Assembly (NCBI RefSeq): GCF_019977395.1
Contig: NZ_AP024660.1
Span: 1,054,001-1,118,000 of the forward strand
Reading direction: 5' to 3'
DNA length: 64,000 bases
Origin: Arthrobacter sp. NicSoilC5
GTDB lineage: Bacteria; Actinomycetota; Actinomycetes; Actinomycetales; Micrococcaceae
Positions within the stretch are counted from its first letter, which is position 1. The number at the start of each line of letters is the position of its first letter. The position numbers and the translations under genes were made by a program. The notes under the pieces are model-generated. The model was given only the letters and a program-made list of their open reading frames with translations. It was not told where the DNA came from and did no database searches. This document shows positions 1 through 64,000 of this stretch, piece after piece.

Positions 1-1620
1 GGAGCCGTAGACGTCGGTGCGGGGGTACTCGGGGTCCGTTGACTGCCACACCGGGATGGGGCTGCCCCAGAAGCGGTTGCGGCTGATGGACCAGTCGCGG
101 GCGTTTTCCAGCCACTTGCCGAACTGGCCGTCCTTGACGTTGCCGGGGATCCAGTTGATCTCCTGGTTCAGTTCGGACATCCGGTCCTTGAACTTGGTGA
201 CCTCCACGTACCAGGAGGACACCGCACGGTAGATCAGGGGGTTGCGGCAGCGCCAGCAGTGCGGGTAGCTGTGCTCGTAGCTGGCCTGGCGGACCAGGCG
301 GCCCTGGGCACGGAGCACCTGGGTGATGGGCTTGTTGGCCTCGAAGACCTGCAGCCCCACGATGTCGTGGAGGTCGCCGTGCTTGAACAGTGGCAGGAAC
401 TTTGCACCCTCATCCACGGAGAGCACCACGGGGATGCCTGCCTCCTCGCAGACTTTCTGGTCGTCTTCACCGTAGGCGGGCGCCTGGTGCACAATGCCGG
501 TGCCGTCCGTGGTGGTGACGTAGTCGGCCACCAAGAAGCGCCAGGCGTTCTCCATGCCGTACTTCTCGTTGTCCGCGAAGTCGTCCCAGAGGCGCTGGTA
601 TTCCAGTCCCTCCAGCTCGGCGCCGGTGTGCGTGGAGACCACTGCGGCTTCCGCGTCCTCGAAGCTGTCGTAGCCAAGGTCCTTGGCGTAGCTGCCCAGC
701 AGGTCCGCTGCGAGCATGAAGCTCCCGGTGACCGGGGCGTCTGCGGAGGCCGCCTTGATGCCGTTGGGGCCGGCCGGCAGCACGGCGTAGGTGATGGAAG
801 GCCCGACGGCGAGCGCGGCGTTGGTGGGCAGCGTCCAGGGGGTGGTGGTCCAGGCGAGGGCCTGCACGCCGGCAAGCTCCCTGGAAACCTCCGACTCCCC
901 CGCGAGGATGGGGAACGTGACGGTGACGGTCTGGTCCTGGCGGTTCTTGTAGACGTCGTCGTCCATGCGCAGCTCATGGTTGGACAGCGGCGTTTCGTCT
1001 TTCCAGCAGTACGGGAGGACGCGGTAGCCGTTGTAGGTCAGGCCCTTGTCGTGCAGCTGCTTGAACGCCCAGAGGACCGATTCCATGTACTCGACGTTGA
1101 GGGTCTTGTAGTCGTTGTCGAAGTCCACCCAGCGCGCCTGCCGGGTGACGTAGCTGCGCCATTCGTCGGCGTACTTCATCACGGAGGCGCGGCAGGCGTC
1201 ATTGAACTTGTCGATACCCATGGCTTCGATCTGGGTCTTGTCCGTCATGCCCAGCTGCTTCATGGCTTCAAGTTCGGCGGGGAGGCCGTGGGTGTCCCAG
1301 CCAAAGCGGCGCTCCACGCGCTTGCCGCGCTGGGTCTGGTAGCGGCCCACCAGGTCCTTGGCGTAGCCGGTGAGGAGGTGGCCATAGTGCGGCAGGCCGT
1401 TGGCGAAGGGCGGGCCGTCGTAGAACACGAATTCGTTGCTGCCGGGCTCGCCGCCGGGGACGTCGGCGCTGCGCTGGTCGATGCTGGCCTGGAAGGTGCC
1501 GTCCTGGTCCCAGTACTTCAGGATGCGCTCTTCGATCTCCGGGAACTTCACGGAGGCGGAAACGCCGGCACTGCCGTTGGACGAGGTGCTGGAGGCTGAG
1601 GCCTTGGGGTAAAACGTCAT
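1..1620 (-). CDS. ileS: Isoleucine-tRNA ligase, N-terminal 540 residues (gene runs off the left edge)
   Basis: IleS charges tRNA-Ile with isoleucine in the cytoplasm. The reading frame is open from base 1, so the C-terminal part, including the KMSKS loop and tRNA-binding domain, lies outside the window. Seen: the class I signature [13 protein letters not shown] near the N-terminus (HYGH in place of HIGH), the WDTHGLPAE block and a long CP1 editing domain. The ATG at 1620 is chosen because an AGGA ribosome site (1629-1632) sits 8 bases before it. An in-frame ATG at 1629 overlaps that site and is less likely. The gene is preceded by a T-box leader. Family assignment is secure. Confidence 0.96.
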
Positions 1621-1639
1621 GTTCGACATCCTGGGTTGA

Positions 1640-1895
1640 GCGTGGTGAACCCCGGCGGGGCCGGAGGTTCCGTTCAGGATGCGAGGACGGCTGCCGCGCC
1701 GTCCCGAAAAGACTGCACGCCCACCGCGGTACCACCTCACTTACCGGCGCCGCGTGTCTTCCGTGAGGAACACCTGCCGCCCCGGCCTCTCATTACTGCT
1801 GTGACGGGCTTACCCGTCCGGTTCTACTGGCACAGCCACCCTGCAGGGGCACACTGCGCGTTCTTCCGGAAGCTCACCGGTGATTGCCGGGTCAT
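1640..1895 (-). promoter_or_regulatory. T-box riboswitch leader of ileS (translational type)
   Basis: The minus strand carries the T-box core AGGTGGTACCGCG at 1737-1725. Upstream, near 1881-1890, a short stem holds an AAUCACC element in which AUC, an Ile codon, is the likely specifier. The compact stem fits the ultrashort stem I class described for actinobacterial ileS. No intrinsic terminator follows. Instead CATCCTG (1681-1675) is perfectly complementary to CAGGATG (1633-1627), which contains the ileS ribosome site, so sequestration would block translation until uncharged tRNA-Ile binds. A possible -10 (TAGACT) lies just upstream of the leader. The 5' end is approximate. Confidence 0.85.
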
Positions 1896-2052
1896 AGCCA
1901 TAAAGAGTCTACTATCGCCGCAGCGTCCTGTGCCATTCAGCGCGTCCCTGCCATTCAGAGCATCCCCGCCATTCACAGCGTCCCGTGCCACTCAGAGCAT
2001 CCAGGGGCCGTTGGGGCTGACGCCACCACCGCGCATTCCCTAGACTCGGCTC

Positions 2053-3060
2053 ATGACAGCTTCCGGGCGCCCTGCCGGGCGGAGGCGCGCGGCCGCCGCA
2101 TGCCGGTGGCTGTTCATTCCCCTTGCGCTGCCCGTCGCAGCGGTGTCCGTAGTGCGCGCTGTCCCCGTCGAGTGGCCCGTCCTGGGGGTCGAGCTGGTGG
2201 CTTTCACGCCCTGGCTCACAGTGCCTGCCGCGGCAACGCTGGTCCTGGCCTTCCTTGGGCGCAGCCGGTGGCAGCGGGTCCTGGCGGGGTCCCTGCTGGC
2301 GTGCCAGGCGTTCTGGCTCTTCCCGGTGGACGTCCGCGGGCCTGCGGCCGAGGCCGCCGGAAGGCCGGTTTCCCTCGTGGCGATGAGCATCAACGCGGAG
2401 CTGGGGGATGCGGACGCTGCCGGCATCGTGGACCTGGTCCGTGAACAGCACGTGGATTTGCTGGCGGTGGAGGAATACACGCCCCAGCTGTCACGGCGGC
2501 TCACCGCGGCGGGCCTCGACGGGCTGCTCCCGCACCGGGTTGCCCATCCCAGGGACGGCGCCGGCGGTACGGCCATCTATTCCTCGCTAAGCCTGAAGGA
2601 CGGCGGAGTGCTTCCGGCCACCCAATTCACCATGCCGGTAGCCAGCCTGGACCTGGCGGACGGCAGTGGGGCCGCCCTTCGGGTGGTGGCTGTGCACACC
2701 CTGGCGCCGGTGGGTGACGCCCTTGGCCAGTGGCGCAGGGACCTGGCCACGGTGGCCAGGGCGGACAGCGGGTCCGGTCCCCTGCTGCTGGCCGGGGACT
2801 TCAACGCGACCTACGACCACCGGGAATTCAGGGCGCTGCTGGCGGGCCAGGGAGGCGGCCGGACGCTGGTGGACGTGGCCGCCTCCCTGGGCAGCAGGCT
2901 GGTGCCCACCTGGCCGATGCGTGGGTACCGCCTGCCCGGGATCACGCTGGACCATCTGGTGACCAGCCGCGACATTACCGCCTCCGGCTATTCAGTCCAC
3001 CGGATCGAGGGAACGGACCATGCCGCAGTGGTGGCCACCCTGCGCATCCCCGTGCCCTAG
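2053..3060 (+). CDS. Endonuclease/exonuclease/phosphatase family membrane protein
   Basis: 335 aa. The N-terminus has about three hydrophobic segments (residues 15-100), so the catalytic domain is membrane-anchored. The rest is an EEP (DNase I-like) fold: VAMSINAE, an acidic VEEYTP strand, the GDFNATYDH metal and catalytic motif and a terminal LDHLVTS plus GTDHAAV histidine motif. Such proteins cleave phosphodiester or phosphomonoester bonds, but the substrate cannot be read from the sequence. It faces the SDR gene tail to tail with a 4-base overlap of coding ends. Confidence 0.82.
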   Translation: MTASGRPAGRRRAAAACRWLFIPLALPVAAVSVVRAVPVEWPVLGVELVAFTPWLTVPAAATLVLAFLGRSRWQRVLAGSLLACQAFWLFPVDVRGPAAEAAGRPVSLVAMSINAELGDADAAGIVDLVREQHVDLLAVEEYTPQLSRRLTAAGLDGLLPHRVAHPRDGAGGTAIYSSLSLKDGGVLPATQFTMPVASLDLADGSGAALRVVAVHTLAPVGDALGQWRRDLATVARADSGSGPLLLAGDFNATYDHREFRALLAGQGGGRTLVDVAASLGSRLVPTWPMRGYRLPGITLDHLVTSRDITASGYSVHRIEGTDHAAVVATLRIPVP

Positions 3061-3815
3061 GCCTTCCGGATGAGTTTGTGCGTGGCCGCCTGGGCCACCG
3101 GCCGGATGACGATCTGGTCAAGGTTGACGTGGTGCGGGGCGCTGACGGCGTAGCGGACGACGTCGGCCACATCCTCCGCGGTGAGCGGCTTCTCCACGCC
3201 CTGGTAGACCTTTTCTGCGGACTGCGCATCCCCGAGCCGGTTGAGGGCGAACTCCTCGGTCTGCACCAGCCCGGGCGCCACCTCGATGACCCGGACGTTG
3301 TGCTCAGCCTCTTCGAGCCGGAGGGCGTTGGTCATGGCGTGCTGCCCGAACTTGGCAGCATTGTAGCCGCCCCCGCCTTCGTAGGCGTCCAGCCCCGCGG
3401 TGGAGGTGAGGTTCAGGACGGTTCCCGCGCCGGTGGCCCGCAGCATCGGAAGGAACGCGCGGGTGAGCTTGAGGGTTCCCAGGACGTTGACGCGGTACAT
3501 CCATTCCCAGTCGGCGGTGTTGGCATCGCCTACCTTGTCAGCACCCCGGGCACCACCGGCGATGTTGATCAGCGTGTCGATGCCGCCCGCTTCGGTGACC
3601 TGGGCGAGGAGCCGGGACACGTCGTCGTCCTCTGCAATGTCTGCGGGAATCGCGACGGCGCCTGTCCGGCCTTCCAGCGCCGCGAGCCTGTCAGCCCGGC
3701 GTGCCACGGCAAAGACCGTCCACCCGTCGGCGCGCAGCGCACGCACTGTTGCCTCTCCGATTCCGCTGCTCGCGCCGGTCACCAATGCTGCCTTTTTCTG
3801 CAAGTCCTCAGTCAT
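3057..3815 (-). CDS. Short-chain dehydrogenase/reductase
   Basis: 252 aa, the usual length for a classical SDR. The NAD(P)-binding motif TGASSGIG is near residue 15, followed by an arginine-rich ARRADRL stretch that favours NADPH. A diagnostic NIAGG, the catalytic Ser in NLTSTAG and the YxxxK pair in YNAAKFGQH are present. Likely an NADPH-dependent oxidoreductase of the YdfG/serine-dehydrogenase-like group; the substrate is unknown. The ATG start is at 3815. No operon partner is obvious. Confidence 0.88.
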   Translation of the reverse strand: MTEDLQKKAALVTGASSGIGEATVRALRADGWTVFAVARRADRLAALEGRTGAVAIPADIAEDDDVSRLLAQVTEAGGIDTLINIAGGARGADKVGDANTADWEWMYRVNVLGTLKLTRAFLPMLRATGAGTVLNLTSTAGLDAYEGGGGYNAAKFGQHAMTNALRLEEAEHNVRVIEVAPGLVQTEEFALNRLGDAQSAEKVYQGVEKPLTAEDVADVVRYAVSAPHHVNLDQIVIRPVAQAATHKLIRKA

Positions 3816-3833
3816 GGCACCACCCTAGCGGGA

Positions 3834-4030
3834 TCAGCCGGGGGACTGTCCCCGGAGGTAATCAAGCAGGACGTGCGCATTGTTCGCCTCGGTGTTCCGG
3901 GCAGTGTAGAGGAGGGTGATCCGGGGGTGTGCGCGCGCAGTTCCAGCACGCGGAAGCCGTCGTCGTCCGCCGGTGGGTCGTAGATGCGCTTCACGCCGAA
4001 GGTTGCCCGGAACTCTCCCATGGCCCGCAT
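3834..4030 (-). pseudogene. Remnant of a DUF488 family gene with a large internal deletion
   Basis: Two pieces of one family lie in different frames. From 4030 the frame reads VKRIYDPPADDDGFRVLE, the typical DUF488 N-terminus. In another frame, ending at the TGA at 3834, it reads ITLLYTARNTEANNAHVLL, the typical C-terminus. Intact members are about 115-120 residues; here the central 70 or so residues, including the WPRGL region, are gone and the junction near 3930-3950 shifts frame. No function is expected. It sits between the SDR gene and valS. Confidence 0.75.
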
Positions 4031-4102
4031 GCCACCCGTGTCCGCGTCCGTGGGGGCGGCACGGGTTGGGTGGGACTCAAGCGGGCATGAAAGAATTGGC
4101 AA

Positions 4103-6724
4103 ATGGCTGAAGACACGCAGGGTACAGACACGCCCACCACCGCCCCCATCAATGTTCCGGACAAGCCGGCCCTCGAAGGCCTCGAAGCCGCGCTCACCCA
4201 GCGCTGGCTGGCCGAGGGAACCTACAAGTTCAACCCCGACACCACCCGGGAGCAGGTCTACTCGATCGACACTCCCCCGCCCACCGCGTCGGGATCCCTG
4301 CACGTGGGGCACATGTTCTCCTTCACCCAGACGGACGTCCAGGCCCGGTACATGCGCATGACCGGCAGGAACGTCTTCTACCCCATGGGCTGGGATGACA
4401 ACGGCCTGCCCACCGAACGCCGCGTCCAGAACTACTACGGTGTCCGCTGCGATCCTGCCATCCCGTACAACGCCGACTACCGGCCGCCCGCCCAGCCGGC
4501 CAAGAACCAGCGCGATTTCGACGTCGTGTCCCGGCAGAACTTCATCGAACTGTGCGAGGAACTGGCCGTTGAGGACGAGAAGGTCTTCGAGAACCTGTTC
4601 CAGACCCTGGGCCTGTCCGTCGACTGGGACCTGACCTACCGCACCATCGATGACACGTCCCGCGCCGTGTCCCAGCGTGCCTTCCTGGCCAACCTGGCCG
4701 CCGGTGACGCCTACATGGCCGAGGCTCCCACGCTGTGGGACGTCACGTTCCGTACCGCCGTGGCCCAGGCCGAGCTTGAGGACCGTGAGGTCCCGGGCGC
4801 CTACTACCGCTACCCCTTCTTCACCGAAGACGGCGGGAAGATCTTCATCGAGACCACCCGCCCGGAGCTCCTTGCAGCATGTGCCGCGCTGGTGGCGAAT
4901 CCCGACGACGAGCGGTACCAGCCGCTGTTCGGCAAGACCGTGAAGTCCCCGCTGTTCGACGTTGAGCTCGAGGTCAAGGCCCACCCGCTGGCAAAGGCGG
5001 ACAAGGGTTCCGGGATCGCCATGGTCTGCACCTTCGGTGACCTGACAGACGTCACGTGGTGGCGCGAACTGCAGCTGCCCACCCGCGCCATCATGGGCCG
5101 CGACGGCCGCATCATTGCCGAAACCCCCGAGTGGATCACCAGCGAGGCCGGCAAGGAGGCGTACGCGGCCATCGCCGGGAAGACTGCCTTCTCCGCCAAG
5201 GAAGCCGTGGTGGAGCTGCTCAAGGAAGCCGGCCTGCTCGATGGTGAGCCCAAGAAGATCACGCACCCGGTGAACTTCTTCGAAAAGGGCGACAAGCCCC
5301 TGGAAGTGGTGACGTCCCGCCAGTGGTACATCCGGAATGGCGGCCGCGACGAGGACCGCCGCGAACGCCTCATTGGCCGCGGCAAGGACATCGACTTCCA
5401 CCCGTCCTTCATGCGCTCCCGCTATGAAAACTGGATCGCCGGCCTGAACGGTGACTGGCTGGTCTCCCGCCAGCGGTTCTTCGGCGTGCCCATTCCCGTC
5501 TGGTACCCGCTCGACGCGCAGGGAAACCCGGACTACGACAACCCCGTCCTGCCCTCGGACGAGCAGCTCCCCGTCGACCCCGCCGCGGACGCCGCCCCCG
5601 GCTTCGACGAGGCACAGCGCGACCAGCCCAATGGCTTCACCGGCGACGCCGACGTCCTGGACACCTGGGCCACGTCCTCCCTGACCCCGCAGATCGTGGG
5701 TGGCTGGAGCCGGGACGAGGACCTGTTCGCCAAGGTGTACCCGTTCGACCTGCGCCCCCAGGGCCACGACATCATCCGCACGTGGCTGTTCTCCTCGGTG
5801 GTCCGCGCGGACGCCCTCCAGGACTGTGCCCCCTGGAAGCACGCGGCCATCTCCGGCTGGATCCTGGACCCGGACCGCAAGAAGATGTCCAAGTCCAAGG
5901 GCAACGTGGTGGTGCCCACGGACGTGCTGAACGAGTACGGTTCGGACGCCGTCCGCTACTGGGCTGCCTCTGCACGCCTGGGCGCCGACACCGCCTACGA
6001 GATCGCGCAGATGAAGATCGGCCGCCGCCTGGCCATCAAGCTCCTGAATGCCTCCAAGTTCGTGCTGAACCTGGGTGCCACGGAGAACTCGGTACTGTCG
6101 GGCGATCTTTCCGTCTTGGCGAACCCCCTGGACCGGGCGCTGCTGGCCCAGCTGGCCGAGGTGGTGGCGCAGTCCACCAAGGCATTCGACAACTACGACT
6201 ACGCCCGGGCCCTGCAGCTCACGGAGTCGTTCTTCTGGCAGTTCACCGACGACTACGTGGAACTGATCAAGGACCGGGCCTACGGGGCCGCAGGCGAAGC
6301 GGAGCAGGCTTCCGTGCTGGCCGCGCTGGCCACCACGCTGGACACCCTGCTGCGGCTCTTCGCCCCGTTCCTGCCCTTCGCCACCGAGGAAGTATGGAGC
6401 TGGTGGCGTACCGGGTCGGTGCACCGGGCCCAGTGGCCTGCCGCCCTGGAGATCCCCGGCGGGGATACCACCATGCTTGCGACCGTGGGCGTGGCACTCA
6501 GCGGTGTCCGCAAGGCCAAGTCCGAGGCCAAGGTCAAGCAGCGCACCGAAGTGCTGTCGGCGACCATCACTGCCCCGGAGGCGCTGACCGCACAGCTGCA
6601 GGCCGGTCTGGCTGATTTGAAGGCTGCGTCCAACGCCCGGGAGATCACCCTGGCCGTGGGTGACGGTGACCTCACGGTCACTGACGTCGCCCTGGCTCCA
6701 AGCGACGAGCCCGCCAAGGCCTGA
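4103..6724 (+). CDS. valS: Valine-tRNA ligase
   Basis: 873 aa class I aminoacyl-tRNA synthetase that joins valine to tRNA-Val. HVGH (HIGH motif) is at residues 67-70 and KMSKS at 594-598. The GWDDNGLPTERRVQ block and a long CP1 editing insertion lie between them, and an anticodon-binding domain follows. The TPPPTASGSLHVGH style is that of the actinobacterial/archaeal-like ValS branch. The ATG at 4103 follows an AAAGAATTGGCAA stretch with no strong ribosome site. A hairpin terminator follows at 6768. It is unrelated to ileS in operon terms because the two genes diverge. Confidence 0.97.
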   Translation: MAEDTQGTDTPTTAPINVPDKPALEGLEAALTQRWLAEGTYKFNPDTTREQVYSIDTPPPTASGSLHVGHMFSFTQTDVQARYMRMTGRNVFYPMGWDDNGLPTERRVQNYYGVRCDPAIPYNADYRPPAQPAKNQRDFDVVSRQNFIELCEELAVEDEKVFENLFQTLGLSVDWDLTYRTIDDTSRAVSQRAFLANLAAGDAYMAEAPTLWDVTFRTAVAQAELEDREVPGAYYRYPFFTEDGGKIFIETTRPELLAACAALVANPDDERYQPLFGKTVKSPLFDVELEVKAHPLAKADKGSGIAMVCTFGDLTDVTWWRELQLPTRAIMGRDGRIIAETPEWITSEAGKEAYAAIAGKTAFSAKEAVVELLKEAGLLDGEPKKITHPVNFFEKGDKPLEVVTSRQWYIRNGGRDEDRRERLIGRGKDIDFHPSFMRSRYENWIAGLNGDWLVSRQRFFGVPIPVWYPLDAQGNPDYDNPVLPSDEQLPVDPAADAAPGFDEAQRDQPNGFTGDADVLDTWATSSLTPQIVGGWSRDEDLFAKVYPFDLRPQGHDIIRTWLFSSVVRADALQDCAPWKHAAISGWILDPDRKKMSKSKGNVVVPTDVLNEYGSDAVRYWAASARLGADTAYEIAQMKIGRRLAIKLLNASKFVLNLGATENSVLSGDLSVLANPLDRALLAQLAEVVAQSTKAFDNYDYARALQLTESFFWQFTDDYVELIKDRAYGAAGEAEQASVLAALATTLDTLLRLFAPFLPFATEEVWSWWRTGSVHRAQWPAALEIPGGDTTMLATVGVALSGVRKAKSEAKVKQRTEVLSATITAPEALTAQLQAGLADLKAASNAREITLAVGDGDLTVTDVALAPSDEPAKA

Positions 6725-6767
6725 CACCGGACCGGATACGGGCCAGCCCCGGTTTCCGGGCAAAGGG

Positions 6768-6811
6768 GAAGCCCCATCAGCGTTTTGCCGTTGGTGGGGC
6801 TTCGACTTTTT
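6768..6811 (+). terminator. Rho-independent terminator of valS
   Basis: Perfect 9-base arms GAAGCCCCA (6768-6776) and TGGGGCTTC (6795-6803), followed by GACTTTTT. It is 44 bases after the valS stop. Confidence 0.85.
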
Positions 6812-7002
6812 CGGCCATTCGGTGACGTGCTCTGATGGTCTGGCAGGATCCGCTGAACTTCAGGTCTTACTACCCCGTCACTGGTAGCTTGCATTCAACT
6901 TTGCCGATGGCTGCGTCGACTTACATATCACTGAATCTTTGGTTCCTGCGTCCACTTCTTTCGAAGTGGTAGGAACTATTGTTCTCCTGCGCCGGACCAC
7001 GT
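6812..7002. other. Non-coding spacer with nothing recognised
   Basis: Between the valS terminator and the long inverted repeat no gene or RNA motif is recognised. The base composition is lower in GC than the flanking genes. Confidence 0.5.
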
Positions 7003-7052
7003 GCAAGGGCCCCGGGATAACTACAGTCAGGTAGTTATCCCGGGGCCCTTGC
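7003..7052. repeat. Perfect 22-bp inverted repeat with 6-base loop, probable terminator
   Basis: Arms 7003-7024 and 7031-7052 are fully complementary, with loop AGTCAG. The arms run from GCAAGGGCCCC to TAACTAC. It lies 21 bases after the stop of the minus-strand Rv2466c-like gene, so it probably ends that transcript. There is no T-run on either strand, which is common among actinobacterial hairpin terminators. Confidence 0.6.
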
Positions 7053-7073
7053 AACGCGTCAGTGTCCGGCGTT

Positions 7074-7688
7074 TCAGTCGAATTCCGGGCTTTCGGTGCG
7101 GCTGCGCTTCAGCTCGAAGAAGTGCGGATACGCGGCGATAACCGTGGTGGCATCCCAAATCCTGCCGGCTTCCTCACCACGGGGAATGCGGGTCAGGACC
7201 GGCCCGAAGAAGGCTGTTCCATTGAAAGCCACCACCGGGGTTCCAACGTCCTGTCCCACCAGCGAAATGCCTTCCTCATGGCTGGCCCGGAGCTGCTGGT
7301 CGTAGGCGTCCGTGGCAGCGGCGTCGGCCAGGGAGGCGGGGAGGCCGCACTCGGCAAGGGCTTTGGTGATGACCACGGCCCGGTCTTTTTCGCCCTGGTT
7401 GTGGATCAGCGTTCCCATGGCGTCGTACAGCGGTTTGATGACCTGCGGCCCATGCTCTTCCCGGGCGGCAATGATCACGCGGACCATGCCCCACGCGTTG
7501 TCCATGGATTCCCGGTAGCCGGGCTCCAGGTCACGTCCCTCATTCAGGACAGCCAGGCTCATGACGTGCCATTCCGTCTCGATGTCCCGGACGGCTTCCA
7601 CTTCCCCGATCCAGCGGGAGGTGACCCAGGCGAACGGGCAGAGGGGGTCGAACCAGAAGTCGGCTTTGTTCTTGGAAGGTGAAGTCAC
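7074..7688 (-). CDS. Rv2466c-like mycothiol-dependent oxidoreductase (DsbA/FrnE thioredoxin fold)
   Basis: 204 aa. It strongly resembles the mycobacterial mycothiol-dependent nitroreductase Rv2466c: FWFDPLCP at the N-terminus, VTSRW, HVMSLAVLNE, IHNQG, DVGTPVV, FFGPVLTRIPRGEEAG and YPHFFELKR. The thioredoxin-like motif is CPFA rather than CPWC, so only the nucleophilic Cys near residue 18 remains and a monothiol mechanism is implied. It probably reduces mixed disulfides or nitro compounds with mycothiol. GTG start at 7688. It lies 13 bases after clpX on the same strand and may share its transcript. Confidence 0.87.
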   Translation of the reverse strand: MTSPSKNKADFWFDPLCPFAWVTSRWIGEVEAVRDIETEWHVMSLAVLNEGRDLEPGYRESMDNAWGMVRVIIAAREEHGPQVIKPLYDAMGTLIHNQGEKDRAVVITKALAECGLPASLADAAATDAYDQQLRASHEEGISLVGQDVGTPVVAFNGTAFFGPVLTRIPRGEEAGRIWDATTVIAAYPHFFELKRSRTESPEFD

Positions 7689-7701
7689 GGAGTCCTCTCG
7701 G

Positions 7702-8982
7702 TCAGGCAGACTTACGGCGCTTGGCCACGTGCGGAATCATGGTGGGCTCGGCTCCCCGCAGGACCACGTCCTCGGTGATCACCACGCTGGCCACGTCCTC
7801 GCGGCTGGGAAGATCGAACATCACGGGAAGCAGGACCTCCTCCAGGATGGCGCGGAGGCCACGGGCACCGGTGCCCCGCTCCAATGCCTGGTCGGCAATG
7901 GCTTCCAGGGCGGTGTCGTCGAACACCAGCTCGACGCCGTCGATCTGGAACATCTTCTGGTACTGCTTCACCAGGGCGTTCTTGGGGGTGGAAAGGATTT
8001 GGATCAGGGCGTCCCGGTCCAGGTTGGAGACGGTGGTGATCACGGGGAGCCGGCCAATGAATTCAGGGATCAGGCCGAACTTCAGCAGGTCCTCCGGCAT
8101 GACCTCACCGTAGGAGTCCACCTTCTTGCTTGCCTCGTTGAGCGGGGCGCCGAAACCGATGCCCTTGCGGCCGGAGCGGGAGCCGATGATCTCTTCCAGG
8201 CCGGCGAAGGCACCGGCGACGATGAACAGCACGTTGGTGGTGTCGATCTGGATGAATTCCTGGTGCGGGTGCTTCCGTCCGCCCTGCGGCGGTACCGAGG
8301 CCACGGTCCCTTCGAGGATCTTCAGGAGGGCCTGCTGCACGCCCTCGCCGGACACGTCGCGGGTAATGGAGGGGTTCTCGCTCTTGCGGGAGATCTTGTC
8401 GATCTCGTCGATGTAGATGATGCCCTGTTCGGCCTTCTTGACGTCATAGTCAGCGGCCTGGATGAGCTTGAGGAGGATGTTCTCCACGTCCTCACCCACG
8501 TATCCGGCCTCGGTCAGGGCGGTGGCGTCCGCCACGGCGAACGGCACGTTCAGCCGCCGGGCGAGGGTCTGGGCCAGGTAGGTCTTGCCGCAGCCGGTGG
8601 GTCCGATGAGGAGGATATTCGACTTGGCGATCTCGACGTCGTCGTGATGGCCGCCGTCCCCCAGATTTCCGGACTTCGGCGCATGGCCCGCCTGGATGCG
8701 CTTGTAGTGGTTGTAGACCGCGACGGCGAGGGACCGCTTGGCGGGCTCCTGGCCGATGACGTATTCCTGCAGGAAGTCGAAGATTTCACGCGGCTTGGGC
8801 AGTTCGAAGCTGCCGAGATCAGCGACCTCCGCGAGCTCCTCCTCGATGATCTCGTTGCACAACTCGATGCATTCATCGCAGATGTAGACACCGGGGCCGG
8901 CAATGAGCTTGCGCACCTGCTTCTGGCTCTTTCCGCAGAAAGAGCACTTCAGCAGATCCGTGCTCTCGCCAATCCGAGCCAT
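7702..8982 (-). CDS. clpX: ATP-dependent Clp protease ATP-binding subunit ClpX
   Basis: 426 aa AAA+ unfoldase that delivers substrates, including ssrA-tagged proteins, to ClpP. N-terminal zinc-binding domain with Cys 13, 16, 35 and 38 (CSFCG ... CDEC), Walker A GPTGCGKT, Walker [10 protein letters not shown], pore loop GYVGEDVE and IGF loop IGFGAP. The ATG at 8982 is chosen because AAGGGG lies just upstream and the zinc finger begins 12 residues later; the frame is open further upstream. A terminator separates it from clpP2. ClpX is of added interest here because the prophage repressor and integrase seem to carry ClpX-type C-terminal tags. Confidence 0.97.
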
Positions 8983-9107
8983 ATATGAACCCCTTAGTAT
9001 CCTGCTGCCAGGCAGCCCTGCACCATTGCTGAAATCTTTCCCGGCCGGCACGGCACGGTTTGTGACAACATCCACTCTAGGTCACATTCGGCCCCAAGGG
9101 TGGAATG

Positions 9108-9146
9108 AAAAGGCCGGTGCGGCCAAATGAACTGGACCGCACCGGC
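9108..9146 (-). terminator. Terminator of the clpP1-clpP2 operon
   Basis: Read on the minus strand, arms at 9146-9137 and 9122-9113 (GCCGGTGCGG and its complement) are followed by CCTTTTCATT. It lies 12 bases after the clpP2 stop, so clpX probably has its own promoter. Confidence 0.75.
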
Positions 9147-9157
9147 TTTCGGTACTG

Positions 9158-9817
9158 CTACCTCGTGATCGCCTGGGGCTTGATCTTGCGTGAATCAAGA
9201 ACCTGGTCGATCAGGCCGTATGCCTGGGCCTCGTCGGCGGTGAGGATCTTGTCGCGCTCGATGTCGTTGTTAACCTGCTCCGACGTACGGCCGGAGTGCT
9301 GGGCCAGGGTGTCCTCCAGCCAGGAGCGCATACGCATGACTTCAGCGGCCTGGATCTCCAGGTCGGAGGCCTGGCCGCCCTGGCCGCCGGACAGTGCCGG
9401 CTGGTGGATCAGGACGCGGGCGTTGGGCAGTGCCAGCCGCTTGCCGGGTGTACCCGCCGCCAGCAGAACGGCAGCCGCACTGGCGGCCTGGCCCAGGCAG
9501 ACAGTCTGGATCTCGGGGCGGATGTACTGCATGGTGTCGTAGATCGCCGTCATGGCGGTGAAGGAGCCGCCGGGCGAGTTGATGTAGAGCGTAATGTCGC
9601 GGTCCGGATCCGTGGACTCCAGGACCAGCAGCTGGGCCATGATGTCATCAGCGGAAGCGTCGTCCACCTGCACGCCGAGGAAGATGATGCGGTCCTCGAA
9701 GAGCTTGGTGTACGGGTCCTGGCGCTTGAAGCCGTACGGGGTGCGTTCCTCGAACTGCGGCAGGACGTAGCGGCTGGACGGAAGATTGCCGGCTGACCAC
9801 CCGAAGTTGTAGTTCAT
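9158..9817 (-). CDS. clpP2: ATP-dependent Clp protease proteolytic subunit 2
   Basis: 219 aa serine protease of the ClpP family. Catalytic triad: Ser in [11 protein letters not shown], His in LIHQPA and Asp in IERDKI. The ATG at 9817 is preceded by AGGAG at a spacing of 8; the frame extends upstream but would overlap clpP1. Actinobacteria carry tandem clpP1-clpP2 genes whose products form a mixed two-ring peptidase working with ClpX or ClpC. It is the second gene of the pair, 38 bases after clpP1. Confidence 0.95.
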
Positions 9818-9855
9818 TGTGTTTGCTCCTGATCGAAAGGGGTTCTGGATGCCGG

Positions 9856-10506
9856 TTAGTTCTGGGAGGCTGACTCGCCGGAGGAACCGTTGGACGTTCC
9901 GCCGCCGCCTGAGACGGAGCCGGCGTGCGCGGCGATCTTGTCGAAGAAACCGTATTCGAGTGCTTCGGTGGCTGTGAACCACTTGTCGCGGTCGTTGTCC
10001 TTGAGGATGGTTTCAACGGTCTGGCCGGTCTGCTCGGCGGTGAGTTCCGCCATGACCTTCTTCATGTGCAGGATGAGTTCGGCCTGGATCTTGATATCGG
10101 AAGCGGTGCCGCCGATTCCGCCGGACGGCTGGTGCATCAGCACGCGGGCGTTGGGCGTGGCGTACCGCTTGCCCTTGGTGCCGGAGGACAGCAGGAACTG
10201 TCCCATGGACGCGGCAAGGCCGGTGGCGACGGTCACAACGTCGTTGGGGATGAACTGCATGGTGTCGTAGATGGCCATGCCTGCCGTGACGGAGCCGCCG
10301 GGCGAGTTGATGTAGAGGTAGATGTCCTTTTCCGGGTTCTCGGCCGAGAGCAGGAGCAGCTGCGAGCAGATCGCGTTGGCGTTGTCGTCACGCACCTCCG
10401 AGCCCAGCCAGATGATCCGCTCCTTGAGAAGGCGGTTGTAAATGTAGTTGTCCTGGGCTGCAGGATCGACGGTCGCCATCCGGGGGGCCTCTGAGTGCTG
10501 TGACAT
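9856..10506 (-). CDS. clpP1: ATP-dependent Clp protease proteolytic subunit 1
   Basis: 216 aa ClpP peptidase. Triad: Ser in [11 protein letters not shown], His in [11 protein letters not shown] and Asp in DNDRDKW. The C-terminus is a Gly/Ser-rich tail. It is first in the clpP1-clpP2 operon, with a candidate ClgR box about 100 bases upstream. ATG at 10506. Confidence 0.95.
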
Positions 10507-10602
10507 GTTTACTTACCTCTCACTGGTGACGGTGACATCACTGAAAATCACTACTTGGACACTAACCGGTTTCACATGTGTTTTGTTCGCGCACCGACGG
10601 CT

Positions 10603-10619
10603 GTTCGCTGACGGCGCAC
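10603..10619 (-). promoter_or_regulatory. Candidate ClgR-binding site upstream of clpP1
   Basis: GTTCGC-N5-GCGCAC at 10603-10619 resembles the ClgR operator (GTTCGC-N5-GCG) known to activate clp genes in Streptomyces, Corynebacterium and Mycobacterium. A wider inverted repeat TTCGCTG (10604-10610) / CAGCGAA (10623-10629) overlaps it. Position and pattern fit; binding is inferred. Confidence 0.45.
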
Positions 10620-10662
10620 GATCAGCGAATCAGCAGCGTGCCGCTTCCGGTCCAACGCGAAC

Positions 10663-10691
10663 GGCCCCCGGATCGAAAGGATCCGGGGGCC
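10663..10691 (-). terminator. Terminator of tig
   Basis: 12-base perfect arms GGCCCCCGGATC (10663-10674) and GATCCGGGGGCC (10680-10691) with a 5-base loop, 21 bases after the tig stop. No T-run. Confidence 0.7.
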
Positions 10692-10712
10692 ATTGCTGCG
10701 GTTCAAAAAGGA

Positions 10713-12107
10713 CTATGCCTTGGCGTCAGCCGTGGTGTCCTCGGCTTCGACAACCTCTGCCTCGGCAGCTTCGGTGGCGTCGGCGTCGGCCGCTTCTGCG
10801 GCAGGTGCCTCTTCGCCGGCGGGGCGGACGAAGTCGCTCAGGTCAACAGTCTTGCCCTCGGTGTCGGTCACCGTGGCCTGGCCCAGCACGACGGCCAGTG
10901 CCTTGCGGCGGCGGACCTCGGAAACCATCATGGGGACCTGGCCGCTCTGATCGATGATCTGGGCGAACTGGTTGGGGTCCATGCCGTACTGGCTGGCGGT
11001 GGTGACGATGTAGTCGATCAGCTCGTTCTGGCTGACATTGACTTCTTCCTTCTCCGCGATGGCGTCGAGGATGATCTCGTTCTGGAAGGCGCGGGCCGTG
11101 TTGGCGCGGACCTCTTCGCGGTGCTCTTCGGTGTCGTGCTCGCCGTCACCGTGGCCGTTGCCCTCCTGGAAGTGGGCTTCGAGCTGCTCTTCGACGACGG
11201 AGTCCGGAACCGGAACCTCGACGAGTTCCACCAGCTTGTCCAGGACCTTGTCGCGGGCTTCAACACCCTGCTCCACGATCTTGGACTCTGCGGCCTGCTT
11301 GGCCAGGTCTTCGCGGAGTTCGGCGAGGGTGTCGAACTCGGAGGCCAGCTGGGCGAAGTCGTCGTTCGCTTCGGGCAGTTCGCGTTCCTTGACGGCCTTG
11401 ACGACGACCTTGACCTGGGCGGCTTCGCCGGCGTGGTCGCCGCCCACCAGGGTGGTGTCGAAGATGGCGTCCTCGTCGGCGCTGAGGCCGGTCACGGCTT
11501 CGTCCATGCCCTCGAGCATGGTGCCGGCGCCAACCTGGTAGGACAGGCCGGCAGCGGAGTCGACCTCTTCGCCGTCGATCGTGGCGGTGATGTCGATGGT
11601 GAGGAAGTCACCGTCGGCAGCGGGACGGTCAACGGACTTCAGGGTGCCGAAGCGTCCGCGCAGTTCGTCCAGGGCCTTGTCCACGTCTTCGTCGGAGGAT
11701 TCCGCAGCCGCAACCTGGACCTCGATGCCGGCGTAGTCCGGCAGTTCGATCTCGGGGCGGACGTCAACCTCGGCGGCGAACTTCAGGCCACCGTCGGTGG
11801 CGGAGGGGTCGGGAACCTCGGTGATTTCCACATCGGGGCGGCTCAGGGGGCGGATGCCGGATTCCTGCACGGCAGCCTGGTACCAGCCATTGAGGCCGTC
11901 GTTGATGGCGGTCTCCAGGACGTAGCCACGGCCAACGCGCTGGTCGATGAGCTTGGCGGGAACCTTGCCCTTGCGGAACCCGGGGACCTGGATCTGCGAG
12001 GCAACAGTCTTGTAGGCCGAGTCGATGCTGGGCTTCAGTTCCTCAAAGGGGACCTCAACATTGAGCTTGACCCGCGTGGGGGTGAGGTTCTCGACAGCGC
12101 TCTTCAC
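10713..12107 (-). CDS. tig: Trigger factor, ribosome-associated chaperone and prolyl isomerase
   Basis: 464 aa. The ribosome-binding N-domain includes the [17 protein letters not shown] signature near residue 45. An FKBP-like PPIase domain (about 155-240) and a helical C-domain follow, with an acidic Ala/Glu-rich tail typical of actinobacteria. It binds the ribosome exit tunnel and shields nascent chains. GTG start at 12107. The gene lies upstream of clpP1-clpP2-clpX in the same direction, the common bacterial order, but a terminator separates it. Confidence 0.97.
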
Positions 12108-12189
12108 GGTCTAAGTACTCCTGGGTTGTGGGATGGGGGTTTTCTGCAAACGCAATGTGTGTCCAGGCCTGCTGGTCCTGGCCGCAGAG

Positions 12190-12264
12190 TCGGGGTGACA
12201 GGATTTGAACCTGCGACTTCCTGCTCCCAAAGCAGGCGCTCTAGCCAAGCTGAGCTACACCCCG
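12190..12264 (-). tRNA. tRNA-Pro (UGG)
   Basis: The 75-base minus-strand cloverleaf begins CGGGGTG and pairs with CACCCCG. The anticodon arm is CCTGC-TTTGGGA-GCAGG with anticodon TGG, and the T loop is TTCAAAT. No CCA is encoded. Confidence 0.96.
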
Positions 12265-12396
12265 TAAGTGCACAGGCAAGTCTACGGTGATACGCGTCGC
12301 GATTGCACATTTGACACGTAGGCCATGGATTAGGTTTAGTTGTATCCGGCTTGAACAGCCAGCCCGGAGTTTCCGCTGGAAATCGGATCTTCCTTC

Positions 12397-12470
12397 GGGG
12401 ACGTAGCTTAATGGTAAAGCCTCAGTCTTCCAAACTGATTACGCGGGTTCGATTCCCGTCGTCCCCTCCA
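12397..12470 (+). tRNA. tRNA-Gly (UCC) with encoded CCA
   Basis: GGGGACG pairs with CGTCCCC. The anticodon arm is TCAGT-CTTCCAA-ACTGA with anticodon TCC, and the T loop is TTCGATT. The 3' CCA is encoded at 12468-12470. A strong hairpin follows. Confidence 0.96.
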
Positions 12471-12477
12471 GGACAAC

Positions 12478-12507
12478 AAAAAGGCCCCTCGATCGAGGGG
12501 CCTTTTT
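12478..12507. terminator. Bidirectional terminator between tRNA-Gly and nei
   Basis: A perfect 15+15 palindrome: A5, GGCCCCTCGA, then its complement and T5. It gives a T-run on both strands, so it can end tRNA-Gly (+) and the nei operon (-). Confidence 0.9.
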
Positions 12508-12518
12508 GCGTTTGTTTT

Positions 12519-13478
12519 TTACGCCTGCGGCTGCTGGCAGTAAGGGCACCAGTAGAGGTTCCGGCCGGCAAGGTCGGCCATGAGCACGATGGTGCGGCAC
12601 ACCCTGCAGGGCAGCCCGTGCCTTTTATAGACAAAGTGGACGTCGTCGCGGTGCGGGAAATGTGCGCTCCTGGGCGGCACCGGTTCCCCTGCCGCGGCCG
12701 CCTTGGCGGCCGTGGTGCCATCGAGCGCCCAGTATTTGGGCGGGGTGGTGATGATCCGCCCATCGGCCACGCCGTCGTTCATGACGGCGACGATGTCGCG
12801 CCACAGCCTGCGGGCGTCGTTGTCCGGCAGCGCGGTGCCGGGCAGCAAGGGATCGAGGCGGCGGCGGAACAGCACTTCGGCACGGTAGACGTTCCCGACG
12901 CCGGCAATCACTTTCTGGTCCATGAGCAGGGCCGCCAGCGGGGTCTTCCGGGTCCGGACATTGGCGGCGAACCGCCCGGCGTCCCCGCGAAGGTTCCGCA
13001 ACGGATCCGGCCCCAGCCGCGCCAGGACGGCGTCGGCCTCTGCTGCGGTGATGGTCTCGCAGGTGGTGGCCCCGCGAAGGTCCGCCCAGCCGTGGCTGCC
13101 GGCGAGCCGGACCCGGACGGCCCCGACGGGCGCCGGCGGACCTGCGTAGGGCGCGCCGCCGTCGTCGTCCCCGTCGGAGAACGCCTCCTGCTCCCCTACC
13201 CGCCGCGGCGCACCGATGCTTGACGCGCCGGCGAAGGTGCTGTCACCACCGAAGCTCCAGGCCCCGTACAGGCCAAGGTGGACGTGCAGCGCCAGCGAGT
13301 TGTCGAAGTGCAGGAACAAGTGCTTGCCGTGAGCCTCGGCAGCGACCATGGTGTGGCCGTCCAGCAGCGCCGCTCCCCCGCTGAACCTGCCCTGGGGGCT
13401 GGACACAGCCAGTGCCTCGCCGAGGAATACGTCGCCGAACTGGCGGGCGAGCCTGCGGACGGAATGGCCCTCGGGCAC
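12519..13478 (-). CDS. nei: Fpg/Nei family DNA glycosylase (endonuclease VIII-like)
   Basis: 319 aa base-excision repair enzyme. The N-terminal MPEGHS gives the catalytic Pro2-Glu3 after Met removal. The helix-two-turn-helix includes DQKVIAGVGNVYRAE, and the C-terminal zinc finger has CRVC ... CPYC. The PEGHS start marks the Nei rather than the Fpg (PELPE) branch, so oxidised pyrimidines are the likely targets. GTG start at 13478, sharing one base with the rpiB TAG stop, so the two are probably translationally coupled. Confidence 0.9.
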   Translation of the reverse strand: MPEGHSVRRLARQFGDVFLGEALAVSSPQGRFSGGAALLDGHTMVAAEAHGKHLFLHFDNSLALHVHLGLYGAWSFGGDSTFAGASSIGAPRRVGEQEAFSDGDDDGGAPYAGPPAPVGAVRVRLAGSHGWADLRGATTCETITAAEADAVLARLGPDPLRNLRGDAGRFAANVRTRKTPLAALLMDQKVIAGVGNVYRAEVLFRRRLDPLLPGTALPDNDARRLWRDIVAVMNDGVADGRIITTPPKYWALDGTTAAKAAAAGEPVPPRSAHFPHRDDVHFVYKRHGLPCRVCRTIVLMADLAGRNLYWCPYCQQPQA

Positions 13479-13972
13479 TACTCGATGACCTCGCCGGTGG
13501 CCTCAAAAACAGCGATCTTTTCGATCCTGCGGATGTGGCGTTCATCGTTGCTGAAGGGCTCGGCCAGGAATGCCTCGACCAGCTCGGTGGCTTCCTCCAC
13601 CGTGTGCTGGCGGCCGCCCAGGGCCACCACGTTGGCGTCATTGTGCTCGCGGGCAAGGGTGGCCGTGGAAAGGTTCCAGGCGAGGGCGGCGCGGATGCCC
13701 CTCACCTTGTTGGCGGCAATCTGTTCGCCGTTGCCGGAGCCGCCCAGCACGATGCCCAGGGCATGGACACCGGCCTCCCGGTCAGCCACCACGGCGAGTG
13801 CCGCGTTGATGCAGAACGAGGGGTAGTCGTCCTGGGCGTCGTAGACCTTGGGGCCATGGTCAACCACCTCGTATCCCTTCCCGGTCAGGTGGGACACCAG
13901 GTGGGCGCTGAGCTCCATGCCTGCATGGTCGGTGGCGATATGGACCCGCGGGTAGGCAGGGGTAGTGGTCAC
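13478..13972 (-). CDS. rpiB: Ribose-5-phosphate isomerase B
   Basis: 164 aa. Interconverts ribose 5-phosphate and ribulose 5-phosphate in the pentose phosphate pathway. The RpiB signature is clear: IATDHAGMELSAHL, YEVVDHG, DDYPSFC, GIVLGGSGNGEQIAANKVRGIRA split over the active-site loop, and ALGGRQHT. The long C-terminal extension is usual in actinobacteria. GTG start at 13972; the stop overlaps the nei start. Xylose use at the other end of the window feeds the same pathway. Confidence 0.93.
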   Translation of the reverse strand: MTTTPAYPRVHIATDHAGMELSAHLVSHLTGKGYEVVDHGPKVYDAQDDYPSFCINAALAVVADREAGVHALGIVLGGSGNGEQIAANKVRGIRAALAWNLSTATLAREHNDANVVALGGRQHTVEEATELVEAFLAEPFSNDERHIRRIEKIAVFEATGEVIE

Positions 13973-14042
13973 GTGCTAAGTCCGTTCGGTTGTGGGAGCT
14001 GGCGGCCACCGGGCGGGGGCCGGAACGACACGGATAAGGATA

Positions 14043-15077
14043 CTAGGGCAGCCCGGGGTCGGGGCTCTGGCCTTCCGTCTGTGGCGGCGTTCCACCCCCG
14101 CGGCGGGCCCTGGCGGCCACCCGCGTCAGGACTTCGGCAAGCCGCGCGGCCGAGGCCTGGCTGCCGCCGCTGACGGCAAGGCGCTGGCCGTCGGTCTTGC
14201 TGACGACGACGGCGGGGCCGCTGCTGACCAGCATGGCTGCGGTTCCGTGGTGGTGCCGGTAGCCCCACCCGCCGTAGTCCGCGGCCTTCACCTCTGCGGC
14301 ACTGGCGTCGGAAATGGCCCCGGCAGGCACGTCCATGACCGGCACCACCCCGGCCAGCAGGACCTTGAGTCCGCGCCGGTCCGCCCTGATGCGGGCGAAC
14401 AGGAACGCTGTCCCCACCAGGGCCAGGACCACGAGCAGGATCCCCAGCCAGGGCACCACGACGGCGATGAGGGCCGCCGGGAACAGGGAGGCGATGGCGA
14501 TCATGACGAAGACGGAACTGCGGGCGTGGACCCAGAGCCTGATGCTGTCCCGGGCAAGGTCGGGGTCAAGTTCCTTGGCGATGGCGACCTGAAGCGCCCT
14601 GTCATCATCCGGCGACCATTGCCGGTCAGCTTTGTAGACCATGGCCATGGTCACCCCGAGCGATACCGCGGCACCGCTGCCAAGGGCCAGCACCGTCATG
14701 TCCACATGTGACTGCCGGGCGTCGGCCAGCCCGGTCTGGCCGATCAGGCCCGCGGCAAGGGCGGAGGTGATGAACAGGCTGAGGAAGAGTCCGGCACCCA
14801 TCATGATCCGCCGCATCATGACCGGCCGTCCAAGGGGCACGGCCTGGAGCAGGACCAGCCAGCCGGCAAGGACAATTCCGGCGGCGCCAACCCCCACGTA
14901 GGCGCCGAAGGGCGCGAAGTCGGCCCCGCCGCCGTCCGTCCAGCGGATGGCGACCGGCTCCGGAAGGTCCGGGCGCAGCAGCGACGCGCAGTAGGCAAAG
15001 GCGGCGGCCAGGACGACGGGGAACCCGACGGCGAAGCGCAGTGCCTTGGTGTCCACCGAATCCAGCAGCTTTCCCAT
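14043..15077 (-). CDS. DUF1648-type multi-pass membrane protein
   Basis: 344 aa with about six membrane segments (near residues 10-32, 55-75, 90-112, 122-145, 185-230). The N-terminal part with LPEPVAIRWTDGGGADFAPFG resembles DUF1648 (SdpI-like) domains. The C-terminal half is soluble and conserved only in style. Function unknown. The ATG at 15077 (MGKLLDS) was chosen because the longer open frame upstream runs into the region before pepN. Divergent from pepN. Confidence 0.7.
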   Translation of the reverse strand: MGKLLDSVDTKALRFAVGFPVVLAAAFAYCASLLRPDLPEPVAIRWTDGGGADFAPFGAYVGVGAAGIVLAGWLVLLQAVPLGRPVMMRRIMMGAGLFLSLFITSALAAGLIGQTGLADARQSHVDMTVLALGSGAAVSLGVTMAMVYKADRQWSPDDDRALQVAIAKELDPDLARDSIRLWVHARSSVFVMIAIASLFPAALIAVVVPWLGILLVVLALVGTAFLFARIRADRRGLKVLLAGVVPVMDVPAGAISDASAAEVKAADYGGWGYRHHHGTAAMLVSSGPAVVVSKTDGQRLAVSGGSQASAARLAEVLTRVAARARRGGGTPPQTEGQSPDPGLP

Positions 15078-15240
15078 GCATTTAACGCTACCCCTGTGGC
15101 TGCCCGGCCAAGCGCCCCGCCCGGGCGGAGGCGGCTGTGAGCTGCGCAACTTGCCAAGGACCCCAGGGATGAAAGAATGCATGACAGTGCCGGAACCGGG
15201 ACCACCGGCCGGCAGCCGAAACTTCTCTGGAGGCCCTCTT

Positions 15241-17811
15241 TTGCCAGGCATGAACCTGACGCGCGCCGAAGCCCGTGAGCGCGCCGAACTGATCACCGTC
15301 GAGTCCTACGATGTCAGCCTGGACCTGACCCGCGGCGGAGAGGTCTTCGGCAGCACCACCACCGTGAAATTCACGGCGGCGCCGGGGTCGGCCAGCTTCA
15401 TCGATGCCGTCACCCGCACCGTGCACAGCGTGACCCTCAACGGCCGGTCCCTTGATCCGGCCACCGTGGCCGACGGCGTGCGGATCCAGCTGCCGGACCT
15501 GGCCGAGCACAACGAGCTGACGGTCGTGGCGGACATGCCCTACATGAACACCGGCGAAGGGCTGCACCGGTTCGTGGACCCGGTGGACAACGAGGTCTAC
15601 CTGTACACCCAGTTCGAGGTTCCCGATTCCCGCAGGATGTTCACCGTCTTCGAGCAGCCGGACCTGAAGGCAACGTTCGCCTTCACCGTCACCGCGCCGT
15701 CCCACTGGGATGTCATTTCCAACTCCCCCACACCTGCTCCCGTGGAGGCCGGCGACGGCGCCCGGTCCGTGTGGACCTTCGCACCAACGCCCCGGCTGTC
15801 CTCCTACGTCACCGCCCTGATCGCGGGCCCGTACGAGTCTGTGCGCAGCGAGGTCACCAGCTCAGACGGGCGGGTCATCCCGCTGGGCGTCTTCGCGCGC
15901 AAATCCCTGATGCAGTACCTCGATGCGGACAACATCTTCGAGCTCACGCGGCAGGGCTTCGGGTTCTTCGAAGCACAGTTCGGCTGCCCCTACCCGTTTG
16001 AGAAGTACGACCAGCTGTTCGTTCCCGAGTTCAACGCCGGGGCCATGGAGAACGCCGGAGCGGTGACCATCCTGGAAGGCTACGTGTTCCGCAGCAAGGT
16101 CACTGGCGCCCAGATCGAGCGGCGCGCCATCACTGTGCTCCACGAACTGGCGCACATGTGGTTCGGGGACCTGGTGACCATGCGGTGGTGGAACGACCTG
16201 TGGCTCAACGAGTCCTTCGCCGAGTACATGTCCCACCTGGCGGCGGTGGAGGCCACGTCCTTCACCAGCGCCTGGACCACCTTCGCCTCCGTGGAAAAGT
16301 CCTGGGCGTACCGGCAGGACCAGCTGCCCACCACGCACCCGATATTCGCGGAGATCAACGACCTGCAGGATGTTGAGGTCAACTTCGACGGCATTACCTA
16401 CGCCAAGGGCGCCTCGGTGCTGCGGCAGCTGGTGGCCTGGGTTGGGCCGGAACAGTTCATGGCGGGTGTCCGTGAGTACTTCGCCAAGCACTCCTGGCAC
16501 AACACGGAGCTGCAGGACCTGCTGGTGGAGCTGGAGAAGGCCAGCGGCCGCGACCTGGACCGCTGGGGCCGGCAGTGGCTGGAGACCGCGGGAGTGAACA
16601 CGCTGGCTCCCGAGGTGGAGGTGGATTCCGACGGAAAGCTGCGGTCCTTTGCCATCCTGCAGTCCGCGGTTCCGGAGTGGCCCACCATCCGCCCGCACCG
16701 CCTTGCCGTGGGGTTCTACAACCTGGACGACGCCGGCAAGCTCACCCGGGTGCACCGCGAGGAACTCGACGTCGACGGCGAACGCACGGAGGTGCCGGCG
16801 CTGGCCGGCCTGGCCCGGCCGGATCTGATCCTCATCAACGACGACGACCTTGCCTATGCCAAGGTGCGGCTGGACCCGGCGTCCCTGGCCACCGCCACCG
16901 CGCACCTGAAGGACTTCGCTGCAAGCCTGCCGCGGACCCTCGTCTGGAACTCCGCGTGGGATGCTGCCCGTGACGGTGAGAGTCCGGCCCGGAAGTACGT
17001 GGAATTGATCCTGGCCAACGTCGCTGCGGAGACGGATTCTTCCGTGATCCTGGTCCAGCTGCGGCAGCTGGCCACCACCCTGAACTTCTACGTGGCCGAG
17101 GAACACCGCGAAGCCACCACCGTTGCGGCCGTGGACCGTTTGTGGGATCTGGCTTCGACTGTTCCCGGCGGCTCCGACGGCCAGCTGCAGTTCATCAAGT
17201 CCTTCGCGCTGCTGGCCCGCAGCGCGTCCCAGCTGGACCGGGTGTCCGGCCTCCTGGACGGGTCCGTGGTCCTGGAAGGCCTGAGCGTTGACCAGGACCT
17301 CCGCTGGGAGCTGGTGGCCTCGCTAGTTTCCGGCGGCCGGATGGCGCAGGACGGCATCGACGCCGAACTGGAGCGGGACAACACCTCCAGCGGCCAGAAC
17401 GCGGCCGCACTGGCCAAGGCTGCCATCCCCACCCCGGAGGCGAAGGCCGCGGCCTGGGAATCCATTGTGGTCAAGGGAGAACTGTCCAACGCACTGCAGG
17501 GATCGGCGGTGACCGGCTTCATGCGGGTGCTGGACCGTTCGCTGCTGGAGCCGTACTCGGAGCTGTACTTCGCGGCTGTGCCGGGCATCGTGGCAACCCG
17601 CACGCACGCACTCGCCCAGCAGATCGTCGTCGGCCTCTACCCGGCGCTGCTGACCACGCAGGCCACCATCGACCGGACGGACGCCTTCCTGGCGTCGCTG
17701 CCGGCGGAAAGCGCTGCGCTGCGGCGGATGATGCTGGAGAACCGCGACGGCGTGGCCCGCGCCCTGCGTGCCCGAGCCGCCGATGTCCTGCAGGAGGGCA
17801 GCCCGGCGTGA
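15241..17811 (+). CDS. pepN: Aminopeptidase N (M1 family zinc metallopeptidase)
   Basis: 856 aa. Removes N-terminal residues from peptides in the cytoplasm. The GAMEN substrate motif is near 267-271, the zinc site HELAH at 301-305 with the second Glu in WLNESFAEY, and a C-terminal ERAP1-like helical domain follows. The TTG start at 15241 is preferred because GGAGG lies 7 bases upstream. The next ATG (15250) is 3 codons in and more distant from it; the frame is also open further upstream. The osmC-like gene overlaps the stop by 4 bases. Confidence 0.93.
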   Translation: MPGMNLTRAEARERAELITVESYDVSLDLTRGGEVFGSTTTVKFTAAPGSASFIDAVTRTVHSVTLNGRSLDPATVADGVRIQLPDLAEHNELTVVADMPYMNTGEGLHRFVDPVDNEVYLYTQFEVPDSRRMFTVFEQPDLKATFAFTVTAPSHWDVISNSPTPAPVEAGDGARSVWTFAPTPRLSSYVTALIAGPYESVRSEVTSSDGRVIPLGVFARKSLMQYLDADNIFELTRQGFGFFEAQFGCPYPFEKYDQLFVPEFNAGAMENAGAVTILEGYVFRSKVTGAQIERRAITVLHELAHMWFGDLVTMRWWNDLWLNESFAEYMSHLAAVEATSFTSAWTTFASVEKSWAYRQDQLPTTHPIFAEINDLQDVEVNFDGITYAKGASVLRQLVAWVGPEQFMAGVREYFAKHSWHNTELQDLLVELEKASGRDLDRWGRQWLETAGVNTLAPEVEVDSDGKLRSFAILQSAVPEWPTIRPHRLAVGFYNLDDAGKLTRVHREELDVDGERTEVPALAGLARPDLILINDDDLAYAKVRLDPASLATATAHLKDFAASLPRTLVWNSAWDAARDGESPARKYVELILANVAAETDSSVILVQLRQLATTLNFYVAEEHREATTVAAVDRLWDLASTVPGGSDGQLQFIKSFALLARSASQLDRVSGLLDGSVVLEGLSVDQDLRWELVASLVSGGRMAQDGIDAELERDNTSSGQNAAALAKAAIPTPEAKAAAWESIVVKGELSNALQGSAVTGFMRVLDRSLLEPYSELYFAAVPGIVATRTHALAQQIVVGLYPALLTTQATIDRTDAFLASLPAESAALRRMMLENRDGVARALRARAADVLQEGSPA

Positions 17812-18281
17812 GCCTCAACGAACACCGGTACTCGCTGACCGTCCAGTGGACAGGCAACCGGGGCGGCGGCACGTCGTCCTACCGGAGCTACTCCCGGGAC
17901 CATGACGTGCTGGTTCCGGGCCTGCCGGTCCTCAAGGGCTCGGCAGATCCCACCTTCCATGGAGACCGGGAACGGTACAACCCGGAGCAGCTTCTCCTGG
18001 CTGCGCTGGCCCAGTGCCACATGCTGTCCTACCTGCACGTAGCGGTGAAGCACGGCGTGCTGGTCACGGATTACCGGGATGAGGCCACCGGACTGATGCG
18101 GCTCAACCGGGACGGCAGCGGCCAGTTCGAGCGGGTCACCCTGCACCCGCACGTGACGGTGGCCGACGCCGCGCAGGCGGAACTGGCCGCCTCGCTGCAC
18201 CATGAGGCCAACCAGGTCTGTTTCATTGCCCGGAGCGTGAACTTCCCGGTGGAGCACCAACCGGTGACGGTGGCCGCCTAG
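17808..18281 (+). CDS. OsmC family peroxiredoxin-like protein
   Basis: 157 aa. OsmC/Ohr proteins reduce organic hydroperoxides through two cysteines; here they are in AQCHMLSYL and NQVCFIARS. An ENP-like YNPEQLLLAALAQC stretch is typical. The GTG start overlaps the pepN TGA (GTGA), implying coupled translation. Substrate and reductant are unknown. It ends tail to tail with the epimerase-like gene with a 4-base overlap. Confidence 0.86.
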   Translation: MSLNEHRYSLTVQWTGNRGGGTSSYRSYSRDHDVLVPGLPVLKGSADPTFHGDRERYNPEQLLLAALAQCHMLSYLHVAVKHGVLVTDYRDEATGLMRLNRDGSGQFERVTLHPHVTVADAAQAELAASLHHEANQVCFIARSVNFPVEHQPVTVAA

Positions 18282-19276
18282 GCTTCCCTGCCCTGGAGCA
18301 GTTTGGCGAGCCGATGCTCCGTGGCGGGTTGCAGGCCGGCCTTCCGGGACCGGTCCAGCCCGCGGACGCGTTCATCTCCCAGGGTGTCGGCCAGGGTTTC
18401 CTGCCAGGGCCGCAGCACCATTCCCGCAGCCTTGGCTGCCTGGTTGCTGCGGGCCATGAAGCCCTCGTGATGGGGCGGGAGCCAGAGCGGAAGGGAATCG
18501 GGCCCTGACCAGTAGTTAACGCCCTGCGCCACCAGCCATTCTTCACCGGCGGTGACGGTGGCGGGCGTGCCGGCGGTGGAGAGTTCGCCGCAGGCGCTGG
18601 TGAGCTCTGCGAAGGCCACTTGGTCTCCGTTGGCGTTCAGCGGGCCGGTGGTTCCCTGTTCGGCTGCACGCAGGATCCACGCCGCCAGGTCCCGGACGTC
18701 GATGACCTGGGTGGGCTGGTGCCCGATGTCCGGGACCAGCACCGGCCCCTGTTTGCGGTCAAAGCGGGCCGGCCAGTAGCCGTAGCGGTCGGTGGGGTCG
18801 CCAGGGCCGCTGACCAGGCCGGCGCGGCAGATGTGGGCCCTGCCGCGTGTGGCGTCCAGGGTGGCCTGCTCGATGGCCACTTTGGACTCGCCGTAGTTCC
18901 CGGGGGTGGAAGGAGTTCCGGGGGCAAGCGCCGGCAGGAGCGCGGCGTCCTCTGCCGCTCCGGGGACGGAATGGTCCGCATAGGCTGAGCAGCTGGAAAC
19001 GAAGGTCCAGTGGCCGGCCTTCGGAGCGAGGGCGGCAAGGGCGTCCCGGGCAGGTGCAGGGTCCCGGGCAACCTCGATCACGGCGTCCCACGTGCCGGCT
19101 GCGCCGGAGTACGCTGCCGGGCCCGCCGATCGGTCCGCCCTGGCCCACTCGGCGCCGGGCGGCGGCTCACCGGACACTCCCCGGGCCAGGCACGCGACGT
19201 GGTGCCCCGCGGCCACCGCCTGCCTGGCGATTTCCCGGGAGAGGAAGGCTGTTCCGCCGAGGATGAGGATGCGCAT
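18278..19276 (-). CDS. NAD-dependent epimerase/dehydratase-like (extended SDR) protein
   Basis: 332 aa. The Rossmann motif is ILILGGTAFLSREIARQAV, with SSCSAYADHS and YGESKVAIEQA (YxxxK). It resembles actinobacterial proteins annotated as reductases or isoflavone-reductase-like. The real substrate is unknown. Convergent with the OsmC gene and divergent from mscS. Confidence 0.8.
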   Translation of the reverse strand: MRILILGGTAFLSREIARQAVAAGHHVACLARGVSGEPPPGAEWARADRSAGPAAYSGAAGTWDAVIEVARDPAPARDALAALAPKAGHWTFVSSCSAYADHSVPGAAEDAALLPALAPGTPSTPGNYGESKVAIEQATLDATRGRAHICRAGLVSGPGDPTDRYGYWPARFDRKQGPVLVPDIGHQPTQVIDVRDLAAWILRAAEQGTTGPLNANGDQVAFAELTSACGELSTAGTPATVTAGEEWLVAQGVNYWSGPDSLPLWLPPHHEGFMARSNQAAKAAGMVLRPWQETLADTLGDERVRGLDRSRKAGLQPATEHRLAKLLQGREA

Positions 19277-19342
19277 TGCTCCACGCTACGGCGCTAGGGT
19301 TGAAAGAGAACAGCGCAATATCCCAAGGAGCTATTTCCACCC

Positions 19343-20026
19343 ATGGTCAGCATGTTGTCCATCCTTCCCCCAGCCACCAGCCAGCCGAGTGGCGTGAGCC
19401 TCCCAGGCATCGTGATCAGCCTCGGCGTCGGCGTTGCCGTCTGGCTCGTGGCCACGTTCATCATTTCCCGCATCACCAAGCGGGTGGCGTCGGGGAGCAA
19501 TTTCTTCAAGAAGCCCACGTTCAGGTGGGCTGCTCCGGCCTTTAGGGCCCTTGACCACGAACGCCGGGTCCAGCGTGCCGAAACCATCGGTTCACTGCTC
19601 AACAGCGTGGTGGGCGTGCTGGTGGTCATCATCACCGGCATGTACGTGCTGCAGAACCTGGACATCAACATCGCCCCGCTGCTGACCAGCGTGGGTATCC
19701 TCGGTGTGGCCATCGGCTTCGGCGCCCAGCAGCTGATTCGCGACTTCCTGGCCGGGATCTTCATTACCATTGAAGACCAGTACGGGATCGGTGATGTGAT
19801 CGAAACCAGCGAAGTGGTGGGCGTTGTGGAGTCCATGGGACTGCGGATCACCCGCGTCCGCTCGGACGACGGCGCCATCTGGTACCTGCGCAACGGCGAG
19901 ATCCTGCGCGTGGGCAACCGGTCGCAGGGACGGTACGTTCCACTGCATGAGTCCGACGACGGCACCACCGACCAGGGCTCGGCGCACGTTGAGACCAAGA
20001 AGACTGACCAGAAAGCCGGGGACTAG
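19343..20026 (+). CDS. mscS: Small-conductance mechanosensitive channel, MscS type
   Basis: 227 aa, short for MscS. Membrane segments near residues 20-42 and 78-100, then a pore helix rich in Gly/Ala (SVGILGVAIGFGAQQLIRDFLAGIF reads as TM3 and the start of the beta domain). The beta domain has the family motif EDQYGIGDVIE, followed by WYLRNGEI. It releases solutes on hypo-osmotic shock. The large C-terminal cytoplasmic cage is cut short. The glbO gene starts 2 bases after the stop. Confidence 0.88.
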   Translation: MVSMLSILPPATSQPSGVSLPGIVISLGVGVAVWLVATFIISRITKRVASGSNFFKKPTFRWAAPAFRALDHERRVQRAETIGSLLNSVVGVLVVIITGMYVLQNLDINIAPLLTSVGILGVAIGFGAQQLIRDFLAGIFITIEDQYGIGDVIETSEVVGVVESMGLRITRVRSDDGAIWYLRNGEILRVGNRSQGRYVPLHESDDGTTDQGSAHVETKKTDQKAGD

Positions 20027-20027
20027 C

Positions 20028-20486
20028 ATGTCGCTTCCCATTGAGCCGCGCCCCGGGCAGCGGCCCCAGTTGATGCAGAATGATCCCTTCAGCAAGCCGG
20101 ATTACACCGACAGCTTCTACGACGCCGTGGGCGGCCACGAGACCTTCGTGAAGCTCATTGACGTCTTTTACGACGGAGTGGCCACCGATCCCCTGCTGCG
20201 GCCGATGTATCCGGAAGAGGACCTGGCGCCCGCGAAGCGCCGCTTCCTGATGTTCCTTGAGCAGTACTGGGGCGGGCCCACAACGTATGGCGAGGAGCGC
20301 GGCCACCCGCGCCTGCGCATGCGCCACATGCCCTTCAAGGTCACGCCGGAGGCAAAGGACCGGTGGCTGTTCCACATGCGCACCGCCGTGGACGCCCTGG
20401 AGTTGCCGCCGCTGTACGAGGGAACACTGTGGGACTACATGGAGCGGGCCGCGCTGTCCATGGTGAACAGCCCCTCCGGTTCCTGA
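20028..20486 (+). CDS. glbO: Group II truncated haemoglobin (trHbO)
   Basis: 152 aa. Binds haem and oxygen. FYDAVGGHETFVKLIDVFYDGVA is the helix A/B region, and YWGGPTTYGEERGHPRLRMRH carries the distal Tyr and the proximal His motif of trHbO proteins, ending in ...MRHMPFKV. Actinobacterial GlbO is linked to oxygen handling and redox stress. ATG at 20028, immediately after mscS, so the two probably share a transcript. Confidence 0.92.
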   Translation: MSLPIEPRPGQRPQLMQNDPFSKPDYTDSFYDAVGGHETFVKLIDVFYDGVATDPLLRPMYPEEDLAPAKRRFLMFLEQYWGGPTTYGEERGHPRLRMRHMPFKVTPEAKDRWLFHMRTAVDALELPPLYEGTLWDYMERAALSMVNSPSGS

Positions 20487-20519
20487 GTCTCTTATCCGGC
20501 CGGCGCCCTGCGGTCTGGC

Positions 20520-21179
20520 CTAGAGCAGGCCGCTGCCGGTGCGCGCCAGGACGTGGCCGCGGGGTCCGGTAAGCCGGAACCAGCGGCCGGCCCGGTAGAG
20601 CTTCTGGTCGCCGTCGCCCAGGAACCCCAGCGCGAAGGCGGCGAAGGCAGCGCCGGCGGGCAGGCCGGCGTCGTCCAGTTCCCGCCCCCATACCGCGGCC
20701 CGTGCGTTGTTCACGATGAGTGCGCCCGGTTTGTCCGGCACAATGCCGGCCACCTCGGCGATGCCCGCCTCGGCTGCCGCCCGCAGGCGGGAATCGCTGA
20801 CGGACCCCAACAGTTCCCATCCGCCCCGGGGGGCGCCTACCCCGGTCCAGGACTCGGTGACGGTGGTGGGTGGAACCGGCAATTCGACGTCGCCCTCCCC
20901 TGCCCGTGCCAGCCTGTCCAGGACGGATGACAATGCAACGGTGACATCCGTTCCGGACGGTTCCGCCAGTGCCATGGTGCGCAGGCCCAGGATCGTCGGG
21001 GTGGATTCGCCCAGGAGCCTTGGCCGCAGGACGCACACGTAGGCGGCCAGGACGGAGCCGGCGGCCTGCAGGCGGATGGCACCGTCATCAATGGCTTTGG
21101 CCCGGGTGGCGAAGGTCTTCAGGTCGGCGAGATCCCGCGGGTCTGCGAAACGGAAGGACGAGGTGAGAAGTTCAGACAC
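20520..21179 (-). CDS. Conserved hypothetical actinobacterial protein
   Basis: 219 aa, no signal peptide and no membrane segment. The N-terminus MSELLTSSFRFADPRDLADLKTF is followed by an Ala-rich domain. Many small hydrophobic and glycine patches suggest a soluble alpha/beta fold. No motif I recognise. Coding character is good (GC-rich third positions, no overlap with a better frame). Convergent with glbO and divergent from tesB. Confidence 0.65.
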   Translation of the reverse strand: MSELLTSSFRFADPRDLADLKTFATRAKAIDDGAIRLQAAGSVLAAYVCVLRPRLLGESTPTILGLRTMALAEPSGTDVTVALSSVLDRLARAGEGDVELPVPPTTVTESWTGVGAPRGGWELLGSVSDSRLRAAAEAGIAEVAGIVPDKPGALIVNNARAAVWGRELDDAGLPAGAAFAAFALGFLGDGDQKLYRAGRWFRLTGPRGHVLARTGSGLL

Positions 21180-21243
21180 ATCTAGAACACTACCGGCTGC
21201 ACTCCGGTTGAGTGGTTTGCGGGCCGCCGTCTAGAGTCGGACC

Positions 21244-22164
21244 ATGACTGAAGCCGAAGCCGGACTGCTGGCGCCGCCCACTGGCGACCCCACCTCATCG
21301 CTGATCGAACTGCTGGACCTTGGTGAGCTTGAGGGCGCCCGCACGGATGAGGATATTTTCCTGGGCCCCTCCCAGCAGCAGCCGCACCACAGGGTATTCG
21401 GCGGGCAGGTGCTGGCGCAGTCGCTGGTGGCATCGATCCGGACAGTTGACCCCGAACGGTTCGTCCACTCCATGCACGGCTATTTCCTGCGGCCCGGCGA
21501 CGCCAACAAACCCATCACCTTCGGGGTGCAGCGGCTGCGCGACGGCCGGTCTTTTTCGGCCAGGCGGGTCCACGCCTACCAGGACGGCGTGCCCATCCTG
21601 TCCATGATCGCCTCGTTCCAGGGAGAGGACGAAGGGGTCGAGCACTCGTCTGTTATGCCGGAAGGAATCCCGGACCCCGACTCTTTGCCCAGCACGGCGG
21701 ACCTGCTGGGCAAGTTCGATCATCCGGTGGCACGGCACTGGGCGTATGAGCGGCCCTTCGACATCAGGCACGTCAACCCGGCGCTGTACGTTTCAGCGGC
21801 CGGCCCGCGGGAAGCCCGCAACGCTGTCTGGATGAAGACCTTCGGGCCGATGCCGGACGACTCCAACCTGCACCGGGCCGCCCTGGCCTATGCCAGCGAC
21901 TACACGCTGCTTGAATCCATCCTTCGGCGGCACGGACTGAGTTGGATCACGCCTGGAATGAATGTTGCCAGCCTGGACCACGCGATGTGGTGGCACCGGC
22001 CCGCACGGGTTGATGAGTGGCTGCTCTACGTCCAGGAATCCCCCAGCGCCCACGGCGCGCGCGGCCTGGCAACCGGCAAGATCTTCAACCGCGGGGGCCA
22101 GCATGTCGCCACCGTTGCGCAGGAGGGGATGGTGCGCATTCCCACCGACCCCGCGGGCGCCTGA
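21244..22164 (+). CDS. tesB: Acyl-CoA thioesterase II
   Basis: 306 aa double-hotdog thioesterase that hydrolyses acyl-CoA to free acid and CoA. RVFGGQVLAQSLVAS, VHSMHGYFLRPGD, RVHAYQDG, the C-terminal SLDHAMWWHRPARVDEWLLY and ARGLATGKIFNRGGQHVATVAQEGM are the TesB family blocks with the expected Asp and catalytic Gln/Thr. ATG at 21244. A strong terminator follows. Confidence 0.93.
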   Translation: MTEAEAGLLAPPTGDPTSSLIELLDLGELEGARTDEDIFLGPSQQQPHHRVFGGQVLAQSLVASIRTVDPERFVHSMHGYFLRPGDANKPITFGVQRLRDGRSFSARRVHAYQDGVPILSMIASFQGEDEGVEHSSVMPEGIPDPDSLPSTADLLGKFDHPVARHWAYERPFDIRHVNPALYVSAAGPREARNAVWMKTFGPMPDDSNLHRAALAYASDYTLLESILRRHGLSWITPGMNVASLDHAMWWHRPARVDEWLLYVQESPSAHGARGLATGKIFNRGGQHVATVAQEGMVRIPTDPAGA

Positions 22165-22213
22165 CGTCGAAGGCACCGCATCCGTGCAGGCACGCTGACC
22201 CCGCAGGCACGCA

Positions 22214-22257
22214 GAAGGCCGGCACCCCGAAAATTGTCGGGGTGCCGGCCTTCTTTT
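22214..22257 (+). terminator. Terminator of tesB
   Basis: 17-base perfect arms (22214-22230 and 22237-22253) followed by TTTT. It reads correctly on the plus strand. The facing ettA gene ends 34 bases further on. Confidence 0.88.
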
Positions 22258-22290
22258 GTGCTGTCAGGCTTTTGGCCCGGTTCCGCGCTG

Positions 22291-23973
22291 TTAGTCGCGG
22301 GTCAGGCGCCGGTGGGTGACGCGGTGCGGCTTGGCAGCGTCCGGGCCCAGACGCTCCACCTTGTTCTCCTCGTAGGATTCGAAGTTACCCTCGAACCAGT
22401 ACCACTTGGAGGGGTTCTCGTCGTCACCTTCGTAGGCCAGGATGTGCGTGGCCACCCGGTCAAGGAACCACCGGTCGTGCGAGACCACCACGGCGCAGCC
22501 GGGGAACTCGAGCAGCGCGTTCTCCAGGCTGCTGAGGGTTTCGACGTCGAGGTCGTTGGTGGGTTCGTCGAGGAGCAGCAGGTTCCCGCCCTGCTTGAGG
22601 GTCAGGGCCAGGTTCAGGCGGTTGCGCTCACCGCCGGAGAGCACGCCTGCCTTCTTCTGCTGGTCCGGACCCTTGAACCCGAAGGCTGCCACGTAGGCAC
22701 GGGACGGCATCTCGACGTTGCCCACCTGGATGAAGTCGAGTCCGTCGGAGACGACCTCCCACAGGGTCTTGTTGGGGTCGATGCCGCCGCGGCTCTGGTC
22801 GGCGTAGGAGATCTTGACCGAGTCACCGATCTTCAGCTCGCCGCCGTCGAGCGGTTCCAGGCCCACGATGGTCTTGAAGAGCGTGGACTTGCCCACACCG
22901 TTGGGACCGATGACACCCACGATGCCGTTGCGCGGCAGGCTGAATGAGAGCCCGTCGATCAGGACACGGTCGTCGAAGCCCTTTTGGAGGTTCTTGGCCT
23001 CCAGGACCAGGCCACCCAGGCGCGGTCCCGGCGGGATCTGGATTTCCTCGAAGTCGAGCTTGCGGGTGCGGTCCGCTTCTGCGGCCATTTCCTCGTACCG
23101 GGCCAGGCGGGCCTTTGATTTGGTCTGGCGGCCCTTGGCGTTGGAGCGGACCCACTCGAGTTCCTCGGCGAGGCGCTTGGCCTGCTTGGCATCCTTCTTG
23201 CCCTGGATCTCGAGGCGGGCGCGCTTCTTCTCCAGGTAGGTGGAGTAGTTGCCTTCGTACGGGTACAGGTGGCCGCGGTCCACTTCGGCAATCCATTCCG
23301 CCACGTGGTCCAGGAAGTAACGGTCGTGGGTGACGGCGAGGACGGCGCCGGGGTAGCTGGAAAGGTGCTGCTCGAGCCACAGGACACTTTCCGCGTCCAG
23401 GTGGTTGGTGGGCTCGTCGAGGAGCAGCAGGTCCGGCTTCTGCAGGAGGAGCTTGCACAGGGCTACGCGGCGGCGCTCACCACCGGAGAGGTTGGTGACG
23501 TCGGCATCGGCCGGCGGGCAGCGGAGGGCGTCCATGGCCTGCTCCAGCTGGGAGTCGAGGTCCCAGGCGTCGGCGGCATCGATGGCTTCCTGCAGCTTGC
23601 CCATTTCTTCGAGGAGGGTGTCGTAGTCAGCATCGGGGCTGGCCATTTCCTCGGAGATCTCGTTGAAGCGCTGGATCTTGCCGTAGATCTCGCCCACGCC
23701 TTCCTGGACGTTGCCCAAGACTGTCTTTTCCTCGTTGAGGGGCGGTTCCTGGAGAAGGATGCCCACGCTGTAGCCGGGGCTGAGCCTGGCTTCACCGTTG
23801 GAGGGCGTGTCCAGCCCTGCCATGATCTTGAGGATGGTGGACTTACCGGCACCGTTCGGGCCCACAACACCAATCTTGGCGCCCGGGAAGAAGGACATGC
23901 TTACGTCATCAAGAATGAGTTTTTCGCCAACGGCCTTACGGGCCTTGGTCATTGTGTAGATAAATTCCGCCAT
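22291..23973 (-). CDS. ettA: Energy-dependent translational throttle protein EttA (ABC-F ATPase)
   Basis: 560 aa with two ABC ATPase domains and no membrane part. Walker A GPNGAGKST and GPNGVGKST, signatures LSGGERRR and LSGGERNR, Walker B LLLLDEPTN twice. Between them is the P-site tRNA-interaction linker rich in Lys/Arg (KGRQTKSKARLARYEEM). EttA binds the ribosomal E site and gates the first elongation steps according to ATP/ADP ratio. The ATG at 23973 (MAEFIYTM) matches the family start; the frame is open a little further upstream. Confidence 0.95.
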   Translation of the reverse strand: MAEFIYTMTKARKAVGEKLILDDVSMSFFPGAKIGVVGPNGAGKSTILKIMAGLDTPSNGEARLSPGYSVGILLQEPPLNEEKTVLGNVQEGVGEIYGKIQRFNEISEEMASPDADYDTLLEEMGKLQEAIDAADAWDLDSQLEQAMDALRCPPADADVTNLSGGERRRVALCKLLLQKPDLLLLDEPTNHLDAESVLWLEQHLSSYPGAVLAVTHDRYFLDHVAEWIAEVDRGHLYPYEGNYSTYLEKKRARLEIQGKKDAKQAKRLAEELEWVRSNAKGRQTKSKARLARYEEMAAEADRTRKLDFEEIQIPPGPRLGGLVLEAKNLQKGFDDRVLIDGLSFSLPRNGIVGVIGPNGVGKSTLFKTIVGLEPLDGGELKIGDSVKISYADQSRGGIDPNKTLWEVVSDGLDFIQVGNVEMPSRAYVAAFGFKGPDQQKKAGVLSGGERNRLNLALTLKQGGNLLLLDEPTNDLDVETLSSLENALLEFPGCAVVVSHDRWFLDRVATHILAYEGDDENPSKWYWFEGNFESYEENKVERLGPDAAKPHRVTHRRLTRD

Positions 23974-24034
23974 GGTCTCAAATCTAGTGGGTTGGCGGGC
24001 AGATCTCACATTTACAGCCGGAAAGTCAGCAGGA

Positions 24035-24622
24035 TCAGGAACCCACGAAGCACTTGCCGCTGGCCAGGACCGGAAGGACGGTGACGGTCACTGCACCCTC
24101 GCGCACCTGTCCAATGACGCAGTCCTTGCCCTGCAGCACGGCAGCCTCGATGGCGTCCGCCTCCAGGCCGGTGGGCGTCCGGCTCTGCGAGACCTGGAGC
24201 ACTGCCGGCGCGATGCCGGCTCCCGTCAGGGCGTCGCTGACCTGGGCCGTGGCCGGCTTGGGTGTTCCTGCTGCCAGTTTGGCCAGGGTGTCGGTTACGG
24301 TCCGCTTTACGGTTTCGGTGGCCGCGGCGGCCGAGGTGCTGGCACCGGCTGACGTGTTGGCCAACGTTTCCCCGTCGGCGGCGCTGCCTGGGGCCGCTGG
24401 ATTGGCACCCTGGGCTGCAGCTTCCTGCGCCGCCGGCGCCGTTGCCGCCGCCGTTGCCGTTGCCGTTGCCGGTGCCTTCAGCGATCCGTCACCGCTGCCC
24501 TCGACCCGCGGATTGTCCGCTGCGGGACCGGCTGCACACCCCGACACGAGAGCGGCCAGGACAGCACATGTCAGGGCTGCACCGGCCCGGTTTATCTGCC
24601 GGCGGTGAGGGGTGGGACGCAT
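24035..24622 (-). CDS. Hypothetical secreted lipoprotein
   Basis: 195 aa. A signal peptide (about residues 10-29) ends in a lipobox LVSGC, so Cys is probably lipid-modified and the protein is anchored outside the membrane. An Ala/Thr-rich low-complexity linker (about 50-100) precedes a small C-terminal domain with two Cys (KDCVIG ... GKCFVGS) that may form a disulfide. Function unknown. It lies between ettA and ssb in the same direction. Confidence 0.72.
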   Translation of the reverse strand: MRPTPHRRQINRAGAALTCAVLAALVSGCAAGPAADNPRVEGSGDGSLKAPATATATAAATAPAAQEAAAQGANPAAPGSAADGETLANTSAGASTSAAAATETVKRTVTDTLAKLAAGTPKPATAQVSDALTGAGIAPAVLQVSQSRTPTGLEADAIEAAVLQGKDCVIGQVREGAVTVTVLPVLASGKCFVGS

Positions 24623-24808
24623 GGTGTCATTGTGCCATGCGCCGGACGCCAGGCCGGTATGGCCGGCTGCAAGTGGCCACCCGCGCGCCGGTGCGGACGC
24701 GTGGTGGCGGGGGTGGGATGGAGGCGGGCGGACGGCCGGCGGCGGGGGGTGCCACCGGTCCGTCCGCCCGGGACTGAACGGGGAACGTTGACAGCTGATG
24801 CGTGTTTC

Positions 24809-25360
24809 CTAGACTTCGGCGAGTTCCCCGGTTTCCAGGTCAAGGGCAGCGAGTCCGCCGTCGTTGTCCTCGATGACGACCGCTGCATGGCCAAGCTCCC
24901 CGGGATGGTCGTCCTCACGGTCCTCCGGTTCGTCAAGGGCCGGGTCCATGGCAGGGGCATCCTCCGGGGACTGCGGCTGCTCCACGAGGGAAAGCGCAGG
25001 CCTTGAAGCGGTCCGGATGAAGTTTGCCGAGCCGAAGGTAAGGTCGTGCCCCACGGCCTCGGCATCGATGATGGTGGAGTGGTAGACCCGGCCTTCCTTT
25101 TCCCAGGTGCGGATCTTCAGCTTGCCCACGACGATGACCGGCTGGCCTTTCCGGATGCTGCAGCCCAGGGTCCCGGCGAGGTTGCGGTAGCCCTGCACGG
25201 TGAACCAGTTGGTGTGCCCGTCGCCCCACGTTTTGGATTCCCGGTCAAAGCGGCGCGTGGTGGAACCGAGCCGGAAGGAGGCTGTTGCCACTCCTCCCGG
25301 CGTGGTGGAACTTGTGATCTCAGTGGCAACGAAGCCCCGGATGGTAATCGTTTCGCTCAT
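24809..25360 (-). CDS. ssb: Single-stranded DNA-binding protein (paralogue type)
   Basis: 183 aa. The OB-fold domain is in the first 115 residues: ITIRGFVATEI, ATASFRLGSTTRRFD, NWFTVQGYRNLAG, KGQPVIVVGKLKI and TIIDAEAVGHDL. The acidic tail lacks the usual DDDIPF-type end, ending instead in LETGELAEV, so it is probably the second, non-essential SSB of actinobacteria. ATG at 25360 with AGGA 7 bases upstream. Confidence 0.9.
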   Translation of the reverse strand: MSETITIRGFVATEITSSTTPGGVATASFRLGSTTRRFDRESKTWGDGHTNWFTVQGYRNLAGTLGCSIRKGQPVIVVGKLKIRTWEKEGRVYHSTIIDAEAVGHDLTFGSANFIRTASRPALSLVEQPQSPEDAPAMDPALDEPEDREDDHPGELGHAAVVIEDNDGGLAALDLETGELAEV

Positions 25361-25525
25361 GTCTACGTCCTGTCTGGATGGTGGCGCCTGTAGCAGGCAT
25401 GACCAGCATCGCCCCGGATGCCCGCGGGCAGGAGGCACGGGTTCCCGTATGTGGACAACAGGGCCCGCCACGCCACATGGGGAGGAACAGTGCAGGCCGG
25501 ATGACGCCGCCGCCATGTCGGACAA

Positions 25526-25560
25526 TGTAAACTTTTTGAGGCGCCCGGCCTGCAGGCCGG
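25526..25560 (+). promoter_or_regulatory. Probable promoter and leader hairpin of the host tRNA-Arg
   Basis: An extended -10, TGTAAACT (25526-25533), lies 36 bases before the tRNA 5' end. A 16-base palindrome CCGGCCTGCAGGCCGG (25545-25560) is in the leader. In the lysogen this promoter would drive a broken tRNA and then run antisense into the end of the repressor gene. Confidence 0.5.
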
Positions 25561-25568
25561 TAGCTGAT

Positions 25569-25609
25569 GCCTCAGTAGCTCAGGGGATAGAGCAGCGGCC
25601 TTCTAATCC
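25569..25609 (+). pseudogene. 5' half of host tRNA-Arg (UCU), cut by prophage integration
   Basis: Acceptor strand GCCTCAG, D-arm GCTC...GAGC, 5' anticodon stem GCGGC and loop CTTCTAA with anticodon TCT are all present. After TAATCC the sequence becomes phage DNA. The matching 3' half is at 59763-59794: its CCGC pairs with GCGG, and its CTGGGGC pairs with GCCTCAG with one G-U. Joined, they make a normal 73-base tRNA. As it stands, neither half can be a working tRNA. Confidence 0.9.
25601..25609. other. attL core
   Basis: The core CCTTCTAATCC (25599-25609) matches CCTTGTAATCC at the other end with a single difference (C here, G there). Because the host base C is kept on this side, the crossover must lie within TAATCC (25604-25609), a 6-base overlap suited to a tyrosine recombinase. 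Confidence 0.88.
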
Positions 25610-25923
25610 AAAGGCTTGCGATCTGAGACCAGCTTAGGTTTTGGGGCGGTTTCGCCTCCACCGGGATCGGTCGGGTTGAGGGCCTCGCAGGCCTTCCCCG
25701 TCTTCAGCCATTCCACGTCAACATCGCAGACGACTGCCCAGGCATTGATAACGAGCTTGCCTGGCGCTGTTGCCCCACGCTCGTAGTTCGACACCGTAGC
25801 GCGACTGATGCCCAACTCCGCGGCTATGTCTGCCTGTTCAAAGTTCTTCAGTTCACGCGCTAGGCGGAGCCGGTCTTTCAGCTGAAATTCCGGGGTTCGG
25901 CTGTGCATCGGTTGAGTGCTCAT
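25603..25923 (-). CDS. Prophage repressor, integrated (short) form, XRE-type
   Basis: 106 aa. A helix-turn-helix of the Cro/CI (XRE) family lies at about residues 15-70: LKDRLRLARELKNFEQADIA, then ELGISRATVSNYERGATAP. The last residues KPLD and the TAG stop lie in the attL core; the stop uses the complement of host bases C25603-A25605. In the circular phage the base is G, giving TAC (Tyr), and the frame continues 26 codons to a Val-Ala-Ala end (132 aa). Integration therefore makes a shorter, presumably stable repressor. Palindromic operators lie at its own promoter. Its 3' end is antisense to the host tRNA transcript. Confidence 0.9.
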   Translation of the reverse strand: MSTQPMHSRTPEFQLKDRLRLARELKNFEQADIAAELGISRATVSNYERGATAPGKLVINAWAVVCDVDVEWLKTGKACEALNPTDPGGGETAPKPKLVSDRKPLD

Positions 25924-25924
25924 G

Positions 25925-25958
25925 AGACAAAGCTATGTCACAGACAAAGCTTTGTCTA
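25925..25958 (-). promoter_or_regulatory. Repressor promoter with two operator-like dyads
   Basis: On the minus strand TAGACA (25958-25953), a 17-base spacer, then TAGCTT (25935-25930) puts the start near the repressor ATG at 25923, so the mRNA may be leaderless. A perfect palindrome AGACAAAGCTTTGTCT (25942-25957) covers the -35, and an imperfect copy (25925-25940) covers the -10 and start. This suggests autoregulation by the repressor. Confidence 0.6.
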
Positions 25959-26024
25959 CATTCCAAAACACAAGTTTTCGTGTAATTCGAAACACAAGCC
26001 TTGATACTTCCTTGATGCAAGTCT

Positions 26025-26052
26025 TTGACATATGCCAACAGTGCGCTATCTT
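26025..26052 (+). promoter_or_regulatory. Early rightward promoter, probably leaderless
   Basis: TTGACA (26025-26030), a 16-base spacer and TATCTT (26047-26052). The expected start is at or beside the ATG at 26059, so the first early gene would be a leaderless mRNA; no ribosome site is seen. A near-copy of the region, TTTGACA(T/C)ATGCCAA, occurs at 26024 and 26051 as a direct repeat and could bind a regulator. Confidence 0.6.
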
Positions 26053-26058
26053 TGACAC

Positions 26059-26268
26059 ATGCCAAAAACCGCACCCAGCCTGATCACAACGGCGCAAGCG
26101 TCCAAGGTCTCGGGCAAGAACTGGCGGACCATCATTCGGCTTGTAGAACGGGGCGACCTCAGCCCCGCTCAGAAGCTTCCTGGTCTTCGCGGTGCTTACC
26201 TGTTCCACCCCAGCGACATCGAGGCCCTAAAGCCAGCGCCAGCTGAGCCGCCGGCCGAGACCCCCTAG
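26059..26268 (+). CDS. Small winged-helix protein, excisionase or Cro-like
   Basis: 69 aa. LITTAQASKVSGKNWRTIIRLVERGDLSPAQKL ... YLFHPSDIEAL has the pattern of MerR/excisionase-type DNA-binding helices (helix, turn, recognition helix, then a Lys/Leu-rich wing). As the first rightward gene opposite the repressor it is placed where Cro or Xis sits in small temperate actinophages. Which of the two it is cannot be told from sequence. Confidence 0.65.
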   Translation: MPKTAPSLITTAQASKVSGKNWRTIIRLVERGDLSPAQKLPGLRGAYLFHPSDIEALKPAPAEPPAETP

Positions 26269-26286
26269 CCACTCGGCACACAAAAA

Positions 26287-26326
26287 GGCGGTCCAGTACC
26301 TCTCGCCAAAGAATCACTGGACCGCC
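26287..26326 (+). terminator. Hairpin after the first early gene, possible attenuator
   Basis: 11-base arms GGCGGTCCAGT (26287-26297) and ACTGGACCGCC (26316-26326) with an 18-base loop. There is no T-run, so it may only partly end transcription. Confidence 0.45.
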
Positions 26327-26382
26327 CATAACCAATCCAAACGCCGGCTTTGCCGACCCTCGAATCAGAATCGAGTCTATCA

Positions 26383-26946
26383 ATGGTGCCCTCAGCCACG
26401 CAGGAAAACCTTGAAGTGGACCCGCCCCGGAACCTGTTCTTCGGTGTTGAAGACCGGAAGCTGGGCGGGCCCGCCGGCCTGACGGACAAGTACCTGTACA
26501 CCGAGCAGCGCCGCCGGCAGCAGCTGGCCCAGCGCGTCATCGACTCGGCCATCCAGGTAGCCGACGCTATCCGCACCATGCGGAAGTTCGACCGGACCGG
26601 CAACGCCGACCAGGTACTGGACCACCTGAACGCCTCCCTTGAAGACCTGGACAAGCACGTCCACAACCTCACCGCCGAGGTAGAGAAGTCCGTAGACCGC
26701 TACGGCGACGAGCTGGACCACATCCACACCCGCGACGAAGCCGCAGCGCTCGCCGCCCTCAATGCCCCTGCTGTCACCGAACCCCCAGCGGTGGCAGCAG
26801 GCCCCAACGCGGCAGCCGCAGAGCTAACCCCCCAGGCTCCTGCGGCTGCCGCCCACGCTTACCCTAGCCCCGCCGATGTTGCCCAGGTCCAGCGGAATCT
26901 GGAACGGGCATTGGACCGCCGCGTCGCTTACTCGGTCGGCCCGTGA
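26383..26946 (+). CDS. Hypothetical early phage protein
   Basis: 187 aa from the ATG at 26383 (an in-frame TTG lies at 26350). An acidic, helical middle (about residues 45-125: TEQRRRQQLAQRVIDSA..., LNASLEDLDKHVHNLTAEVEK) suggests a coiled coil. An Ala/Pro-rich linker and a basic C-terminal helix follow. No known motif. It overlaps the next gene by 4 bases (GTGA). Confidence 0.6.
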   Translation: MVPSATQENLEVDPPRNLFFGVEDRKLGGPAGLTDKYLYTEQRRRQQLAQRVIDSAIQVADAIRTMRKFDRTGNADQVLDHLNASLEDLDKHVHNLTAEVEKSVDRYGDELDHIHTRDEAAALAALNAPAVTEPPAVAAGPNAAAAELTPQAPAAAAHAYPSPADVAQVQRNLERALDRRVAYSVGP

Positions 26947-27182
26947 AGACCCGCATCCGGCGCTTCGCCGTCGTCCATCCCGTGGGGAAGCCGCCGTTCA
27001 AGGACCGCGCCGAGCTGCACTACCGGGACAACAAGGAGCTGGCGGACCAGATCGCCACGTACGCCCGGAGCAAGTGGCCGATGCCGCAGCAGATCGCGGT
27101 GGACGTCCACGCACAGCACATCCTCATCAACGGCCGGCACAGCGCCAGCTACTCCATCCACGAACACAGGAGCAACCCATGA
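26943..27182 (+). CDS. Hypothetical small basic phage protein
   Basis: 79 aa, GTG start overlapping the previous stop. It has many Arg/Lys and His residues and an ELADQIATYARSKW helix followed by a hydrophobic strand. No family recognised. Its stop overlaps the ATG of the next gene (ATGA). Confidence 0.55.
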   Translation: MKTRIRRFAVVHPVGKPPFKDRAELHYRDNKELADQIATYARSKWPMPQQIAVDVHAQHILINGRHSASYSIHEHRSNP

Positions 27183-27382
27183 GCATGAAGTCACCTTCAG
27201 TGCGGGTCGGCCGGAATCGCCGCCGCATCTTCCTCTACCTCCCGTTCCTGGTCATCGGCGCGCTGCTGTTCCTCGCCTCCACCGAGACCGCCCCCGTCAT
27301 CAACTCCGCCTACCTTGCAGGCGTCACCCTCCTACTGGCCGGCGCCGCCGGATTCATCCTTGAGACAGGACACACGAAATGA
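27179..27382 (+). CDS. Small phage membrane protein, two membrane segments
   Basis: 67 aa from the ATG at 27179, with AGGAG just upstream. A basic N-terminus (RVGRNRRR) leads to hydrophobic stretches IFLYLPFLVIGALLFLA and SAYLAGVTLLLAGAAGFIL, predicting both ends inside. An early-operon position argues against a lysis holin. Function unknown. Confidence 0.6.
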   Translation: MSMKSPSVRVGRNRRRIFLYLPFLVIGALLFLASTETAPVINSAYLAGVTLLLAGAAGFILETGHTK

Positions 27383-27765
27383 CCGAACAGCCCGTCGAGA
27401 CTGAACAGCAGTTCCTCGGCAATGAAGCCCAGATCAATGACCCCATCGTCCAGCCCGCCGTTGAACCGCCGTTCTTGACGGCCATCGGCGAAAAGCATGC
27501 GGATCTGATTCAGCCCCGGCAGCATTACTCCCCGAACGCTCACCTTCGCCGCCCGGCATGGTCACCAGTGGACAACGTTGAGCTGACCGCTCTGGCCCGC
27601 AAGAGCGCAGTGGCCAACCGGAAGCTGGCCATTGCCAAGGCAGAGTCTGTCAGGGCTGAGGAATCGCTCAAGCTGGCGCTGGACGTCGAGAACCAGGCAG
27701 CCGAAGAGGTCTATGCGGCCAACGAAGCGCTGGTGGCCTTCACCCGGAAGGACACCGGACTGTGA
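27379..27765 (+). CDS. Hypothetical phage protein with C-terminal coiled coil
   Basis: 128 aa, ATGA overlap with the previous gene. A Pro/Gln-rich N-terminal part is followed by an Ala/Glu-rich helix (LARKSAVANRKLAIAKAE and on to residue 115) likely to form a coiled coil. No recognised domain. Confidence 0.55.
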   Translation: MTEQPVETEQQFLGNEAQINDPIVQPAVEPPFLTAIGEKHADLIQPRQHYSPNAHLRRPAWSPVDNVELTALARKSAVANRKLAIAKAESVRAEESLKLALDVENQAAEEVYAANEALVAFTRKDTGL

Positions 27766-29111
27766 ACGCGACCTTCCAGGAACTCCACATCGACCAGCTG
27801 GTCATCCACGCCAAGAACGTCCGCAAAGACGTAGGTATCGTCACCGACCTGGCGAACAGCATCACCGAGCAGGGCATCCTCCAGCCGCTCGTCGTCGCCC
27901 CCGCGCTCGCCGGTGATGGGTACACCATCATTGCCGGGCACCGCCGGCACGCCGCGGCGAAGCTCGCCAACGTCGATTCCCTGCCGTGCGTCATCCGCGA
28001 AGACCTGGACACCGAGCCGAAGCAGCTGGTGGCCATGCTTGTGGAGAACACCCAGCGCGCGGACCTGACCCCGGTGGAAGAGGCCACGGCCTATCAGACC
28101 ATCCTGGACTTCGGGGACGGCTTCAACGTCAAGACTGTTGCCAAGGCCACGGGCCGATCCCAGAGCCACGTCCGGAAGCGCCTGCTGCTGACCAAGCTCA
28201 ACGGGGACGCCAAGGGCAAGCTGGAAGACCAGACCCTGAACGTTGACCAGGCGCTGGTGCTTGTGGACTTTGCCGACGACGAAGAGGCCACGGCCAAACT
28301 CCTTGAGGCAGCCGCCGAGGGACGGAACTGGAACTACACCGTCGAGATGGAGACCCGCCGCCGGAACGCACCGGTGAAGGTGGCCAATGCAAAGGCCGCG
28401 CTAGAGGCCGCTGGCATCGAACTGATCCCCGAAGAGCACCGCTACTCGGGCCCGTGGAACCGGCTCTACGAGCACGAAGCTGCGCGCACGATGGAAGAAC
28501 ATGCCGCCGCCGGCCACCGCGCATTCATCAGCATGTGGGGCGACATCGAGTGGTTCGAAAAGCCCGCCAAGGCACCCAAGGTAACGCCGGAACTGACCGA
28601 CGAAGAGAAGGAAGCCAAGCGCCGCGAAGCTCAGCTCACCGCCGCCCTGGACATTGCCCACGCCGTACGCGCCGAACACCTCAAAGGCGTCATCAACGAC
28701 CCACCCGAAGGCGCCGCAGACGAAGCCCTCTACCGCCTCCTGGTCCGCCATCTCCACTCCCACGTCAACCTCTTCGCAGAAATCACCGGCCGCCACCCGG
28801 ACAGCGAAAGCGACCACCAAGGCATCAAGGCCGCGCTCGCCGCGATGACCGTGGAGCAGATGGCGCTGCTCCTGCACATGGCCGAGCGGTCCCAGGAAGA
28901 CGAGCTGCTGAAGCTCTGGGCATGGGACGCCGGCGACTACCGCCACACGTGGGGCCCCAAAGGCTGGATCGAGGACCTGGGCAGCGTCTACCACTACGAG
29001 CTGTCCGCGGTCGAGCAGGAAGTACTGGACCACTTCCAGCAGGCCCATGATGCCCGCCTCGCTGAAACCGCAACCGAAGACCAGGAAGACGAGGACGCCG
29101 ACGATGAGTAA
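27762..29111 (+). CDS. ParB/Spo0J-like DNA-binding protein
   Basis: 449 aa. The ParB N-domain is clear: VRKDVGIVTDLANSITEQGILQPLVV, IIAGHRRHAAAKLAN (the GxRRxxA-type CTP-binding motif) and VENTQRADLTPVEEA. A helix-turn-helix follows (TVAKATGRSQSHVRKRLLL). The long C-terminal half is acidic and specific to phages. With no ParA partner nearby a role in partition is unlikely; early gene control or replication is the better guess. GTG start overlapping the previous stop. Confidence 0.85.
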   Translation: MNATFQELHIDQLVIHAKNVRKDVGIVTDLANSITEQGILQPLVVAPALAGDGYTIIAGHRRHAAAKLANVDSLPCVIREDLDTEPKQLVAMLVENTQRADLTPVEEATAYQTILDFGDGFNVKTVAKATGRSQSHVRKRLLLTKLNGDAKGKLEDQTLNVDQALVLVDFADDEEATAKLLEAAAEGRNWNYTVEMETRRRNAPVKVANAKAALEAAGIELIPEEHRYSGPWNRLYEHEAARTMEEHAAAGHRAFISMWGDIEWFEKPAKAPKVTPELTDEEKEAKRREAQLTAALDIAHAVRAEHLKGVINDPPEGAADEALYRLLVRHLHSHVNLFAEITGRHPDSESDHQGIKAALAAMTVEQMALLLHMAERSQEDELLKLWAWDAGDYRHTWGPKGWIEDLGSVYHYELSAVEQEVLDHFQQAHDARLAETATEDQEDEDADDE

Positions 29112-29493
29112 CCACTTCCTCACCGAGAACCCGGACCAAGAGCACGTCTGCGGCTGCGGCTACCGGCCCGAAGTTCTGGACGACTTCGCCCCGATCGGCA
29201 AGCAGTGGATGGCCCGGCAGGTAGTCCTGGACCACGTGAAGGCTTTCAGCGAGGCCCCCGCTCCCACGCCCTCGGACCCATTCCTGGTGGACCACGCCGA
29301 GTTCCCGCGTGCCGGCGTCCGCCGCACCGCGGACGGCCAGTGGCTCCTGACGCTCTGGGACGGCATGGGCATTCAGCACCACATTGACGAGCCGGCCTTC
29401 CCGAGACGTGAGGATGCTTTCGACTACGGCTGGATGACCATCGGAGCCTGCCGACAAGCCGGCACCAACCTGAACGGATGGGCCAAGGTATGA
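29104..29493 (+). CDS. Hypothetical phage protein with CxC near the N-terminus
   Basis: 129 aa from the ATG at 29104, overlapping ParB-like by 8 bases. An HVCGCGYRPEVLDDFAP motif may bind metal. A Trp-rich C-terminal half (QWLLTLWDGMG, YGWMTIGACRQAG) suggests a compact domain. No family recognised. Confidence 0.55.
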   Translation: MSNHFLTENPDQEHVCGCGYRPEVLDDFAPIGKQWMARQVVLDHVKAFSEAPAPTPSDPFLVDHAEFPRAGVRRTADGQWLLTLWDGMGIQHHIDEPAFPRREDAFDYGWMTIGACRQAGTNLNGWAKV

Positions 29494-29591
29494 GCCCCAA
29501 AGTAGAGGCCACAAGGCCCGAGAAAGTGGAGCGCTGCGGATCCTGCAACGCCCCGATCAACTTGCAGACCGGCGAATGCCGCTGCTCCTAA
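29490..29591 (+). CDS. Tiny zinc-ribbon-like phage protein (33 aa)
   Basis: ATGA overlap with the previous gene. The C-terminal half has CGSCNAP ... GECRCS, four cysteines spaced like a zinc knuckle. Such mini-proteins are frequent in early operons of actinophages; the role is unknown. Confidence 0.55.
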   Translation: MSPKVEATRPEKVERCGSCNAPINLQTGECRCS

Positions 29592-29611
29592 CGGAAGGAG
29601 GGGAACTCAGC

Positions 29612-30079
29612 ATGGGCTACCGATACCGTGGCGATCAACCGATGACCGCCGAAGAACTCCTGGACATGGCTCGCGCCCAGGCAGAGACCATCATCGCCGC
29701 GGCCAAGCTCAAAGCCATGCAGGAAGCCAGACTCATCCACGAACTTGCGTACGACCAAGGCCTTGCGCTCGCTGAGCGCGAATACGCCAGGCGCGACGAA
29801 CGTGAAGCCGACCGGAAGCTGGCAAAAGAAGCAGTGCTGAAGCGTGTAGCTGAACGCAGGCTGAAGGCAGCAGCTTTCGAAGTAGCCGGCAAATTACCCA
29901 AGGACGCCAAAGCCACTGACCGGCTGGAGAACATCGAGTATCTGGTCAACGCCGGCTGCACAGTAGACGAAGCCTTGAGTCGCTCCGGATACCACGCTGT
30001 GGACTCTTTCAAGCGAGCTGCCTACCGCCACGGCCGAAATGACCTGGTCCGTTTTGTGTCGGAGCGACAAAGAACGTGA
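29612..30079 (+). CDS. Hypothetical phage protein, helical
   Basis: 155 aa from the ATG at 29612 behind a strong AAGGAGGGG site. A long charged helix (about residues 10-95, rich in Ala, Glu, Arg) is followed by a C-terminal part, IEYLVNAGCTVDEALSRSGYHAVDSFKRAAYRHGRND, that looks like a helix-turn-helix. A DNA-binding regulator is possible. Confidence 0.55.
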   Translation: MGYRYRGDQPMTAEELLDMARAQAETIIAAAKLKAMQEARLIHELAYDQGLALAEREYARRDEREADRKLAKEAVLKRVAERRLKAAAFEVAGKLPKDAKATDRLENIEYLVNAGCTVDEALSRSGYHAVDSFKRAAYRHGRNDLVRFVSERQRT

Positions 30080-30237
30080 GCAGCAGCCAGCGCCCAGAGT
30101 TGTGCGCCATGGGATCCAGCCACCGCCGGCAGCCCACCCCCGGATGCACCTGCCCCGAGTGGCGGTACCACCCGGCATACCCGAGACCCACCAACCCCGA
30201 CTGTCCGAAACACGGAGAGACCCAGCATGAACCCTGA
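30076..30237 (+). CDS. Small Cys/His-rich phage protein (53 aa)
   Basis: GTGA overlap with the previous gene. TPGCTCPEWRYHPAYPRPTNPDCPKHGE gives Cys and His residues suited to zinc binding. The next gene starts inside its last codons. Confidence 0.5.
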   Translation: MSSSQRPELCAMGSSHRRQPTPGCTCPEWRYHPAYPRPTNPDCPKHGETQHEP

Positions 30238-30346
30238 CTGCCGAGACGGAAAGCACGCATCATGCAGCGGCGACGGCTGGGACGCCACCGCTGACCAGCC
30301 AGCACCATGCCCCTGCGAATGCCACCAAGAAGCGAGAGCCGCATGA
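30227..30346 (+). CDS. Small Cys-rich phage protein (39 aa)
   Basis: MNPDCRDGKHASCSGDGWDA ... CPCECHQEA: six cysteines in 39 residues. This type, with DC-x4-H-x2-C and a terminal CxCxCH, recurs in actinophage early operons. It overlaps both neighbours. Confidence 0.55.
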   Translation: MNPDCRDGKHASCSGDGWDATADQPAPCPCECHQEARAA

Positions 30347-31212
30347 TCCTCACCGTAAACACCCTGGACCTCCGACAGGCCCTCATGGCCGTCACCCCCC
30401 ACACTGGAGACCCGAAACTTAGCCAGGCGCTCGCCGTTGTCCACTTCACCGCCACGGACGGCATGCTCCACGTCACCGCCTGCAACACCGTCACCCTGGG
30501 CCATGCCGTGGCATCAGTCTGGGAAGCCGAGGGCCTCACTGGCGACGTGAACGACGACGCCTTCAACCTGCCGGCCGATGTCGCCAAGGAACTTCTGACG
30601 ATCTTCAAGGCCAAGGGCAAGCAGCCGGAGGACGAGATCGGGGACACGCTCCGCATCACCGTCCGCGACTCCAGCATCACGTTCATGGACGTCTCCGGCC
30701 TCTTCCCCGGCAAGGAGTTCAAGATTCCGCGGGAAGACGACACCGGAGAATTCCCCCTCGCCTTCGGCCGCCTCCTCATCCAGGCAGTCCTGTCCGACCG
30801 CGTGATGCCGGAGCGTCTGGTGGCCGCCGGCCGACTGGTACGTCTCTTCGCCACGGCCTCGCAGGCCTACGGTGAACCGCTCGTCATCGAACCTACCGAG
30901 GACGCCAAGCGCATCCTGATTAGCTGCGGCGAATCCTTCCTCGGGCTGCTGATGCCCATCCGCTCCGAAGACGGCTCCACAGTCGCCAACGAGCTGAACG
31001 CCTTCCGGGAAGGGTGGATGAACCGTCTCCCCGAGCTGGCGCACGCCGGCGGCGGCAAGCTGCCCGAATCACCCAAGCCAGGGGACGCGAACTTCCTACG
31101 CGACGGACACGGCTTCCACGGGTCCGTAACCATCAGCTCCGGCAGCAAAGTCCAGGACATCACCGATGCCGTGTTCAACCGCGTAGTAGAGATTGTGGAG
31201 CCCCACCTATGA
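30343..31212 (+). CDS. Sliding-clamp-like phage replication protein
   Basis: 289 aa, ATGA overlap. The N-terminus (MILTVNTLDLRQALMAVTPHTGD, ALAVVHFTATDGMLHVTACNTVT) follows the strand-helix-strand pattern of DNA polymerase III beta clamp domains. ILISCGESFLGLLMPIR resembles the clamp C-terminal LMPxR motif, here followed by about 80 extra residues. It may raise processivity of the host polymerase. The assignment rests on pattern, not on a search. Confidence 0.55.
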   Translation: MILTVNTLDLRQALMAVTPHTGDPKLSQALAVVHFTATDGMLHVTACNTVTLGHAVASVWEAEGLTGDVNDDAFNLPADVAKELLTIFKAKGKQPEDEIGDTLRITVRDSSITFMDVSGLFPGKEFKIPREDDTGEFPLAFGRLLIQAVLSDRVMPERLVAAGRLVRLFATASQAYGEPLVIEPTEDAKRILISCGESFLGLLMPIRSEDGSTVANELNAFREGWMNRLPELAHAGGGKLPESPKPGDANFLRDGHGFHGSVTISSGSKVQDITDAVFNRVVEIVEPHL

Positions 31213-31544
31213 GCGGCGTGCTGGACGGGATCAAAGACCGCCTAGAACGAATTACTAAGCGGCTCGAATCATGGGACGGCCGCGACCCTGCGAGGGTCCG
31301 GGCCACCACAGTTGAAGCCGAGGACGACTTCGGGATATTCAACGTCCGCAACTATCACGGGTCCTACATCTCGGCCCTTGATGCGGCGGCGGAACAGTTT
31401 CTCGATACAACTCCGAAGCTGATCGCCGCCGTCGAAGCCGTTGAGAAGCTGGCCGCCGGTTCAGAAGAGCACGGTAGCAATCTGGTGTTCGCGGTCGATA
31501 TCCGCAAGGCAATCGGTGCGGCGCTTGGGGAGGCGAGCACCTAA
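31209..31544 (+). CDS. Hypothetical phage protein
   Basis: 111 aa from the ATG at 31209, overlapping the previous stop. Charged N-terminal helix LDGIKDRLERITKRLESW and an Ala-rich helical C-terminus. No motif recognised. It lies between the clamp-like and replication genes. Confidence 0.55.
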   Translation: MSGVLDGIKDRLERITKRLESWDGRDPARVRATTVEAEDDFGIFNVRNYHGSYISALDAAAEQFLDTTPKLIAAVEAVEKLAAGSEEHGSNLVFAVDIRKAIGAALGEAST

Positions 31545-31547
31545 CCC

Positions 31548-32696
31548 ATGTTCTTCCAGATCGATGACCAGTTCCACGTCAACCAGAAAGCGAAAACACT
31601 TGCACGCAAAGCGCTGATGAATGATGTCCGGGGCCTCGCCGCCCTGGGCTTGTGGACCATGGCCGGATCGATGTGCCAAGCGGCACTCAACGACGGCGTG
31701 TCCACCGTAGAGGACCTGGTATCGATCACCCTGCACCATGGTGTAGCTGTCGAGCTCGCAGACCTCCTGGTCTCCGCTGAACTCTGGCACACCACCGGCC
31801 ACACCTGCGAACGCTGCCCCGCCGTCAAACCCGGCACGTACATCTACCACGACTGGTTCGCCATGGGCTACGACACCGCAGCCCAGGTCAAGACCACCCG
31901 AGGGAAGCGCAAGGAACTCAAGGACCCGGCCATCATCGCCGCCGTCTGGGCACGTGACTGCATCGATGACCCGGCGAACCCCGCCGTTGGTCTCTGCCGT
32001 TACTGCCAGCGCGAAATCAAGCGAGCAGACCGCAAATCCGAGTTCCGCGGCGAGATGGACCACGTCGTACCCAACCTCTACTGCGGCACCCGCAACATCG
32101 TCCTGGCCTGCCTCGCATGCAACCGCAAGAAGGGCGCACGCACCCCCGAGCAAGCCGGCATGACCCTACACCCCGCCCCGCGCTCGCAGGAGTCCGCTGG
32201 AGCCTCTGAGAACGTCTCGCCCGCACCTGCGGCCGCTGAGATGCCCCAGGCCCCGGACGCCGCCGCTGAAGCGCCGATCAGGCCGGATATCAAATCTGAT
32301 TCGCTGGAGGAACCAGAGCTGATATCCGACGAAAAAGCTATCCCCGTGGGCGCGCGTACGGGCATGCGCCCGGGCAGGGCAGGGCAGGGCAGGGTAACCG
32401 AAGGGTTAAGAGATGGGGTTACCGCTCCTGAATCCTCCAGACCATCCCGCAACAGAAGAAGGCGAGGCAAGGGCAAACCCCAGCCCGCTGCTGCCTCTAG
32501 GCAGCAAGGGACGCATGCCCCTGCTTCTACCTCTCGCCACGATGCAGGCCCAACCCCGGCAGTGAATGCACCCGGCAGGTACGGATCCCCTTGGCATGGC
32601 TGGAGCGGCAAGCCCTCCACCGTCACCGAGACCACCTGCACCGAGCACAACGAAGAACAGCCCTGCCGCAAATGCCAGGAGGACTCCGGCAAGTGA
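31548..32696 (+). CDS. Phage replication-type protein with HNH domain
   Basis: 382 aa. The N-terminal 100 residues (FFQIDDQFHVNQKAKTLARKAL, GLAALGLWTMAGSMCQ) resemble the winged-helix region of actinophage replication/DnaD-like proteins. Residues about 145-200 form an HNH domain with two CxxC pairs (CRYCQ, CLACN) around MDHVVP and NIVLACLACNRKKG. The rest is Pro/Ala/Arg-rich linker. GGGCA tandem repeats (32372-32394) fall inside the linker and could slip out of frame. Confidence 0.7.
   Translation: MFFQIDDQFHVNQKAKTLARKALMNDVRGLAALGLWTMAGSMCQAALNDGVSTVEDLVSITLHHGVAVELADLLVSAELWHTTGHTCERCPAVKPGTYIYHDWFAMGYDTAAQVKTTRGKRKELKDPAIIAAVWARDCIDDPANPAVGLCRYCQREIKRADRKSEFRGEMDHVVPNLYCGTRNIVLACLACNRKKGARTPEQAGMTLHPAPRSQESAGASENVSPAPAAAEMPQAPDAAAEAPIRPDIKSDSLEEPELISDEKAIPVGARTGMRPGRAGQGRVTEGLRDGVTAPESSRPSRNRRRRGKGKPQPAAASRQQGTHAPASTSRHDAGPTPAVNAPGRYGSPWHGWSGKPSTVTETTCTEHNEEQPCRKCQEDSGK
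32372..32394. repeat. GGGCA tandem repeat, 4.6 copies
   Basis: Pentanucleotide repeats inside the HNH replication gene. Gain or loss of one unit would shift the frame of the last third of the protein while sparing the HNH domain. Confidence 0.8.
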
Positions 32697-33013
32697 ACGC
32701 AACCCAAGCCCCCGCAATGTCCGAATCCCAGTTCCAGTCCGCCGTCATCGAACTGGCCAAGCTCAACGGCTACCGGCTGGTCTACCACACGCATGATTCC
32801 CGCCGGTCCCAGAAGGGCTTCCCTGATCTGGTCCTGGTTAGTGAGCACCGGCAACGGGCACTGTTCCGGGAGCTGAAGACAACCAAAGGCCGGCTAACCC
32901 AGGAGCAGTTCGACTGGATCAGCAGCATGCAGCTCGCCAAACTCAATGCCGGCGTCTGGCGCCCCGAAGACCTCACCAACGGCCACATCCTCAAAGACCT
33001 GAGAGGAGCCTGA
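32693..33013 (+). CDS. VRR-NUC domain nuclease
   Basis: 106 aa, GTGA overlap with the previous gene. The PD-(D/E)xK core of VRR-NUC nucleases is seen: ESQFQSAVIELAKLNGY, SQKGFPDLVLV, RELKTTKGRLTQEQFDWI and AGVWRPEDL. Stand-alone VRR-NUC proteins are common in phages and probably cut branched DNA such as Holliday junctions. Confidence 0.85.
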   Translation: MNATQAPAMSESQFQSAVIELAKLNGYRLVYHTHDSRRSQKGFPDLVLVSEHRQRALFRELKTTKGRLTQEQFDWISSMQLAKLNAGVWRPEDLTNGHILKDLRGA

Positions 33014-33831
33014 TGGACTCCTGCGACCTGGGCTACGTATACCGGACCGAGCTGCCCGATGGCCGGGTGATCAAGCTTCCGTACCGCATCGCCCTCAAGC
33101 AGGCCGCCTACTACTCGGCTGCCTGCATCTTCCACGACGAAGCCCCGCTGCCGGCAGTCAAGGGTAGCCACCTGTGCGCTGACTGCGCGGAAGGTCTCCG
33201 CAAGAGCGTGGCCGACATAGCCGAATCCTGGACCGACCTCGAAGCCGCAATGCTTCCAGGCGGACGGGCAGCCAGCTCCGAACCAGTCAGCGGCGGCAAG
33301 GAACTCTATCCACCGCTACCGATCAACACTGACGTGGCCGATGTCCGGGAACGAATCCGGTCCATCGTCTGGTGCATCGTCGGCCAGCTCATCCAAGACT
33401 TGCCGGACCGGAAGCTGCCAGCCGATCAGTCGGCCGGAGTGCTGGCCAGCTGGTTGCTCAACTGGCACGTCGGCTACTTGGTCACGCACCCGTCCGCGAA
33501 CCACCTGCGCGCCGTGTCCCTCGATCTCGCCGCCGTTGCCTGGGAAGCACGCGGGGTGATCTACCGCAGCAAGCCGGTTGAGGTCTCGGTGCCTTCGGCC
33601 CGGTGCCCGCAGCAGGTGATCAGCAAAGGACCGGACGGGAAGACGGTGTCGAGTCCGTGCCCTGGTGAAGTGCTGGCAGTGGACCCGGGCGACGGCCGCA
33701 AGGTTGTCAGGTGCAGCGTGGACATCACGCATCGAGTGCCAGCAGATCAGTGGTTCTACACCCACGCAAACCGCAGGCCCGGTCGGGCCCGGGCCGCCTT
33801 AGCAAAGAAGTACCTGAAGGTAGGGAAGTGA
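33013..33831 (+). CDS. Hypothetical phage protein with cysteine pairs
   Basis: 272 aa, TGATG junction with the VRR-NUC gene. HLCADCAEGL near residue 53, ARCPQQV and SPCPGEV near 200-220, and a basic C-terminus. A zinc-binding regulator or structural protein is possible; I cannot name a family. Confidence 0.6.
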   Translation: MDSCDLGYVYRTELPDGRVIKLPYRIALKQAAYYSAACIFHDEAPLPAVKGSHLCADCAEGLRKSVADIAESWTDLEAAMLPGGRAASSEPVSGGKELYPPLPINTDVADVRERIRSIVWCIVGQLIQDLPDRKLPADQSAGVLASWLLNWHVGYLVTHPSANHLRAVSLDLAAVAWEARGVIYRSKPVEVSVPSARCPQQVISKGPDGKTVSSPCPGEVLAVDPGDGRKVVRCSVDITHRVPADQWFYTHANRRPGRARAALAKKYLKVGK

Positions 33832-34067
33832 ACGTGTTCGTAAGCCAGTTGTTGCCGATCCCGCCCAGTGCAGAAGATAACGTAATCCGAACAGTCCGGC
33901 ATGGGCTGGCCGATGTCCTGGAATGGCTGGGCGAGGACGTGGGGCCGAAGCCCGGCGAACAGATCCACGTCATCAAGGCCGGTAGCCAACTGCTGGTATC
34001 GCAGGAGTTCCTGGACACGCTGCTTAGCACGACGCGCCGACATCCCGCAGATGCCGGGGATGCTTGA
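33828..34067 (+). CDS. Hypothetical small phage protein
   Basis: 79 aa, GTGA overlap. SQLLPIPPSAEDNVIRTVRHGLADVLEWLGED is predicted helical. No family recognised. It ends the early operon. Confidence 0.5.
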   Translation: MNVFVSQLLPIPPSAEDNVIRTVRHGLADVLEWLGEDVGPKPGEQIHVIKAGSQLLVSQEFLDTLLSTTRRHPADAGDA

Positions 34068-34156
34068 CATAAGGAATTAAATTATGGGGTGAGCTGGTGT
34101 TTCGCATCCAGCCACAAACTCAGAGCCTCGACCGGGTAACCGGCGGGGCTCTTCCC

Positions 34157-34261
34157 ATGTCCGGGGAGGTAGCGGTGGACGAGCTGATTGCCGACATTCT
34201 GCGCTGGATTCACGGCATCGAGCGTGACCAGTCGCAGGAAGACTACGTGCTCATTGCTTGA
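34157..34261 (+). CDS. Possible 34-aa phage protein
   Basis: MSGEVAVDELIADILRWIHG and a further 14 residues. An alternative GTG (34175) has GGGGAGG 6 bases upstream. It overlaps the HNH gene start. Small proteins with this acidic amphipathic helix are frequent before HNH genes, but coding status is uncertain. The preceding spacer (34068-34156) is AT-rich and could hold a late promoter, though no clear -35/-10 pair is found. Confidence 0.4.
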   Translation: MSGEVAVDELIADILRWIHGIERDQSQEDYVLIA

Positions 34262-34571
34262 CGAGTGGGACCCGAGACGGGGCAGGTCCGGCAGACCATG
34301 GCAGCGGCTGGTGAAGACTCACTGCCCGCCTGGTTCGATCTGCGCGTGGTGTCATGAAGAGATCGTGTTCGGTCTCCGGCCTCGGCATCCTCTCGGTCCT
34401 TCGCTTGACCACATCGTTGCCCTGGTCGATGGCGGCCACCCGACTGCACCGTGGAACCTTCAGCCCATGCATTTGGGATGCAACGTCAAGAAGGAGAACC
34501 AGCGCCGGCGGCTGGTCAAGGCAGGTGCCCAGCGCATCGAACGGCCGCGCACCAAGCTCCGGCCTCGCTGA
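34254..34571 (+). CDS. HNH endonuclease
   Basis: 105 aa from a TTG start; the start is uncertain. CAWCHEEI, LDHIVALVDGGHPTAPWNLQPMHLGCNVKKEN gives the zinc CxxC, the HNH His and Asn and the second Cys. In phages with this layout the HNH protein beside the terminase takes part in DNA packaging, typically in cos phages. Confidence 0.85.
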   Translation: MLDEWDPRRGRSGRPWQRLVKTHCPPGSICAWCHEEIVFGLRPRHPLGPSLDHIVALVDGGHPTAPWNLQPMHLGCNVKKENQRRRLVKAGAQRIERPRTKLRPR

Positions 34572-34713
34572 CAGCCGCAGAAATACGCGGATTTTTTAGG
34601 AATTCGGGGTGTGGGCGACCCGCGCGTCTTCCATTTTTTCTCTCCCTTGGGAATCACCTGATCTTCCCTTTTTGAAAGGGCGGACCTGCTCGAACTTTTG
34701 GACGGAGGCGACC
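34572..34713. other. Non-coding gap before the terminase genes, candidate cos region
   Basis: 142 bases with AT-rich runs (GGATTTTTTAGGAATTC, CCATTTTTTCTC) and a small hairpin CCCTTT-TTG-AAAGGG near 34665-34680. The position between HNH and terminase small subunit is where cos sites usually lie. No cos motif is proven. Confidence 0.35.
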
Positions 34714-35202
34714 TTGACTAAGCAGCGATCGAAAGTGATCAAGCACGGAGACAAGCCTGGACTCACCGGCTACCGCAAGGGCTGCCGCTGCGACGTCTGC
34801 GGTCAGGCGAAGAGCGACGACAACGCTGCCTACCGTGCGAAGAAGAAGCTGCAGGAGGCTGCGGGGGTGGAGCAGTCGCAGCATCTGCTGCCGTCCGTAC
34901 CCGATATTGAGCCGTCCTCCATGGCTATCGCCTGGAACGCTCCGGCCGGCCCCATTGAAACCACGCTCATTTCGGAGCTTGATGCCCTGATTGGTGAGCC
35001 TCCGTTCAAGAAGACGCTGCTGGTTCTGGCCAAGTACAACGCCCGGGTGCTGGATCAGATCCCGCAGCTCGAGCGCCCGGACCTTATCAGCGGCATGCAG
35101 TCCCGCCTGTTCAACGTCTTTGACCGCCTGCGCAGGACTGAAACTGCGGCCGGCGCGTCGAGCAGTTGGGATATGTCGGCTCTCCTGACCACGGATGAGT
35201 GA
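34714..35202 (+). CDS. Terminase small subunit
   Basis: 162 aa from a TTG at 34714 with GGAGG 5 bases upstream. A basic N-terminus KHGDKPGLTGYRKGCRCDVCGQAKSDDNAAY carries a CxC/CxxC pair typical of actinophage small terminases that bind the packaging site. A helical C-terminal half follows. It overlaps the large subunit by 8 bases. Confidence 0.75.
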   Translation: MTKQRSKVIKHGDKPGLTGYRKGCRCDVCGQAKSDDNAAYRAKKKLQEAAGVEQSQHLLPSVPDIEPSSMAIAWNAPAGPIETTLISELDALIGEPPFKKTLLVLAKYNARVLDQIPQLERPDLISGMQSRLFNVFDRLRRTETAAGASSSWDMSALLTTDE

Positions 35203-36634
35203 TGCAAGGAACCCTCCTCCCCGCTTTGCTACCCAGCGAAACTACTCACGGAAGACTCTGGGTGGTGCTGTCTGCAAGGTCATGGAGGCATCCGGCCGTG
35301 CGCCGATGCCGTGGCAACGCGATGCCCTGGCTGTCGCCTGCGAGATCGACCCGGCAACGGGGACGTTCTGGTACGACACGGTCATCCTGGTAGTCCTCCG
35401 GCGTGCTGGGAAGACGACGATCAGCCGGGCAAAGCTCACCCATCGGGCTCTGACCACCATCGACGGGCGCATGATCTACACCGCGCAGAACCGATTGAAG
35501 GCGCTCAAGCGGCTGCGGGATGACTTCTATCTGCCCCTGTTCCGGTCCCCGCTGCGGGAGACGCTGGAGAAGCCCCGCTGGCGCGGTGGTGAAGAGGCGG
35601 TCAGGTGGAAGACCGGGGCCGAACTGGCCATCGATACGGTGTCCGAGAACGCCGGCCACGGCGACATGAACCATGAGGGGCACATCGATGAGGCCTACGC
35701 GCATGCTGACAACACCCTTGAAGGCGGTCTCCAGCCCACGCTGATGACCGTTGAGGGGTCCCAACTGTGGGTTCTGTCCGCCGCTGGGAAGGCCCACTCC
35801 GGCTACCTCCGGGACAAGGTGGAGGTCGGGCGGGCCCTGGTCGAGTCAGGCCGGGAGACGCGCACCTGCTACATCGAGTATTCGGCCCCGGAAGACTGGG
35901 ACCCAGCGGACCCGGAGACGGTGGCGAACACCCACCCGGGCATCGGTCACACGATCAGCCTTGAACGTGTGATGTCCCTCCGGGATGCATCCAAGGACAT
36001 GAGCGAATGGGAACGCGCATGGCTGGGCTGGTGGGCGAAACCGAAGACCCCGCCGAGAGTCATCCCAACCTCGGCCTGGGAGTCGAACTACACCACCGGC
36101 GATGAGGAAGCCTGGACGGGAAACCCGTTCTGGGCGATCGATACATCCCCTGACCGTGAGACAACATCCATCGCCATGGCCGCGGAGTCCACGGTGCCCG
36201 GTAAGACCTGCTACCTGGAGCTGTACGACCAGCTCCTGGGGACGGCCGGAGTCGTGCCGGCACTGGTGAAACTGCGCTCGCAGTTCGGCGGCAACCAGGT
36301 TGCGCTGGACGGCAACGGCGCGGCCAAGTCCCTGCGCAAGGATCTGGAGGCCGAGGGCTTCGAGGTCATCCCTGCGTCCGGGCCTCAACGGGTCGATGCA
36401 TGCGGCGGCTTCTACGACGACGCGCTGGTAGCAGCGCTGAGGTTCGAAAATGACCCGCTGCTGAACACGTCAATGTCCAACGCGGTCAAGCAATCAGTCG
36501 GCGGCAGGGCCTGGATCTTCGCCCGCAACCGGACCTTGGCGGACATCTCCGGCCTGTACTCGGTGGTCTTCGCCCGCTGGCTCTTCAAAGAGAAGGCCGG
36601 CGCGACCTACAACGCACTGGATTCAGTGCTCTAG
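35195..36634 (+). CDS. Terminase large subunit
   Basis: 479 aa packaging motor. The ATPase half has the P-loop VLRRAGKTT near residue 70 and Walker B-like HIDEAYAHAD near 165. The nuclease half has WAIDTSPDRETTSIA and later Asp-rich motifs (LDGNGAAKSL, GGFYDDALVAAL). It cuts and translocates concatemeric DNA into proheads with the portal. ATG at 35195. Confidence 0.92.
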   Translation: MSDARNPPPRFATQRNYSRKTLGGAVCKVMEASGRAPMPWQRDALAVACEIDPATGTFWYDTVILVVLRRAGKTTISRAKLTHRALTTIDGRMIYTAQNRLKALKRLRDDFYLPLFRSPLRETLEKPRWRGGEEAVRWKTGAELAIDTVSENAGHGDMNHEGHIDEAYAHADNTLEGGLQPTLMTVEGSQLWVLSAAGKAHSGYLRDKVEVGRALVESGRETRTCYIEYSAPEDWDPADPETVANTHPGIGHTISLERVMSLRDASKDMSEWERAWLGWWAKPKTPPRVIPTSAWESNYTTGDEEAWTGNPFWAIDTSPDRETTSIAMAAESTVPGKTCYLELYDQLLGTAGVVPALVKLRSQFGGNQVALDGNGAAKSLRKDLEAEGFEVIPASGPQRVDACGGFYDDALVAALRFENDPLLNTSMSNAVKQSVGGRAWIFARNRTLADISGLYSVVFARWLFKEKAGATYNALDSVL

Positions 36635-36647
36635 AAGGAGTTGAGAA

Positions 36648-36788
36648 ATGCGCGCCTGGCTGACAACTGTCCTGGATGTGCTCGGCGCAGCACTGATTGT
36701 GACCGCCGTTGCCCTGGTCTACGTGCCCGCTGCGCTCGCCGTGGCCGGTGTCGCGTGCCTCCTGATCTCGTGGAGGGCCAGCCGATGA
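36648..36788 (+). CDS. Small phage membrane protein (46 aa)
   Basis: ATG with AAGGAG upstream. Nearly all hydrophobic after MRAWLT: LDVLGAALIVTAVALVYV and AALAVAGVACLLISW, then WRASR. It overlaps the portal start (ATGA). Similar tiny membrane proteins precede the portal gene in many actinophages; function unknown. Confidence 0.6.
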   Translation: MRAWLTTVLDVLGAALIVTAVALVYVPAALAVAGVACLLISWRASR

Positions 36789-37954
36789 GCCTTTTCTTCC
36801 GCAATGAGGAGCGCTCCATGGGCTCCAGCCTTGACGGTGTCCTCGGTGGCAGCTTCGCCAGCGGCGCCGGCCTCGGTTCCAAGGGCATGAAATCGGCGCT
36901 GCGGGTGGTCCCGGTGTACGCCGCGACCAGCCTTATCGCTGACTCACTGGCCGTCACACCCATCTCCGCGTTCGAGCAATCCAAGACGGGCGGCCGGTCC
37001 GGCCTCCCGGTGCAGCCAGGGCTGGTCACGAACCCCAACCCGAACTTGCTGGGCACCCGTGTGGATTGGTTCCACCAGTGCGTGACGTCGCTCAAGCTGC
37101 GGGGTAACGCATTCGGAACCATCCTGGATTATGACCGCTTTGGCGCGTCGAAGGTCCAGTGGCTCCACCCGGACAGCGTCAGGGTCGATGAGTCCAAGGC
37201 GATCCCGCAGTACATCCACAACGGCAAGGTCCTGGAGTACGCCTCGGTGGTGCACATCGCGGAGTACGTTCTGCCTGGTTCCATCGTGGGGCTCTCCCCC
37301 ATCGAGCAGTTCCAGGTGCAGCTGGACATGGCCCACAGCGCGCAGCAGTTCGGCACGAATGTCTACCGCAAGTCAGGCGTCCCGTCCGGCCATCTGAAGA
37401 ACACCGCGCAGAAGCTGTCCGCCATGGAGTCGTCCGTGGTGAAGAGCCGGTTCAAGTCCTCGGTGGCCAACGGTGACGTGTTCGTTTCCGGTAACGACTG
37501 GGACTACAACAAGCTGGGCCTGACCATGGCCGACGTCCAGTTCCTGGAATCGATCAAGGCCACCGCCAACCAGATCGCCGCCATCTACAAGGTGCCACCC
37601 GAAGAGATCGGCGGCGACTCCGGATCCAGCCTGAAGTACACCACCGAGGAACTGAACCAGCTCAAGTTCAGCAGGCGGGCGCTCCAGCCCACCGCCGTCC
37701 GGCTGGAACACCACCTGAACCGCCTCCTGAACCCGGGCCTGTACGTGAAGTTCAACCTCAATGCCAACGTCCGCGGCGACCTCAAGTCCCGCATGGACGC
37801 CTACGAGGTTGGCCTGCGGATCGGCGCCTACACCCTGGAGCAGGTCCGCGACTTCGAGGACTTCGAAATGCTCACCCAACCCGAGATCGAACAGTGGCAA
37901 CTCTGGTTCGGCAACGTGAAGAAACTACAGAACGGAGGTGGTTCCGGTGCGTGA
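36785..37954 (+). CDS. Phage portal protein (HK97 family)
   Basis: 389 aa. Forms the dodecameric ring through which DNA enters the capsid. Family features: ALRVVPVYAATSLIADSLAVTP, LKLRGNAFGTI, HIAEYVLPGSIVGLSPIEQF, GVPSGHLK and the IYKVPPEEIGG ... SLKYTTEELNQLKF stem region. Start at 36785 with the usual overlap. Confidence 0.93.
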   Translation: MSLFFRNEERSMGSSLDGVLGGSFASGAGLGSKGMKSALRVVPVYAATSLIADSLAVTPISAFEQSKTGGRSGLPVQPGLVTNPNPNLLGTRVDWFHQCVTSLKLRGNAFGTILDYDRFGASKVQWLHPDSVRVDESKAIPQYIHNGKVLEYASVVHIAEYVLPGSIVGLSPIEQFQVQLDMAHSAQQFGTNVYRKSGVPSGHLKNTAQKLSAMESSVVKSRFKSSVANGDVFVSGNDWDYNKLGLTMADVQFLESIKATANQIAAIYKVPPEEIGGDSGSSLKYTTEELNQLKFSRRALQPTAVRLEHHLNRLLNPGLYVKFNLNANVRGDLKSRMDAYEVGLRIGAYTLEQVRDFEDFEMLTQPEIEQWQLWFGNVKKLQNGGGSGA

Positions 37955-38633
37955 ACTGGAGCTTCGCCATATCAGCCTTCCCGTGGAATTCCGTGAGACG
38001 GCAAACGGCCTCGGCACTCTCAGCGGGTACGCCTCGGTCTTCAACAGGATGTCCCAGAATCTCGGCGGTTTCGTGGAGCGCGTGGACCCGGCGGCATTCA
38101 ACAAGACCCTTACCGACCAGGGGCCCGTCCTCGCCCGGTACAACCACGACGACAACCACCTGCTGGGAACCACCGAGGGTGGAACCCTGACCTTGGAGGT
38201 GGACGGCACGGGCCTGCGCTACGACGTGAACCTGCCCGACACCAGCAGTGGCCGGGATGTCCGGGAGCTCGCCAAGCGCGGCGACCTCCGCTACTCGTCG
38301 TTCGCATTCCGGACCGTGGCCGACGACTGGGACTTCACCCCCGAAGGCTTCCCCATGCGGACCCTGCTGGATGTCCAGCTGGTCGATGTCGCCCCGGTCA
38401 ACAACCCCGCCTACCGGGATACCACGACCGGGCTGCGTTCCTTGGCCGAACGCCTCCACATGGACGTCGCCCAGGTCAAGGACACCGCACCTGAGGAGCT
38501 GCGCAAGCTGCTCCTCACACCCCCAGATTCCCGCACCGATGAGGAGCGGGCAAAGGAACAGCAAGGGCCGGACGAAATCCACCCGAAGCTGTCCCTCTTC
38601 CGGCAGCGGCTGGAACTACTCAGCCGCTCCTAG
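37947..38633 (+). CDS. Prohead maturation protease (HK97 U35 type)
   Basis: 228 aa from the GTG at 37947 with GGAGG 8 bases upstream. The catalytic His is in ARYNHDDNHLLG and Ser in LRYSSFAFRTV, with GYASVFN near the N-terminus. It cleaves the capsid delta domain during maturation. The C-terminal part is a charged extension. Confidence 0.9.
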   Translation: MRELELRHISLPVEFRETANGLGTLSGYASVFNRMSQNLGGFVERVDPAAFNKTLTDQGPVLARYNHDDNHLLGTTEGGTLTLEVDGTGLRYDVNLPDTSSGRDVRELAKRGDLRYSSFAFRTVADDWDFTPEGFPMRTLLDVQLVDVAPVNNPAYRDTTTGLRSLAERLHMDVAQVKDTAPEELRKLLLTPPDSRTDEERAKEQQGPDEIHPKLSLFRQRLELLSRS

Positions 38634-38665
38634 CAATGCCCCGTGGGCCGGACGAAATCCACCCG
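38565..38665. repeat. 21-bp direct repeat at the protease end
   Basis: The same 21 bases, starting GGGCCGGACGAA, occur at 38565-38585 (coding, in the protease) and at 38645-38665 (after its stop). A small local duplication is the simplest cause. The following hairpin GAGACCC/GGGTCTC (38690-38716) may trim or slow the transcript before the capsid gene. Confidence 0.75.
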
Positions 38666-38741
38666 CACCTCACCGAATAACCGTCATCCGAGACCCAGCC
38701 CTAAGCGCGGGGTCTCAGTCATTTCCTGAAGGGAAAATGCC

Positions 38742-39962
38742 ATGAGCAAAACGCTCGCAACCAAGCTGCTCGAAAAGCGCGCAGCCGCCCACGAAAAGGG
38801 CAAGGAAATCATCGACCGCGCCGAGGCCGAAGGCCGCGCGCTCACCGCGGAGGAAGAGACTTCCTTCAACAACATCACCGCAGAGATGGACTCCCTGCGC
38901 TCCCAGGCTGACCGCCTCGTCGCCTTCGAGGACGAGCAGCGCGACATCGAGGCATCGATGAACCGCATCCCCGGCCGCGGCGACGACCGCAACCAGGACA
39001 GCGCAGAGGTCCTGCTCCGCAAGGTCCTCCAGGGCCGCAACGGCGCATGGGACTACTCCCCCACCCACGAGGAACGCCAGGAAGTCCGGGCGCTCGTGAA
39101 GGGCACCCCGTCCGCCGGCGGCGTCACCGTCCCGACGACGTTCTACGGCCAGCTCATGGAGCACGCCATCGAGACGTCCGCCATCCTGTCCGCCGGCGCC
39201 ACGATCCTCTACACCACCAGCGGTGAAGAGATCAGCGTCCCGATCACCGTCTCCGCCCCCACCGGCGCGCAGGTCGGTGAAGGCCAGACCATCCCGACGT
39301 CAGAGCCCGTGCTGGGCAAGCGCTCGCTGTACGCCTACAAGTACGGCGACCTCTCCCAGATCAGCCGGGAGCTGGCCGACGACTCCGCGTTCGACCTGGA
39401 AGGCTTCATCGCCCGCCAGGCAGGCCGGGCCATCGGCAACGCCTTCGGCGCTAAGTTGGTCTCCGGCACGGGCACCAACGAGCCGTCCGGCCTCATGACC
39501 TCCACCACCCTGGGCAAGACTGGCGCGACCGGTCAGGGCGGCGCTCCCACCTGGGACGATCTGATCGACCTGTTCTACTCGGTCATCGGCCCGTACCGGA
39601 ACAGCCCGAACGCCGGCTGGCTCATCAAGGACGGTACCGCCGCCACCCTCCGCAAGATCAAGGACCTGGAAGGCCGCTACATCTGGCAGCCTTCCGTCAT
39701 CGCCGGCCAGCCGGACCTGATCGAGGGCAAGCCGGTCTTCACCGACCCGAACGTCCCGGGCATCGGCGTGGGCAACAAGTCGATCGCGTTCGGTGACATG
39801 TCCGCCTACTTCGCACGCATCGTCAACGGCGTCCGCTTCGAGCGTTCCGATGACTTCGCGTTCGACAAGGACCTGATCACCTACCGCGCCATCATCCGCG
39901 GCGACGGCGTCCTGGTCGATCAGACCGGCGCGGTCAAGCACTTCGCAGGCGCCGCGTCCTAA
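38742..39962 (+). CDS. Major capsid protein (HK97 fold)
   Basis: 406 aa. An N-terminal coiled-coil delta domain (about residues 1-75) is followed by the capsid fold: GGVTVPTTFYGQLMEHAIETSAI, PTSEPVLGKRSLYAYKYGDLSQISRELADDS, IGNAFGAKLVSGTGTNEPSGL, YIWQPSVIAGQPDLIEGKPVF and an E-loop style C-terminus. Cleavage by the upstream protease probably occurs near residues 75-90. Confidence 0.94.
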   Translation: MSKTLATKLLEKRAAAHEKGKEIIDRAEAEGRALTAEEETSFNNITAEMDSLRSQADRLVAFEDEQRDIEASMNRIPGRGDDRNQDSAEVLLRKVLQGRNGAWDYSPTHEERQEVRALVKGTPSAGGVTVPTTFYGQLMEHAIETSAILSAGATILYTTSGEEISVPITVSAPTGAQVGEGQTIPTSEPVLGKRSLYAYKYGDLSQISRELADDSAFDLEGFIARQAGRAIGNAFGAKLVSGTGTNEPSGLMTSTTLGKTGATGQGGAPTWDDLIDLFYSVIGPYRNSPNAGWLIKDGTAATLRKIKDLEGRYIWQPSVIAGQPDLIEGKPVFTDPNVPGIGVGNKSIAFGDMSAYFARIVNGVRFERSDDFAFDKDLITYRAIIRGDGVLVDQTGAVKHFAGAAS

Positions 39963-39976
39963 CCGACGCATAGACG

Positions 39977-40012
39977 TGGCGGGCGGCACCTGATAACCGG
40001 GGCCGCCCGCCA
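39977..40012 (+). terminator. Hairpin after the capsid gene
   Basis: 11-base arms TGGCGGGCGGC (39977-39987) and GCCGCCCGCCA (40002-40012). It may raise capsid mRNA stability or partly terminate; there is no T-run. Confidence 0.55.
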
Positions 40013-40054
40013 TCTCCAAGACCAGCAGAACACACCTTTCAAAGGAGTTAGATC

Positions 40055-40432
40055 ATGGCTGAAAAGAAGACCACCGTGCTCATGGTCGGGAAGATTTCCG
40101 GCACCCGCGACGGCAAAGACTGGCCCGCCGCCGGCGAGACCATCACCCTGCCCGAGGACGAAGCGAACACGCTGCTTGCCAGCGGCATCGCCGTCAAGCC
40201 CGACACCGAGACGGCCACCGTCACCGGTGCTGTCGAGACCGCCACGACCAGAGGCAACCAGCCGCTGCGCGTGACCGCAGCACAGGCCAAGGCCGCTGCC
40301 GATGACCAGGCCGCAGCGAAGGCCAAGGCTGACGCGGACGCGCAGGCTGCTGCCGCCAAGCTCCTGGAGGAGCAGGCCAAGCAGACCAAGGCTGACGCCG
40401 ACGCCGAGTCGAAAGACGCGGCTAAGAAGTAA
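40055..40432 (+). CDS. Hypothetical head protein, Ala-rich coiled coil
   Basis: 125 aa. The N-terminal 50 residues form a small folded domain (VLMVGKISGTRDGKDWPAAGETITLPEDEAN). The rest is a long Ala/Lys/Asp helix. Proteins of this form follow the capsid gene in many actinophages. Its stop overlaps the next ATG by one base. Confidence 0.6.
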   Translation: MAEKKTTVLMVGKISGTRDGKDWPAAGETITLPEDEANTLLASGIAVKPDTETATVTGAVETATTRGNQPLRVTAAQAKAAADDQAAAKAKADADAQAAAAKLLEEQAKQTKADADAESKDAAKK

Positions 40433-41226
40433 TGGCCTCCCTTGACCTCGGCGCACTGGCTACGGTGAGGTGGCCCACCGCGCCGGACACCGGACCCTAC
40501 GTGCTCGCGGTCAAGAGACCAGACGGCACAACCTTGGACCCGGCGCCTGTGGTGACCGGGTACAAGGAGTCCGTCCAGGCTGAGTTCGTCCCGTCTATGC
40601 CCGGCAGGTATCTGCTGAGCTGGACGGCGAACGGAGCAGGCGCCTACACCGACGTGCTGGACGTATGGCCGGCAGACCCGCAGTTCCTCATCCCCCTGGA
40701 CGAGGTTCTGGCGGGTCTGCGGCTGCCGTCCAACGCGGACCCCGCCAAGGCGCAGGACCTTCGCCTGTACCTCGCAGCGGCTACCCCCGTCATTGAGGAC
40801 ATCACAGGCCCTATGGTGGCGGCCACCAAGACCTTCACCAGCTGGGGCGGGGGCTCCACGGTGATCCTTCCGCATCTACCGAACCAGATCCTAGGCATCA
40901 CTGCGGACGGGGCCCCGGTCCTGGACTACGTCCCGGACCTCGCGTCCGGGCTGATCTATGCAGGCACCCGCGCCGCTGTGGGGAACTTCCCCGGCGGCGA
41001 ACTGGTCATTACCTACCGGGTGGGCAGCTTCGAGATCCCGGCGAACGTGAAGCTCGCAGCCCGTGAACTGGTCAGGTTCTGGTGGCAGGGCGGCATGCAG
41101 GGCGCTGGCGGGAACATCCGCAGCCAGCAGCCCGACAGTGACGTCTTCACCCCCTCGGGCTACGCAGTCCCCCGCCGGGTGATGGAGCTGTGCGCACCCC
41201 ACCAGCAGATGGGCGGCTTCGCATGA
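40432..41226 (+). CDS. Head-tail connector protein
   Basis: 264 aa. The C-terminal two thirds (LDEVLAGLRLPSNADPAKAQDLRLYLAAATPVIEDITG, LVITYRVGSFEIPANVKLAARELVRFWW) resemble gp6-like head-completion proteins that stack on the portal. An N-terminal Ig-like strand-rich domain (VRWPTAPDTGPYVLAVKRPDG) is an extra. It overlaps the next start by 4 bases. Confidence 0.78.
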   Translation: MASLDLGALATVRWPTAPDTGPYVLAVKRPDGTTLDPAPVVTGYKESVQAEFVPSMPGRYLLSWTANGAGAYTDVLDVWPADPQFLIPLDEVLAGLRLPSNADPAKAQDLRLYLAAATPVIEDITGPMVAATKTFTSWGGGSTVILPHLPNQILGITADGAPVLDYVPDLASGLIYAGTRAAVGNFPGGELVITYRVGSFEIPANVKLAARELVRFWWQGGMQGAGGNIRSQQPDSDVFTPSGYAVPRRVMELCAPHQQMGGFA

Positions 41227-41702
41227 TGGACCTCACCCAGGCCACCGTGGGCCTCGCGTTCAAGAAGGCCTTCTACCTCGCGGTCAAGGACTTGATGGCC
41301 GAGGACTACGACACCGAACACGTGTACGTGGTCTACGGTCAGCCGGCCACCTACCAGCCCGAAGACATCGTGTCCTTCGGCCGCCTTTCCGTGGGGCAGG
41401 CGGCAGCGACCATGTCCACCAACCGCAGCCGGGAAGAGACCATCACCTTGGAGGTGACGGTGTCCTGCTTCCTGGGCGGGGACGAGGAAGCAGAAATCGC
41501 CACCGCTGAGCGGGCCTACGAACTGCTGCGCAGGATCGAGCGCTACGTCCGGATGGCCGACACCACCGTGGGCGGCACCGTCCGCCAGTGCTTCCTCACC
41601 GCCCACGAGTCCGAGGGCGCAACCCCCGAAGACCTCACCGACCAGGGCCGCGTGACCGAAGTCATTGCGACCTTCACCGCCAACGCCCGTATCTCGGCTT
41701 AG
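41223..41702 (+). CDS. Tail terminator / head-tail joining protein
   Basis: 159 aa from ATGATG at 41223. MDLTQATVGLAFKKAFYLAVKDLMAED and an acidic, strand-rich middle (ETITLEVTVSCFLGGDEEAEI) match the size and position of tail-terminator proteins. The assignment is by position plus pattern. Confidence 0.65.
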   Translation: MMDLTQATVGLAFKKAFYLAVKDLMAEDYDTEHVYVVYGQPATYQPEDIVSFGRLSVGQAAATMSTNRSREETITLEVTVSCFLGGDEEAEIATAERAYELLRRIERYVRMADTTVGGTVRQCFLTAHESEGATPEDLTDQGRVTEVIATFTANARISA

Positions 41703-41711
41703 GAGACCCCC

Positions 41712-41990
41712 ATGCCACGACTGAAAAACATCTCTCCGCTCGGCGCGCTGGACGTGCCGCTGCTCCGCAGGATTGTCGACGCTGAAGAAATCATCGACGT
41801 CACCGAGGACCAGGCCCGCGTCCTGCTCCTCCAGCCGGACAACTACCAGCCAACGGACAAGGCAGCCAACGCGCTGGCTGCCGATCTGACGGCCCAGCAG
41901 GATCCCGGCGAGGCAACCAGCCACGACGGCAACAACGAGGACGCAGGCACCCCGGCCAGCGGCCAGGGAACGGAAGGTGAAGACCAGTGA
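41712..41990 (+). CDS. Hypothetical phage structural protein
   Basis: 92 aa. PLGALDVPLLRRIVDAEEIIDVTEDQARVLL is a small domain; the remainder is an acidic disordered tail. The same domain style is seen in head proteins after the capsid. It overlaps the tail-tube start by 4 bases. Confidence 0.55.
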   Translation: MPRLKNISPLGALDVPLLRRIVDAEEIIDVTEDQARVLLLQPDNYQPTDKAANALAADLTAQQDPGEATSHDGNNEDAGTPASGQGTEGEDQ

Positions 41991-43018
41991 CGACGCAGCT
42001 CGATTGCTCCGTAGGCCTGAAGAAGGAAACCACGTACGGCACCGCCGTGACGGTGGACCGCTTCCCCGAATTCCTTGACGAGTCGCTGGCATGGAACCCG
42101 ACCTTTGTCCAGGGCGCCGGCATGCGCGTGGGCAGCCGCGTCGCCCGCTCCGGCCGCCGCGTCCTGGCCAAGCAGTCCGCCGGCGGTGACATCAACGTCG
42201 AGCTGGTCAGCAAGGGCCTCGGCATCCTGCTGGAGGCATTGTTCGGAACCGGCGTATCCACCGCCGTACCCGGCCAGTCCGGTGTCTTCCAGCAGCTCTA
42301 CACCCCGACCACCACGGACCCGCTGAACTCGTACACCATCCAGAAGGGCATCCCCACCCTGGGCGGCGGGCCGGCCACGGCCATGACGTTCCTCGGCGCG
42401 GTCTGCACTTCGGGTGAGTTTTCCGCGTCCAACGCGGACATCGTGAAGCTGAAGACCAGCTGGGACGCGAAGGAAGTTAAGACCGACATCGCCTACGCTG
42501 CCCCCTCCTACGTGGTCGGCGGCGAGCTGTTCCACTTCGCGCAGGGTGCCATCACCATCGGCGGATCCCAGACCCCGCCCACCGCAACGGCGCTCGCCAC
42601 CGGCGGTGCCAGCGTGGCGACGATCGAGGACTTCACCGTCAGCTTCGACAACAAGATTGATGACGGCGGCTTCACCCTCGGCGCCGGCGGCAAGCGGGCA
42701 CGCAAGCCCGTCGTCGGCCGGGCAGATGCCAAGGGCAAGGTCACCGCCGAGTACACCGACACCGTGCTCCGGGACGCTTACCTGAACCAGACGGCACTGG
42801 CCCTGACGCTGACGTTCCTGTCCGCCACCACGATCGGCACGTCCGCGAAGTACGCGCTCCAGTTCCACTTCCCGGACATCCGCCTCGAGGGGGAACTCCC
42901 CAAGTCCGCAGCCGGATCCCCGGTCAAGCAGTCCATCGACTTCACCGTCCTGGACTCACTGGCCGCCGGCACGTCCCCGATCTACGTCGCCCTGGTCACC
43001 ACCGACGCCACCATCTAA
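41987..43018 (+). CDS. Major tail tube protein
   Basis: 343 aa. QLDCSVGLKKETTYGTAVT, EDFTVSFDNKIDDGGFTLGAGGKR and AKGKVTAEYTDT follow the beta-rich tail tube fold of siphophages, and the gene sits in the correct place before the assembly chaperones and tape measure. GTG start overlapping the previous stop. Confidence 0.82.
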   Translation: MTTQLDCSVGLKKETTYGTAVTVDRFPEFLDESLAWNPTFVQGAGMRVGSRVARSGRRVLAKQSAGGDINVELVSKGLGILLEALFGTGVSTAVPGQSGVFQQLYTPTTTDPLNSYTIQKGIPTLGGGPATAMTFLGAVCTSGEFSASNADIVKLKTSWDAKEVKTDIAYAAPSYVVGGELFHFAQGAITIGGSQTPPTATALATGGASVATIEDFTVSFDNKIDDGGFTLGAGGKRARKPVVGRADAKGKVTAEYTDTVLRDAYLNQTALALTLTFLSATTIGTSAKYALQFHFPDIRLEGELPKSAAGSPVKQSIDFTVLDSLAAGTSPIYVALVTTDATI

Positions 43019-43029
43019 GGAGAACCACC

Positions 43030-43248
43030 ATGACCCAGATCACCGCAGTAGCAACTCTCGGAACCAAGATGCCGCAGAGCGACGGGCAGACGACCCTGAA
43101 CTTCTACGCCGACTACAACGACGAGCGGAACAAGGCATGGTCAAAGTACACGCCCGGTATGTCCGCCCAGATGCTGGTCACCAATGCGGTGGCCGAGAAG
43201 TTCGAACAGGGCGGGCGCTACCTGCTCACGTTCGAACGCGCCGAGTAG
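43030..43248 (+). CDS. Hypothetical small tail-region protein
   Basis: 72 aa, with GGAG upstream. TLNFYADYNDERNKAWSKYTPGMSAQM; beta-rich. No family recognised. Confidence 0.55.
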   Translation: MTQITAVATLGTKMPQSDGQTTLNFYADYNDERNKAWSKYTPGMSAQMLVTNAVAEKFEQGGRYLLTFERAE

Positions 43249-43251
43249 CCA

Positions 43252-43845
43252 GTGGCACGCGCCCCGCACCAGCGCGGCGGCGGGCCTGACCTCCCTGAAA
43301 TCACCATCACTTCCCCGAACATCCGGGAAGCGCTGGCGAAAGCCAAGGAGATCGGGCCCGCCGTCCAGCGGAACCTCCGCCGGGACCTCCGCGGCGTGGG
43401 CGACGACATCATCCGTGACCAGCGCTCCATCCTTGACGGCGCCAAACCAGGCAACGCCCGGAAAGCCGGCATGCGGATCAAGAAGATCCAGCGCAAGGGC
43501 GGCGGCAAGTCGTACATGCGGGCGGTAAACGTCTACAAAGCCGAGGCCGCCAGCAGGTCACGCAGCACCGGGATGCGCAAGCGGATCAAGGCCGCGCTGA
43601 AGACCCGCGTCGTCGCCGGCACCACCCGCTCGGGAATCAGTATCCGCGCCGACAAATCAGTGGGCGGCGTGATGGTCAAGGGCTGGAACAAGAAAGTCAT
43701 CCGGCACCCGGTGTTCGGAAACAGGGAACAGTTCGTCTCCCAATTCGGCCAACCCTACTGGTGGGAACCGATCAAACGCGGCCAGGTAGCCGCAAAGGAA
43801 AAGGCGCTCGCCGCCATCGATGACGCACTCAACGGAAAAGGGTAA
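43252..43845 (+). CDS. HK97 gp10-like minor tail / head-tail protein
   Basis: 197 aa, very basic. IREALAKAKEIGPAVQRNLRRDLRGVGDDI and the C-terminal HPVFGNREQFVSQFGQPYWWEPIKRGQ fit the gp10-like family involved in tail completion. GTG start 3 bases after the previous stop. Confidence 0.7.
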   Translation: MARAPHQRGGGPDLPEITITSPNIREALAKAKEIGPAVQRNLRRDLRGVGDDIIRDQRSILDGAKPGNARKAGMRIKKIQRKGGGKSYMRAVNVYKAEAASRSRSTGMRKRIKAALKTRVVAGTTRSGISIRADKSVGGVMVKGWNKKVIRHPVFGNREQFVSQFGQPYWWEPIKRGQVAAKEKALAAIDDALNGKG

Positions 43846-43849
43846 AAGC

Positions 43850-44242
43850 GTGAAGCTCATTGTCGGAGATAAGAAGTACCCGTTGCAGGAAGCGATCCAG
43901 GGCGCGACCCTGCGCAACCTCTACGTCCTGAAGGTCCAGTCCGGCATCGGCATCAAGTCGCTGCGGGACGCCTTCAAGCGCATGCAGGACAGCGCCCCGA
44001 AGGACGGCAGCCAGGCTGACCCTCTGGACTTCCTGGAGGACGAGGAAAACCTCCTCGCGCTCCAGGCCATGGTCTGGCTGTGCAAGCGTCACGCCGGTGA
44101 GTCGGTGACGGTCAGCGATGCCAACGACTTCCCTCTCTCCCAGATCGGATTTGAAGCCGAGGAGGAGCCCCTGGCCGAGGACCCTACGGCAGCCCGGACG
44201 GATACCGCTCCGGGCGAAGAGCCAGCAGCAGCAATCAGCTAG
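43850..44242 (+). CDS. Tail assembly chaperone, short form (G)
   Basis: 130 aa from the GTG at 43850 (KLIVGDKKYPLQEAIQGATLRNLYVLKVQ). It precedes the tape measure gene, where siphophages encode two assembly chaperones linked by a programmed frameshift. The frame ends with AIS-TAG at 44242, while the -1 frame stays open through the end region and continues into the next segment. Confidence 0.78.
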   Translation: MKLIVGDKKYPLQEAIQGATLRNLYVLKVQSGIGIKSLRDAFKRMQDSAPKDGSQADPLDFLEDEENLLALQAMVWLCKRHAGESVTVSDANDFPLSQIGFEAEEEPLAEDPTAARTDTAPGEEPAAAIS

Positions 44243-44256
44243 AGGAGACGGACGAC

Positions 44257-44415
44257 ATTGAGGCGTCCATCTATCGGTGGATCACCACGATCTCCCATGT
44301 CTGGCCCGGCATCACCCCGCTGAACGTGTGGGAGCTGCCCTACCTGATGTGGCTCAAGTTCGTTGCGAACGCCCGTGCCTGGGAAGAGCAACAGGCCAAA
44401 GCCAACCAACGATAA
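44257..44415 (+). CDS. Tail assembly chaperone C-terminal segment (T), probably made by -1 frameshift
   Basis: 52 or more residues (IEASIYRWITTISHVWPGITP... to KANQR) with a conserved Trp-rich style, in the -1 frame relative to the preceding gene. No ATG/GTG start is available, though ATT at 44257 sits behind GAGGAG. A -1 slip while translating the upstream gene would yield a fused GT protein. A standard XXXYYYZ heptamer is not obvious; CCCC at 44168-44171 is one candidate. Confidence 0.6.
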   Translation: MEASIYRWITTISHVWPGITPLNVWELPYLMWLKFVANARAWEEQQAKANQR

Positions 44416-44430
44416 GGAAGGTGGTCCCTG

Positions 44431-47217
44431 GTGGCAACCCAGCAGCTGCTGTTCGACATTCTGGCAACGTCCAAGGGCGTCGATAAGACGTTCCAGGAAG
44501 TCGCTGATTCCGCCGAATCCATGGCAGGTAAGCTCGGCGCGGCAGGGGCCAAGGCCACCGAGAAGCTGTTCTCCCCGATGACCGCCGCCGCAGCCGGCGG
44601 CATCGCGGGGGCAGCCCTGATGACCGGCCTGCACACGGCCATCGACATGGATTCGGTCACATCCAAGATGGCTGCCGGGCTCGCCCTGACGGCGCCCGAA
44701 TCCCAGAAAGCCGGGCAGGTAGCCGGCGACCTGTACTCGAGCGCCTACGGTGAATCATTCGGTGATGTCGCGGACGCGGTCGGCGCGGTGATGTCCTCCA
44801 TCTCGGGGATGCGCGGCGCGTCCTCCGAGGAAATCCAGGCGATGACCGCCGACGTGATGAACCTGTCGAGCGCGTTCGAATTCGATGTCGGCCGCACCTC
44901 GCAGGTAGCCGGGCAATTGATCAAAACCGGGCTGGCGAAGAACGGCACCGAAGCGGTTGACCTGCTCGCCGCGACCCTGTCCAAGGTCCCGGTCAACGTC
45001 CGTGAGGACGTCATGGACGCCATTGATGAGTACGGGCCAATGTTCGCCAACCTGGGCATGTCCGGTGGCGAGGCTATGACCCTGCTGGCAGACGCCTCTG
45101 CCAAGGGCATGTACGGGATTGACAAGACCGGTGACGCCTTGAAGGAGCTCACCATCCGGGCCACTGACGGGTCCAAGTCCACAGAGGGCGCCATGGAGGC
45201 TATCGGCCTCAACGCCCACGACATGGCCAACCAGATGCTGGCCGGCGGGGACACCGCCCGCGCAGCCTTCGACAAGATCATCATGGGCCTGGCCGACATC
45301 AAGGACCCGGCCCAGCAGTCACAGGCAGCCCTTGCGCTCTTCGGCACACCGCTTGAGGACCTCGGTACGGCGGAGATTCCCAAGTTCATCGACTCGCTGC
45401 TGAACTCCCAGGAAGCCCTCGGTACCGTCGAGGGCGCGGCAGGCAACCTCGGCAACACGCTGAACAGCGGTCCGGCCGCGGCTTTCACACAGCTCCAGCG
45501 CACCGTGGAAACCGAACTTGGGAAGATGGCGGCGCAGTTCCTGCCGGTCCTGACCCCGATCATTCAAGGCCTGCTCCAGTTCGCACCGGTCATCGTCCCC
45601 GTGGTCATCGCACTTGGGGCAATGGCCGGGGCCATCTCCCTGGTCAATCTCGCCATGATGCCCCACGCCCTCCTGATCGGCGGGATTGTTCTCGGCGTCA
45701 TGGCGCTGGTAGCTGCCATCACCTTCCTGGTCATGAACTGGGACGGCGTCGTGGCGTTCCTCCGCGGAGCCTGGGAAGGTTTCATCGGCTGGTTCCAAGG
45801 CGTCATGGGAGGCTTCCTCGGCTGGTGGGACGGGGTCTGGTCCGGGCTCGTCGGCCTGGTGCAGGACATCGTCGGGAACGTCCTGGCATGGGTCGGCGCC
45901 AACTGGGGCCTGCTGCTGTCATTCTTTATCGGGCCTCTGGGGCTGGCCATCCAGTGGATCGTGGACAACTGGTCAGGAATTGTTGACTTCTTCGCCGGCG
46001 TCTGGGCGGCACTGGTTACCGGGGTCATGACCGGGGTGCATGCCTTCGTGGATCCCATCGTGAACGGGGTCACCCAGGTCTGGAACTTCATCGCCACCGT
46101 GTTTACCAACATCGGCAACTTCCTTGCCAGCGCGTGGAACTGGATCGCCAGCCTGGTGGGCAACATCATCAAGGCCTTCGTCGCCACCCACGGTGAGCAG
46201 ATAGCCGAGATCTGGAACAACATCGTCGGAGTCTTCACAGCCATTGGTGACTTCTTCGTCGGGATCTGGAACTGGTACATCGGCATCATCACCGGCGCGC
46301 TGCAAGCCGTGTGGGGTGCGGTCTCCGCCGTCTTCACCGCCGTCTGGGGATTCATCACTGCCGTGTTCACCGCGATTGGTGACTTCCTGGTCGGCGTCTG
46401 GAACTGGTACGTGGGCGTCATCAGCGCTGCTGCGCAGGCGGTGTGGGGTGTCATCGCCGCCGTGTTCACCGCGGTGTGGGGATTCATCGCCGGAGTCTTC
46501 ACCGCCATTGGTGGATTCATCGCCGGGGTGTGGAACACCATCGTCGCCGTGATCTCCGGGGCAGTGTCTGCCGTGTGGGGCACTATCGTTGCCGGGTTCT
46601 CCGCAGCCTGGGGATTCATCTCCGGGGTGTTCGGCCAGGTGGCCGGCTTCCTCGGCGGTGTCTGGGGCGGCATCGTCTCCGGCGTCTCCGGCATGGTCGG
46701 CAACGTCCTCGGGGTCCTCGGCGGCCTCGGCTCCCAGATCATGGGCGTCCTGTCCGGGGCAGGCAGCTGGCTGTACAACACCGGCCGGAGCATCGTGGAA
46801 GGCCTGATCAGCGGCGTCCAGTCGCTGGCCGGGAACATCGGCAACGCCTTCCTGAACATGGTCCCCGGCTGGATCGTCGGCCCGTTCAAGGAAGCCCTGG
46901 GCATCCACTCCCCGTCCCGGGTCTTCGCCGGCTTTGGCGAGAACATCGGTGAAGGCGTGCTGGTCGGTGTTGGCCGGACCCAGGCCAGCATCGATGACCG
47001 CATGGCCACCCTGGTCACCGTCCCGGACCTCGGATCCACAGGGGCGGGCAGCCTGGGCTCCGGTTCCGGTGTCCTCGGCGGATCCCGTGGCGGGTCGATC
47101 GATGACCTGATCAGGGCCATCCGTGAGCAGCGCCCGATCCAGGTCAACGGGGCACCCGGCATGGATGAGGAACTACTCGCGCGGGCCACCGCAGAGCAAA
47201 TTCACTGGAGAGGGTGA
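44431..47217 (+). CDS. Tape measure protein
   Basis: 928 aa, which sets tail length. The N-terminal 350 residues match the phage tail tape measure region (VTSKMAAGLALTAPESQKAG, GMYGIDKTGDALKELTIRA, FGTPLEDLG). Hydrophobic segments around 385-440 and 480-520 are typical of tape measures. Residues 601-732 are three tandem 44-residue repeats rich in Trp, Phe and Val. The C-terminal HSPSRVFAGFGENIGEGVLVG is the common end motif. GTG start at 44431. Confidence 0.93.
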   Translation: MATQQLLFDILATSKGVDKTFQEVADSAESMAGKLGAAGAKATEKLFSPMTAAAAGGIAGAALMTGLHTAIDMDSVTSKMAAGLALTAPESQKAGQVAGDLYSSAYGESFGDVADAVGAVMSSISGMRGASSEEIQAMTADVMNLSSAFEFDVGRTSQVAGQLIKTGLAKNGTEAVDLLAATLSKVPVNVREDVMDAIDEYGPMFANLGMSGGEAMTLLADASAKGMYGIDKTGDALKELTIRATDGSKSTEGAMEAIGLNAHDMANQMLAGGDTARAAFDKIIMGLADIKDPAQQSQAALALFGTPLEDLGTAEIPKFIDSLLNSQEALGTVEGAAGNLGNTLNSGPAAAFTQLQRTVETELGKMAAQFLPVLTPIIQGLLQFAPVIVPVVIALGAMAGAISLVNLAMMPHALLIGGIVLGVMALVAAITFLVMNWDGVVAFLRGAWEGFIGWFQGVMGGFLGWWDGVWSGLVGLVQDIVGNVLAWVGANWGLLLSFFIGPLGLAIQWIVDNWSGIVDFFAGVWAALVTGVMTGVHAFVDPIVNGVTQVWNFIATVFTNIGNFLASAWNWIASLVGNIIKAFVATHGEQIAEIWNNIVGVFTAIGDFFVGIWNWYIGIITGALQAVWGAVSAVFTAVWGFITAVFTAIGDFLVGVWNWYVGVISAAAQAVWGVIAAVFTAVWGFIAGVFTAIGGFIAGVWNTIVAVISGAVSAVWGTIVAGFSAAWGFISGVFGQVAGFLGGVWGGIVSGVSGMVGNVLGVLGGLGSQIMGVLSGAGSWLYNTGRSIVEGLISGVQSLAGNIGNAFLNMVPGWIVGPFKEALGIHSPSRVFAGFGENIGEGVLVGVGRTQASIDDRMATLVTVPDLGSTGAGSLGSGSGVLGGSRGGSIDDLIRAIREQRPIQVNGAPGMDEELLARATAEQIHWRG
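46231..46626. repeat. Three tandem 132-bp repeats in the tape measure gene
   Basis: Units begin at 46231, 46363 and 46495. Each encodes 44 residues starting VFTAIG and containing VW-N or VWG blocks; 44 is four hendecads (11-residue turns), a helical repeat. Confidence 0.85.
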
Positions 47218-47218
47218 C

Positions 47219-48073
47219 ATGCCAGGTAAACGCACGGTGACGGTGGACGGGCTGACCTTCAGCACCGAGGGCTGGACCAGCCCGGACGGGTACACGCTGT
47301 GGCTCGACAAGCTCACCGGGTGGGACGACGGGCCGGGAGTCCGCCGCGACCGCACCGAACGGATGAACGCCCACGGCGAATTCTCCGAACGGGGCTGGCG
47401 GGGCGCCCGGCTCGTCACCGCCGAGGGGGACGCCACTTGCCCCACGGAGCAGATAGCAGCGCTCGCCGCCCAGCAGCTCGCGGCCGTCCTGGGCGATGGG
47501 CTGGACGGTGTCCTGGAAGTAACGGACACGGCCACCGTGGACATGTCCATCGGCGCGTACCTGTTCGCTGAACCGAAGATCGAGTGGAAGAACGACACCA
47601 CCGCGACATACCAGTTGCAGTTCCTCTGCCCGAAGCCACGCAAGTACGGCGCCGCCATGCATGACCAGACCGGTGTGGCCACCCCTGGCGGCGCACTTGA
47701 ATACCCATTGACCGACCCGCTGGACTACGGCGCACCCGGGGATCCCGGGACGGTCTCGCTGACGAACACCGGGACGGCCGATACGGCGCCTGCATTCACC
47801 GTCAGCGGGGCGATGCCCAACGGCTTCACCATCACTCACGTCCAGTCCGGCAGCCAGCTGGTGTATTCCGACGCGGTACTGGCTGGGCAGACCATCCGCC
47901 TGGATGCGGCCGACGGGTCGGTCTGGTTGGAAGGCAACGCTGACCGGTCCTCCAAGCTCACCGTCCGGGAGTGGGTCCGGGTCCCGAAGCGGACCACGGC
48001 CACCTGGTTGTTCGAATCCGCTGGCTCGGTCGGCGCCCAGCTGATCGTGGAAATGAGGCCTGCATGGTGGTAG
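47219..48073 (+). CDS. Distal tail protein (Dit-like)
   Basis: 284 aa from the ATG at 47219. VTVDGLTFSTEGWTSPDGYTLWLDKLTGWDDGPGVRRDRTER at the N-terminus is the Dit-like beta domain. The C-terminal half (VSLTNTGTADTAPAFTVSGAM) is a galectin-like beta-sandwich. Position right after the tape measure fits. Confidence 0.75.
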   Translation: MPGKRTVTVDGLTFSTEGWTSPDGYTLWLDKLTGWDDGPGVRRDRTERMNAHGEFSERGWRGARLVTAEGDATCPTEQIAALAAQQLAAVLGDGLDGVLEVTDTATVDMSIGAYLFAEPKIEWKNDTTATYQLQFLCPKPRKYGAAMHDQTGVATPGGALEYPLTDPLDYGAPGDPGTVSLTNTGTADTAPAFTVSGAMPNGFTITHVQSGSQLVYSDAVLAGQTIRLDAADGSVWLEGNADRSSKLTVREWVRVPKRTTATWLFESAGSVGAQLIVEMRPAWW

Positions 48074-49212
48074 CCCCCGAATACAGAGTCTTCGTCGGGA
48101 GCATGGTCACCGGGCAGATAACCGCTGACCTTCCGGTGTCCAGCGTCAAGTGGGGCATGCGGCTCAACGGGCCCGGCCCGGTAGATGCCACGGTCAAGGC
48201 CTACGCGCTGGAGTTGCGGAACAAGGACCTGCGCAACATCACCGCCCCCAAGAAGCAGTACCTTGCCGTGTCCTACGGGAACGCGATCCTGGAGGCCGGG
48301 CCCATCTGGAAGCGCAGCAACAAGAACACCAACGGTGAACTCAAGCTCGGCGCGCAGGGGATCTGGTCCCTGCTGGACAAGGTCAAGGCCCTGAACTGGC
48401 AGCAGATCAACTCCGGGGTGAGCGTCCAGCGCTCCTCGCTGGACTTCAACGGGCTGACGCTGGGATCGATCGCCCGGGAACTGGTGCGCCTGTCCGTGTT
48501 CGGCAACCCGGCGAACCCGGGCCTGCCGATCGTCCTGCCTGACATGGTGGACGCCGGCACCAACGAACGGCACTACAAGGGCTACGAGCTGCCCTACCTG
48601 GGCGACCTGCTGCGGAAACTCACGCAGGTCCAGGACGGTCCCGACATCAGGTTCCAGCCGCGCTTCAGCGCCGACCCCACCCGCATCGAGTGGGTCATGA
48701 CGCACGGCAGCCCGGCCTCTCCCCTGCTGTACCAGACCGGCCCCGACTGGTGGTGGGACGGGACCGTGGAAGAGTCCGGCGTCTCCGACATCACCACCAG
48801 CGAGGACGGCTCGGACATGGCCGACCGGGTCTGGCAGCCGGGCGCTGGCTCGGAACTGGAAATGAAACTCGCCACCGCCAGCGACTACACCCTGCTCACC
48901 AACGCCGGCTACCCCTGGACCGAAGGCGACGCAGCGTCCAAGGACGTTGAGGACCAGGGCATCCTCCAGGGCCACGCCAACGCAGCGATGGCCGCGGCCC
49001 GCCGGCCTGTCGAAACCTGGGACATGTCCGTCCGGGCCAACACCAGCCCCTACCTCGGGCAGTACCTGCCCGGCGACTTCGCCCAGATCAACGTCCCCGC
49101 CACCAACCAGATGATCGACCCCGGCGTCCGCCGCGTCCGCGTCATGGCCATAGACGGGGACAACACCATGAACGTCAAGCTGACCCCAGCCCCGATGCCG
49201 GCAGGAGTGTAA
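48064..49212 (+). CDS. Minor tail protein (baseplate hub/Tal-like)
   Basis: 382 aa from the ATG at 48064, overlapping the Dit gene. YRVFVGSMVTGQITADLPVSSVKWGMRLNGPGP is the common start of actinophage minor tail proteins that follow Dit. The C-terminal RVRVMAIDGDNTMNVKL is a conserved end. Probably part of the tail tip hub. Confidence 0.75.
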   Translation: MVVAPEYRVFVGSMVTGQITADLPVSSVKWGMRLNGPGPVDATVKAYALELRNKDLRNITAPKKQYLAVSYGNAILEAGPIWKRSNKNTNGELKLGAQGIWSLLDKVKALNWQQINSGVSVQRSSLDFNGLTLGSIARELVRLSVFGNPANPGLPIVLPDMVDAGTNERHYKGYELPYLGDLLRKLTQVQDGPDIRFQPRFSADPTRIEWVMTHGSPASPLLYQTGPDWWWDGTVEESGVSDITTSEDGSDMADRVWQPGAGSELEMKLATASDYTLLTNAGYPWTEGDAASKDVEDQGILQGHANAAMAAARRPVETWDMSVRANTSPYLGQYLPGDFAQINVPATNQMIDPGVRRVRVMAIDGDNTMNVKLTPAPMPAGV

Positions 49213-50132
49213 TGACCATCGACGCGCCACGGTCCATCCCGGACCCGGACCCGATCTCCCGCCTGGGAGAGAACGCCAGGGAACAGGACCGAAGAACCAG
49301 CGAACTCGAACGCGGGGCCCCGCAGCGGTCCATGTCCATCTCCGACGACACCGGCCGCGGCATCCGCGTGGACGAAACCGGGTTCCGCACCGTCGATGCC
49401 AACGGCAACACGGTCGGGATCTTCCAGACCTCGGACGGAACCTTCGTCATCAAGGACTCCGCCGGCAACCCCATGGCCCGCTTCGGTGAACTGCTCTCAG
49501 ACCCCGGACACTTCGGCGGCGAAATCTGGGACACCGTCAACAACATCTGGGTCAAGCTCGTCACCGGCGCCTCTACCTCCTGGGCCGCCGTCACCGGCAA
49601 GCCCGCCACCTTCACCCCATCCGCCCACACGCACCCCGGCTCGGACGTCACAAGCCCTGTGGCGCTCGCTGATGGCTCGTCGTACGCCTTCAACAACAAC
49701 GTGGCCGGCACGACGTTCTACGCCGTGTGGGTGGGCAACGACGGCGGCAACCATCTGGGCAAGAACACGTCCTCGCTCCGGTACAAGGAGAACGTCCGGC
49801 CCTACGCCGTGGACCCGTCCAAGGTCCTCCAGCTGGAGCCCAAGATCTTCGACCGTAAACCTGTCCGGATCCCCACGCCGGAAGGGCAGGAAGGCCCGGA
49901 CCAAATGGTGACCGGCGCCAAGGACGAATACGGACTGATCGCTGAGGAAGTCCACGAGCTCGTCCCCGAAATCGTGGTCTGGTACGACGGCGAGATTGAC
50001 GGCATCAGGTACGACCTGCTGGCGCTCGCCCTGCTGGACGTCGCCAAGGACCAGGAACGGCAACTGAAAGAAAACGCCGAAAGGCTCGCAGCCCTCGAGG
50101 CGGCGGTTACCGCTATGGGAGGAACACTATGA
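49212..50132 (+). CDS. Minor tail protein with C-terminal S74 intramolecular chaperone
   Basis: 306 aa. An N-terminal linker and beta-helix-like strands (RGIRVDETGFRTVDANGNTVGIF) are followed by a C-terminal chaperone of the endosialidase (peptidase S74) type: SSLRYKENVRPY (Ser-Lys dyad), YGLIAEEVHELVPEIVV, IRYDLLALALLDVAKDQERQ. It assists trimer folding and then releases itself by autocleavage before the Ser. This suggests a trimeric receptor-binding fibre. Confidence 0.85.
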   Translation: MTIDAPRSIPDPDPISRLGENAREQDRRTSELERGAPQRSMSISDDTGRGIRVDETGFRTVDANGNTVGIFQTSDGTFVIKDSAGNPMARFGELLSDPGHFGGEIWDTVNNIWVKLVTGASTSWAAVTGKPATFTPSAHTHPGSDVTSPVALADGSSYAFNNNVAGTTFYAVWVGNDGGNHLGKNTSSLRYKENVRPYAVDPSKVLQLEPKIFDRKPVRIPTPEGQEGPDQMVTGAKDEYGLIAEEVHELVPEIVVWYDGEIDGIRYDLLALALLDVAKDQERQLKENAERLAALEAAVTAMGGTL

Positions 50133-51196
50133 CCGTCAACCGCGGACCGGGCGTCGCCAAGAACGGCAGCGTCGGCGTCACCACTTTGGAGCACCGCCTC
50201 CAGCTGGCCGGCCAGTACGCCGAGAACGCCCCGGGCGTCCCCCGCTCGGGCGTCCTCGCGCAGGCAACCGCCGTCCTGGTTTCGGCCCGGGCAGACATGT
50301 CCTACGACATCGGCCCCTTCCAGGCGGTGATCAGCCGGACGGCATCCGAAGGCGTCTACACCCCGACGCTGACCGGCACCACCAACGTGCCCACTGCCGA
50401 CGCTCCGGCCACGAACTCCCGCTGGGACCTGGTCTACGTCAAGCAGAACGACATCGCCAAGGGCGACGCCGATAACCTCGCCGTCGTCGGCGTCGTGAAT
50501 GGCACCGCCGCAGCGTCCCCGACCAAGCCCACCGGCTCGCTGCCGGCCGGTGCCATGGTCCTCGCTGAGGCGCGGATCTTCGCCGGGACCACCGCCACCA
50601 ACGGCGGGTCCAACACCGTCTCCCAGGTCTGGCGGCACACCGCCGCCCGCGGCGGGGACATCCCCGTCCGGAACACCACCGAACGCGCGGAAATCACCAC
50701 CCCTGCCCCGGGGCAGGGTGTCCTCCGGCTGGACATCGGTTCCCTGGAAATCTGGAACGGAGCGAAGTGGCTGACCACGGTAAGCTCCGGCATCCCCTAC
50801 ACCCCGATCTGGACCGGTGTCGCTGACTTCGGCTCCGGCGGTTCACTGACCGGCACCTACTGGGTCCACGGGGACCTGGTCACCCTGAAGGCGCGGGCCA
50901 CCTTCGGGGCAGCCGGAACCATGGGCACCAACGCCGTGTACTGCCCACTCCCGCCGGGCCTGCCGATTTCCGGCGGCCAGGCATACCACCTTGGGACTGG
51001 CGTCCACGTGGTGGGGTCCAACGGGTTCGCGCGGCGGCTCGTCGTCATGGCCGGATCCCCTACCACCGCAGCCGTATGGGCCCCGGTTGAGGAAGCGCCC
51101 GCCGGACGCATCCAGACACCCGGCGCGGCAGGCTATCCCTCCGGCAGCGGAGACTACATGGAAATCACCATCACCTACCAGACAAGCGGTTCGTGA
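50129..51196 (+). CDS. Minor tail / receptor-binding-region protein
   Basis: 355 aa, ATGA overlap. VNRGPGVAKNGSVGVTTLEHRLQLAGQYAEN, a beta-rich middle and SLEIWNGAKWLTTV are seen in actinophage tail-tip proteins. The C-terminal 130 residues look like a separate beta-sandwich, possibly binding a cell-wall sugar. Function inferred from position. Confidence 0.65.
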   Translation: MTVNRGPGVAKNGSVGVTTLEHRLQLAGQYAENAPGVPRSGVLAQATAVLVSARADMSYDIGPFQAVISRTASEGVYTPTLTGTTNVPTADAPATNSRWDLVYVKQNDIAKGDADNLAVVGVVNGTAAASPTKPTGSLPAGAMVLAEARIFAGTTATNGGSNTVSQVWRHTAARGGDIPVRNTTERAEITTPAPGQGVLRLDIGSLEIWNGAKWLTTVSSGIPYTPIWTGVADFGSGGSLTGTYWVHGDLVTLKARATFGAAGTMGTNAVYCPLPPGLPISGGQAYHLGTGVHVVGSNGFARRLVVMAGSPTTAAVWAPVEEAPAGRIQTPGAAGYPSGSGDYMEITITYQTSGS

Positions 51197-51489
51197 TGGA
51201 CGGCTGGATCATCCCCACCGGGCTGGTGGAAGTCGGCCCCTGGGGGCTGCTGGTCGGTGTCGTCGCGTTCATCTTCTACGGCGTGTTCAAGGGCTGGATC
51301 ATTCCCAAGCCCCACTACGACACCCTCATGGCGCGGGCGCTCGCCGCAGAGGCATCGAACGAGAAGCTGCTCCAGAACAACTCAGACCTCACCCAGGCGG
51401 CGGTGCGCAACACCGCCGTCGGGGACACCGTCGAGAAGCTGGTCACCGCTATCCAGGAGACCCGTCAGAAAGCCGGTGAGACGGCATGA
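51196..51489 (+). CDS. Small phage membrane protein with coiled coil
   Basis: 97 aa (a GTG lies one codon upstream at 51193). One membrane segment (LLVGVVAFIFYGVFKGWII) then a helical tail. A part of the lysis/tail-end cassette; it resembles spanin- or holin-associated proteins only in outline. Confidence 0.6.
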   Translation: MDGWIIPTGLVEVGPWGLLVGVVAFIFYGVFKGWIIPKPHYDTLMARALAAEASNEKLLQNNSDLTQAAVRNTAVGDTVEKLVTAIQETRQKAGETA

Positions 51490-51704
51490 ACTTTCTCTGG
51501 AAGAAACTCTCCGCCATGCACGCCGAGAACAAGGAAGCGCTGGAGACGAACAAGACCGTGCTCCAGGCTGCCGAGGCTGAGGCCGATACCATCGCGCAAA
51601 TCCGGGCCCGCACCGAAGAGCAGGCGGCGAAGCTGCGCGAGGCAAACCACCGCAACCACTATTCAGAAGGACTCACCCAGTCCTTTCGGGGGAGGACTGT
51701 CTGA
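51486..51704 (+). CDS. Small coiled-coil phage protein
   Basis: 72 aa, overlapping both neighbours by short ATGA-type junctions. NKEALETNKTVLQAAEAEADTIAQIRARTEEQAAKL is a long amphipathic helix. Function unknown. Confidence 0.55.
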   Translation: MNFLWKKLSAMHAENKEALETNKTVLQAAEAEADTIAQIRARTEEQAAKLREANHRNHYSEGLTQSFRGRTV

Positions 51705-52120
51705 TGCAAGCAACCCTGCTGCCGCTCAACGGCATCTTTATGTTCATCGTCTCCGGCACGGCCATTGCCGTCATGACCTACTGGTGGATCGTCACCCGCG
51801 GGTCCTGGATGCAGTGGCCCGCCGGCCGGTCCCTGATGGGGCTGCTGGCGATCATCGCGCTGATCACCGCCTGGGCCGGGCTCAACACCCTGGTCCTGCC
51901 GCCCCGGTACGACTTCAAGATCATCTCCTACTTCGTGCTGTATGGGATCTTCGAGGCCGCGCTGCTGGTCATCCTCGCCACCATCCACCGGGAAATGAAA
52001 CGGGGAGCTGCCCGGCTACGGGAGAAGAAACCGGAGAGCCCGACCGGGCCGGTCATCGTCACCGTGGCCACCATCAACGACACCGACCCGGAGGGAACCC
52101 CCGATGACAAGACCAGTTGA
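51704..52120 (+). CDS. Holin-like membrane protein with three segments
   Basis: 138 aa. Membrane stretches near residues 8-30, 42-64 and 75-92, then a charged Pro-rich cytoplasmic tail. It lies immediately before the endolysin, overlapping it by 17 bases, so a holin or antiholin role is likely. Confidence 0.65.
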   Translation: MQATLLPLNGIFMFIVSGTAIAVMTYWWIVTRGSWMQWPAGRSLMGLLAIIALITAWAGLNTLVLPPRYDFKIISYFVLYGIFEAALLVILATIHREMKRGAARLREKKPESPTGPVIVTVATINDTDPEGTPDDKTS

Positions 52121-53117
52121 CGAGAAGTTCCCGATCAGCCAGCTCTTCGCCGGCCTCGCCACCGCGGGCGTCGTGGGCCGCCCGGACGGTACGGAAGTCG
52201 AATACCTGGTCTGGCTCTACGGGAACTACCAGCCGTACGGCCACGCCGGGGTGGACATCGCCTGCCCGGTCGGCACACCCATCCGGGCCATGCGCGCCGG
52301 CACCGTCGTCTACGCAGGCTGGGGCGAGGATCTGCCCGGCGACGACTCCTGGGGACCGTCCGGGTACTTCCGCCGCTGGGGCATGTACAAGAGCTTCCCC
52401 GGCATCGTCACCGTCATCAAGGCGGACGGCGTGAACGAGTTCGACATCTACGGCCACCAGTCCAGCAACGACGCCGTCAGCGTCGGCATGCACGTCTCCG
52501 ACGCCCAGGTCATCGGCGCGTCCGGAGACACCAAGACCCGCACCCAGAAGGTGGGCCCGCACCTGCACGTCGTGACCGTGGCCGACCCGGTGAACTACTC
52601 CACCGACTGGCCCCGGCTCATCTTCGGATGCATCGACCCCACCCCGCTATTCGGCACCCAGGGCATCGTCCTGCAAGGTGCCATCACCAACGCAGCAACC
52701 ACCCAAGCACAGGAAGAGGACGACGATATGCAAACCGTATTCAGGGACACCGCATCCGCTGACCCGGAGGCGATCTACGTGGGCGACGCCATCTCGCACC
52801 GGCACATCGGCAGCCCCGACGAGCTGGCCGACATCCAGAAGCTGGCCCGTGAGGGCAAGCTCAAACTCTTCAGGGACGGCGAAGTCCAGAACCAGCCCAT
52901 CGGCTGCTTCGGCTACAACCTGGGCGATCTGGCCAGAACCCAGATCCCCGGCGAGAACTACTGGAAGGATCTGATCGGCGCCGTGGACAAGATCAACGGC
53001 GGCGTCGATGACCTGGTCCACCGCCCCGCGGCAGACATCGCATCGCAGCTGAACGCAGCGGGCATTGCCGCGGACGTCCGCGACGAACTGGTCAAGCTGA
53101 TCGGCGGTGGCCAGTGA
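52104..53117 (+). CDS. Endolysin with M23 metallopeptidase domain
   Basis: 337 aa. The M23 (LytM-like) peptidase has HAGVDIACPVGTPIRA, the His and Asp zinc ligands, FDIYGHQ and PHLHVV, and spans about residues 45-170. It cuts peptide bonds in peptidoglycan cross-links. The C-terminal 120 residues are a separate acidic domain of unknown type, probably for wall binding. It overlaps the upstream membrane gene and the downstream holin. Confidence 0.88.
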   Translation: MTRPVDEKFPISQLFAGLATAGVVGRPDGTEVEYLVWLYGNYQPYGHAGVDIACPVGTPIRAMRAGTVVYAGWGEDLPGDDSWGPSGYFRRWGMYKSFPGIVTVIKADGVNEFDIYGHQSSNDAVSVGMHVSDAQVIGASGDTKTRTQKVGPHLHVVTVADPVNYSTDWPRLIFGCIDPTPLFGTQGIVLQGAITNAATTQAQEEDDDMQTVFRDTASADPEAIYVGDAISHRHIGSPDELADIQKLAREGKLKLFRDGEVQNQPIGCFGYNLGDLARTQIPGENYWKDLIGAVDKINGGVDDLVHRPAADIASQLNAAGIAADVRDELVKLIGGGQ

Positions 53118-53440
53118 ACGAGTTCCTGAACCTGGACAACCCGGCGCTCTGGGCGCTCGCCGTGGGCTTCTTCAGCCCGCCGGTCATCAGCACGATCCAG
53201 CAGTCCCGCTGGTCGGCCCGGATCCAGTCCCTGGTGGCCTTCGGCTTCTACCTGGTGGTGGCTGCCGTGACGGCGTACGTGCTGGGCCTGTTCGCCATCG
53301 GGGACATCTTCCGGCTGGCGCTGCTGATCTTCCTGGCCGCCGGCACCAGCTACAAGACGCTCTGGAAACCAACCGGGATCAGCCCGGCGATTGAGCGTGT
53401 AACCTCCCCGACCAACGCGCCCGAACACCGGGCAGAGTAG
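53114..53440 (+). CDS. Holin
   Basis: 108 aa, GTGA overlap with the endolysin. Two to three hydrophobic segments: PALWALAVGFFSPPVIS, LVAFGFYLVVAAVTAYVLGLF and LALLIFLAAGTSYKTLW, with a charged C-terminus. Position after the endolysin supports holin function. Confidence 0.72.
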   Translation: MNEFLNLDNPALWALAVGFFSPPVISTIQQSRWSARIQSLVAFGFYLVVAAVTAYVLGLFAIGDIFRLALLIFLAAGTSYKTLWKPTGISPAIERVTSPTNAPEHRAE

Positions 53441-53451
53441 GAGCATCTTCG

Positions 53452-54138
53452 ATGGGCTTTCCCGTAGGCATGCAGTTGGCCACGATCGCGTTCGGCATTC
53501 CGCTGACGGCGACGGGCAAGGAAGTGGTCACGAACGTGACGGTGAAGCCCACGGCGCGGCTGATCTGGGCAGCCACCGGCCAGCCGCTTCCGGAGTTTGA
53601 GGACAGCTTCACGGCCGAGGCCGGCCAGCTCGGCCAGTTCCAGGTCCCGTTCGTGGACCAGCCCGGGTTCATCGATTCCCTGGGCAACGCGGTGACGGAC
53701 TTCGCCTACCAGGTAACGGCGTCATGGCAGTTCGGCAACGCCCGCCCGATCACCTGGTCCAAGAACCTCAAGCCGCTGCTGGGGCAGACCGGGCCCATCG
53801 ATCTGGACTTGGTCCCGGACGGCCCGGTCTCCATCCCGGTCACGGCTCCCACGGCCTCGGTGCTGGGCTTCAACGGCCGGACCGGGTTCATCACCTTGCA
53901 GGATTCGGACCTGCCGGAACGGCTCTCGGATGCTCAACTATCTGCCACTTATGTCCCTGGTAATCCGACGCTGGCAGTGACCTACAACAGTGACGGTTCC
54001 GTTGCGTCCACGACCGAGAATGGCGTGCTGACCACGTTCACCTACAACGCTGACGGCACCGTGAACACGCAGACCCGCGCCGGGGTAACCAAGACGTTCA
54101 CCTACGACACCAACGGCAACGTGACAGGAGCGGCCTGA
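53452..54138 (+). CDS. Tail-fibre-like protein ending in short YD-like repeats
   Basis: 228 aa. After a folded N-terminal domain (SFTAEAGQLGQFQVPF) and a FNGRTG collar motif, the C-terminal 52 residues are a 20-residue repeat seen 2.6 times: TYNSDGSVAS..., TYNADGTVNT..., TYDTNGNVTG. These resemble the YD/RHS strand repeats. It is likely a side-fibre or connector to the esterase encoded next. Confidence 0.65.
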   Translation: MGFPVGMQLATIAFGIPLTATGKEVVTNVTVKPTARLIWAATGQPLPEFEDSFTAEAGQLGQFQVPFVDQPGFIDSLGNAVTDFAYQVTASWQFGNARPITWSKNLKPLLGQTGPIDLDLVPDGPVSIPVTAPTASVLGFNGRTGFITLQDSDLPERLSDAQLSATYVPGNPTLAVTYNSDGSVASTTENGVLTTFTYNADGTVNTQTRAGVTKTFTYDTNGNVTGAA

Positions 54139-55358
54139 TGGACGTTGTAACCCTCGGCATGGCCAAGGCCGACGCCAAGAAGAAGTATGCGGCGGCACCA
54201 GCGCCGCAGTTCACCGCCGCCCTGTTCGGTGACTCGATCACGGCCAGGAACTTCGGCGGATGGACCCCAGCATCGGGCGAGACGACGATCTACAACGACT
54301 CACGAGGCTGGTTCCACCACGCGAACAACCTGCTCGGGCATCCGTTCGACCTGGTCAAGAACGCTGGCGTGGGCGGCAACACCACAACCCAGATGCTCGC
54401 CCGCATCACGGACATCACTGCCATCAACCCGCTCCCGGCATGGTTGTTAGGCCTCGGCGGCATCAACGACCAGGGCGCGCTCAACCCGGCGCTCACCATC
54501 AGCAACCTGAAGGCGATCTTCACTAAGGCATTCGACGCTGGCTATAAGCGCATCGTGTGGGGCACGATCACCCCGGACGCCGGTAACACCGGGCAGCGGT
54601 GGACCATCGACCAAGTGAACGACTGGCTGAAGGCATACGCTGCCGTGACACCGAACTTCATCCTGGTCAACTGGAACGAGGCTTTCCTCGATCCCACAAA
54701 CGGGAACCCGCGCACCGGGTACACGTCGGACGGCCTCCACCCAGCGCCACTCGGCGCCGCCGTTATGGGCCAGTACCTTGCCGACGTGCTGCGCCCGCTC
54801 GTCCCGGCCTCGTCGCGGCTGCTGATGAGCAACAGCTCCACCGTTGTCAGCGCCAACCCGATGCTGAACGGCAGCGTCTCAGGCGTTGCCACCGGGTATA
54901 ACCAGGCTGGCTTCACCGCTTACAAGATGCCCCGCTATGACGGGCGTGCCGGGGAATGGCAGATGCTCATCTCCGCTGCTGCGGGCGGGGCCACGCTGGT
55001 CCAGAACGTAGGCGTCTCTGGTGGGACGTTCACGCCTGGTGATGTCGTCTTCGCTGAGCTTGAATTCGAAACTGACGACGACTGGACCGCAGCGACCGAG
55101 ATGTCCTTGTCGATCCAGATGGCCGGCGACGCATCGGTTAACACCGCCGTAAACCGGGCAGTGGACATGTTCCAGAGCGCCGGCGTCCCGGCTCTGAGCG
55201 TCAACCCCCGCCGCGGGATCATGCGCACCCCGCGTATCACCGTCCCGGCAGGTGTGACCACGGCGGCGGCGGGAAAGATCATCCTGACCTACAAATTTGA
55301 CGGCATCGGAACAACAAGGATCGCCCGCATGGGCGTCTACAAGGTGGTGGCAGCATGA
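54138..55358 (+). CDS. SGNH/GDSL-type hydrolase on the tail
   Basis: 406 aa. Block I AALFGDSITARNFGG (Ser in GDS), block II NAGVGGNTTTQM (Gly), block III GLGGINDQGAL (Asn) and block V TSDGLHPAPLG (Asp and His) make a complete SGNH active site in residues 25-215. The C-terminal 190 residues are a beta-sandwich, probably carbohydrate-binding. It may deacetylate surface or wall polysaccharide to allow adsorption. The stop of the fibre gene overlaps its ATG. Confidence 0.85.
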   Translation: MDVVTLGMAKADAKKKYAAAPAPQFTAALFGDSITARNFGGWTPASGETTIYNDSRGWFHHANNLLGHPFDLVKNAGVGGNTTTQMLARITDITAINPLPAWLLGLGGINDQGALNPALTISNLKAIFTKAFDAGYKRIVWGTITPDAGNTGQRWTIDQVNDWLKAYAAVTPNFILVNWNEAFLDPTNGNPRTGYTSDGLHPAPLGAAVMGQYLADVLRPLVPASSRLLMSNSSTVVSANPMLNGSVSGVATGYNQAGFTAYKMPRYDGRAGEWQMLISAAAGGATLVQNVGVSGGTFTPGDVVFAELEFETDDDWTAATEMSLSIQMAGDASVNTAVNRAVDMFQSAGVPALSVNPRRGIMRTPRITVPAGVTTAAAGKIILTYKFDGIGTTRIARMGVYKVVAA

Positions 55359-55948
55359 TCCAGACAGTTGAGCTTGCAGACCGGCGCAACCTGAAAGCCA
55401 CCCCCTACCCCAAGGGCGTGCCCATCCGCCGCGGCGCGGGCATGTACTACGCGGCACCAGGGCTGACGTCCACGGCCACACCCAGCCAAGGCCAGCTCGC
55501 CCTGGCACCACTGGACATCAACCGGGTCTGTGTCCTGACGGCGTTGGTCGCAGACATTGCAACGGTTGGCACAGCCGGCGCTGTGCTTCGGCTGGCGATC
55601 TACGCCGACGATGGAACAGGCACCTACCCTGGGGCGCTCGTAGCCGACGCAGGAACCATCGACGCGACCGTGGCAGGCGCGGCAACCTTGACGCTCGCAA
55701 CGCCTATCCCGCTCCCGCCCGGGCGCTACTGGATTGGTGGGGCCAGCCAAGGGGCACCAACAACCGCGCCTGTCGTCCGCTGCGTCAGCACGTCCGGGGC
55801 CATCATTATGCCAACCACTTCTGCGTCGGTGACAACGCTCAACGTTGGGGCCGCCCAGAACTCAGTGACAGGCGCGGCACCAGCGAACTTCACCACGGCG
55901 CTTGGCTTTACTTCCGCCGTGCCGCGAGTGCTGGCCCAGCTGACGTAG
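55355..55948 (+). CDS. Hypothetical fibre-region protein, beta-rich
   Basis: 197 aa, ATGA overlap with the esterase gene. Many short strands (GTAGAVLRLAIYADDGTGTYPGALVAD, GRYWIGGASQGAP). A jelly-roll or carbohydrate-binding fold is likely. The last 41 bases overlap the end of the opposite-strand gene. Confidence 0.6.
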   Translation: MIQTVELADRRNLKATPYPKGVPIRRGAGMYYAAPGLTSTATPSQGQLALAPLDINRVCVLTALVADIATVGTAGAVLRLAIYADDGTGTYPGALVADAGTIDATVAGAATLTLATPIPLPPGRYWIGGASQGAPTTAPVVRCVSTSGAIIMPTTSASVTTLNVGAAQNSVTGAAPANFTTALGFTSAVPRVLAQLT

Positions 55949-57335
55949 TTCTCGACAGATCACTGCCGAGAACGTCTGGCCGGGGCATCTTCTCAGGGGA
56001 TGCCCCGGCTCCGAAACTGCAGAAGCCCAGGGCGAATCCGAATAGAACAGCAACGGCAGGCCAGGACAACGGCTCCATAACGAAGAATGCCGGCAGGAAA
56101 ATGGAACCCGCTATTGCGCCCGTCCGTTGCCACGGGTCAAGCCCGCGGCGCCGGAGTCCGGCGAGAACCGTCAGGACCAGCACGGCAACCAGAACGAAAC
56201 CCACGAGCCCATAGTCTGCATAGGCGGTGAAGAACTGGTTATCAACGGTGCCGAAGGATGCCAGGTTGTCGGTGTTGGCGGCCTTTGCAACTGCGCGGGG
56301 TCCCCCGCCAATAATCACCTTGGCCCCGGACGTGATTCTAGTGACCACTTCGAATCCTCCAAGCCGTACCGCTTGCTCCTGAGCTGATAGCTGGTCCAGT
56401 CGGCCGGAGAGCAAGCTCCCAGGCTGAAGGCCAAGGACGCCAAGGACCACGGCGAGGACGGCAACCGCAAAGCGGCCAACCTTGCTGCCACCTGCGTGAA
56501 CGCGGGCAACGAGCATGGCGAGAATCCCGACTCCAACCATTAGCAGGATGCTGCGGGAGCCGCTCGCGGCTGCCCCAGCCAGGGGTACCGCGACAGAAGG
56601 AACCCGAGCAAACAGCCATTCCCGTTTGCCCCAAACCGGGCGGGCCATATTTGCGACGGCGACAAAGGCCATGAAAACGCACAGGACTAGAGGGTGCCCG
56701 AAGAGCGCTGCTGCACGGAAAGCGGAACGGGCGTTTGCCTGCACCTGGAAATTCGTGAACTCATACAAGGGATGCTTGACGATGGCCTCGTATATGGCGA
56801 TAGCAGCCATGGCGTAGGCGATGAAGGTTAGCGTCTTCAGGAGGTTCTGCCGCTCGGCGGCATCGGTCGCAACGCCAACGCCCCCTGCAAGGGCAAGGCC
56901 GGCGGCTACCGCAATGCCGGCCACAAGGCGGAACTGATCAAAACCCAGCAGCCCAACGGTGAGCAACGCGAGTCCACCGAGGATGCCGAGAACGGACAAA
57001 GGTAGCCGGAGGGGCCTCCCGCGGCGCTTCAGGAGAAGCAGAACGCAGCCCAGCAGCACAATGAAAACCACAGCGTAGGCAGTTACCTGGGGCGTGCGCG
57101 TCTCCTGGTAGCCGGGCACCAGTGGTATGGCTATAGCGAATGAGACGGCGAGGGCCCCGATGCGGGAAGCCGAATCTCGCGCCCATAGCACTGCGGCGAT
57201 TAGGCCAAGCGCGACAAGGGCAGCGGCGCTCATCCCCAAAAACGATATGGCAAAGGCGCCAGCGATAGCTGCAACAGGAAATGCGTACTTCAAACGTCCC
57301 CCTAGGTCCCCGCCAATAATACGGGCTAGGATCAT
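55908..57335 (-). CDS. O-antigen-ligase-like polytopic membrane protein, possible lysogenic conversion
   Basis: 475 aa with about ten membrane segments. The periplasmic-loop region with FRAAALFGHPLVLCVFMAFVA, AGAAASGSRSILLMVGVG and GTVDNQFFTAYADYGLVGFVLVA is the Wzy_C/WaaL pattern (conserved SRS and late loop motif). It would alter polysaccharide or teichoic-like polymers. It runs against all late genes and has lower GC, as phage moron genes do. The ATG at 57335 is used; a GTG at 57368 is an alternative. Ribosome sites are weak for both. Confidence 0.72.
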   Translation of the reverse strand: MILARIIGGDLGGRLKYAFPVAAIAGAFAISFLGMSAAALVALGLIAAVLWARDSASRIGALAVSFAIAIPLVPGYQETRTPQVTAYAVVFIVLLGCVLLLLKRRGRPLRLPLSVLGILGGLALLTVGLLGFDQFRLVAGIAVAAGLALAGGVGVATDAAERQNLLKTLTFIAYAMAAIAIYEAIVKHPLYEFTNFQVQANARSAFRAAALFGHPLVLCVFMAFVAVANMARPVWGKREWLFARVPSVAVPLAGAAASGSRSILLMVGVGILAMLVARVHAGGSKVGRFAVAVLAVVLGVLGLQPGSLLSGRLDQLSAQEQAVRLGGFEVVTRITSGAKVIIGGGPRAVAKAANTDNLASFGTVDNQFFTAYADYGLVGFVLVAVLVLTVLAGLRRRGLDPWQRTGAIAGSIFLPAFFVMEPLSWPAVAVLFGFALGFCSFGAGASPEKMPRPDVLGSDLSRTTSAGPALAARRK

Positions 57336-57368
57336 GGCGAACCCAACAAGCCCGCGAAAGGCCTCCAC

Positions 57369-57500
57369 GTGGACATTGATATAGAAGCAACGCAGTTCCT
57401 GCCTCAGCCGCTTAACGACATCGCAATCTATACGATCGCCGTCATCCTGCTCATCGGCTTCGGCAATGCCGCTTGGAAGGCTCTCCGCAGGGGCCAATAG
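57369..57500 (+). CDS. Possible 43-aa single-pass membrane protein
   Basis: GTG with AAGG at 7 bases. DIDIEATQFLPQPLNDIAIYT, a hydrophobic IAVILLIGFG stretch, then AWKALRRGQ. It starts at the CACGTG palindrome also used by the possible alternative start of the opposite gene. Coding status is uncertain. Confidence 0.35.
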   Translation: MDIDIEATQFLPQPLNDIAIYTIAVILLIGFGNAAWKALRRGQ

Positions 57501-57575
57501 ACCGGTTAAGTTCCCCTGCCGGATCGGGCCCGTTCGGCGTAGACTGACTGGACCGCTAAGACACATGGAGACAAT

Positions 57576-57603
57576 GGCCCCCGGCGCTGGAACGCCGGGG
57601 GCC
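57576..57603 (+). terminator. Hairpin upstream of the phage tRNA
   Basis: Arms GGCCCCCGGCG (57576-57586) and CGCCGGGGGCC (57593-57603). It would keep late read-through away from the tRNA. Confidence 0.55.
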
Positions 57604-57614
57604 TCTCCTGTGTT

Positions 57615-57644
57615 TTGGGGGCGCAGTTCCGGCGGCGCTACACT
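57615..57644 (+). promoter_or_regulatory. Candidate promoter of the phage tRNA
   Basis: TTGGGG (57615-57620), an 18-base spacer and TACACT (57639-57644). The expected start lies about 6 bases before the tRNA at 57657. A dedicated promoter would be needed for tRNA supply in the lysogen. Confidence 0.5.
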
Positions 57645-57656
57645 GGGTAGCGCCTC

Positions 57657-57729
57657 GCCCCAGTAGCTCAGGGGATAGAGCAGAAGCCTTCTAATCTTCG
57701 GGTCGGGGGTTCGATTCCCTCCTGGGGCA
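57657..57729 (+). tRNA. Phage-borne complete tRNA-Arg (UCU), replacement for the broken host copy
   Basis: 73 bases. GCCCCAG pairs perfectly with CTGGGGC. D-arm GCTC/GAGC. The anticodon arm is GAAGC-CTTCTAA-TCTTC with anticodon TCT (reads AGA and AGG), and the T loop is TTCGATT. No CCA. The anticodon stem GAAG/CTTC differs from the host GCGG/CCGC and is self-consistent, so this is an independent gene and not a scar of integration. Its loop CCTTCTAATC is shared with the att core but the next bases differ (TTC, not CGC). Confidence 0.93.
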
Positions 57730-57736
57730 CGCATTG

Positions 57737-57773
57737 AAAAGCGCCGGCCACCGTCATGGTGGCCGGCGCTTTT
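57737..57773. terminator. Bidirectional terminator between phage tRNA and integrase
   Basis: 16-base perfect arms (57737-57752 and 57758-57773), from AAAAGCGCCGGCC with the complement ending in TTTT, giving T-runs on both strands. Confidence 0.9.
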
Positions 57774-57780
57774 GTCGTGC

Positions 57781-58671
57781 CTAGGCGGCAAGTGGTTCGT
57801 TCCGGTCGGCGGCGCGGCGCCGGCCGGAGCGTTCCGGGATGGTGATCACGGGCAGGCTGTCGAATCCGTGGCGGATGCCTTCGGGCTTGAGCTTCAGGTA
57901 GAGGGTGGTGGTGTCCATGTTGGAGTGCCGCATGCTGCGCTGGACGACAAAGTCACTGACACCGGCTTCGTGCATCTCGGTAGCCAGGGCGGCTCGCAGG
58001 TCATGAGGCCGGTGCTTGAGACCCATGCGCTTGATGGCTTCCCCGATCAGGCCAGAGACTGAGTTGCCCATGATGTGTCCCTCGCCGGCAGCGTGGAGCT
58101 TGTTCTTGGTTCGGTTGGGGAACCAGTAACCGGTCCTGGGCATCTGGAGGAATAGCGGCCAGACGGCAGCTGGCACGGGCAGCGTGGCCGGTTTGCGGCC
58201 CTTCCCGATGGTGGACAGCGTCCGGTTGTCCCAGTCGATGTCGCCGCCGTTGACGGCCGCGATCTCCGAGACTCGTAACCCAAGGTAATAGTGCAGCGCG
58301 ACCATGACGCGGGTCTTCCGGTAGATCCCGGATTCCAGCAGCGCATTGATCTCCTCCACGGTGAACGGGTTCGGTTCGCGTTTCCTGGTGGCCACCCTGG
58401 GCAGCCGGTACGCCGGATTGTCCAACCTCAAACCTTCGTCCTGCATCCATGCGAAGAACGTATGGAGACCCGATCTACGATGCACGCGGGTGGAGTTGGA
58501 CCAATTCTGTCCAGCCATCCACATGATCAGCTGCTTCCTGGTCACCGTCTCCAGATCCACGTCCCGGGCCAGCTGCCGGACGAAGATCAGGCGCTCGCGG
58601 ATGGTCTTGTCGGTGAGGTCCGCCGCTTTCATGCATGCGGTCCAGTAGTTCAGCGTGTCGTTGGTCTCCAT
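57781..58671 (-). CDS. int: Tyrosine-family integrase
   Basis: 296 aa. The N-terminal SAM-like core-binding domain covers about residues 5-90. The catalytic domain has Arg in LGLRVSEIA, Lys in GKGRKPATLP, HxxR in HDLRAALAT, His in MRHSNMD and the nucleophile Tyr in TTTLYLKL. It is small, like XerC and the integrases of BPs-type phages, with no long arm-binding domain. The last residues are EPLAA; an Ala-Ala end after Leu resembles an ssrA tag read by ClpXP. It acts at the 6-base overlap TAATCC. ATG at 58671. Confidence 0.95.
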   Translation of the reverse strand: METNDTLNYWTACMKAADLTDKTIRERLIFVRQLARDVDLETVTRKQLIMWMAGQNWSNSTRVHRRSGLHTFFAWMQDEGLRLDNPAYRLPRVATRKREPNPFTVEEINALLESGIYRKTRVMVALHYYLGLRVSEIAAVNGGDIDWDNRTLSTIGKGRKPATLPVPAAVWPLFLQMPRTGYWFPNRTKNKLHAAGEGHIMGNSVSGLIGEAIKRMGLKHRPHDLRAALATEMHEAGVSDFVVQRSMRHSNMDTTTLYLKLKPEGIRHGFDSLPVITIPERSGRRRAADRNEPLAA

Positions 58672-59256
58672 GAGTAGCCCCCTGCTCTAGTGTGTGTTTC
58701 CGGTGTAGTTTCTACACTGATTTGGCCTTGATTTCTGGCCGATAGTCTGGATCGTTTAACCTTCAACAGCCCTGCAAAGCAGGGCTGTTTTGCTTTTCCA
58801 TCACCGCAGAGGGAGGGAGGGGCGAGGAGGGCAGGGCCTGCCCTTGTCCGACCAACAAAAAAGAGTTTGTGGTCGTTCAAGGCAAGCTGGTGAGACACCG
58901 CGTCAGTCGGTCGGTTGTCGTCGGTTGGCTGCCCGGAGGGGCAGCAAGCTAGGCCCAGGGCATTACTCCTGGGCAGTGGCGGCATGTGCGCACGGATCTG
59001 GTGATACACCCTTAGTGGTGGTCTCACGATCGGTCTTGGCACTCCTTCGCATGTGCGGCCTTCCGGCTCGCTTTATGGACCCTGCCCGTGCGCTCGAAAA
59101 AGGAACTGGCTCTGACCCAGTAAGCAGCCCGTAAATGAAGGCTTAGCGTGTTTTTGGGTGCACGAAAGCACCAGGCGGGGTAGCCGTACCGCCTCAAGAT
59201 GTATGAGGGCGTCACGGGCTATGGACTGGTGCGGTGGCAGTGGTTAGACTGGTGGC
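58672..59256. other. Intergenic control region upstream of int
   Basis: It holds a small dyad GTGTAG-TTT-CTACAC (58703-58717) just before int, and a rightward hairpin AACAGCCCTGC/GCAGGGCTGTT (58765-58789) followed by TTTTGCTTTT. The rest shows no ORF with convincing codon use, although open frames exist on both strands. It is rich in short repeats such as GTCGGTCGGTTG near 58905. Confidence 0.5.
58765..58799 (+). terminator. Rightward terminator near int
   Basis: 11-base perfect arms with an AAA loop and a T-rich tail on the plus strand. It lies between int and the candidate RNA, and would stop plus-strand transcription in the int promoter region. Confidence 0.7.
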
Positions 59257-59330
59257 GCGATCAGGGTCCGTAGCCGGGGACTGATTGCATGGCCGGCGGA
59301 TGGTAGGACATCCAGCCGGCCTTTACTTTT
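59257..59330 (+). ncRNA. Candidate small structured RNA near the right phage end
   Basis: A promoter-like pair TGGACT (59222-59227), 17 bases and TAGACT (59245-59250) predicts a start near 59257. The transcript would form an imperfect hairpin (about 59258-59289) and end at a strong terminator with arms GGCCGGC...GCCGGCC (59291-59321) followed by TTTACTTTT. No protein is encoded. Existence is inferred. Confidence 0.35.
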
Positions 59331-59399
59331 GCGTTGCGTTGGGTTGCTGCCGGAGCCTGTTGTACAGGGCCAGCAGTTCAGCGAGACGCTGCTCGCGGG

Positions 59400-59681
59400 T
59401 CATGTGGCGGGGAGCCAGGTGACCAGGAACGGTCCGTAGTGGAATCGGTAGACCGCTTCTTCCGAGGCGATGGCATCAAACATGCCGGCGTCCTTGGCGA
59501 CGAACCAGTAGGGCGTGCTGTCGAAGTCGCTTCGCTTCTGCATCGCCAGCTGCCGATCTTCCTCCCGGGCGCTCCGGCCTTCCGGATCGGCTATGACCAC
59601 CGAGTGCGGCGGCAGGGCATCCAGCTCCTCCACGGTCGTGAGGATGGCTCCCACAGCGGCCGGCACCGTTGCCGGGCTCAC
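59400..59681 (-). CDS. Small phage protein downstream of the viral-form repressor
   Basis: 93 aa, GTG start. TTVEELDALPPHSVVIADPEGRSAREED, then a strand-rich FDSTPYWFVAKD and VYRFHYGPFLVTWLP. It resembles small actinophage proteins without known function. In the circular phage its GTG overlaps the TGA of the long repressor frame (GTGA), so both would be one coupled operon leading toward int. In the lysogen it is 34 kb away from the repressor promoter. Confidence 0.65.
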   Translation of the reverse strand: MSPATVPAAVGAILTTVEELDALPPHSVVIADPEGRSAREEDRQLAMQKRSDFDSTPYWFVAKDAGMFDAIASEEAVYRFHYGPFLVTWLPAT

Positions 59682-59762
59682 GCTGCTACCTCCATGGGGA
59701 GGTCAAACGTACGGCGGACAGGGAACTCAACAACCTTTGCCGAATCGCCAACCTTGTAATCC
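59678..59762 (-). other. Detached C-terminal tail of the viral-form repressor
   Basis: On the minus strand, from the core GGATTAC onward, the frame of the repressor continues as YKVGDSAKVVEF, then PVRRTFDLPMEVAA, TGA at 59680-59678. No start codon of its own is likely to be used. In the excised genome these 26 codons are joined to the repressor. The end Val-Ala-Ala is like the ssrA degradation signal. Confidence 0.85.
59752..59762. other. attR core
   Basis: CCTTGTAATCC, one base different from attL. Left of it is phage, right of it the host tRNA 3' half. The phage side CAACCTT together with the left phage side AAAGGCTTG forms an imperfect dyad about GTAATCC, probably the two integrase core sites in attP. 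Confidence 0.88.
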
Positions 59763-59794
59763 GCCGGTCGGGGGTTCGATTCCCTCCTGGGGCA
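59763..59794 (+). pseudogene. 3' half of host tRNA-Arg (UCU)
   Basis: 3' anticodon stem CGC (with the preceding core CC), variable loop, T-arm GGGGG-TTCGATT-CCCTC, acceptor CTGGGGC and discriminator A. It pairs with the 5' half at 25569-25609. It is not transcribed from the tRNA promoter in the lysogen. Confidence 0.9.
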
Positions 59795-59808
59795 CCTTGG
59801 TGGCTGAT

Positions 59809-59830
59809 GCCCCGGTCTTCGGACCGGGGC
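59809..59830 (+). terminator. Original terminator of the host tRNA-Arg
   Basis: GCCCCGGTC-TTCG-GACCGGGGC, a UUCG tetraloop hairpin, 14 bases after the tRNA 3' end. No T-run. Confidence 0.7.
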
Positions 59831-59845
59831 GTTGTGCACCCGCCG

Positions 59846-61072
59846 CTATGCCTGCAGCCGGTGCGGCGCGTCCACAAGGGACCGGATCACGCTGCCGGCA
59901 GCCCCCAGCAGGGCACCAAACTCCCCCACCGCGGACACCGTTACCTGCTCCGACGCATACTTTCCGGGCGCATATTTCTGCAGGCTGTCCAGCAACGGGG
60001 CACGCAGCCAGGGCTCAAGGACTGCGAAATGGCCGCCCAGTACTACCGAATCGATATCCACCACCCGGGCCGTTGAAGCAAGCGCTATGCCCAGGCAGCG
60101 GCCCGCACGTTCGACGGCGGATACCGCCTTGGGTGCCCCGCCCTCGAGTGCCTGCAGGAGCGCTGACATCGCGGCAGACCGTGAACTCCCGTCCGGGGCC
60201 AGGCCGGCAGCAATGAAGATGGCGTCCTGGCCGGCCACCGTCTCCAGGCAGCCGGTCCCGCCGCAGGAACAATGGCCGCCGTCCGGATCCACCACGATGT
60301 GTCCCACTTCGCCGGCATGGCCTCCGGGGCCGGTGAACAGCTCGGAACCGATGACAATCCCGCCGCCCACGCCCACCTCACCGGAGACGAAAAGGAAGTT
60401 CGCTGCGCGGTCCGGCCGGTGCCGCAGTTCGGCCAGGGCTGCGGCATTGGCCTCGTTGAACAGTGCAACCCCCAGCGCTGTTTCGGGCAGCAGGGCGTAA
60501 AGGTCGAGGTCAACATTGACCCAGCCCAGGTTGGGAGCGGTCAGCACGCGCGCCCTGGCCGGGTCCACCAGTCCGGGTACCGCCAGCCCGCCGCCCACGA
60601 CGTCGACGCCCTGTTCACCGGCAGCACCCCGCACCCTGGCCGCCAGGCCTGCGAGTGCGGCCAGCACCGGCTTGTCCGGGCTGTTCCGGTTATCGCGCTC
60701 CCGTACCTCGCGCCGCAGCACCTTCCCTGACAGGTCAACCACGGCGGCGGAAATGTAGTCGACGTTGACCTCCATTCCCATGACAGCACGGCTGGGGCTG
60801 AGCTCCAGCCCCACGCCCGGCCGGCCGCGGCCTTGGGGGTTAAGCCCGATTTCGCGGATGACCCCGGCGTCCAGGAGGTCCAGCACCAGGCTGGACACCG
60901 ACGCCTTGGTCAATCCGGTGGCGCCGGCAACCTGGGCACGGCTGGGATGGGTGCCGGGCGGGAACTCGGCAATCGCGCCGAGGACCAGGGCAAGATTGCT
61001 GCGCCTCACGTCCCCCACGTTTCCGGGGGCCGGGGATCCGGACCCCGCCGCTGCAGGCGCGGGCATCACCAT
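59846..61072 (-). CDS. xylR: ROK-family transcriptional regulator, XylR-type
   Basis: 408 aa. The N-terminal winged helix-turn-helix (VRRSNLALVLGAIAEFPPG, TGLTKASVSSLVLDLLDAG) is followed by a ROK sugar-kinase-like domain: VGVGGGIVIGSELFTGPGGHAGEVGH, the zinc cysteines CSCGGTGCLET, and VDIDSVVLGGHF. Divergent from xylA, so it most likely represses xylA-xylB and releases DNA on binding xylose. A palindromic operator lies in the shared region. Confidence 0.87.
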   Translation of the reverse strand: MVMPAPAAAGSGSPAPGNVGDVRRSNLALVLGAIAEFPPGTHPSRAQVAGATGLTKASVSSLVLDLLDAGVIREIGLNPQGRGRPGVGLELSPSRAVMGMEVNVDYISAAVVDLSGKVLRREVRERDNRNSPDKPVLAALAGLAARVRGAAGEQGVDVVGGGLAVPGLVDPARARVLTAPNLGWVNVDLDLYALLPETALGVALFNEANAAALAELRHRPDRAANFLFVSGEVGVGGGIVIGSELFTGPGGHAGEVGHIVVDPDGGHCSCGGTGCLETVAGQDAIFIAAGLAPDGSSRSAAMSALLQALEGGAPKAVSAVERAGRCLGIALASTARVVDIDSVVLGGHFAVLEPWLRAPLLDSLQKYAPGKYASEQVTVSAVGEFGALLGAAGSVIRSLVDAPHRLQA

Positions 61073-61132
61073 GACAAAGCTCCTTGGTTAGACGCTTCCG
61101 CCAAGTTTTTCGGCGGTCTCCACGCTGGACTA

Positions 61133-61177
61133 TTGACCCCACCCTACGTCCGCTCATATAGTTCAGGCAATGAACTA
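61133..61177 (+). promoter_or_regulatory. xylA promoter with XylR-type operator
   Basis: TTGACC (61133-61138), an 18-base spacer and TATAGT (61157-61162). A perfect dyad TAGTTCA-N5-TGAACTA (61159-61177) covers the -10 and the start of transcription, a typical place for a ROK repressor. Confidence 0.72.
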
Positions 61178-61221
61178 AAGCTTCGCAATTCCGCGGCGCA
61201 ACCCGATCGCAAGGACGCATC

Positions 61222-62409
61222 ATGACTCTCTCCCCCACGCCCGCTGACAAGTTCACCTTCGGCCTCTGGACGGTCGGCTGGACCGGCGCCGATCCGTTCG
61301 GCGTGGCCACCCGTGCCGCTTTGGATCCGGTGGAGGCAGTCCACCGCCTGGCAGAACTGGGCGCCTACGGCATCACGTTCCATGACAATGACCTTGTTCC
61401 TTTTGATGCCTCCGCGTCAGAGCGGGACCTGATCCTGAAAAACTTCCGGTCAGCCCTGGCGGAGACCGGGCTGAAGGTCCCCATGGTGACCACCAACCTG
61501 TTCAGCCACCCGGTCTTCAAGGACGGCGGCTTCACCTCAAACGACCGTTCCATCCGCCGCTTTGCCCTCTCCAAGGTCCTGCGCAACATTGACCGCGCCG
61601 CAGAGCTCGGCGCTGAAACGTTCGTCATGTGGGGCGGCCGCGAAGGCAGCGAATACGACGGCTCCAAGGACCTGGCAGCCGCCCTGGACCGCATGAAGGA
61701 AGGCGTTGACACCGCGGCCGGCTACATCAAGGACAAGGGCTACAACCTGCGGATCGCCCTTGAACCCAAGCCGAACGAACCCCGCGGCGATATCTTCCTG
61801 CCCACTGTCGGCCATGGCCTGGCCTTCATTGCCCAGCTCGAACACGGGGACATCGTGGGCCTGAACCCCGAGACCGGCCACGAGCAGATGGCGGGACTGA
61901 ACTTCACCCACGGCATTGCGCAGGCACTCTGGGCCGGCAAGCTCTTCCATATCGATCTCAACGGCCAGCGCGGCATCAAGTACGACCAGGACCTGGTGTT
62001 CGGCCACGGCGACCTCACCAGCGCCTTCTTCACGGTCGACCTGCTGGAGAACGGCTTCCCGGGCGGCGGCCCGAAGTACGACGGCCCGCGCCACTTCGAC
62101 TACAAGCCCTCCCGCACCGACGGCTACGACGGCGTGTGGGAGTCCGCCAAGGCCAACATGGCCATGTACCTGCTGCTGAAGGAACGGGCGCTGGCGTTCC
62201 GCGCAGACCCGCAGGTCCAGGAAGCACTCAAGACCTCCGGCGTCTTCGAACTCGGCGAGCCCACCCTCAGTGCCGGCGAAAGCACCGCAGACCTGCTGGC
62301 AGACGCCGCAGCCTTCGAGGACTTCGACGCCGACAAGGCTGCTGAGCGCTCCTTCGCGTTCGTCCGGCTCAACCAGCTCGCCATCGAGCACCTCCTGGGC
62401 GCCCACTAG
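61222..62409 (+). CDS. xylA: Xylose isomerase
   Basis: 395 aa, class I (short) type as in Streptomyces and Arthrobacter. Converts D-xylose to D-xylulose, and glucose to fructose in vitro, with two divalent metals. Seen: [22 protein letters not shown] (catalytic His), [25 protein letters not shown] (metal Glu), [16 protein letters not shown] and [15 protein letters not shown] (metal Asp/His). It is followed by xylB after 3 bases, so they form one operon. Confidence 0.97.
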
Positions 62410-62412
62410 GCC

Positions 62413-63861
62413 ATGGTGCTCGTCGCAGGCATCGACAGCTCCACCCAGTCGTGCAAGGTGGTGATCCGCGATGCGGATACCGGGGCATTGGTCCGCCAGG
62501 GCCGGGCCCCGCACCCTGAGGGCACCGAGGTCCACCCGGACCATTGGTGGACGGCACTGCAGAAGGCGGTGGCAGACGCCGGCGGACTGGATGACGTCAG
62601 CGCCGTGTCTGTCGGAGGCCAGCAGCACGGCATGGTCTGCCTGGACAGCGACGGTGCGGTGATCCGGCCGGCGCTGCTGTGGAACGATACCCGCAGCGCC
62701 GGCGCCGCCCTGGAACTCATCGAATCCGCCGGCGGCGGCGATCCAGCCGTCGGCGCGCAGTACTGGGCGCGCGCCACCGGTACGGTGCCGGTGGCCTCCC
62801 TGACGCTGACCAAGCTGCGCTGGCTGGCGGACAATGAACCGGAAAACGCCGCCAGGGTGGCTGCGGTCTGCCTGCCGCATGACTGGCTCACCTGGCGGCT
62901 CGCAGGCCACGGGCCAGGCAGCGGTAAAGAGGGGCTGGCCGCCCTGGCCACGGACCGCTCGGACGCATCCGGTACGGGCTACTACTCGACGGCGGAAGGC
63001 AGTTACCTGCCGGACGTCCTGTCCGCGGCACTCGGCCATGTGCCGGTCCTCCCCCGGGTCCTCGGGCCCCTGGAAGCGGCGGGAAAGACGCCGGCGGGCA
63101 CCCTCCTGGCGGCAGGCGCCGGGGACAATGCGGCGGCCGCGCTTGGTGCAGGGGCCCGGTTGGGCGATGTGGTGATGTCGCTGGGCACGTCCGGGACCGT
63201 CTTCGCGGTCTCGGATTCACCGGCGGCTGACGCCTCGGGACTGGTGGCCGGATTCGCCGACGCCGCCGGGCATTTCCTGCCGCTGGTGTGCACCTTGAAT
63301 GCCACCCGCATCTTCGATGCCACCGCCGCCCTGCTGGACGTGGACCTGGCCGCGTTCAACAGGTTGGCGTTGTCTGCCGGGCCCGGTGCCGGCGGCCTCA
63401 CCCTGGTCCCGTACTTCGATGGGGAAAGGACCCCCAACCTGCCGGACGCCACCGGTTCCCTGCACGGCATCACCCGGGCCAACTACACCCCCGCCAACGT
63501 GGCGCGCGCCGCCGTCGAGGGTGTTGTCTGCTCACTGGCGGACGGCCTGGCGGCACTGCAGGACCAGGGCGTGACCGCCCGGCGGATCCTCCTGGTGGGT
63601 GGCGGGGCCCAGTCAGCAGCCGTGCAGGAAGTGGCCGCCAGCCTGCTGGGAACCGGCGTCACGGTGCCGCAGCCGGGCGAGTACGTGGCCGACGGCGCCG
63701 CGCGCCAGGCTGCGGCGGCACTCACCGGACGCTTCCCCGAGTGGGCGGCAGACGCCGTCGACCTTCCGCTGGGAAAGGACGACGCCGGCGACCTTCCGCT
63801 GGGAAAGGACGACGCCGGCGTGTTGGCAAGGTACCGCCGGTTCGCCTCGCTCTACGCATAG
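62413..63861 (+). CDS. xylB: Xylulokinase
   Basis: 482 aa FGGY-family kinase that makes xylulose 5-phosphate for the pentose phosphate pathway. [58 protein letters not shown] and [16 protein letters not shown] are the FGGY blocks. Near the C-terminus [10 protein letters not shown] occurs twice in tandem because of a 30-bp duplication. A terminator follows. Confidence 0.95.
63760..63819. repeat. Perfect 30-bp tandem duplication in xylB
   Basis: 63760-63789 and 63790-63819 are identical and in frame, adding ten residues just before the C-terminal helix. Confidence 0.95.
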
Positions 63862-63887
63862 GGCTGCAGCAGGGCAGCGGGCAGGAA

Positions 63888-63936
63888 AAAGGACCCGGAA
63901 CCAGGGTGGGAAAGCCTCCCCTGGTCCGGGTCCTTT
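63888..63936 (+). terminator. Terminator of xylA-xylB
   Basis: A long hairpin, AAAGGACCCGG...ACCAGGG against CCCTGGT...CCGGGTCCTTT with one bulge, 26 bases after the xylB stop. The last 60 bases of the window hold nothing I can assign. Confidence 0.8.
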
Positions 63937-64000
63937 CATGTGGGGCGCAGGCTCCTGCCGTGACGCAGCAGGAGCCCGCGGTCTTGAATCAGGTCAGGCG

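Follow-up and report, generated by a model that had tools for sequence, protein, structure and literature searches.

Analysis of a 64,000-nucleotide stretch of Arthrobacter sp. NicSoilC5 DNA (the window) revealed a ~34.2 kb prophage whose integration appears to act on the phage repressor and on a host tRNA gene at the same time. We put at roughly 80% the probability that crossover at a 6-bp core inside the repressor gene replaces the ssrA-like tail of 26 residues by a stop codon that the host anticodon loop provides, likely stabilising the repressor, and also splits the host tRNA-Arg(UCU) gene, for which a phage tRNA is predicted to compensate. The way in which the phage integrated would then likely decide both whether the cell is immune and whether it survives. 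One strand exchange would unite integration-dependent immunity, published for BPs, with tRNA-dependent lysogeny, published for Fionnbharth. In the literature each of these stands as a departure from the lambda model in its own right; if the reading is true, a single recombination event throws both.

The prophage lies between the two cores at positions 25604..59756, as placed by the att halves and the rejoined attB. The exact core TAATCC occurs at attL (25604..25609, preceded by C at 25603) and at attR (59757..59762, preceded by G at 59756). The insertion point is the anticodon loop, in the middle of the host tRNA-Arg(UCU) gene. The 5' part of this gene (nt 1-41) is found on the forward strand at attL (25569..25609), with a 100% match to the rejoined tRNA, and the 3' part (nt 36-75) on the same strand at attR (59757..59796). 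ARAGORN found no tRNA at attL (25569..25609), and attB rejoined in silico is an intact tRNA-Arg(TCT). The exact identity of attP and attB is limited to the 6 bp of the core, and because they have so little in common the host gene is not rebuilt by integration.

In the lysogen, the repressor gene (25603..25923, reverse strand) encodes an HTH_3, CI-type protein of 106 amino acids ending in KPLD. Its stop codon TAG (25603..25605, reverse strand) is the reverse complement of nt 35-37 of the host tRNA and is supplied by the anticodon loop. A phage origin of the stop codon was rejected, as TAG is present in lysogens only, where tRNA base C35 replaces the phage G. The segment carrying the extension of the viral repressor beyond the core lies at the opposite end of the prophage (59678..59756, reverse strand). 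When the prophage ends are joined, the repressor frame continues through tyrosine and 25 further codons to a protein of 132 amino acids ending in MEVAA, so that integration shortens the repressor by 26 residues. The TGA of the viral form overlaps the GTG of a 93-amino acid gene (59400..59681, reverse strand) as GTGA. An earlier note on this DNA had described both the frame extension and this overlap, and both were reproduced here.

The joined form also exists in viral DNA. In the metagenomic IMG/VR contig UViG_3300013105_000043 the same 132 repressor residues are encoded unbroken, and 1274 of 1302 aligned positions are identical between this contig and the in-silico junction. All eight isolated cluster FF phages that were fetched share CCTTTGGATTACAAGG in the repressor frame. 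Altogether, attP was found within the repressor reading frame, with the frame kept, in 19 of 19 sources, and the circular junction postulated in the earlier note is in frame throughout. Among 206 genomes of the same genus, seven split lysogens were identified, all with an attP spanning the repressor; in each of them the repressor, read from DNA and not from protein, ends in PLD and the TAG complementary to nt 35-37 of the tRNA-Arg(UCU) anticodon loop, while the circle form reads on. With only 6 bp in common and a core initially chosen by eye, two unrelated ends might have been put together in frame by accident. The joined DNA in the virus contig, the 19 kept frames and the rejoining of attB to a tRNA gene in all seven lysogens make such coincidence extremely improbable, and chance read-through was rejected on the first two of these grounds.

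Analysis of the protein ends revealed a pattern shared by repressor and integrase. Among the 19 sources the repressor tail ends in AA in 12, in TA or VA in six and in AS in one. The seven tails without AA count against the main reading. The tails have a pN/pS of 0.38 (72 pairs at least 60% alike). The tyrosine integrase of the window (57781..58671, reverse strand; 296 amino acids) ends in EPLAA, and an AA end was found in the integrases of 8/8 FF phages, 7/7 lysogens and the prophage remnant in genome G048. Four integrases of other elements (G165, G146, G147 and G443; 59-63% identical) were used as controls; none has the AA end, and the idea that this end is a general integrase feature was rejected. 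The control loci contain intact tRNA-Ser or tRNA-Tyr genes and lack the repressor-attP pattern. The chance of repressor and integrase both being among the AA-ending proteins is 0.0014 for Gusanita and 0.0026 for QuinnAvery. The tmRNA tag of the host ends in ALAA.

The final codons of the tail also contain a Shine-Dalgarno-like GGAG or AGGAAGG together with the start codon (GTG or ATG) of the gene that follows, and this translational overlap could alone preserve the letters of the tail end. It is the basis of an alternative in which a compact int-rep module alone places attP in the repressor gene. The long and the short protein would then both be stable and functional, and the tail would be preserved because translation of the following gene starts there. 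The seven tails without an AA end fit this alternative as well. However, it leaves unexplained the tail pN/pS and the invariant AA end of the integrases, which in the annotated FF phages have no such same-strand overlap with a next gene, and BPs, where the layout has been tested experimentally (PMC4557955), is built in the same way. We regard the compact module as unlikely. The reading of a tail that is lost on integration follows the BPs case (same source), by analogy with which the long form would be degraded and the short form alone would give immunity. The resemblance to BPs, Brujita and Charlie drawn in the earlier note holds for the anatomy, namely attP in the 3' end of the repressor gene, the short form in 7/7 lysogens and AA-ending integrases. 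Its description of an immunity switch outside mycobacteriophages is true but not new, as integration-dependent immunity has already been reported for Gordonia (PMC5559632) and Bifidobacterium (PMC6109161).

The earlier note missed the second consequence of the crossover: it splits a host tRNA gene, for which the phage carries a replacement. The phage-borne tRNA-Arg(TCT) is located at 57657..57730 on the forward strand. One of the 50 tRNA genes of the source genome is Arg(TCT), and it is the prophage's own copy; no second tRNA-Arg(TCT) was found among the 50. In all seven lysogens the rejoined attB is tRNA-Arg(TCT), and no tRNA is present at any of the 14 att loci. A phage tRNA-Arg(TCT) occurs in 8/8 FF phages and is intact by ARAGORN in six of seven lysogens, the seventh being partly N and unscorable. 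The isotype of the phage tRNA equals that of the split gene in 7/7 lysogens and 8/8 phages. In G048, a decayed prophage at the same place has retained the phage-type tRNA as the only match above 81%, which points to a lasting substitution of the host tRNA as a possible legacy of such prophages. A further alternative keeps the dependence of immunity on integration but treats the phage tRNA as a passenger that serves translation in the lytic phase and is dispensable for the lysogen. In its favour, phages have other uses for tRNAs: a tRNA-Gly is also present in Gusanita, and PMC12766476 reports three tRNAs for the FF phage IsHungry. Incidental cargo is nonetheless highly unlikely in view of the matching isotypes, the lack of any other Arg(TCT) tRNA in the window's genome and the survival of the tRNA through prophage decay in G048. 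We infer that the lysogen needs the phage tRNA.

The proposed order of events is as follows. After infection, repressor and integrase would be made with C-terminal tags and, judging from BPs, would probably be lost quickly to ClpXP-type proteolysis. Should integration happen first, repressor without the tail would accumulate and the lytic genes would be shut down. From integration onward the cell would live on the phage tRNA, and excision would undo both changes together. If both locks are real, they predict different phenotypes in a laboratory phage (QuinnAvery on A. globiformis): without int, immune cells should not arise, and without the phage tRNA, integration should proceed and be lethal. 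Clear plaques are described for Gusanita and FF phages in PMC10871062, which counts against the main reading; turbid plaques and ~53% lysogens are reported for QuinnAvery (PMC13097055).

Comparison with known systems revealed likenesses to both. As in integration-dependent immunity (BPs, Brujita, Charlie and Gordonia phages such as Wizard), the repressor is shortened, here from 132 to 106 residues, and the tyrosine integrase is short. The sequences of Brujita and Wizard, which were read, also have AA-type ends on repressor and integrase. Their repressors contain the peptide ESNPRP or DSNPKP, which resembles a peptide encoded by the antisense of the tRNA 3' half at attR here, so their attP seems to carry the tRNA 3' half. 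Unlike these phages, the one described here has no such peptide in its viral repressor and does not rebuild the host tRNA. Gordonia cores span 20-40 bp (PMC5559632), against 6 bp here. With tRNA-dependent lysogeny (Fionnbharth, Gaia and others; PMC10865867) the window prophage shares a short core, of 6 exact bp against 8-17 bp in those phages, a tRNA that is not rebuilt and a cognate tRNA on the phage. However, int mutants of the Fionnbharth type are reported to give immune cells, so that integration is not needed for immunity there (PMC10865867), and the window phage is predicted to differ in that integration itself changes the repressor. In most Fionnbharth-type phages the integrase is lambda-like and includes an arm domain, and that of Gaia belongs to another family (PMC10865867). 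For the window integrase Pfam gives PF00589 alone and no arm domain, although a missing Pfam match is a weak indicator; it is 84-88% identical to cluster FF integrases and 35% identical to that of Brujita, and its closest characterised relatives are of the Brujita type. Table 2 of PMC10865867 contains no tRNA-Arg and no FF phage. In the literature searched, no phage was found described with both systems. The int-repressor layout of Arthrobacter phage Galaxy is called reminiscent of integration-dependent immunity in PMC5513430; unlike in the window prophage, attP lies outside its repressor gene, nor were degradation tags recognised there.

The relatives of this switch are the Arthrobacter globiformis cluster FF phages (Gusanita, QuinnAvery and others), with the same attP and the same tRNA-Arg. 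No description of a repressor-attP/tRNA switch was found in the FF phage papers examined. These leave it open which of two integrases acts; no relative of the second integrase was found in the window, and yet the window phage is integrated.

One attP-tail module is common to four repressor head groups, of which head A is 52% identical to the repressor of Wizard and head B 56% identical to that of Brujita. Heads were grouped by percent identity; grouping by BLAST (E<1e-5) put A, B and D together and was dropped. Overall, our analysis suggests that this is probably a two-lock switch, in which crossover strips the repressor degron via the anticodon-loop stop and makes the host hostage to the phage tRNA, and that attP and the degron tail travel as one unit to which four heads have been fused within one cluster, allowing immunity specificity to be swapped without touching the switch. 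An extra repressor without a tag was rejected as a part of the switch, being present in 5/8 FF phages but not found in the head-B and head-C lysogens G073, G116, G128 and G173.

Two putative operator sites, GACAAAGCTATGTC (25926) and GACAAAGCTTTGTC (25943), lie at 25926..25956 between the repressor and a divergent gene. A perfect palindrome of at least 12 bp recurred among some head-A members only, and therefore an operator is claimed for no other head type. The divergent gene (26059..26268, forward strand) encodes a small excisionase- or Cro-like HTH protein, with HTH_17 just under the Pfam cut-off and matches to phrog_2474 and phrog_66.

Integration of the prophage (about 25604-59756) leaves the host tRNA-Arg(TCT) in two parts, with nucleotides 1-41 joined to the left end (25569-25609) and nucleotides 36-75 to the right end (59757-59796). 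ARAGORN detected a tRNA at neither prophage end in the window, and the host flanks once rejoined folded as tRNA-Arg(TCT). TAATCC was found to be the exact core common to both ends; the base preceding it is C in the host (25603; tRNA nucleotide 35, the middle anticodon base) and G in the phage (59756). Because the host C replaces the phage G before the core, the phage tyrosine codon TAC becomes TAG and terminates the lysogenic repressor, and the lysogen's repressor stop is therefore the reverse complement of tRNA nucleotides 35-37. The earlier note had proposed that joining the prophage ends lengthens the repressor, and its frame claim is exact: the lysogenic form has 106 amino acids and ends ...KPLD, and the circle form has 132 and ends ...KPLDYKVGDSAKVVEFPVRRTFDLPMEVAA. 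The GTGA overlap that it described between the circle-form repressor and the next gene was borne out in the window sequence.

A search of IMG/VR with the 19-nt attP sequence matched four contigs, and attP lies in the repressor frame in all four. Contig L017 (found again as L104) encodes a 132-aa protein identical to the circle-form repressor of the window. The circular junction keeps the frame, as the earlier note had predicted, with 1274 of 1302 aligned positions the same in L017 and the in-silico junction. Eight isolated A. globiformis phages (Gusanita, Elesar, Nandita, Zaheer, QuinnAvery, Cole, Ryan and Popper; RefSeq duplicates excluded) were also compared; the QuinnAvery paper assigns them to cluster FF (PMC13097055). 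In all eight an identical attP sits within the repressor frame and a tRNA-Arg(TCT) is located close to int; their integrases share 84-88% identity with the window's. QuinnAvery is described as turbid with ~53% lysogens (PMC13097055) and Gusanita as clear (PMC10871062). The switch repressors of Nandita, Ryan, Zaheer and Cole (L008, L009, L011, L012) are deposited as 97-104 aa with starts internal to the conserved frame, which opens upstream of these starts; the repressor head, its N-terminal part, is probably mis-annotated in these deposits.

Among 206 same-genus genomes, 11 contained the integrase at E<=1e-80. Seven are split lysogens (G000, which is the window's own genome, G073, G116, G128, G173, G196 and G201). 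In all seven the lysogenic repressor ends in PLD and a stop, the circle form continues into the tail and the rejoined attB is tRNA-Arg(TCT); a tRNA was found at none of their 14 att loci. An integrase relative (59-63%) occurs in a different setting in three genomes (G146, G147, G165), and G048 has a prophage remnant. The integrase search of 395 family genomes (E<=1e-60) gave four, one of them new (G443); this and the three relatives were used as controls.

Tails were aligned from 19 sources (eight phages, four contigs and seven lysogens; L017 is a near-duplicate of the window). They extend 26-34 residues beyond PLD and end in AA (12/19), TA or VA (6/19) or AS (1/19). Tail pN/pS, computed only from those 72 pairs with a similarity of 60% or more, was 0.38. 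The integrase ends in AA in 8/8 phages, 7/7 lysogens, the G048 remnant and seven of eight virus contigs (the eighth is cut off), several of which probably duplicate prophages already counted among the lysogens; this end is found in 0/4 controls, and the residues preceding it vary. AA-ending proteins number 3 of 67 scored in Gusanita and 4 of 68 in QuinnAvery, with one frameshifted gene omitted in each; the chance of repressor and integrase both being among them is 0.0014 and 0.0026, respectively. The host tmRNA tag is AESKRTDFALAA. The last tail codons also encompass the following gene's start and a Shine-Dalgarno-like motif, GGAG or AGGAAGG, and this double use counts against a pure degron reading. 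In BPs the tag is reported to lead to degradation of the long repressor and the short repressor is active (PMC4557955); by analogy, the long repressor is likely to be unstable until integration removes its tail.

All 50 Rfam tRNA matches in the window's genome were typed with ARAGORN. Only one is Arg(TCT), namely the phage copy; the remaining Arg tRNAs are CCG, ACG and CCT. By analogy with Fionnbharth (PMC10865867), survival of the lysogen likely depends on the phage tRNA. The phage copy is intact in six of the seven lysogens and partly reads N in the seventh. G048 (L085 4846-15251) is a decayed relative of the window prophage in the same chromosomal place: its flanks match the two sides of that prophage, and an integrase fragment and a phage-type tRNA-Arg(TCT) are kept. 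Only a ~20-nt stub of the host tRNA is left, other tRNA matches there being at most 81%; the phage tRNA has replaced the host tRNA in this genome. A tRNA-Arg(TCT) match at E<=1e-20 occurs in 184 of the 206 genus genomes, with one match listed for each. A second search of 20 of the other 22, at E<=1e-7, found a single diverged copy in 16, two copies in G031 and none in three fragmented assemblies. The diverged tRNA, common to 17 same-genus genomes (L067-L083), has TAATCT in place of the core TAATCC; these genomes may be poor targets for a window-type integrase.

Integration-dependent immunity has been reported in mycobacteriophages. Its founding paper is reportedly Mol Cell 2013. It has also been reported in Gordonia (PMC5559632), Bifidobacterium (PMC6109161), Streptomyces cluster BC (PMC12243558) and M. 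abscessus prophages (PMC8092301). Among the openly licensed papers listed for this phenomenon and for tRNA-dependent lysogeny, only PMC10865867 is common to both, and it presents the two next to each other as distinct systems. Excerpts of openly licensed Arthrobacter phage papers do not describe attP in the FF-phage repressor gene.

The repressor heads sort into four groups: A (window, Gusanita, G201, G196), B (Elesar, G073), C (Nandita, G116, G173) and D (QuinnAvery, L016). Identity is at least 71% within and at most 38% between groups for these 11 sources; the other eight were placed by eye. All heads end in the same linker-PLDYKV module. The repressor of the Gordonia phage Wizard is 52% identical to head A and that of Brujita 56% to head B. 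Both contain ESNPRP or DSNPKP, resembling the attR peptide encoded by the tRNA 3'-half antisense in the window, and this peptide would fit a long core through which the tRNA is restored. Unlike them, the FF-type repressor is without such a peptide.

Five of the eight FF phages carry a tagless stand-alone head-A repressor copy of 79-81 aa beyond tRNA-Arg (L007 5059-5298; L008 5050-5295; L011, L012 and L013 5041-5286). These copies are 71-73% identical to the window's repressor, and the switch repressor of these phages does not belong to the head-A type; the copy might give immunity against head-A phages, e.g. Gusanita or the window's phage. A second tyrosine integrase lies beside tRNA-Arg in Gusanita, in the contig that most resembles the window, and in lysogen G128 (L102 26041-26961; L104 7066-7959; L089 5049-5942). 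The window's 64 kb holds no relative of it except the tagged integrase itself. Where Gusanita has this gene, the window has a long ORF adjoining the phage tRNA (55908-57791, minus strand); it gave a weak Wzy_C (O-antigen ligase) match below Pfam's cut-off and is perhaps a conversion gene.
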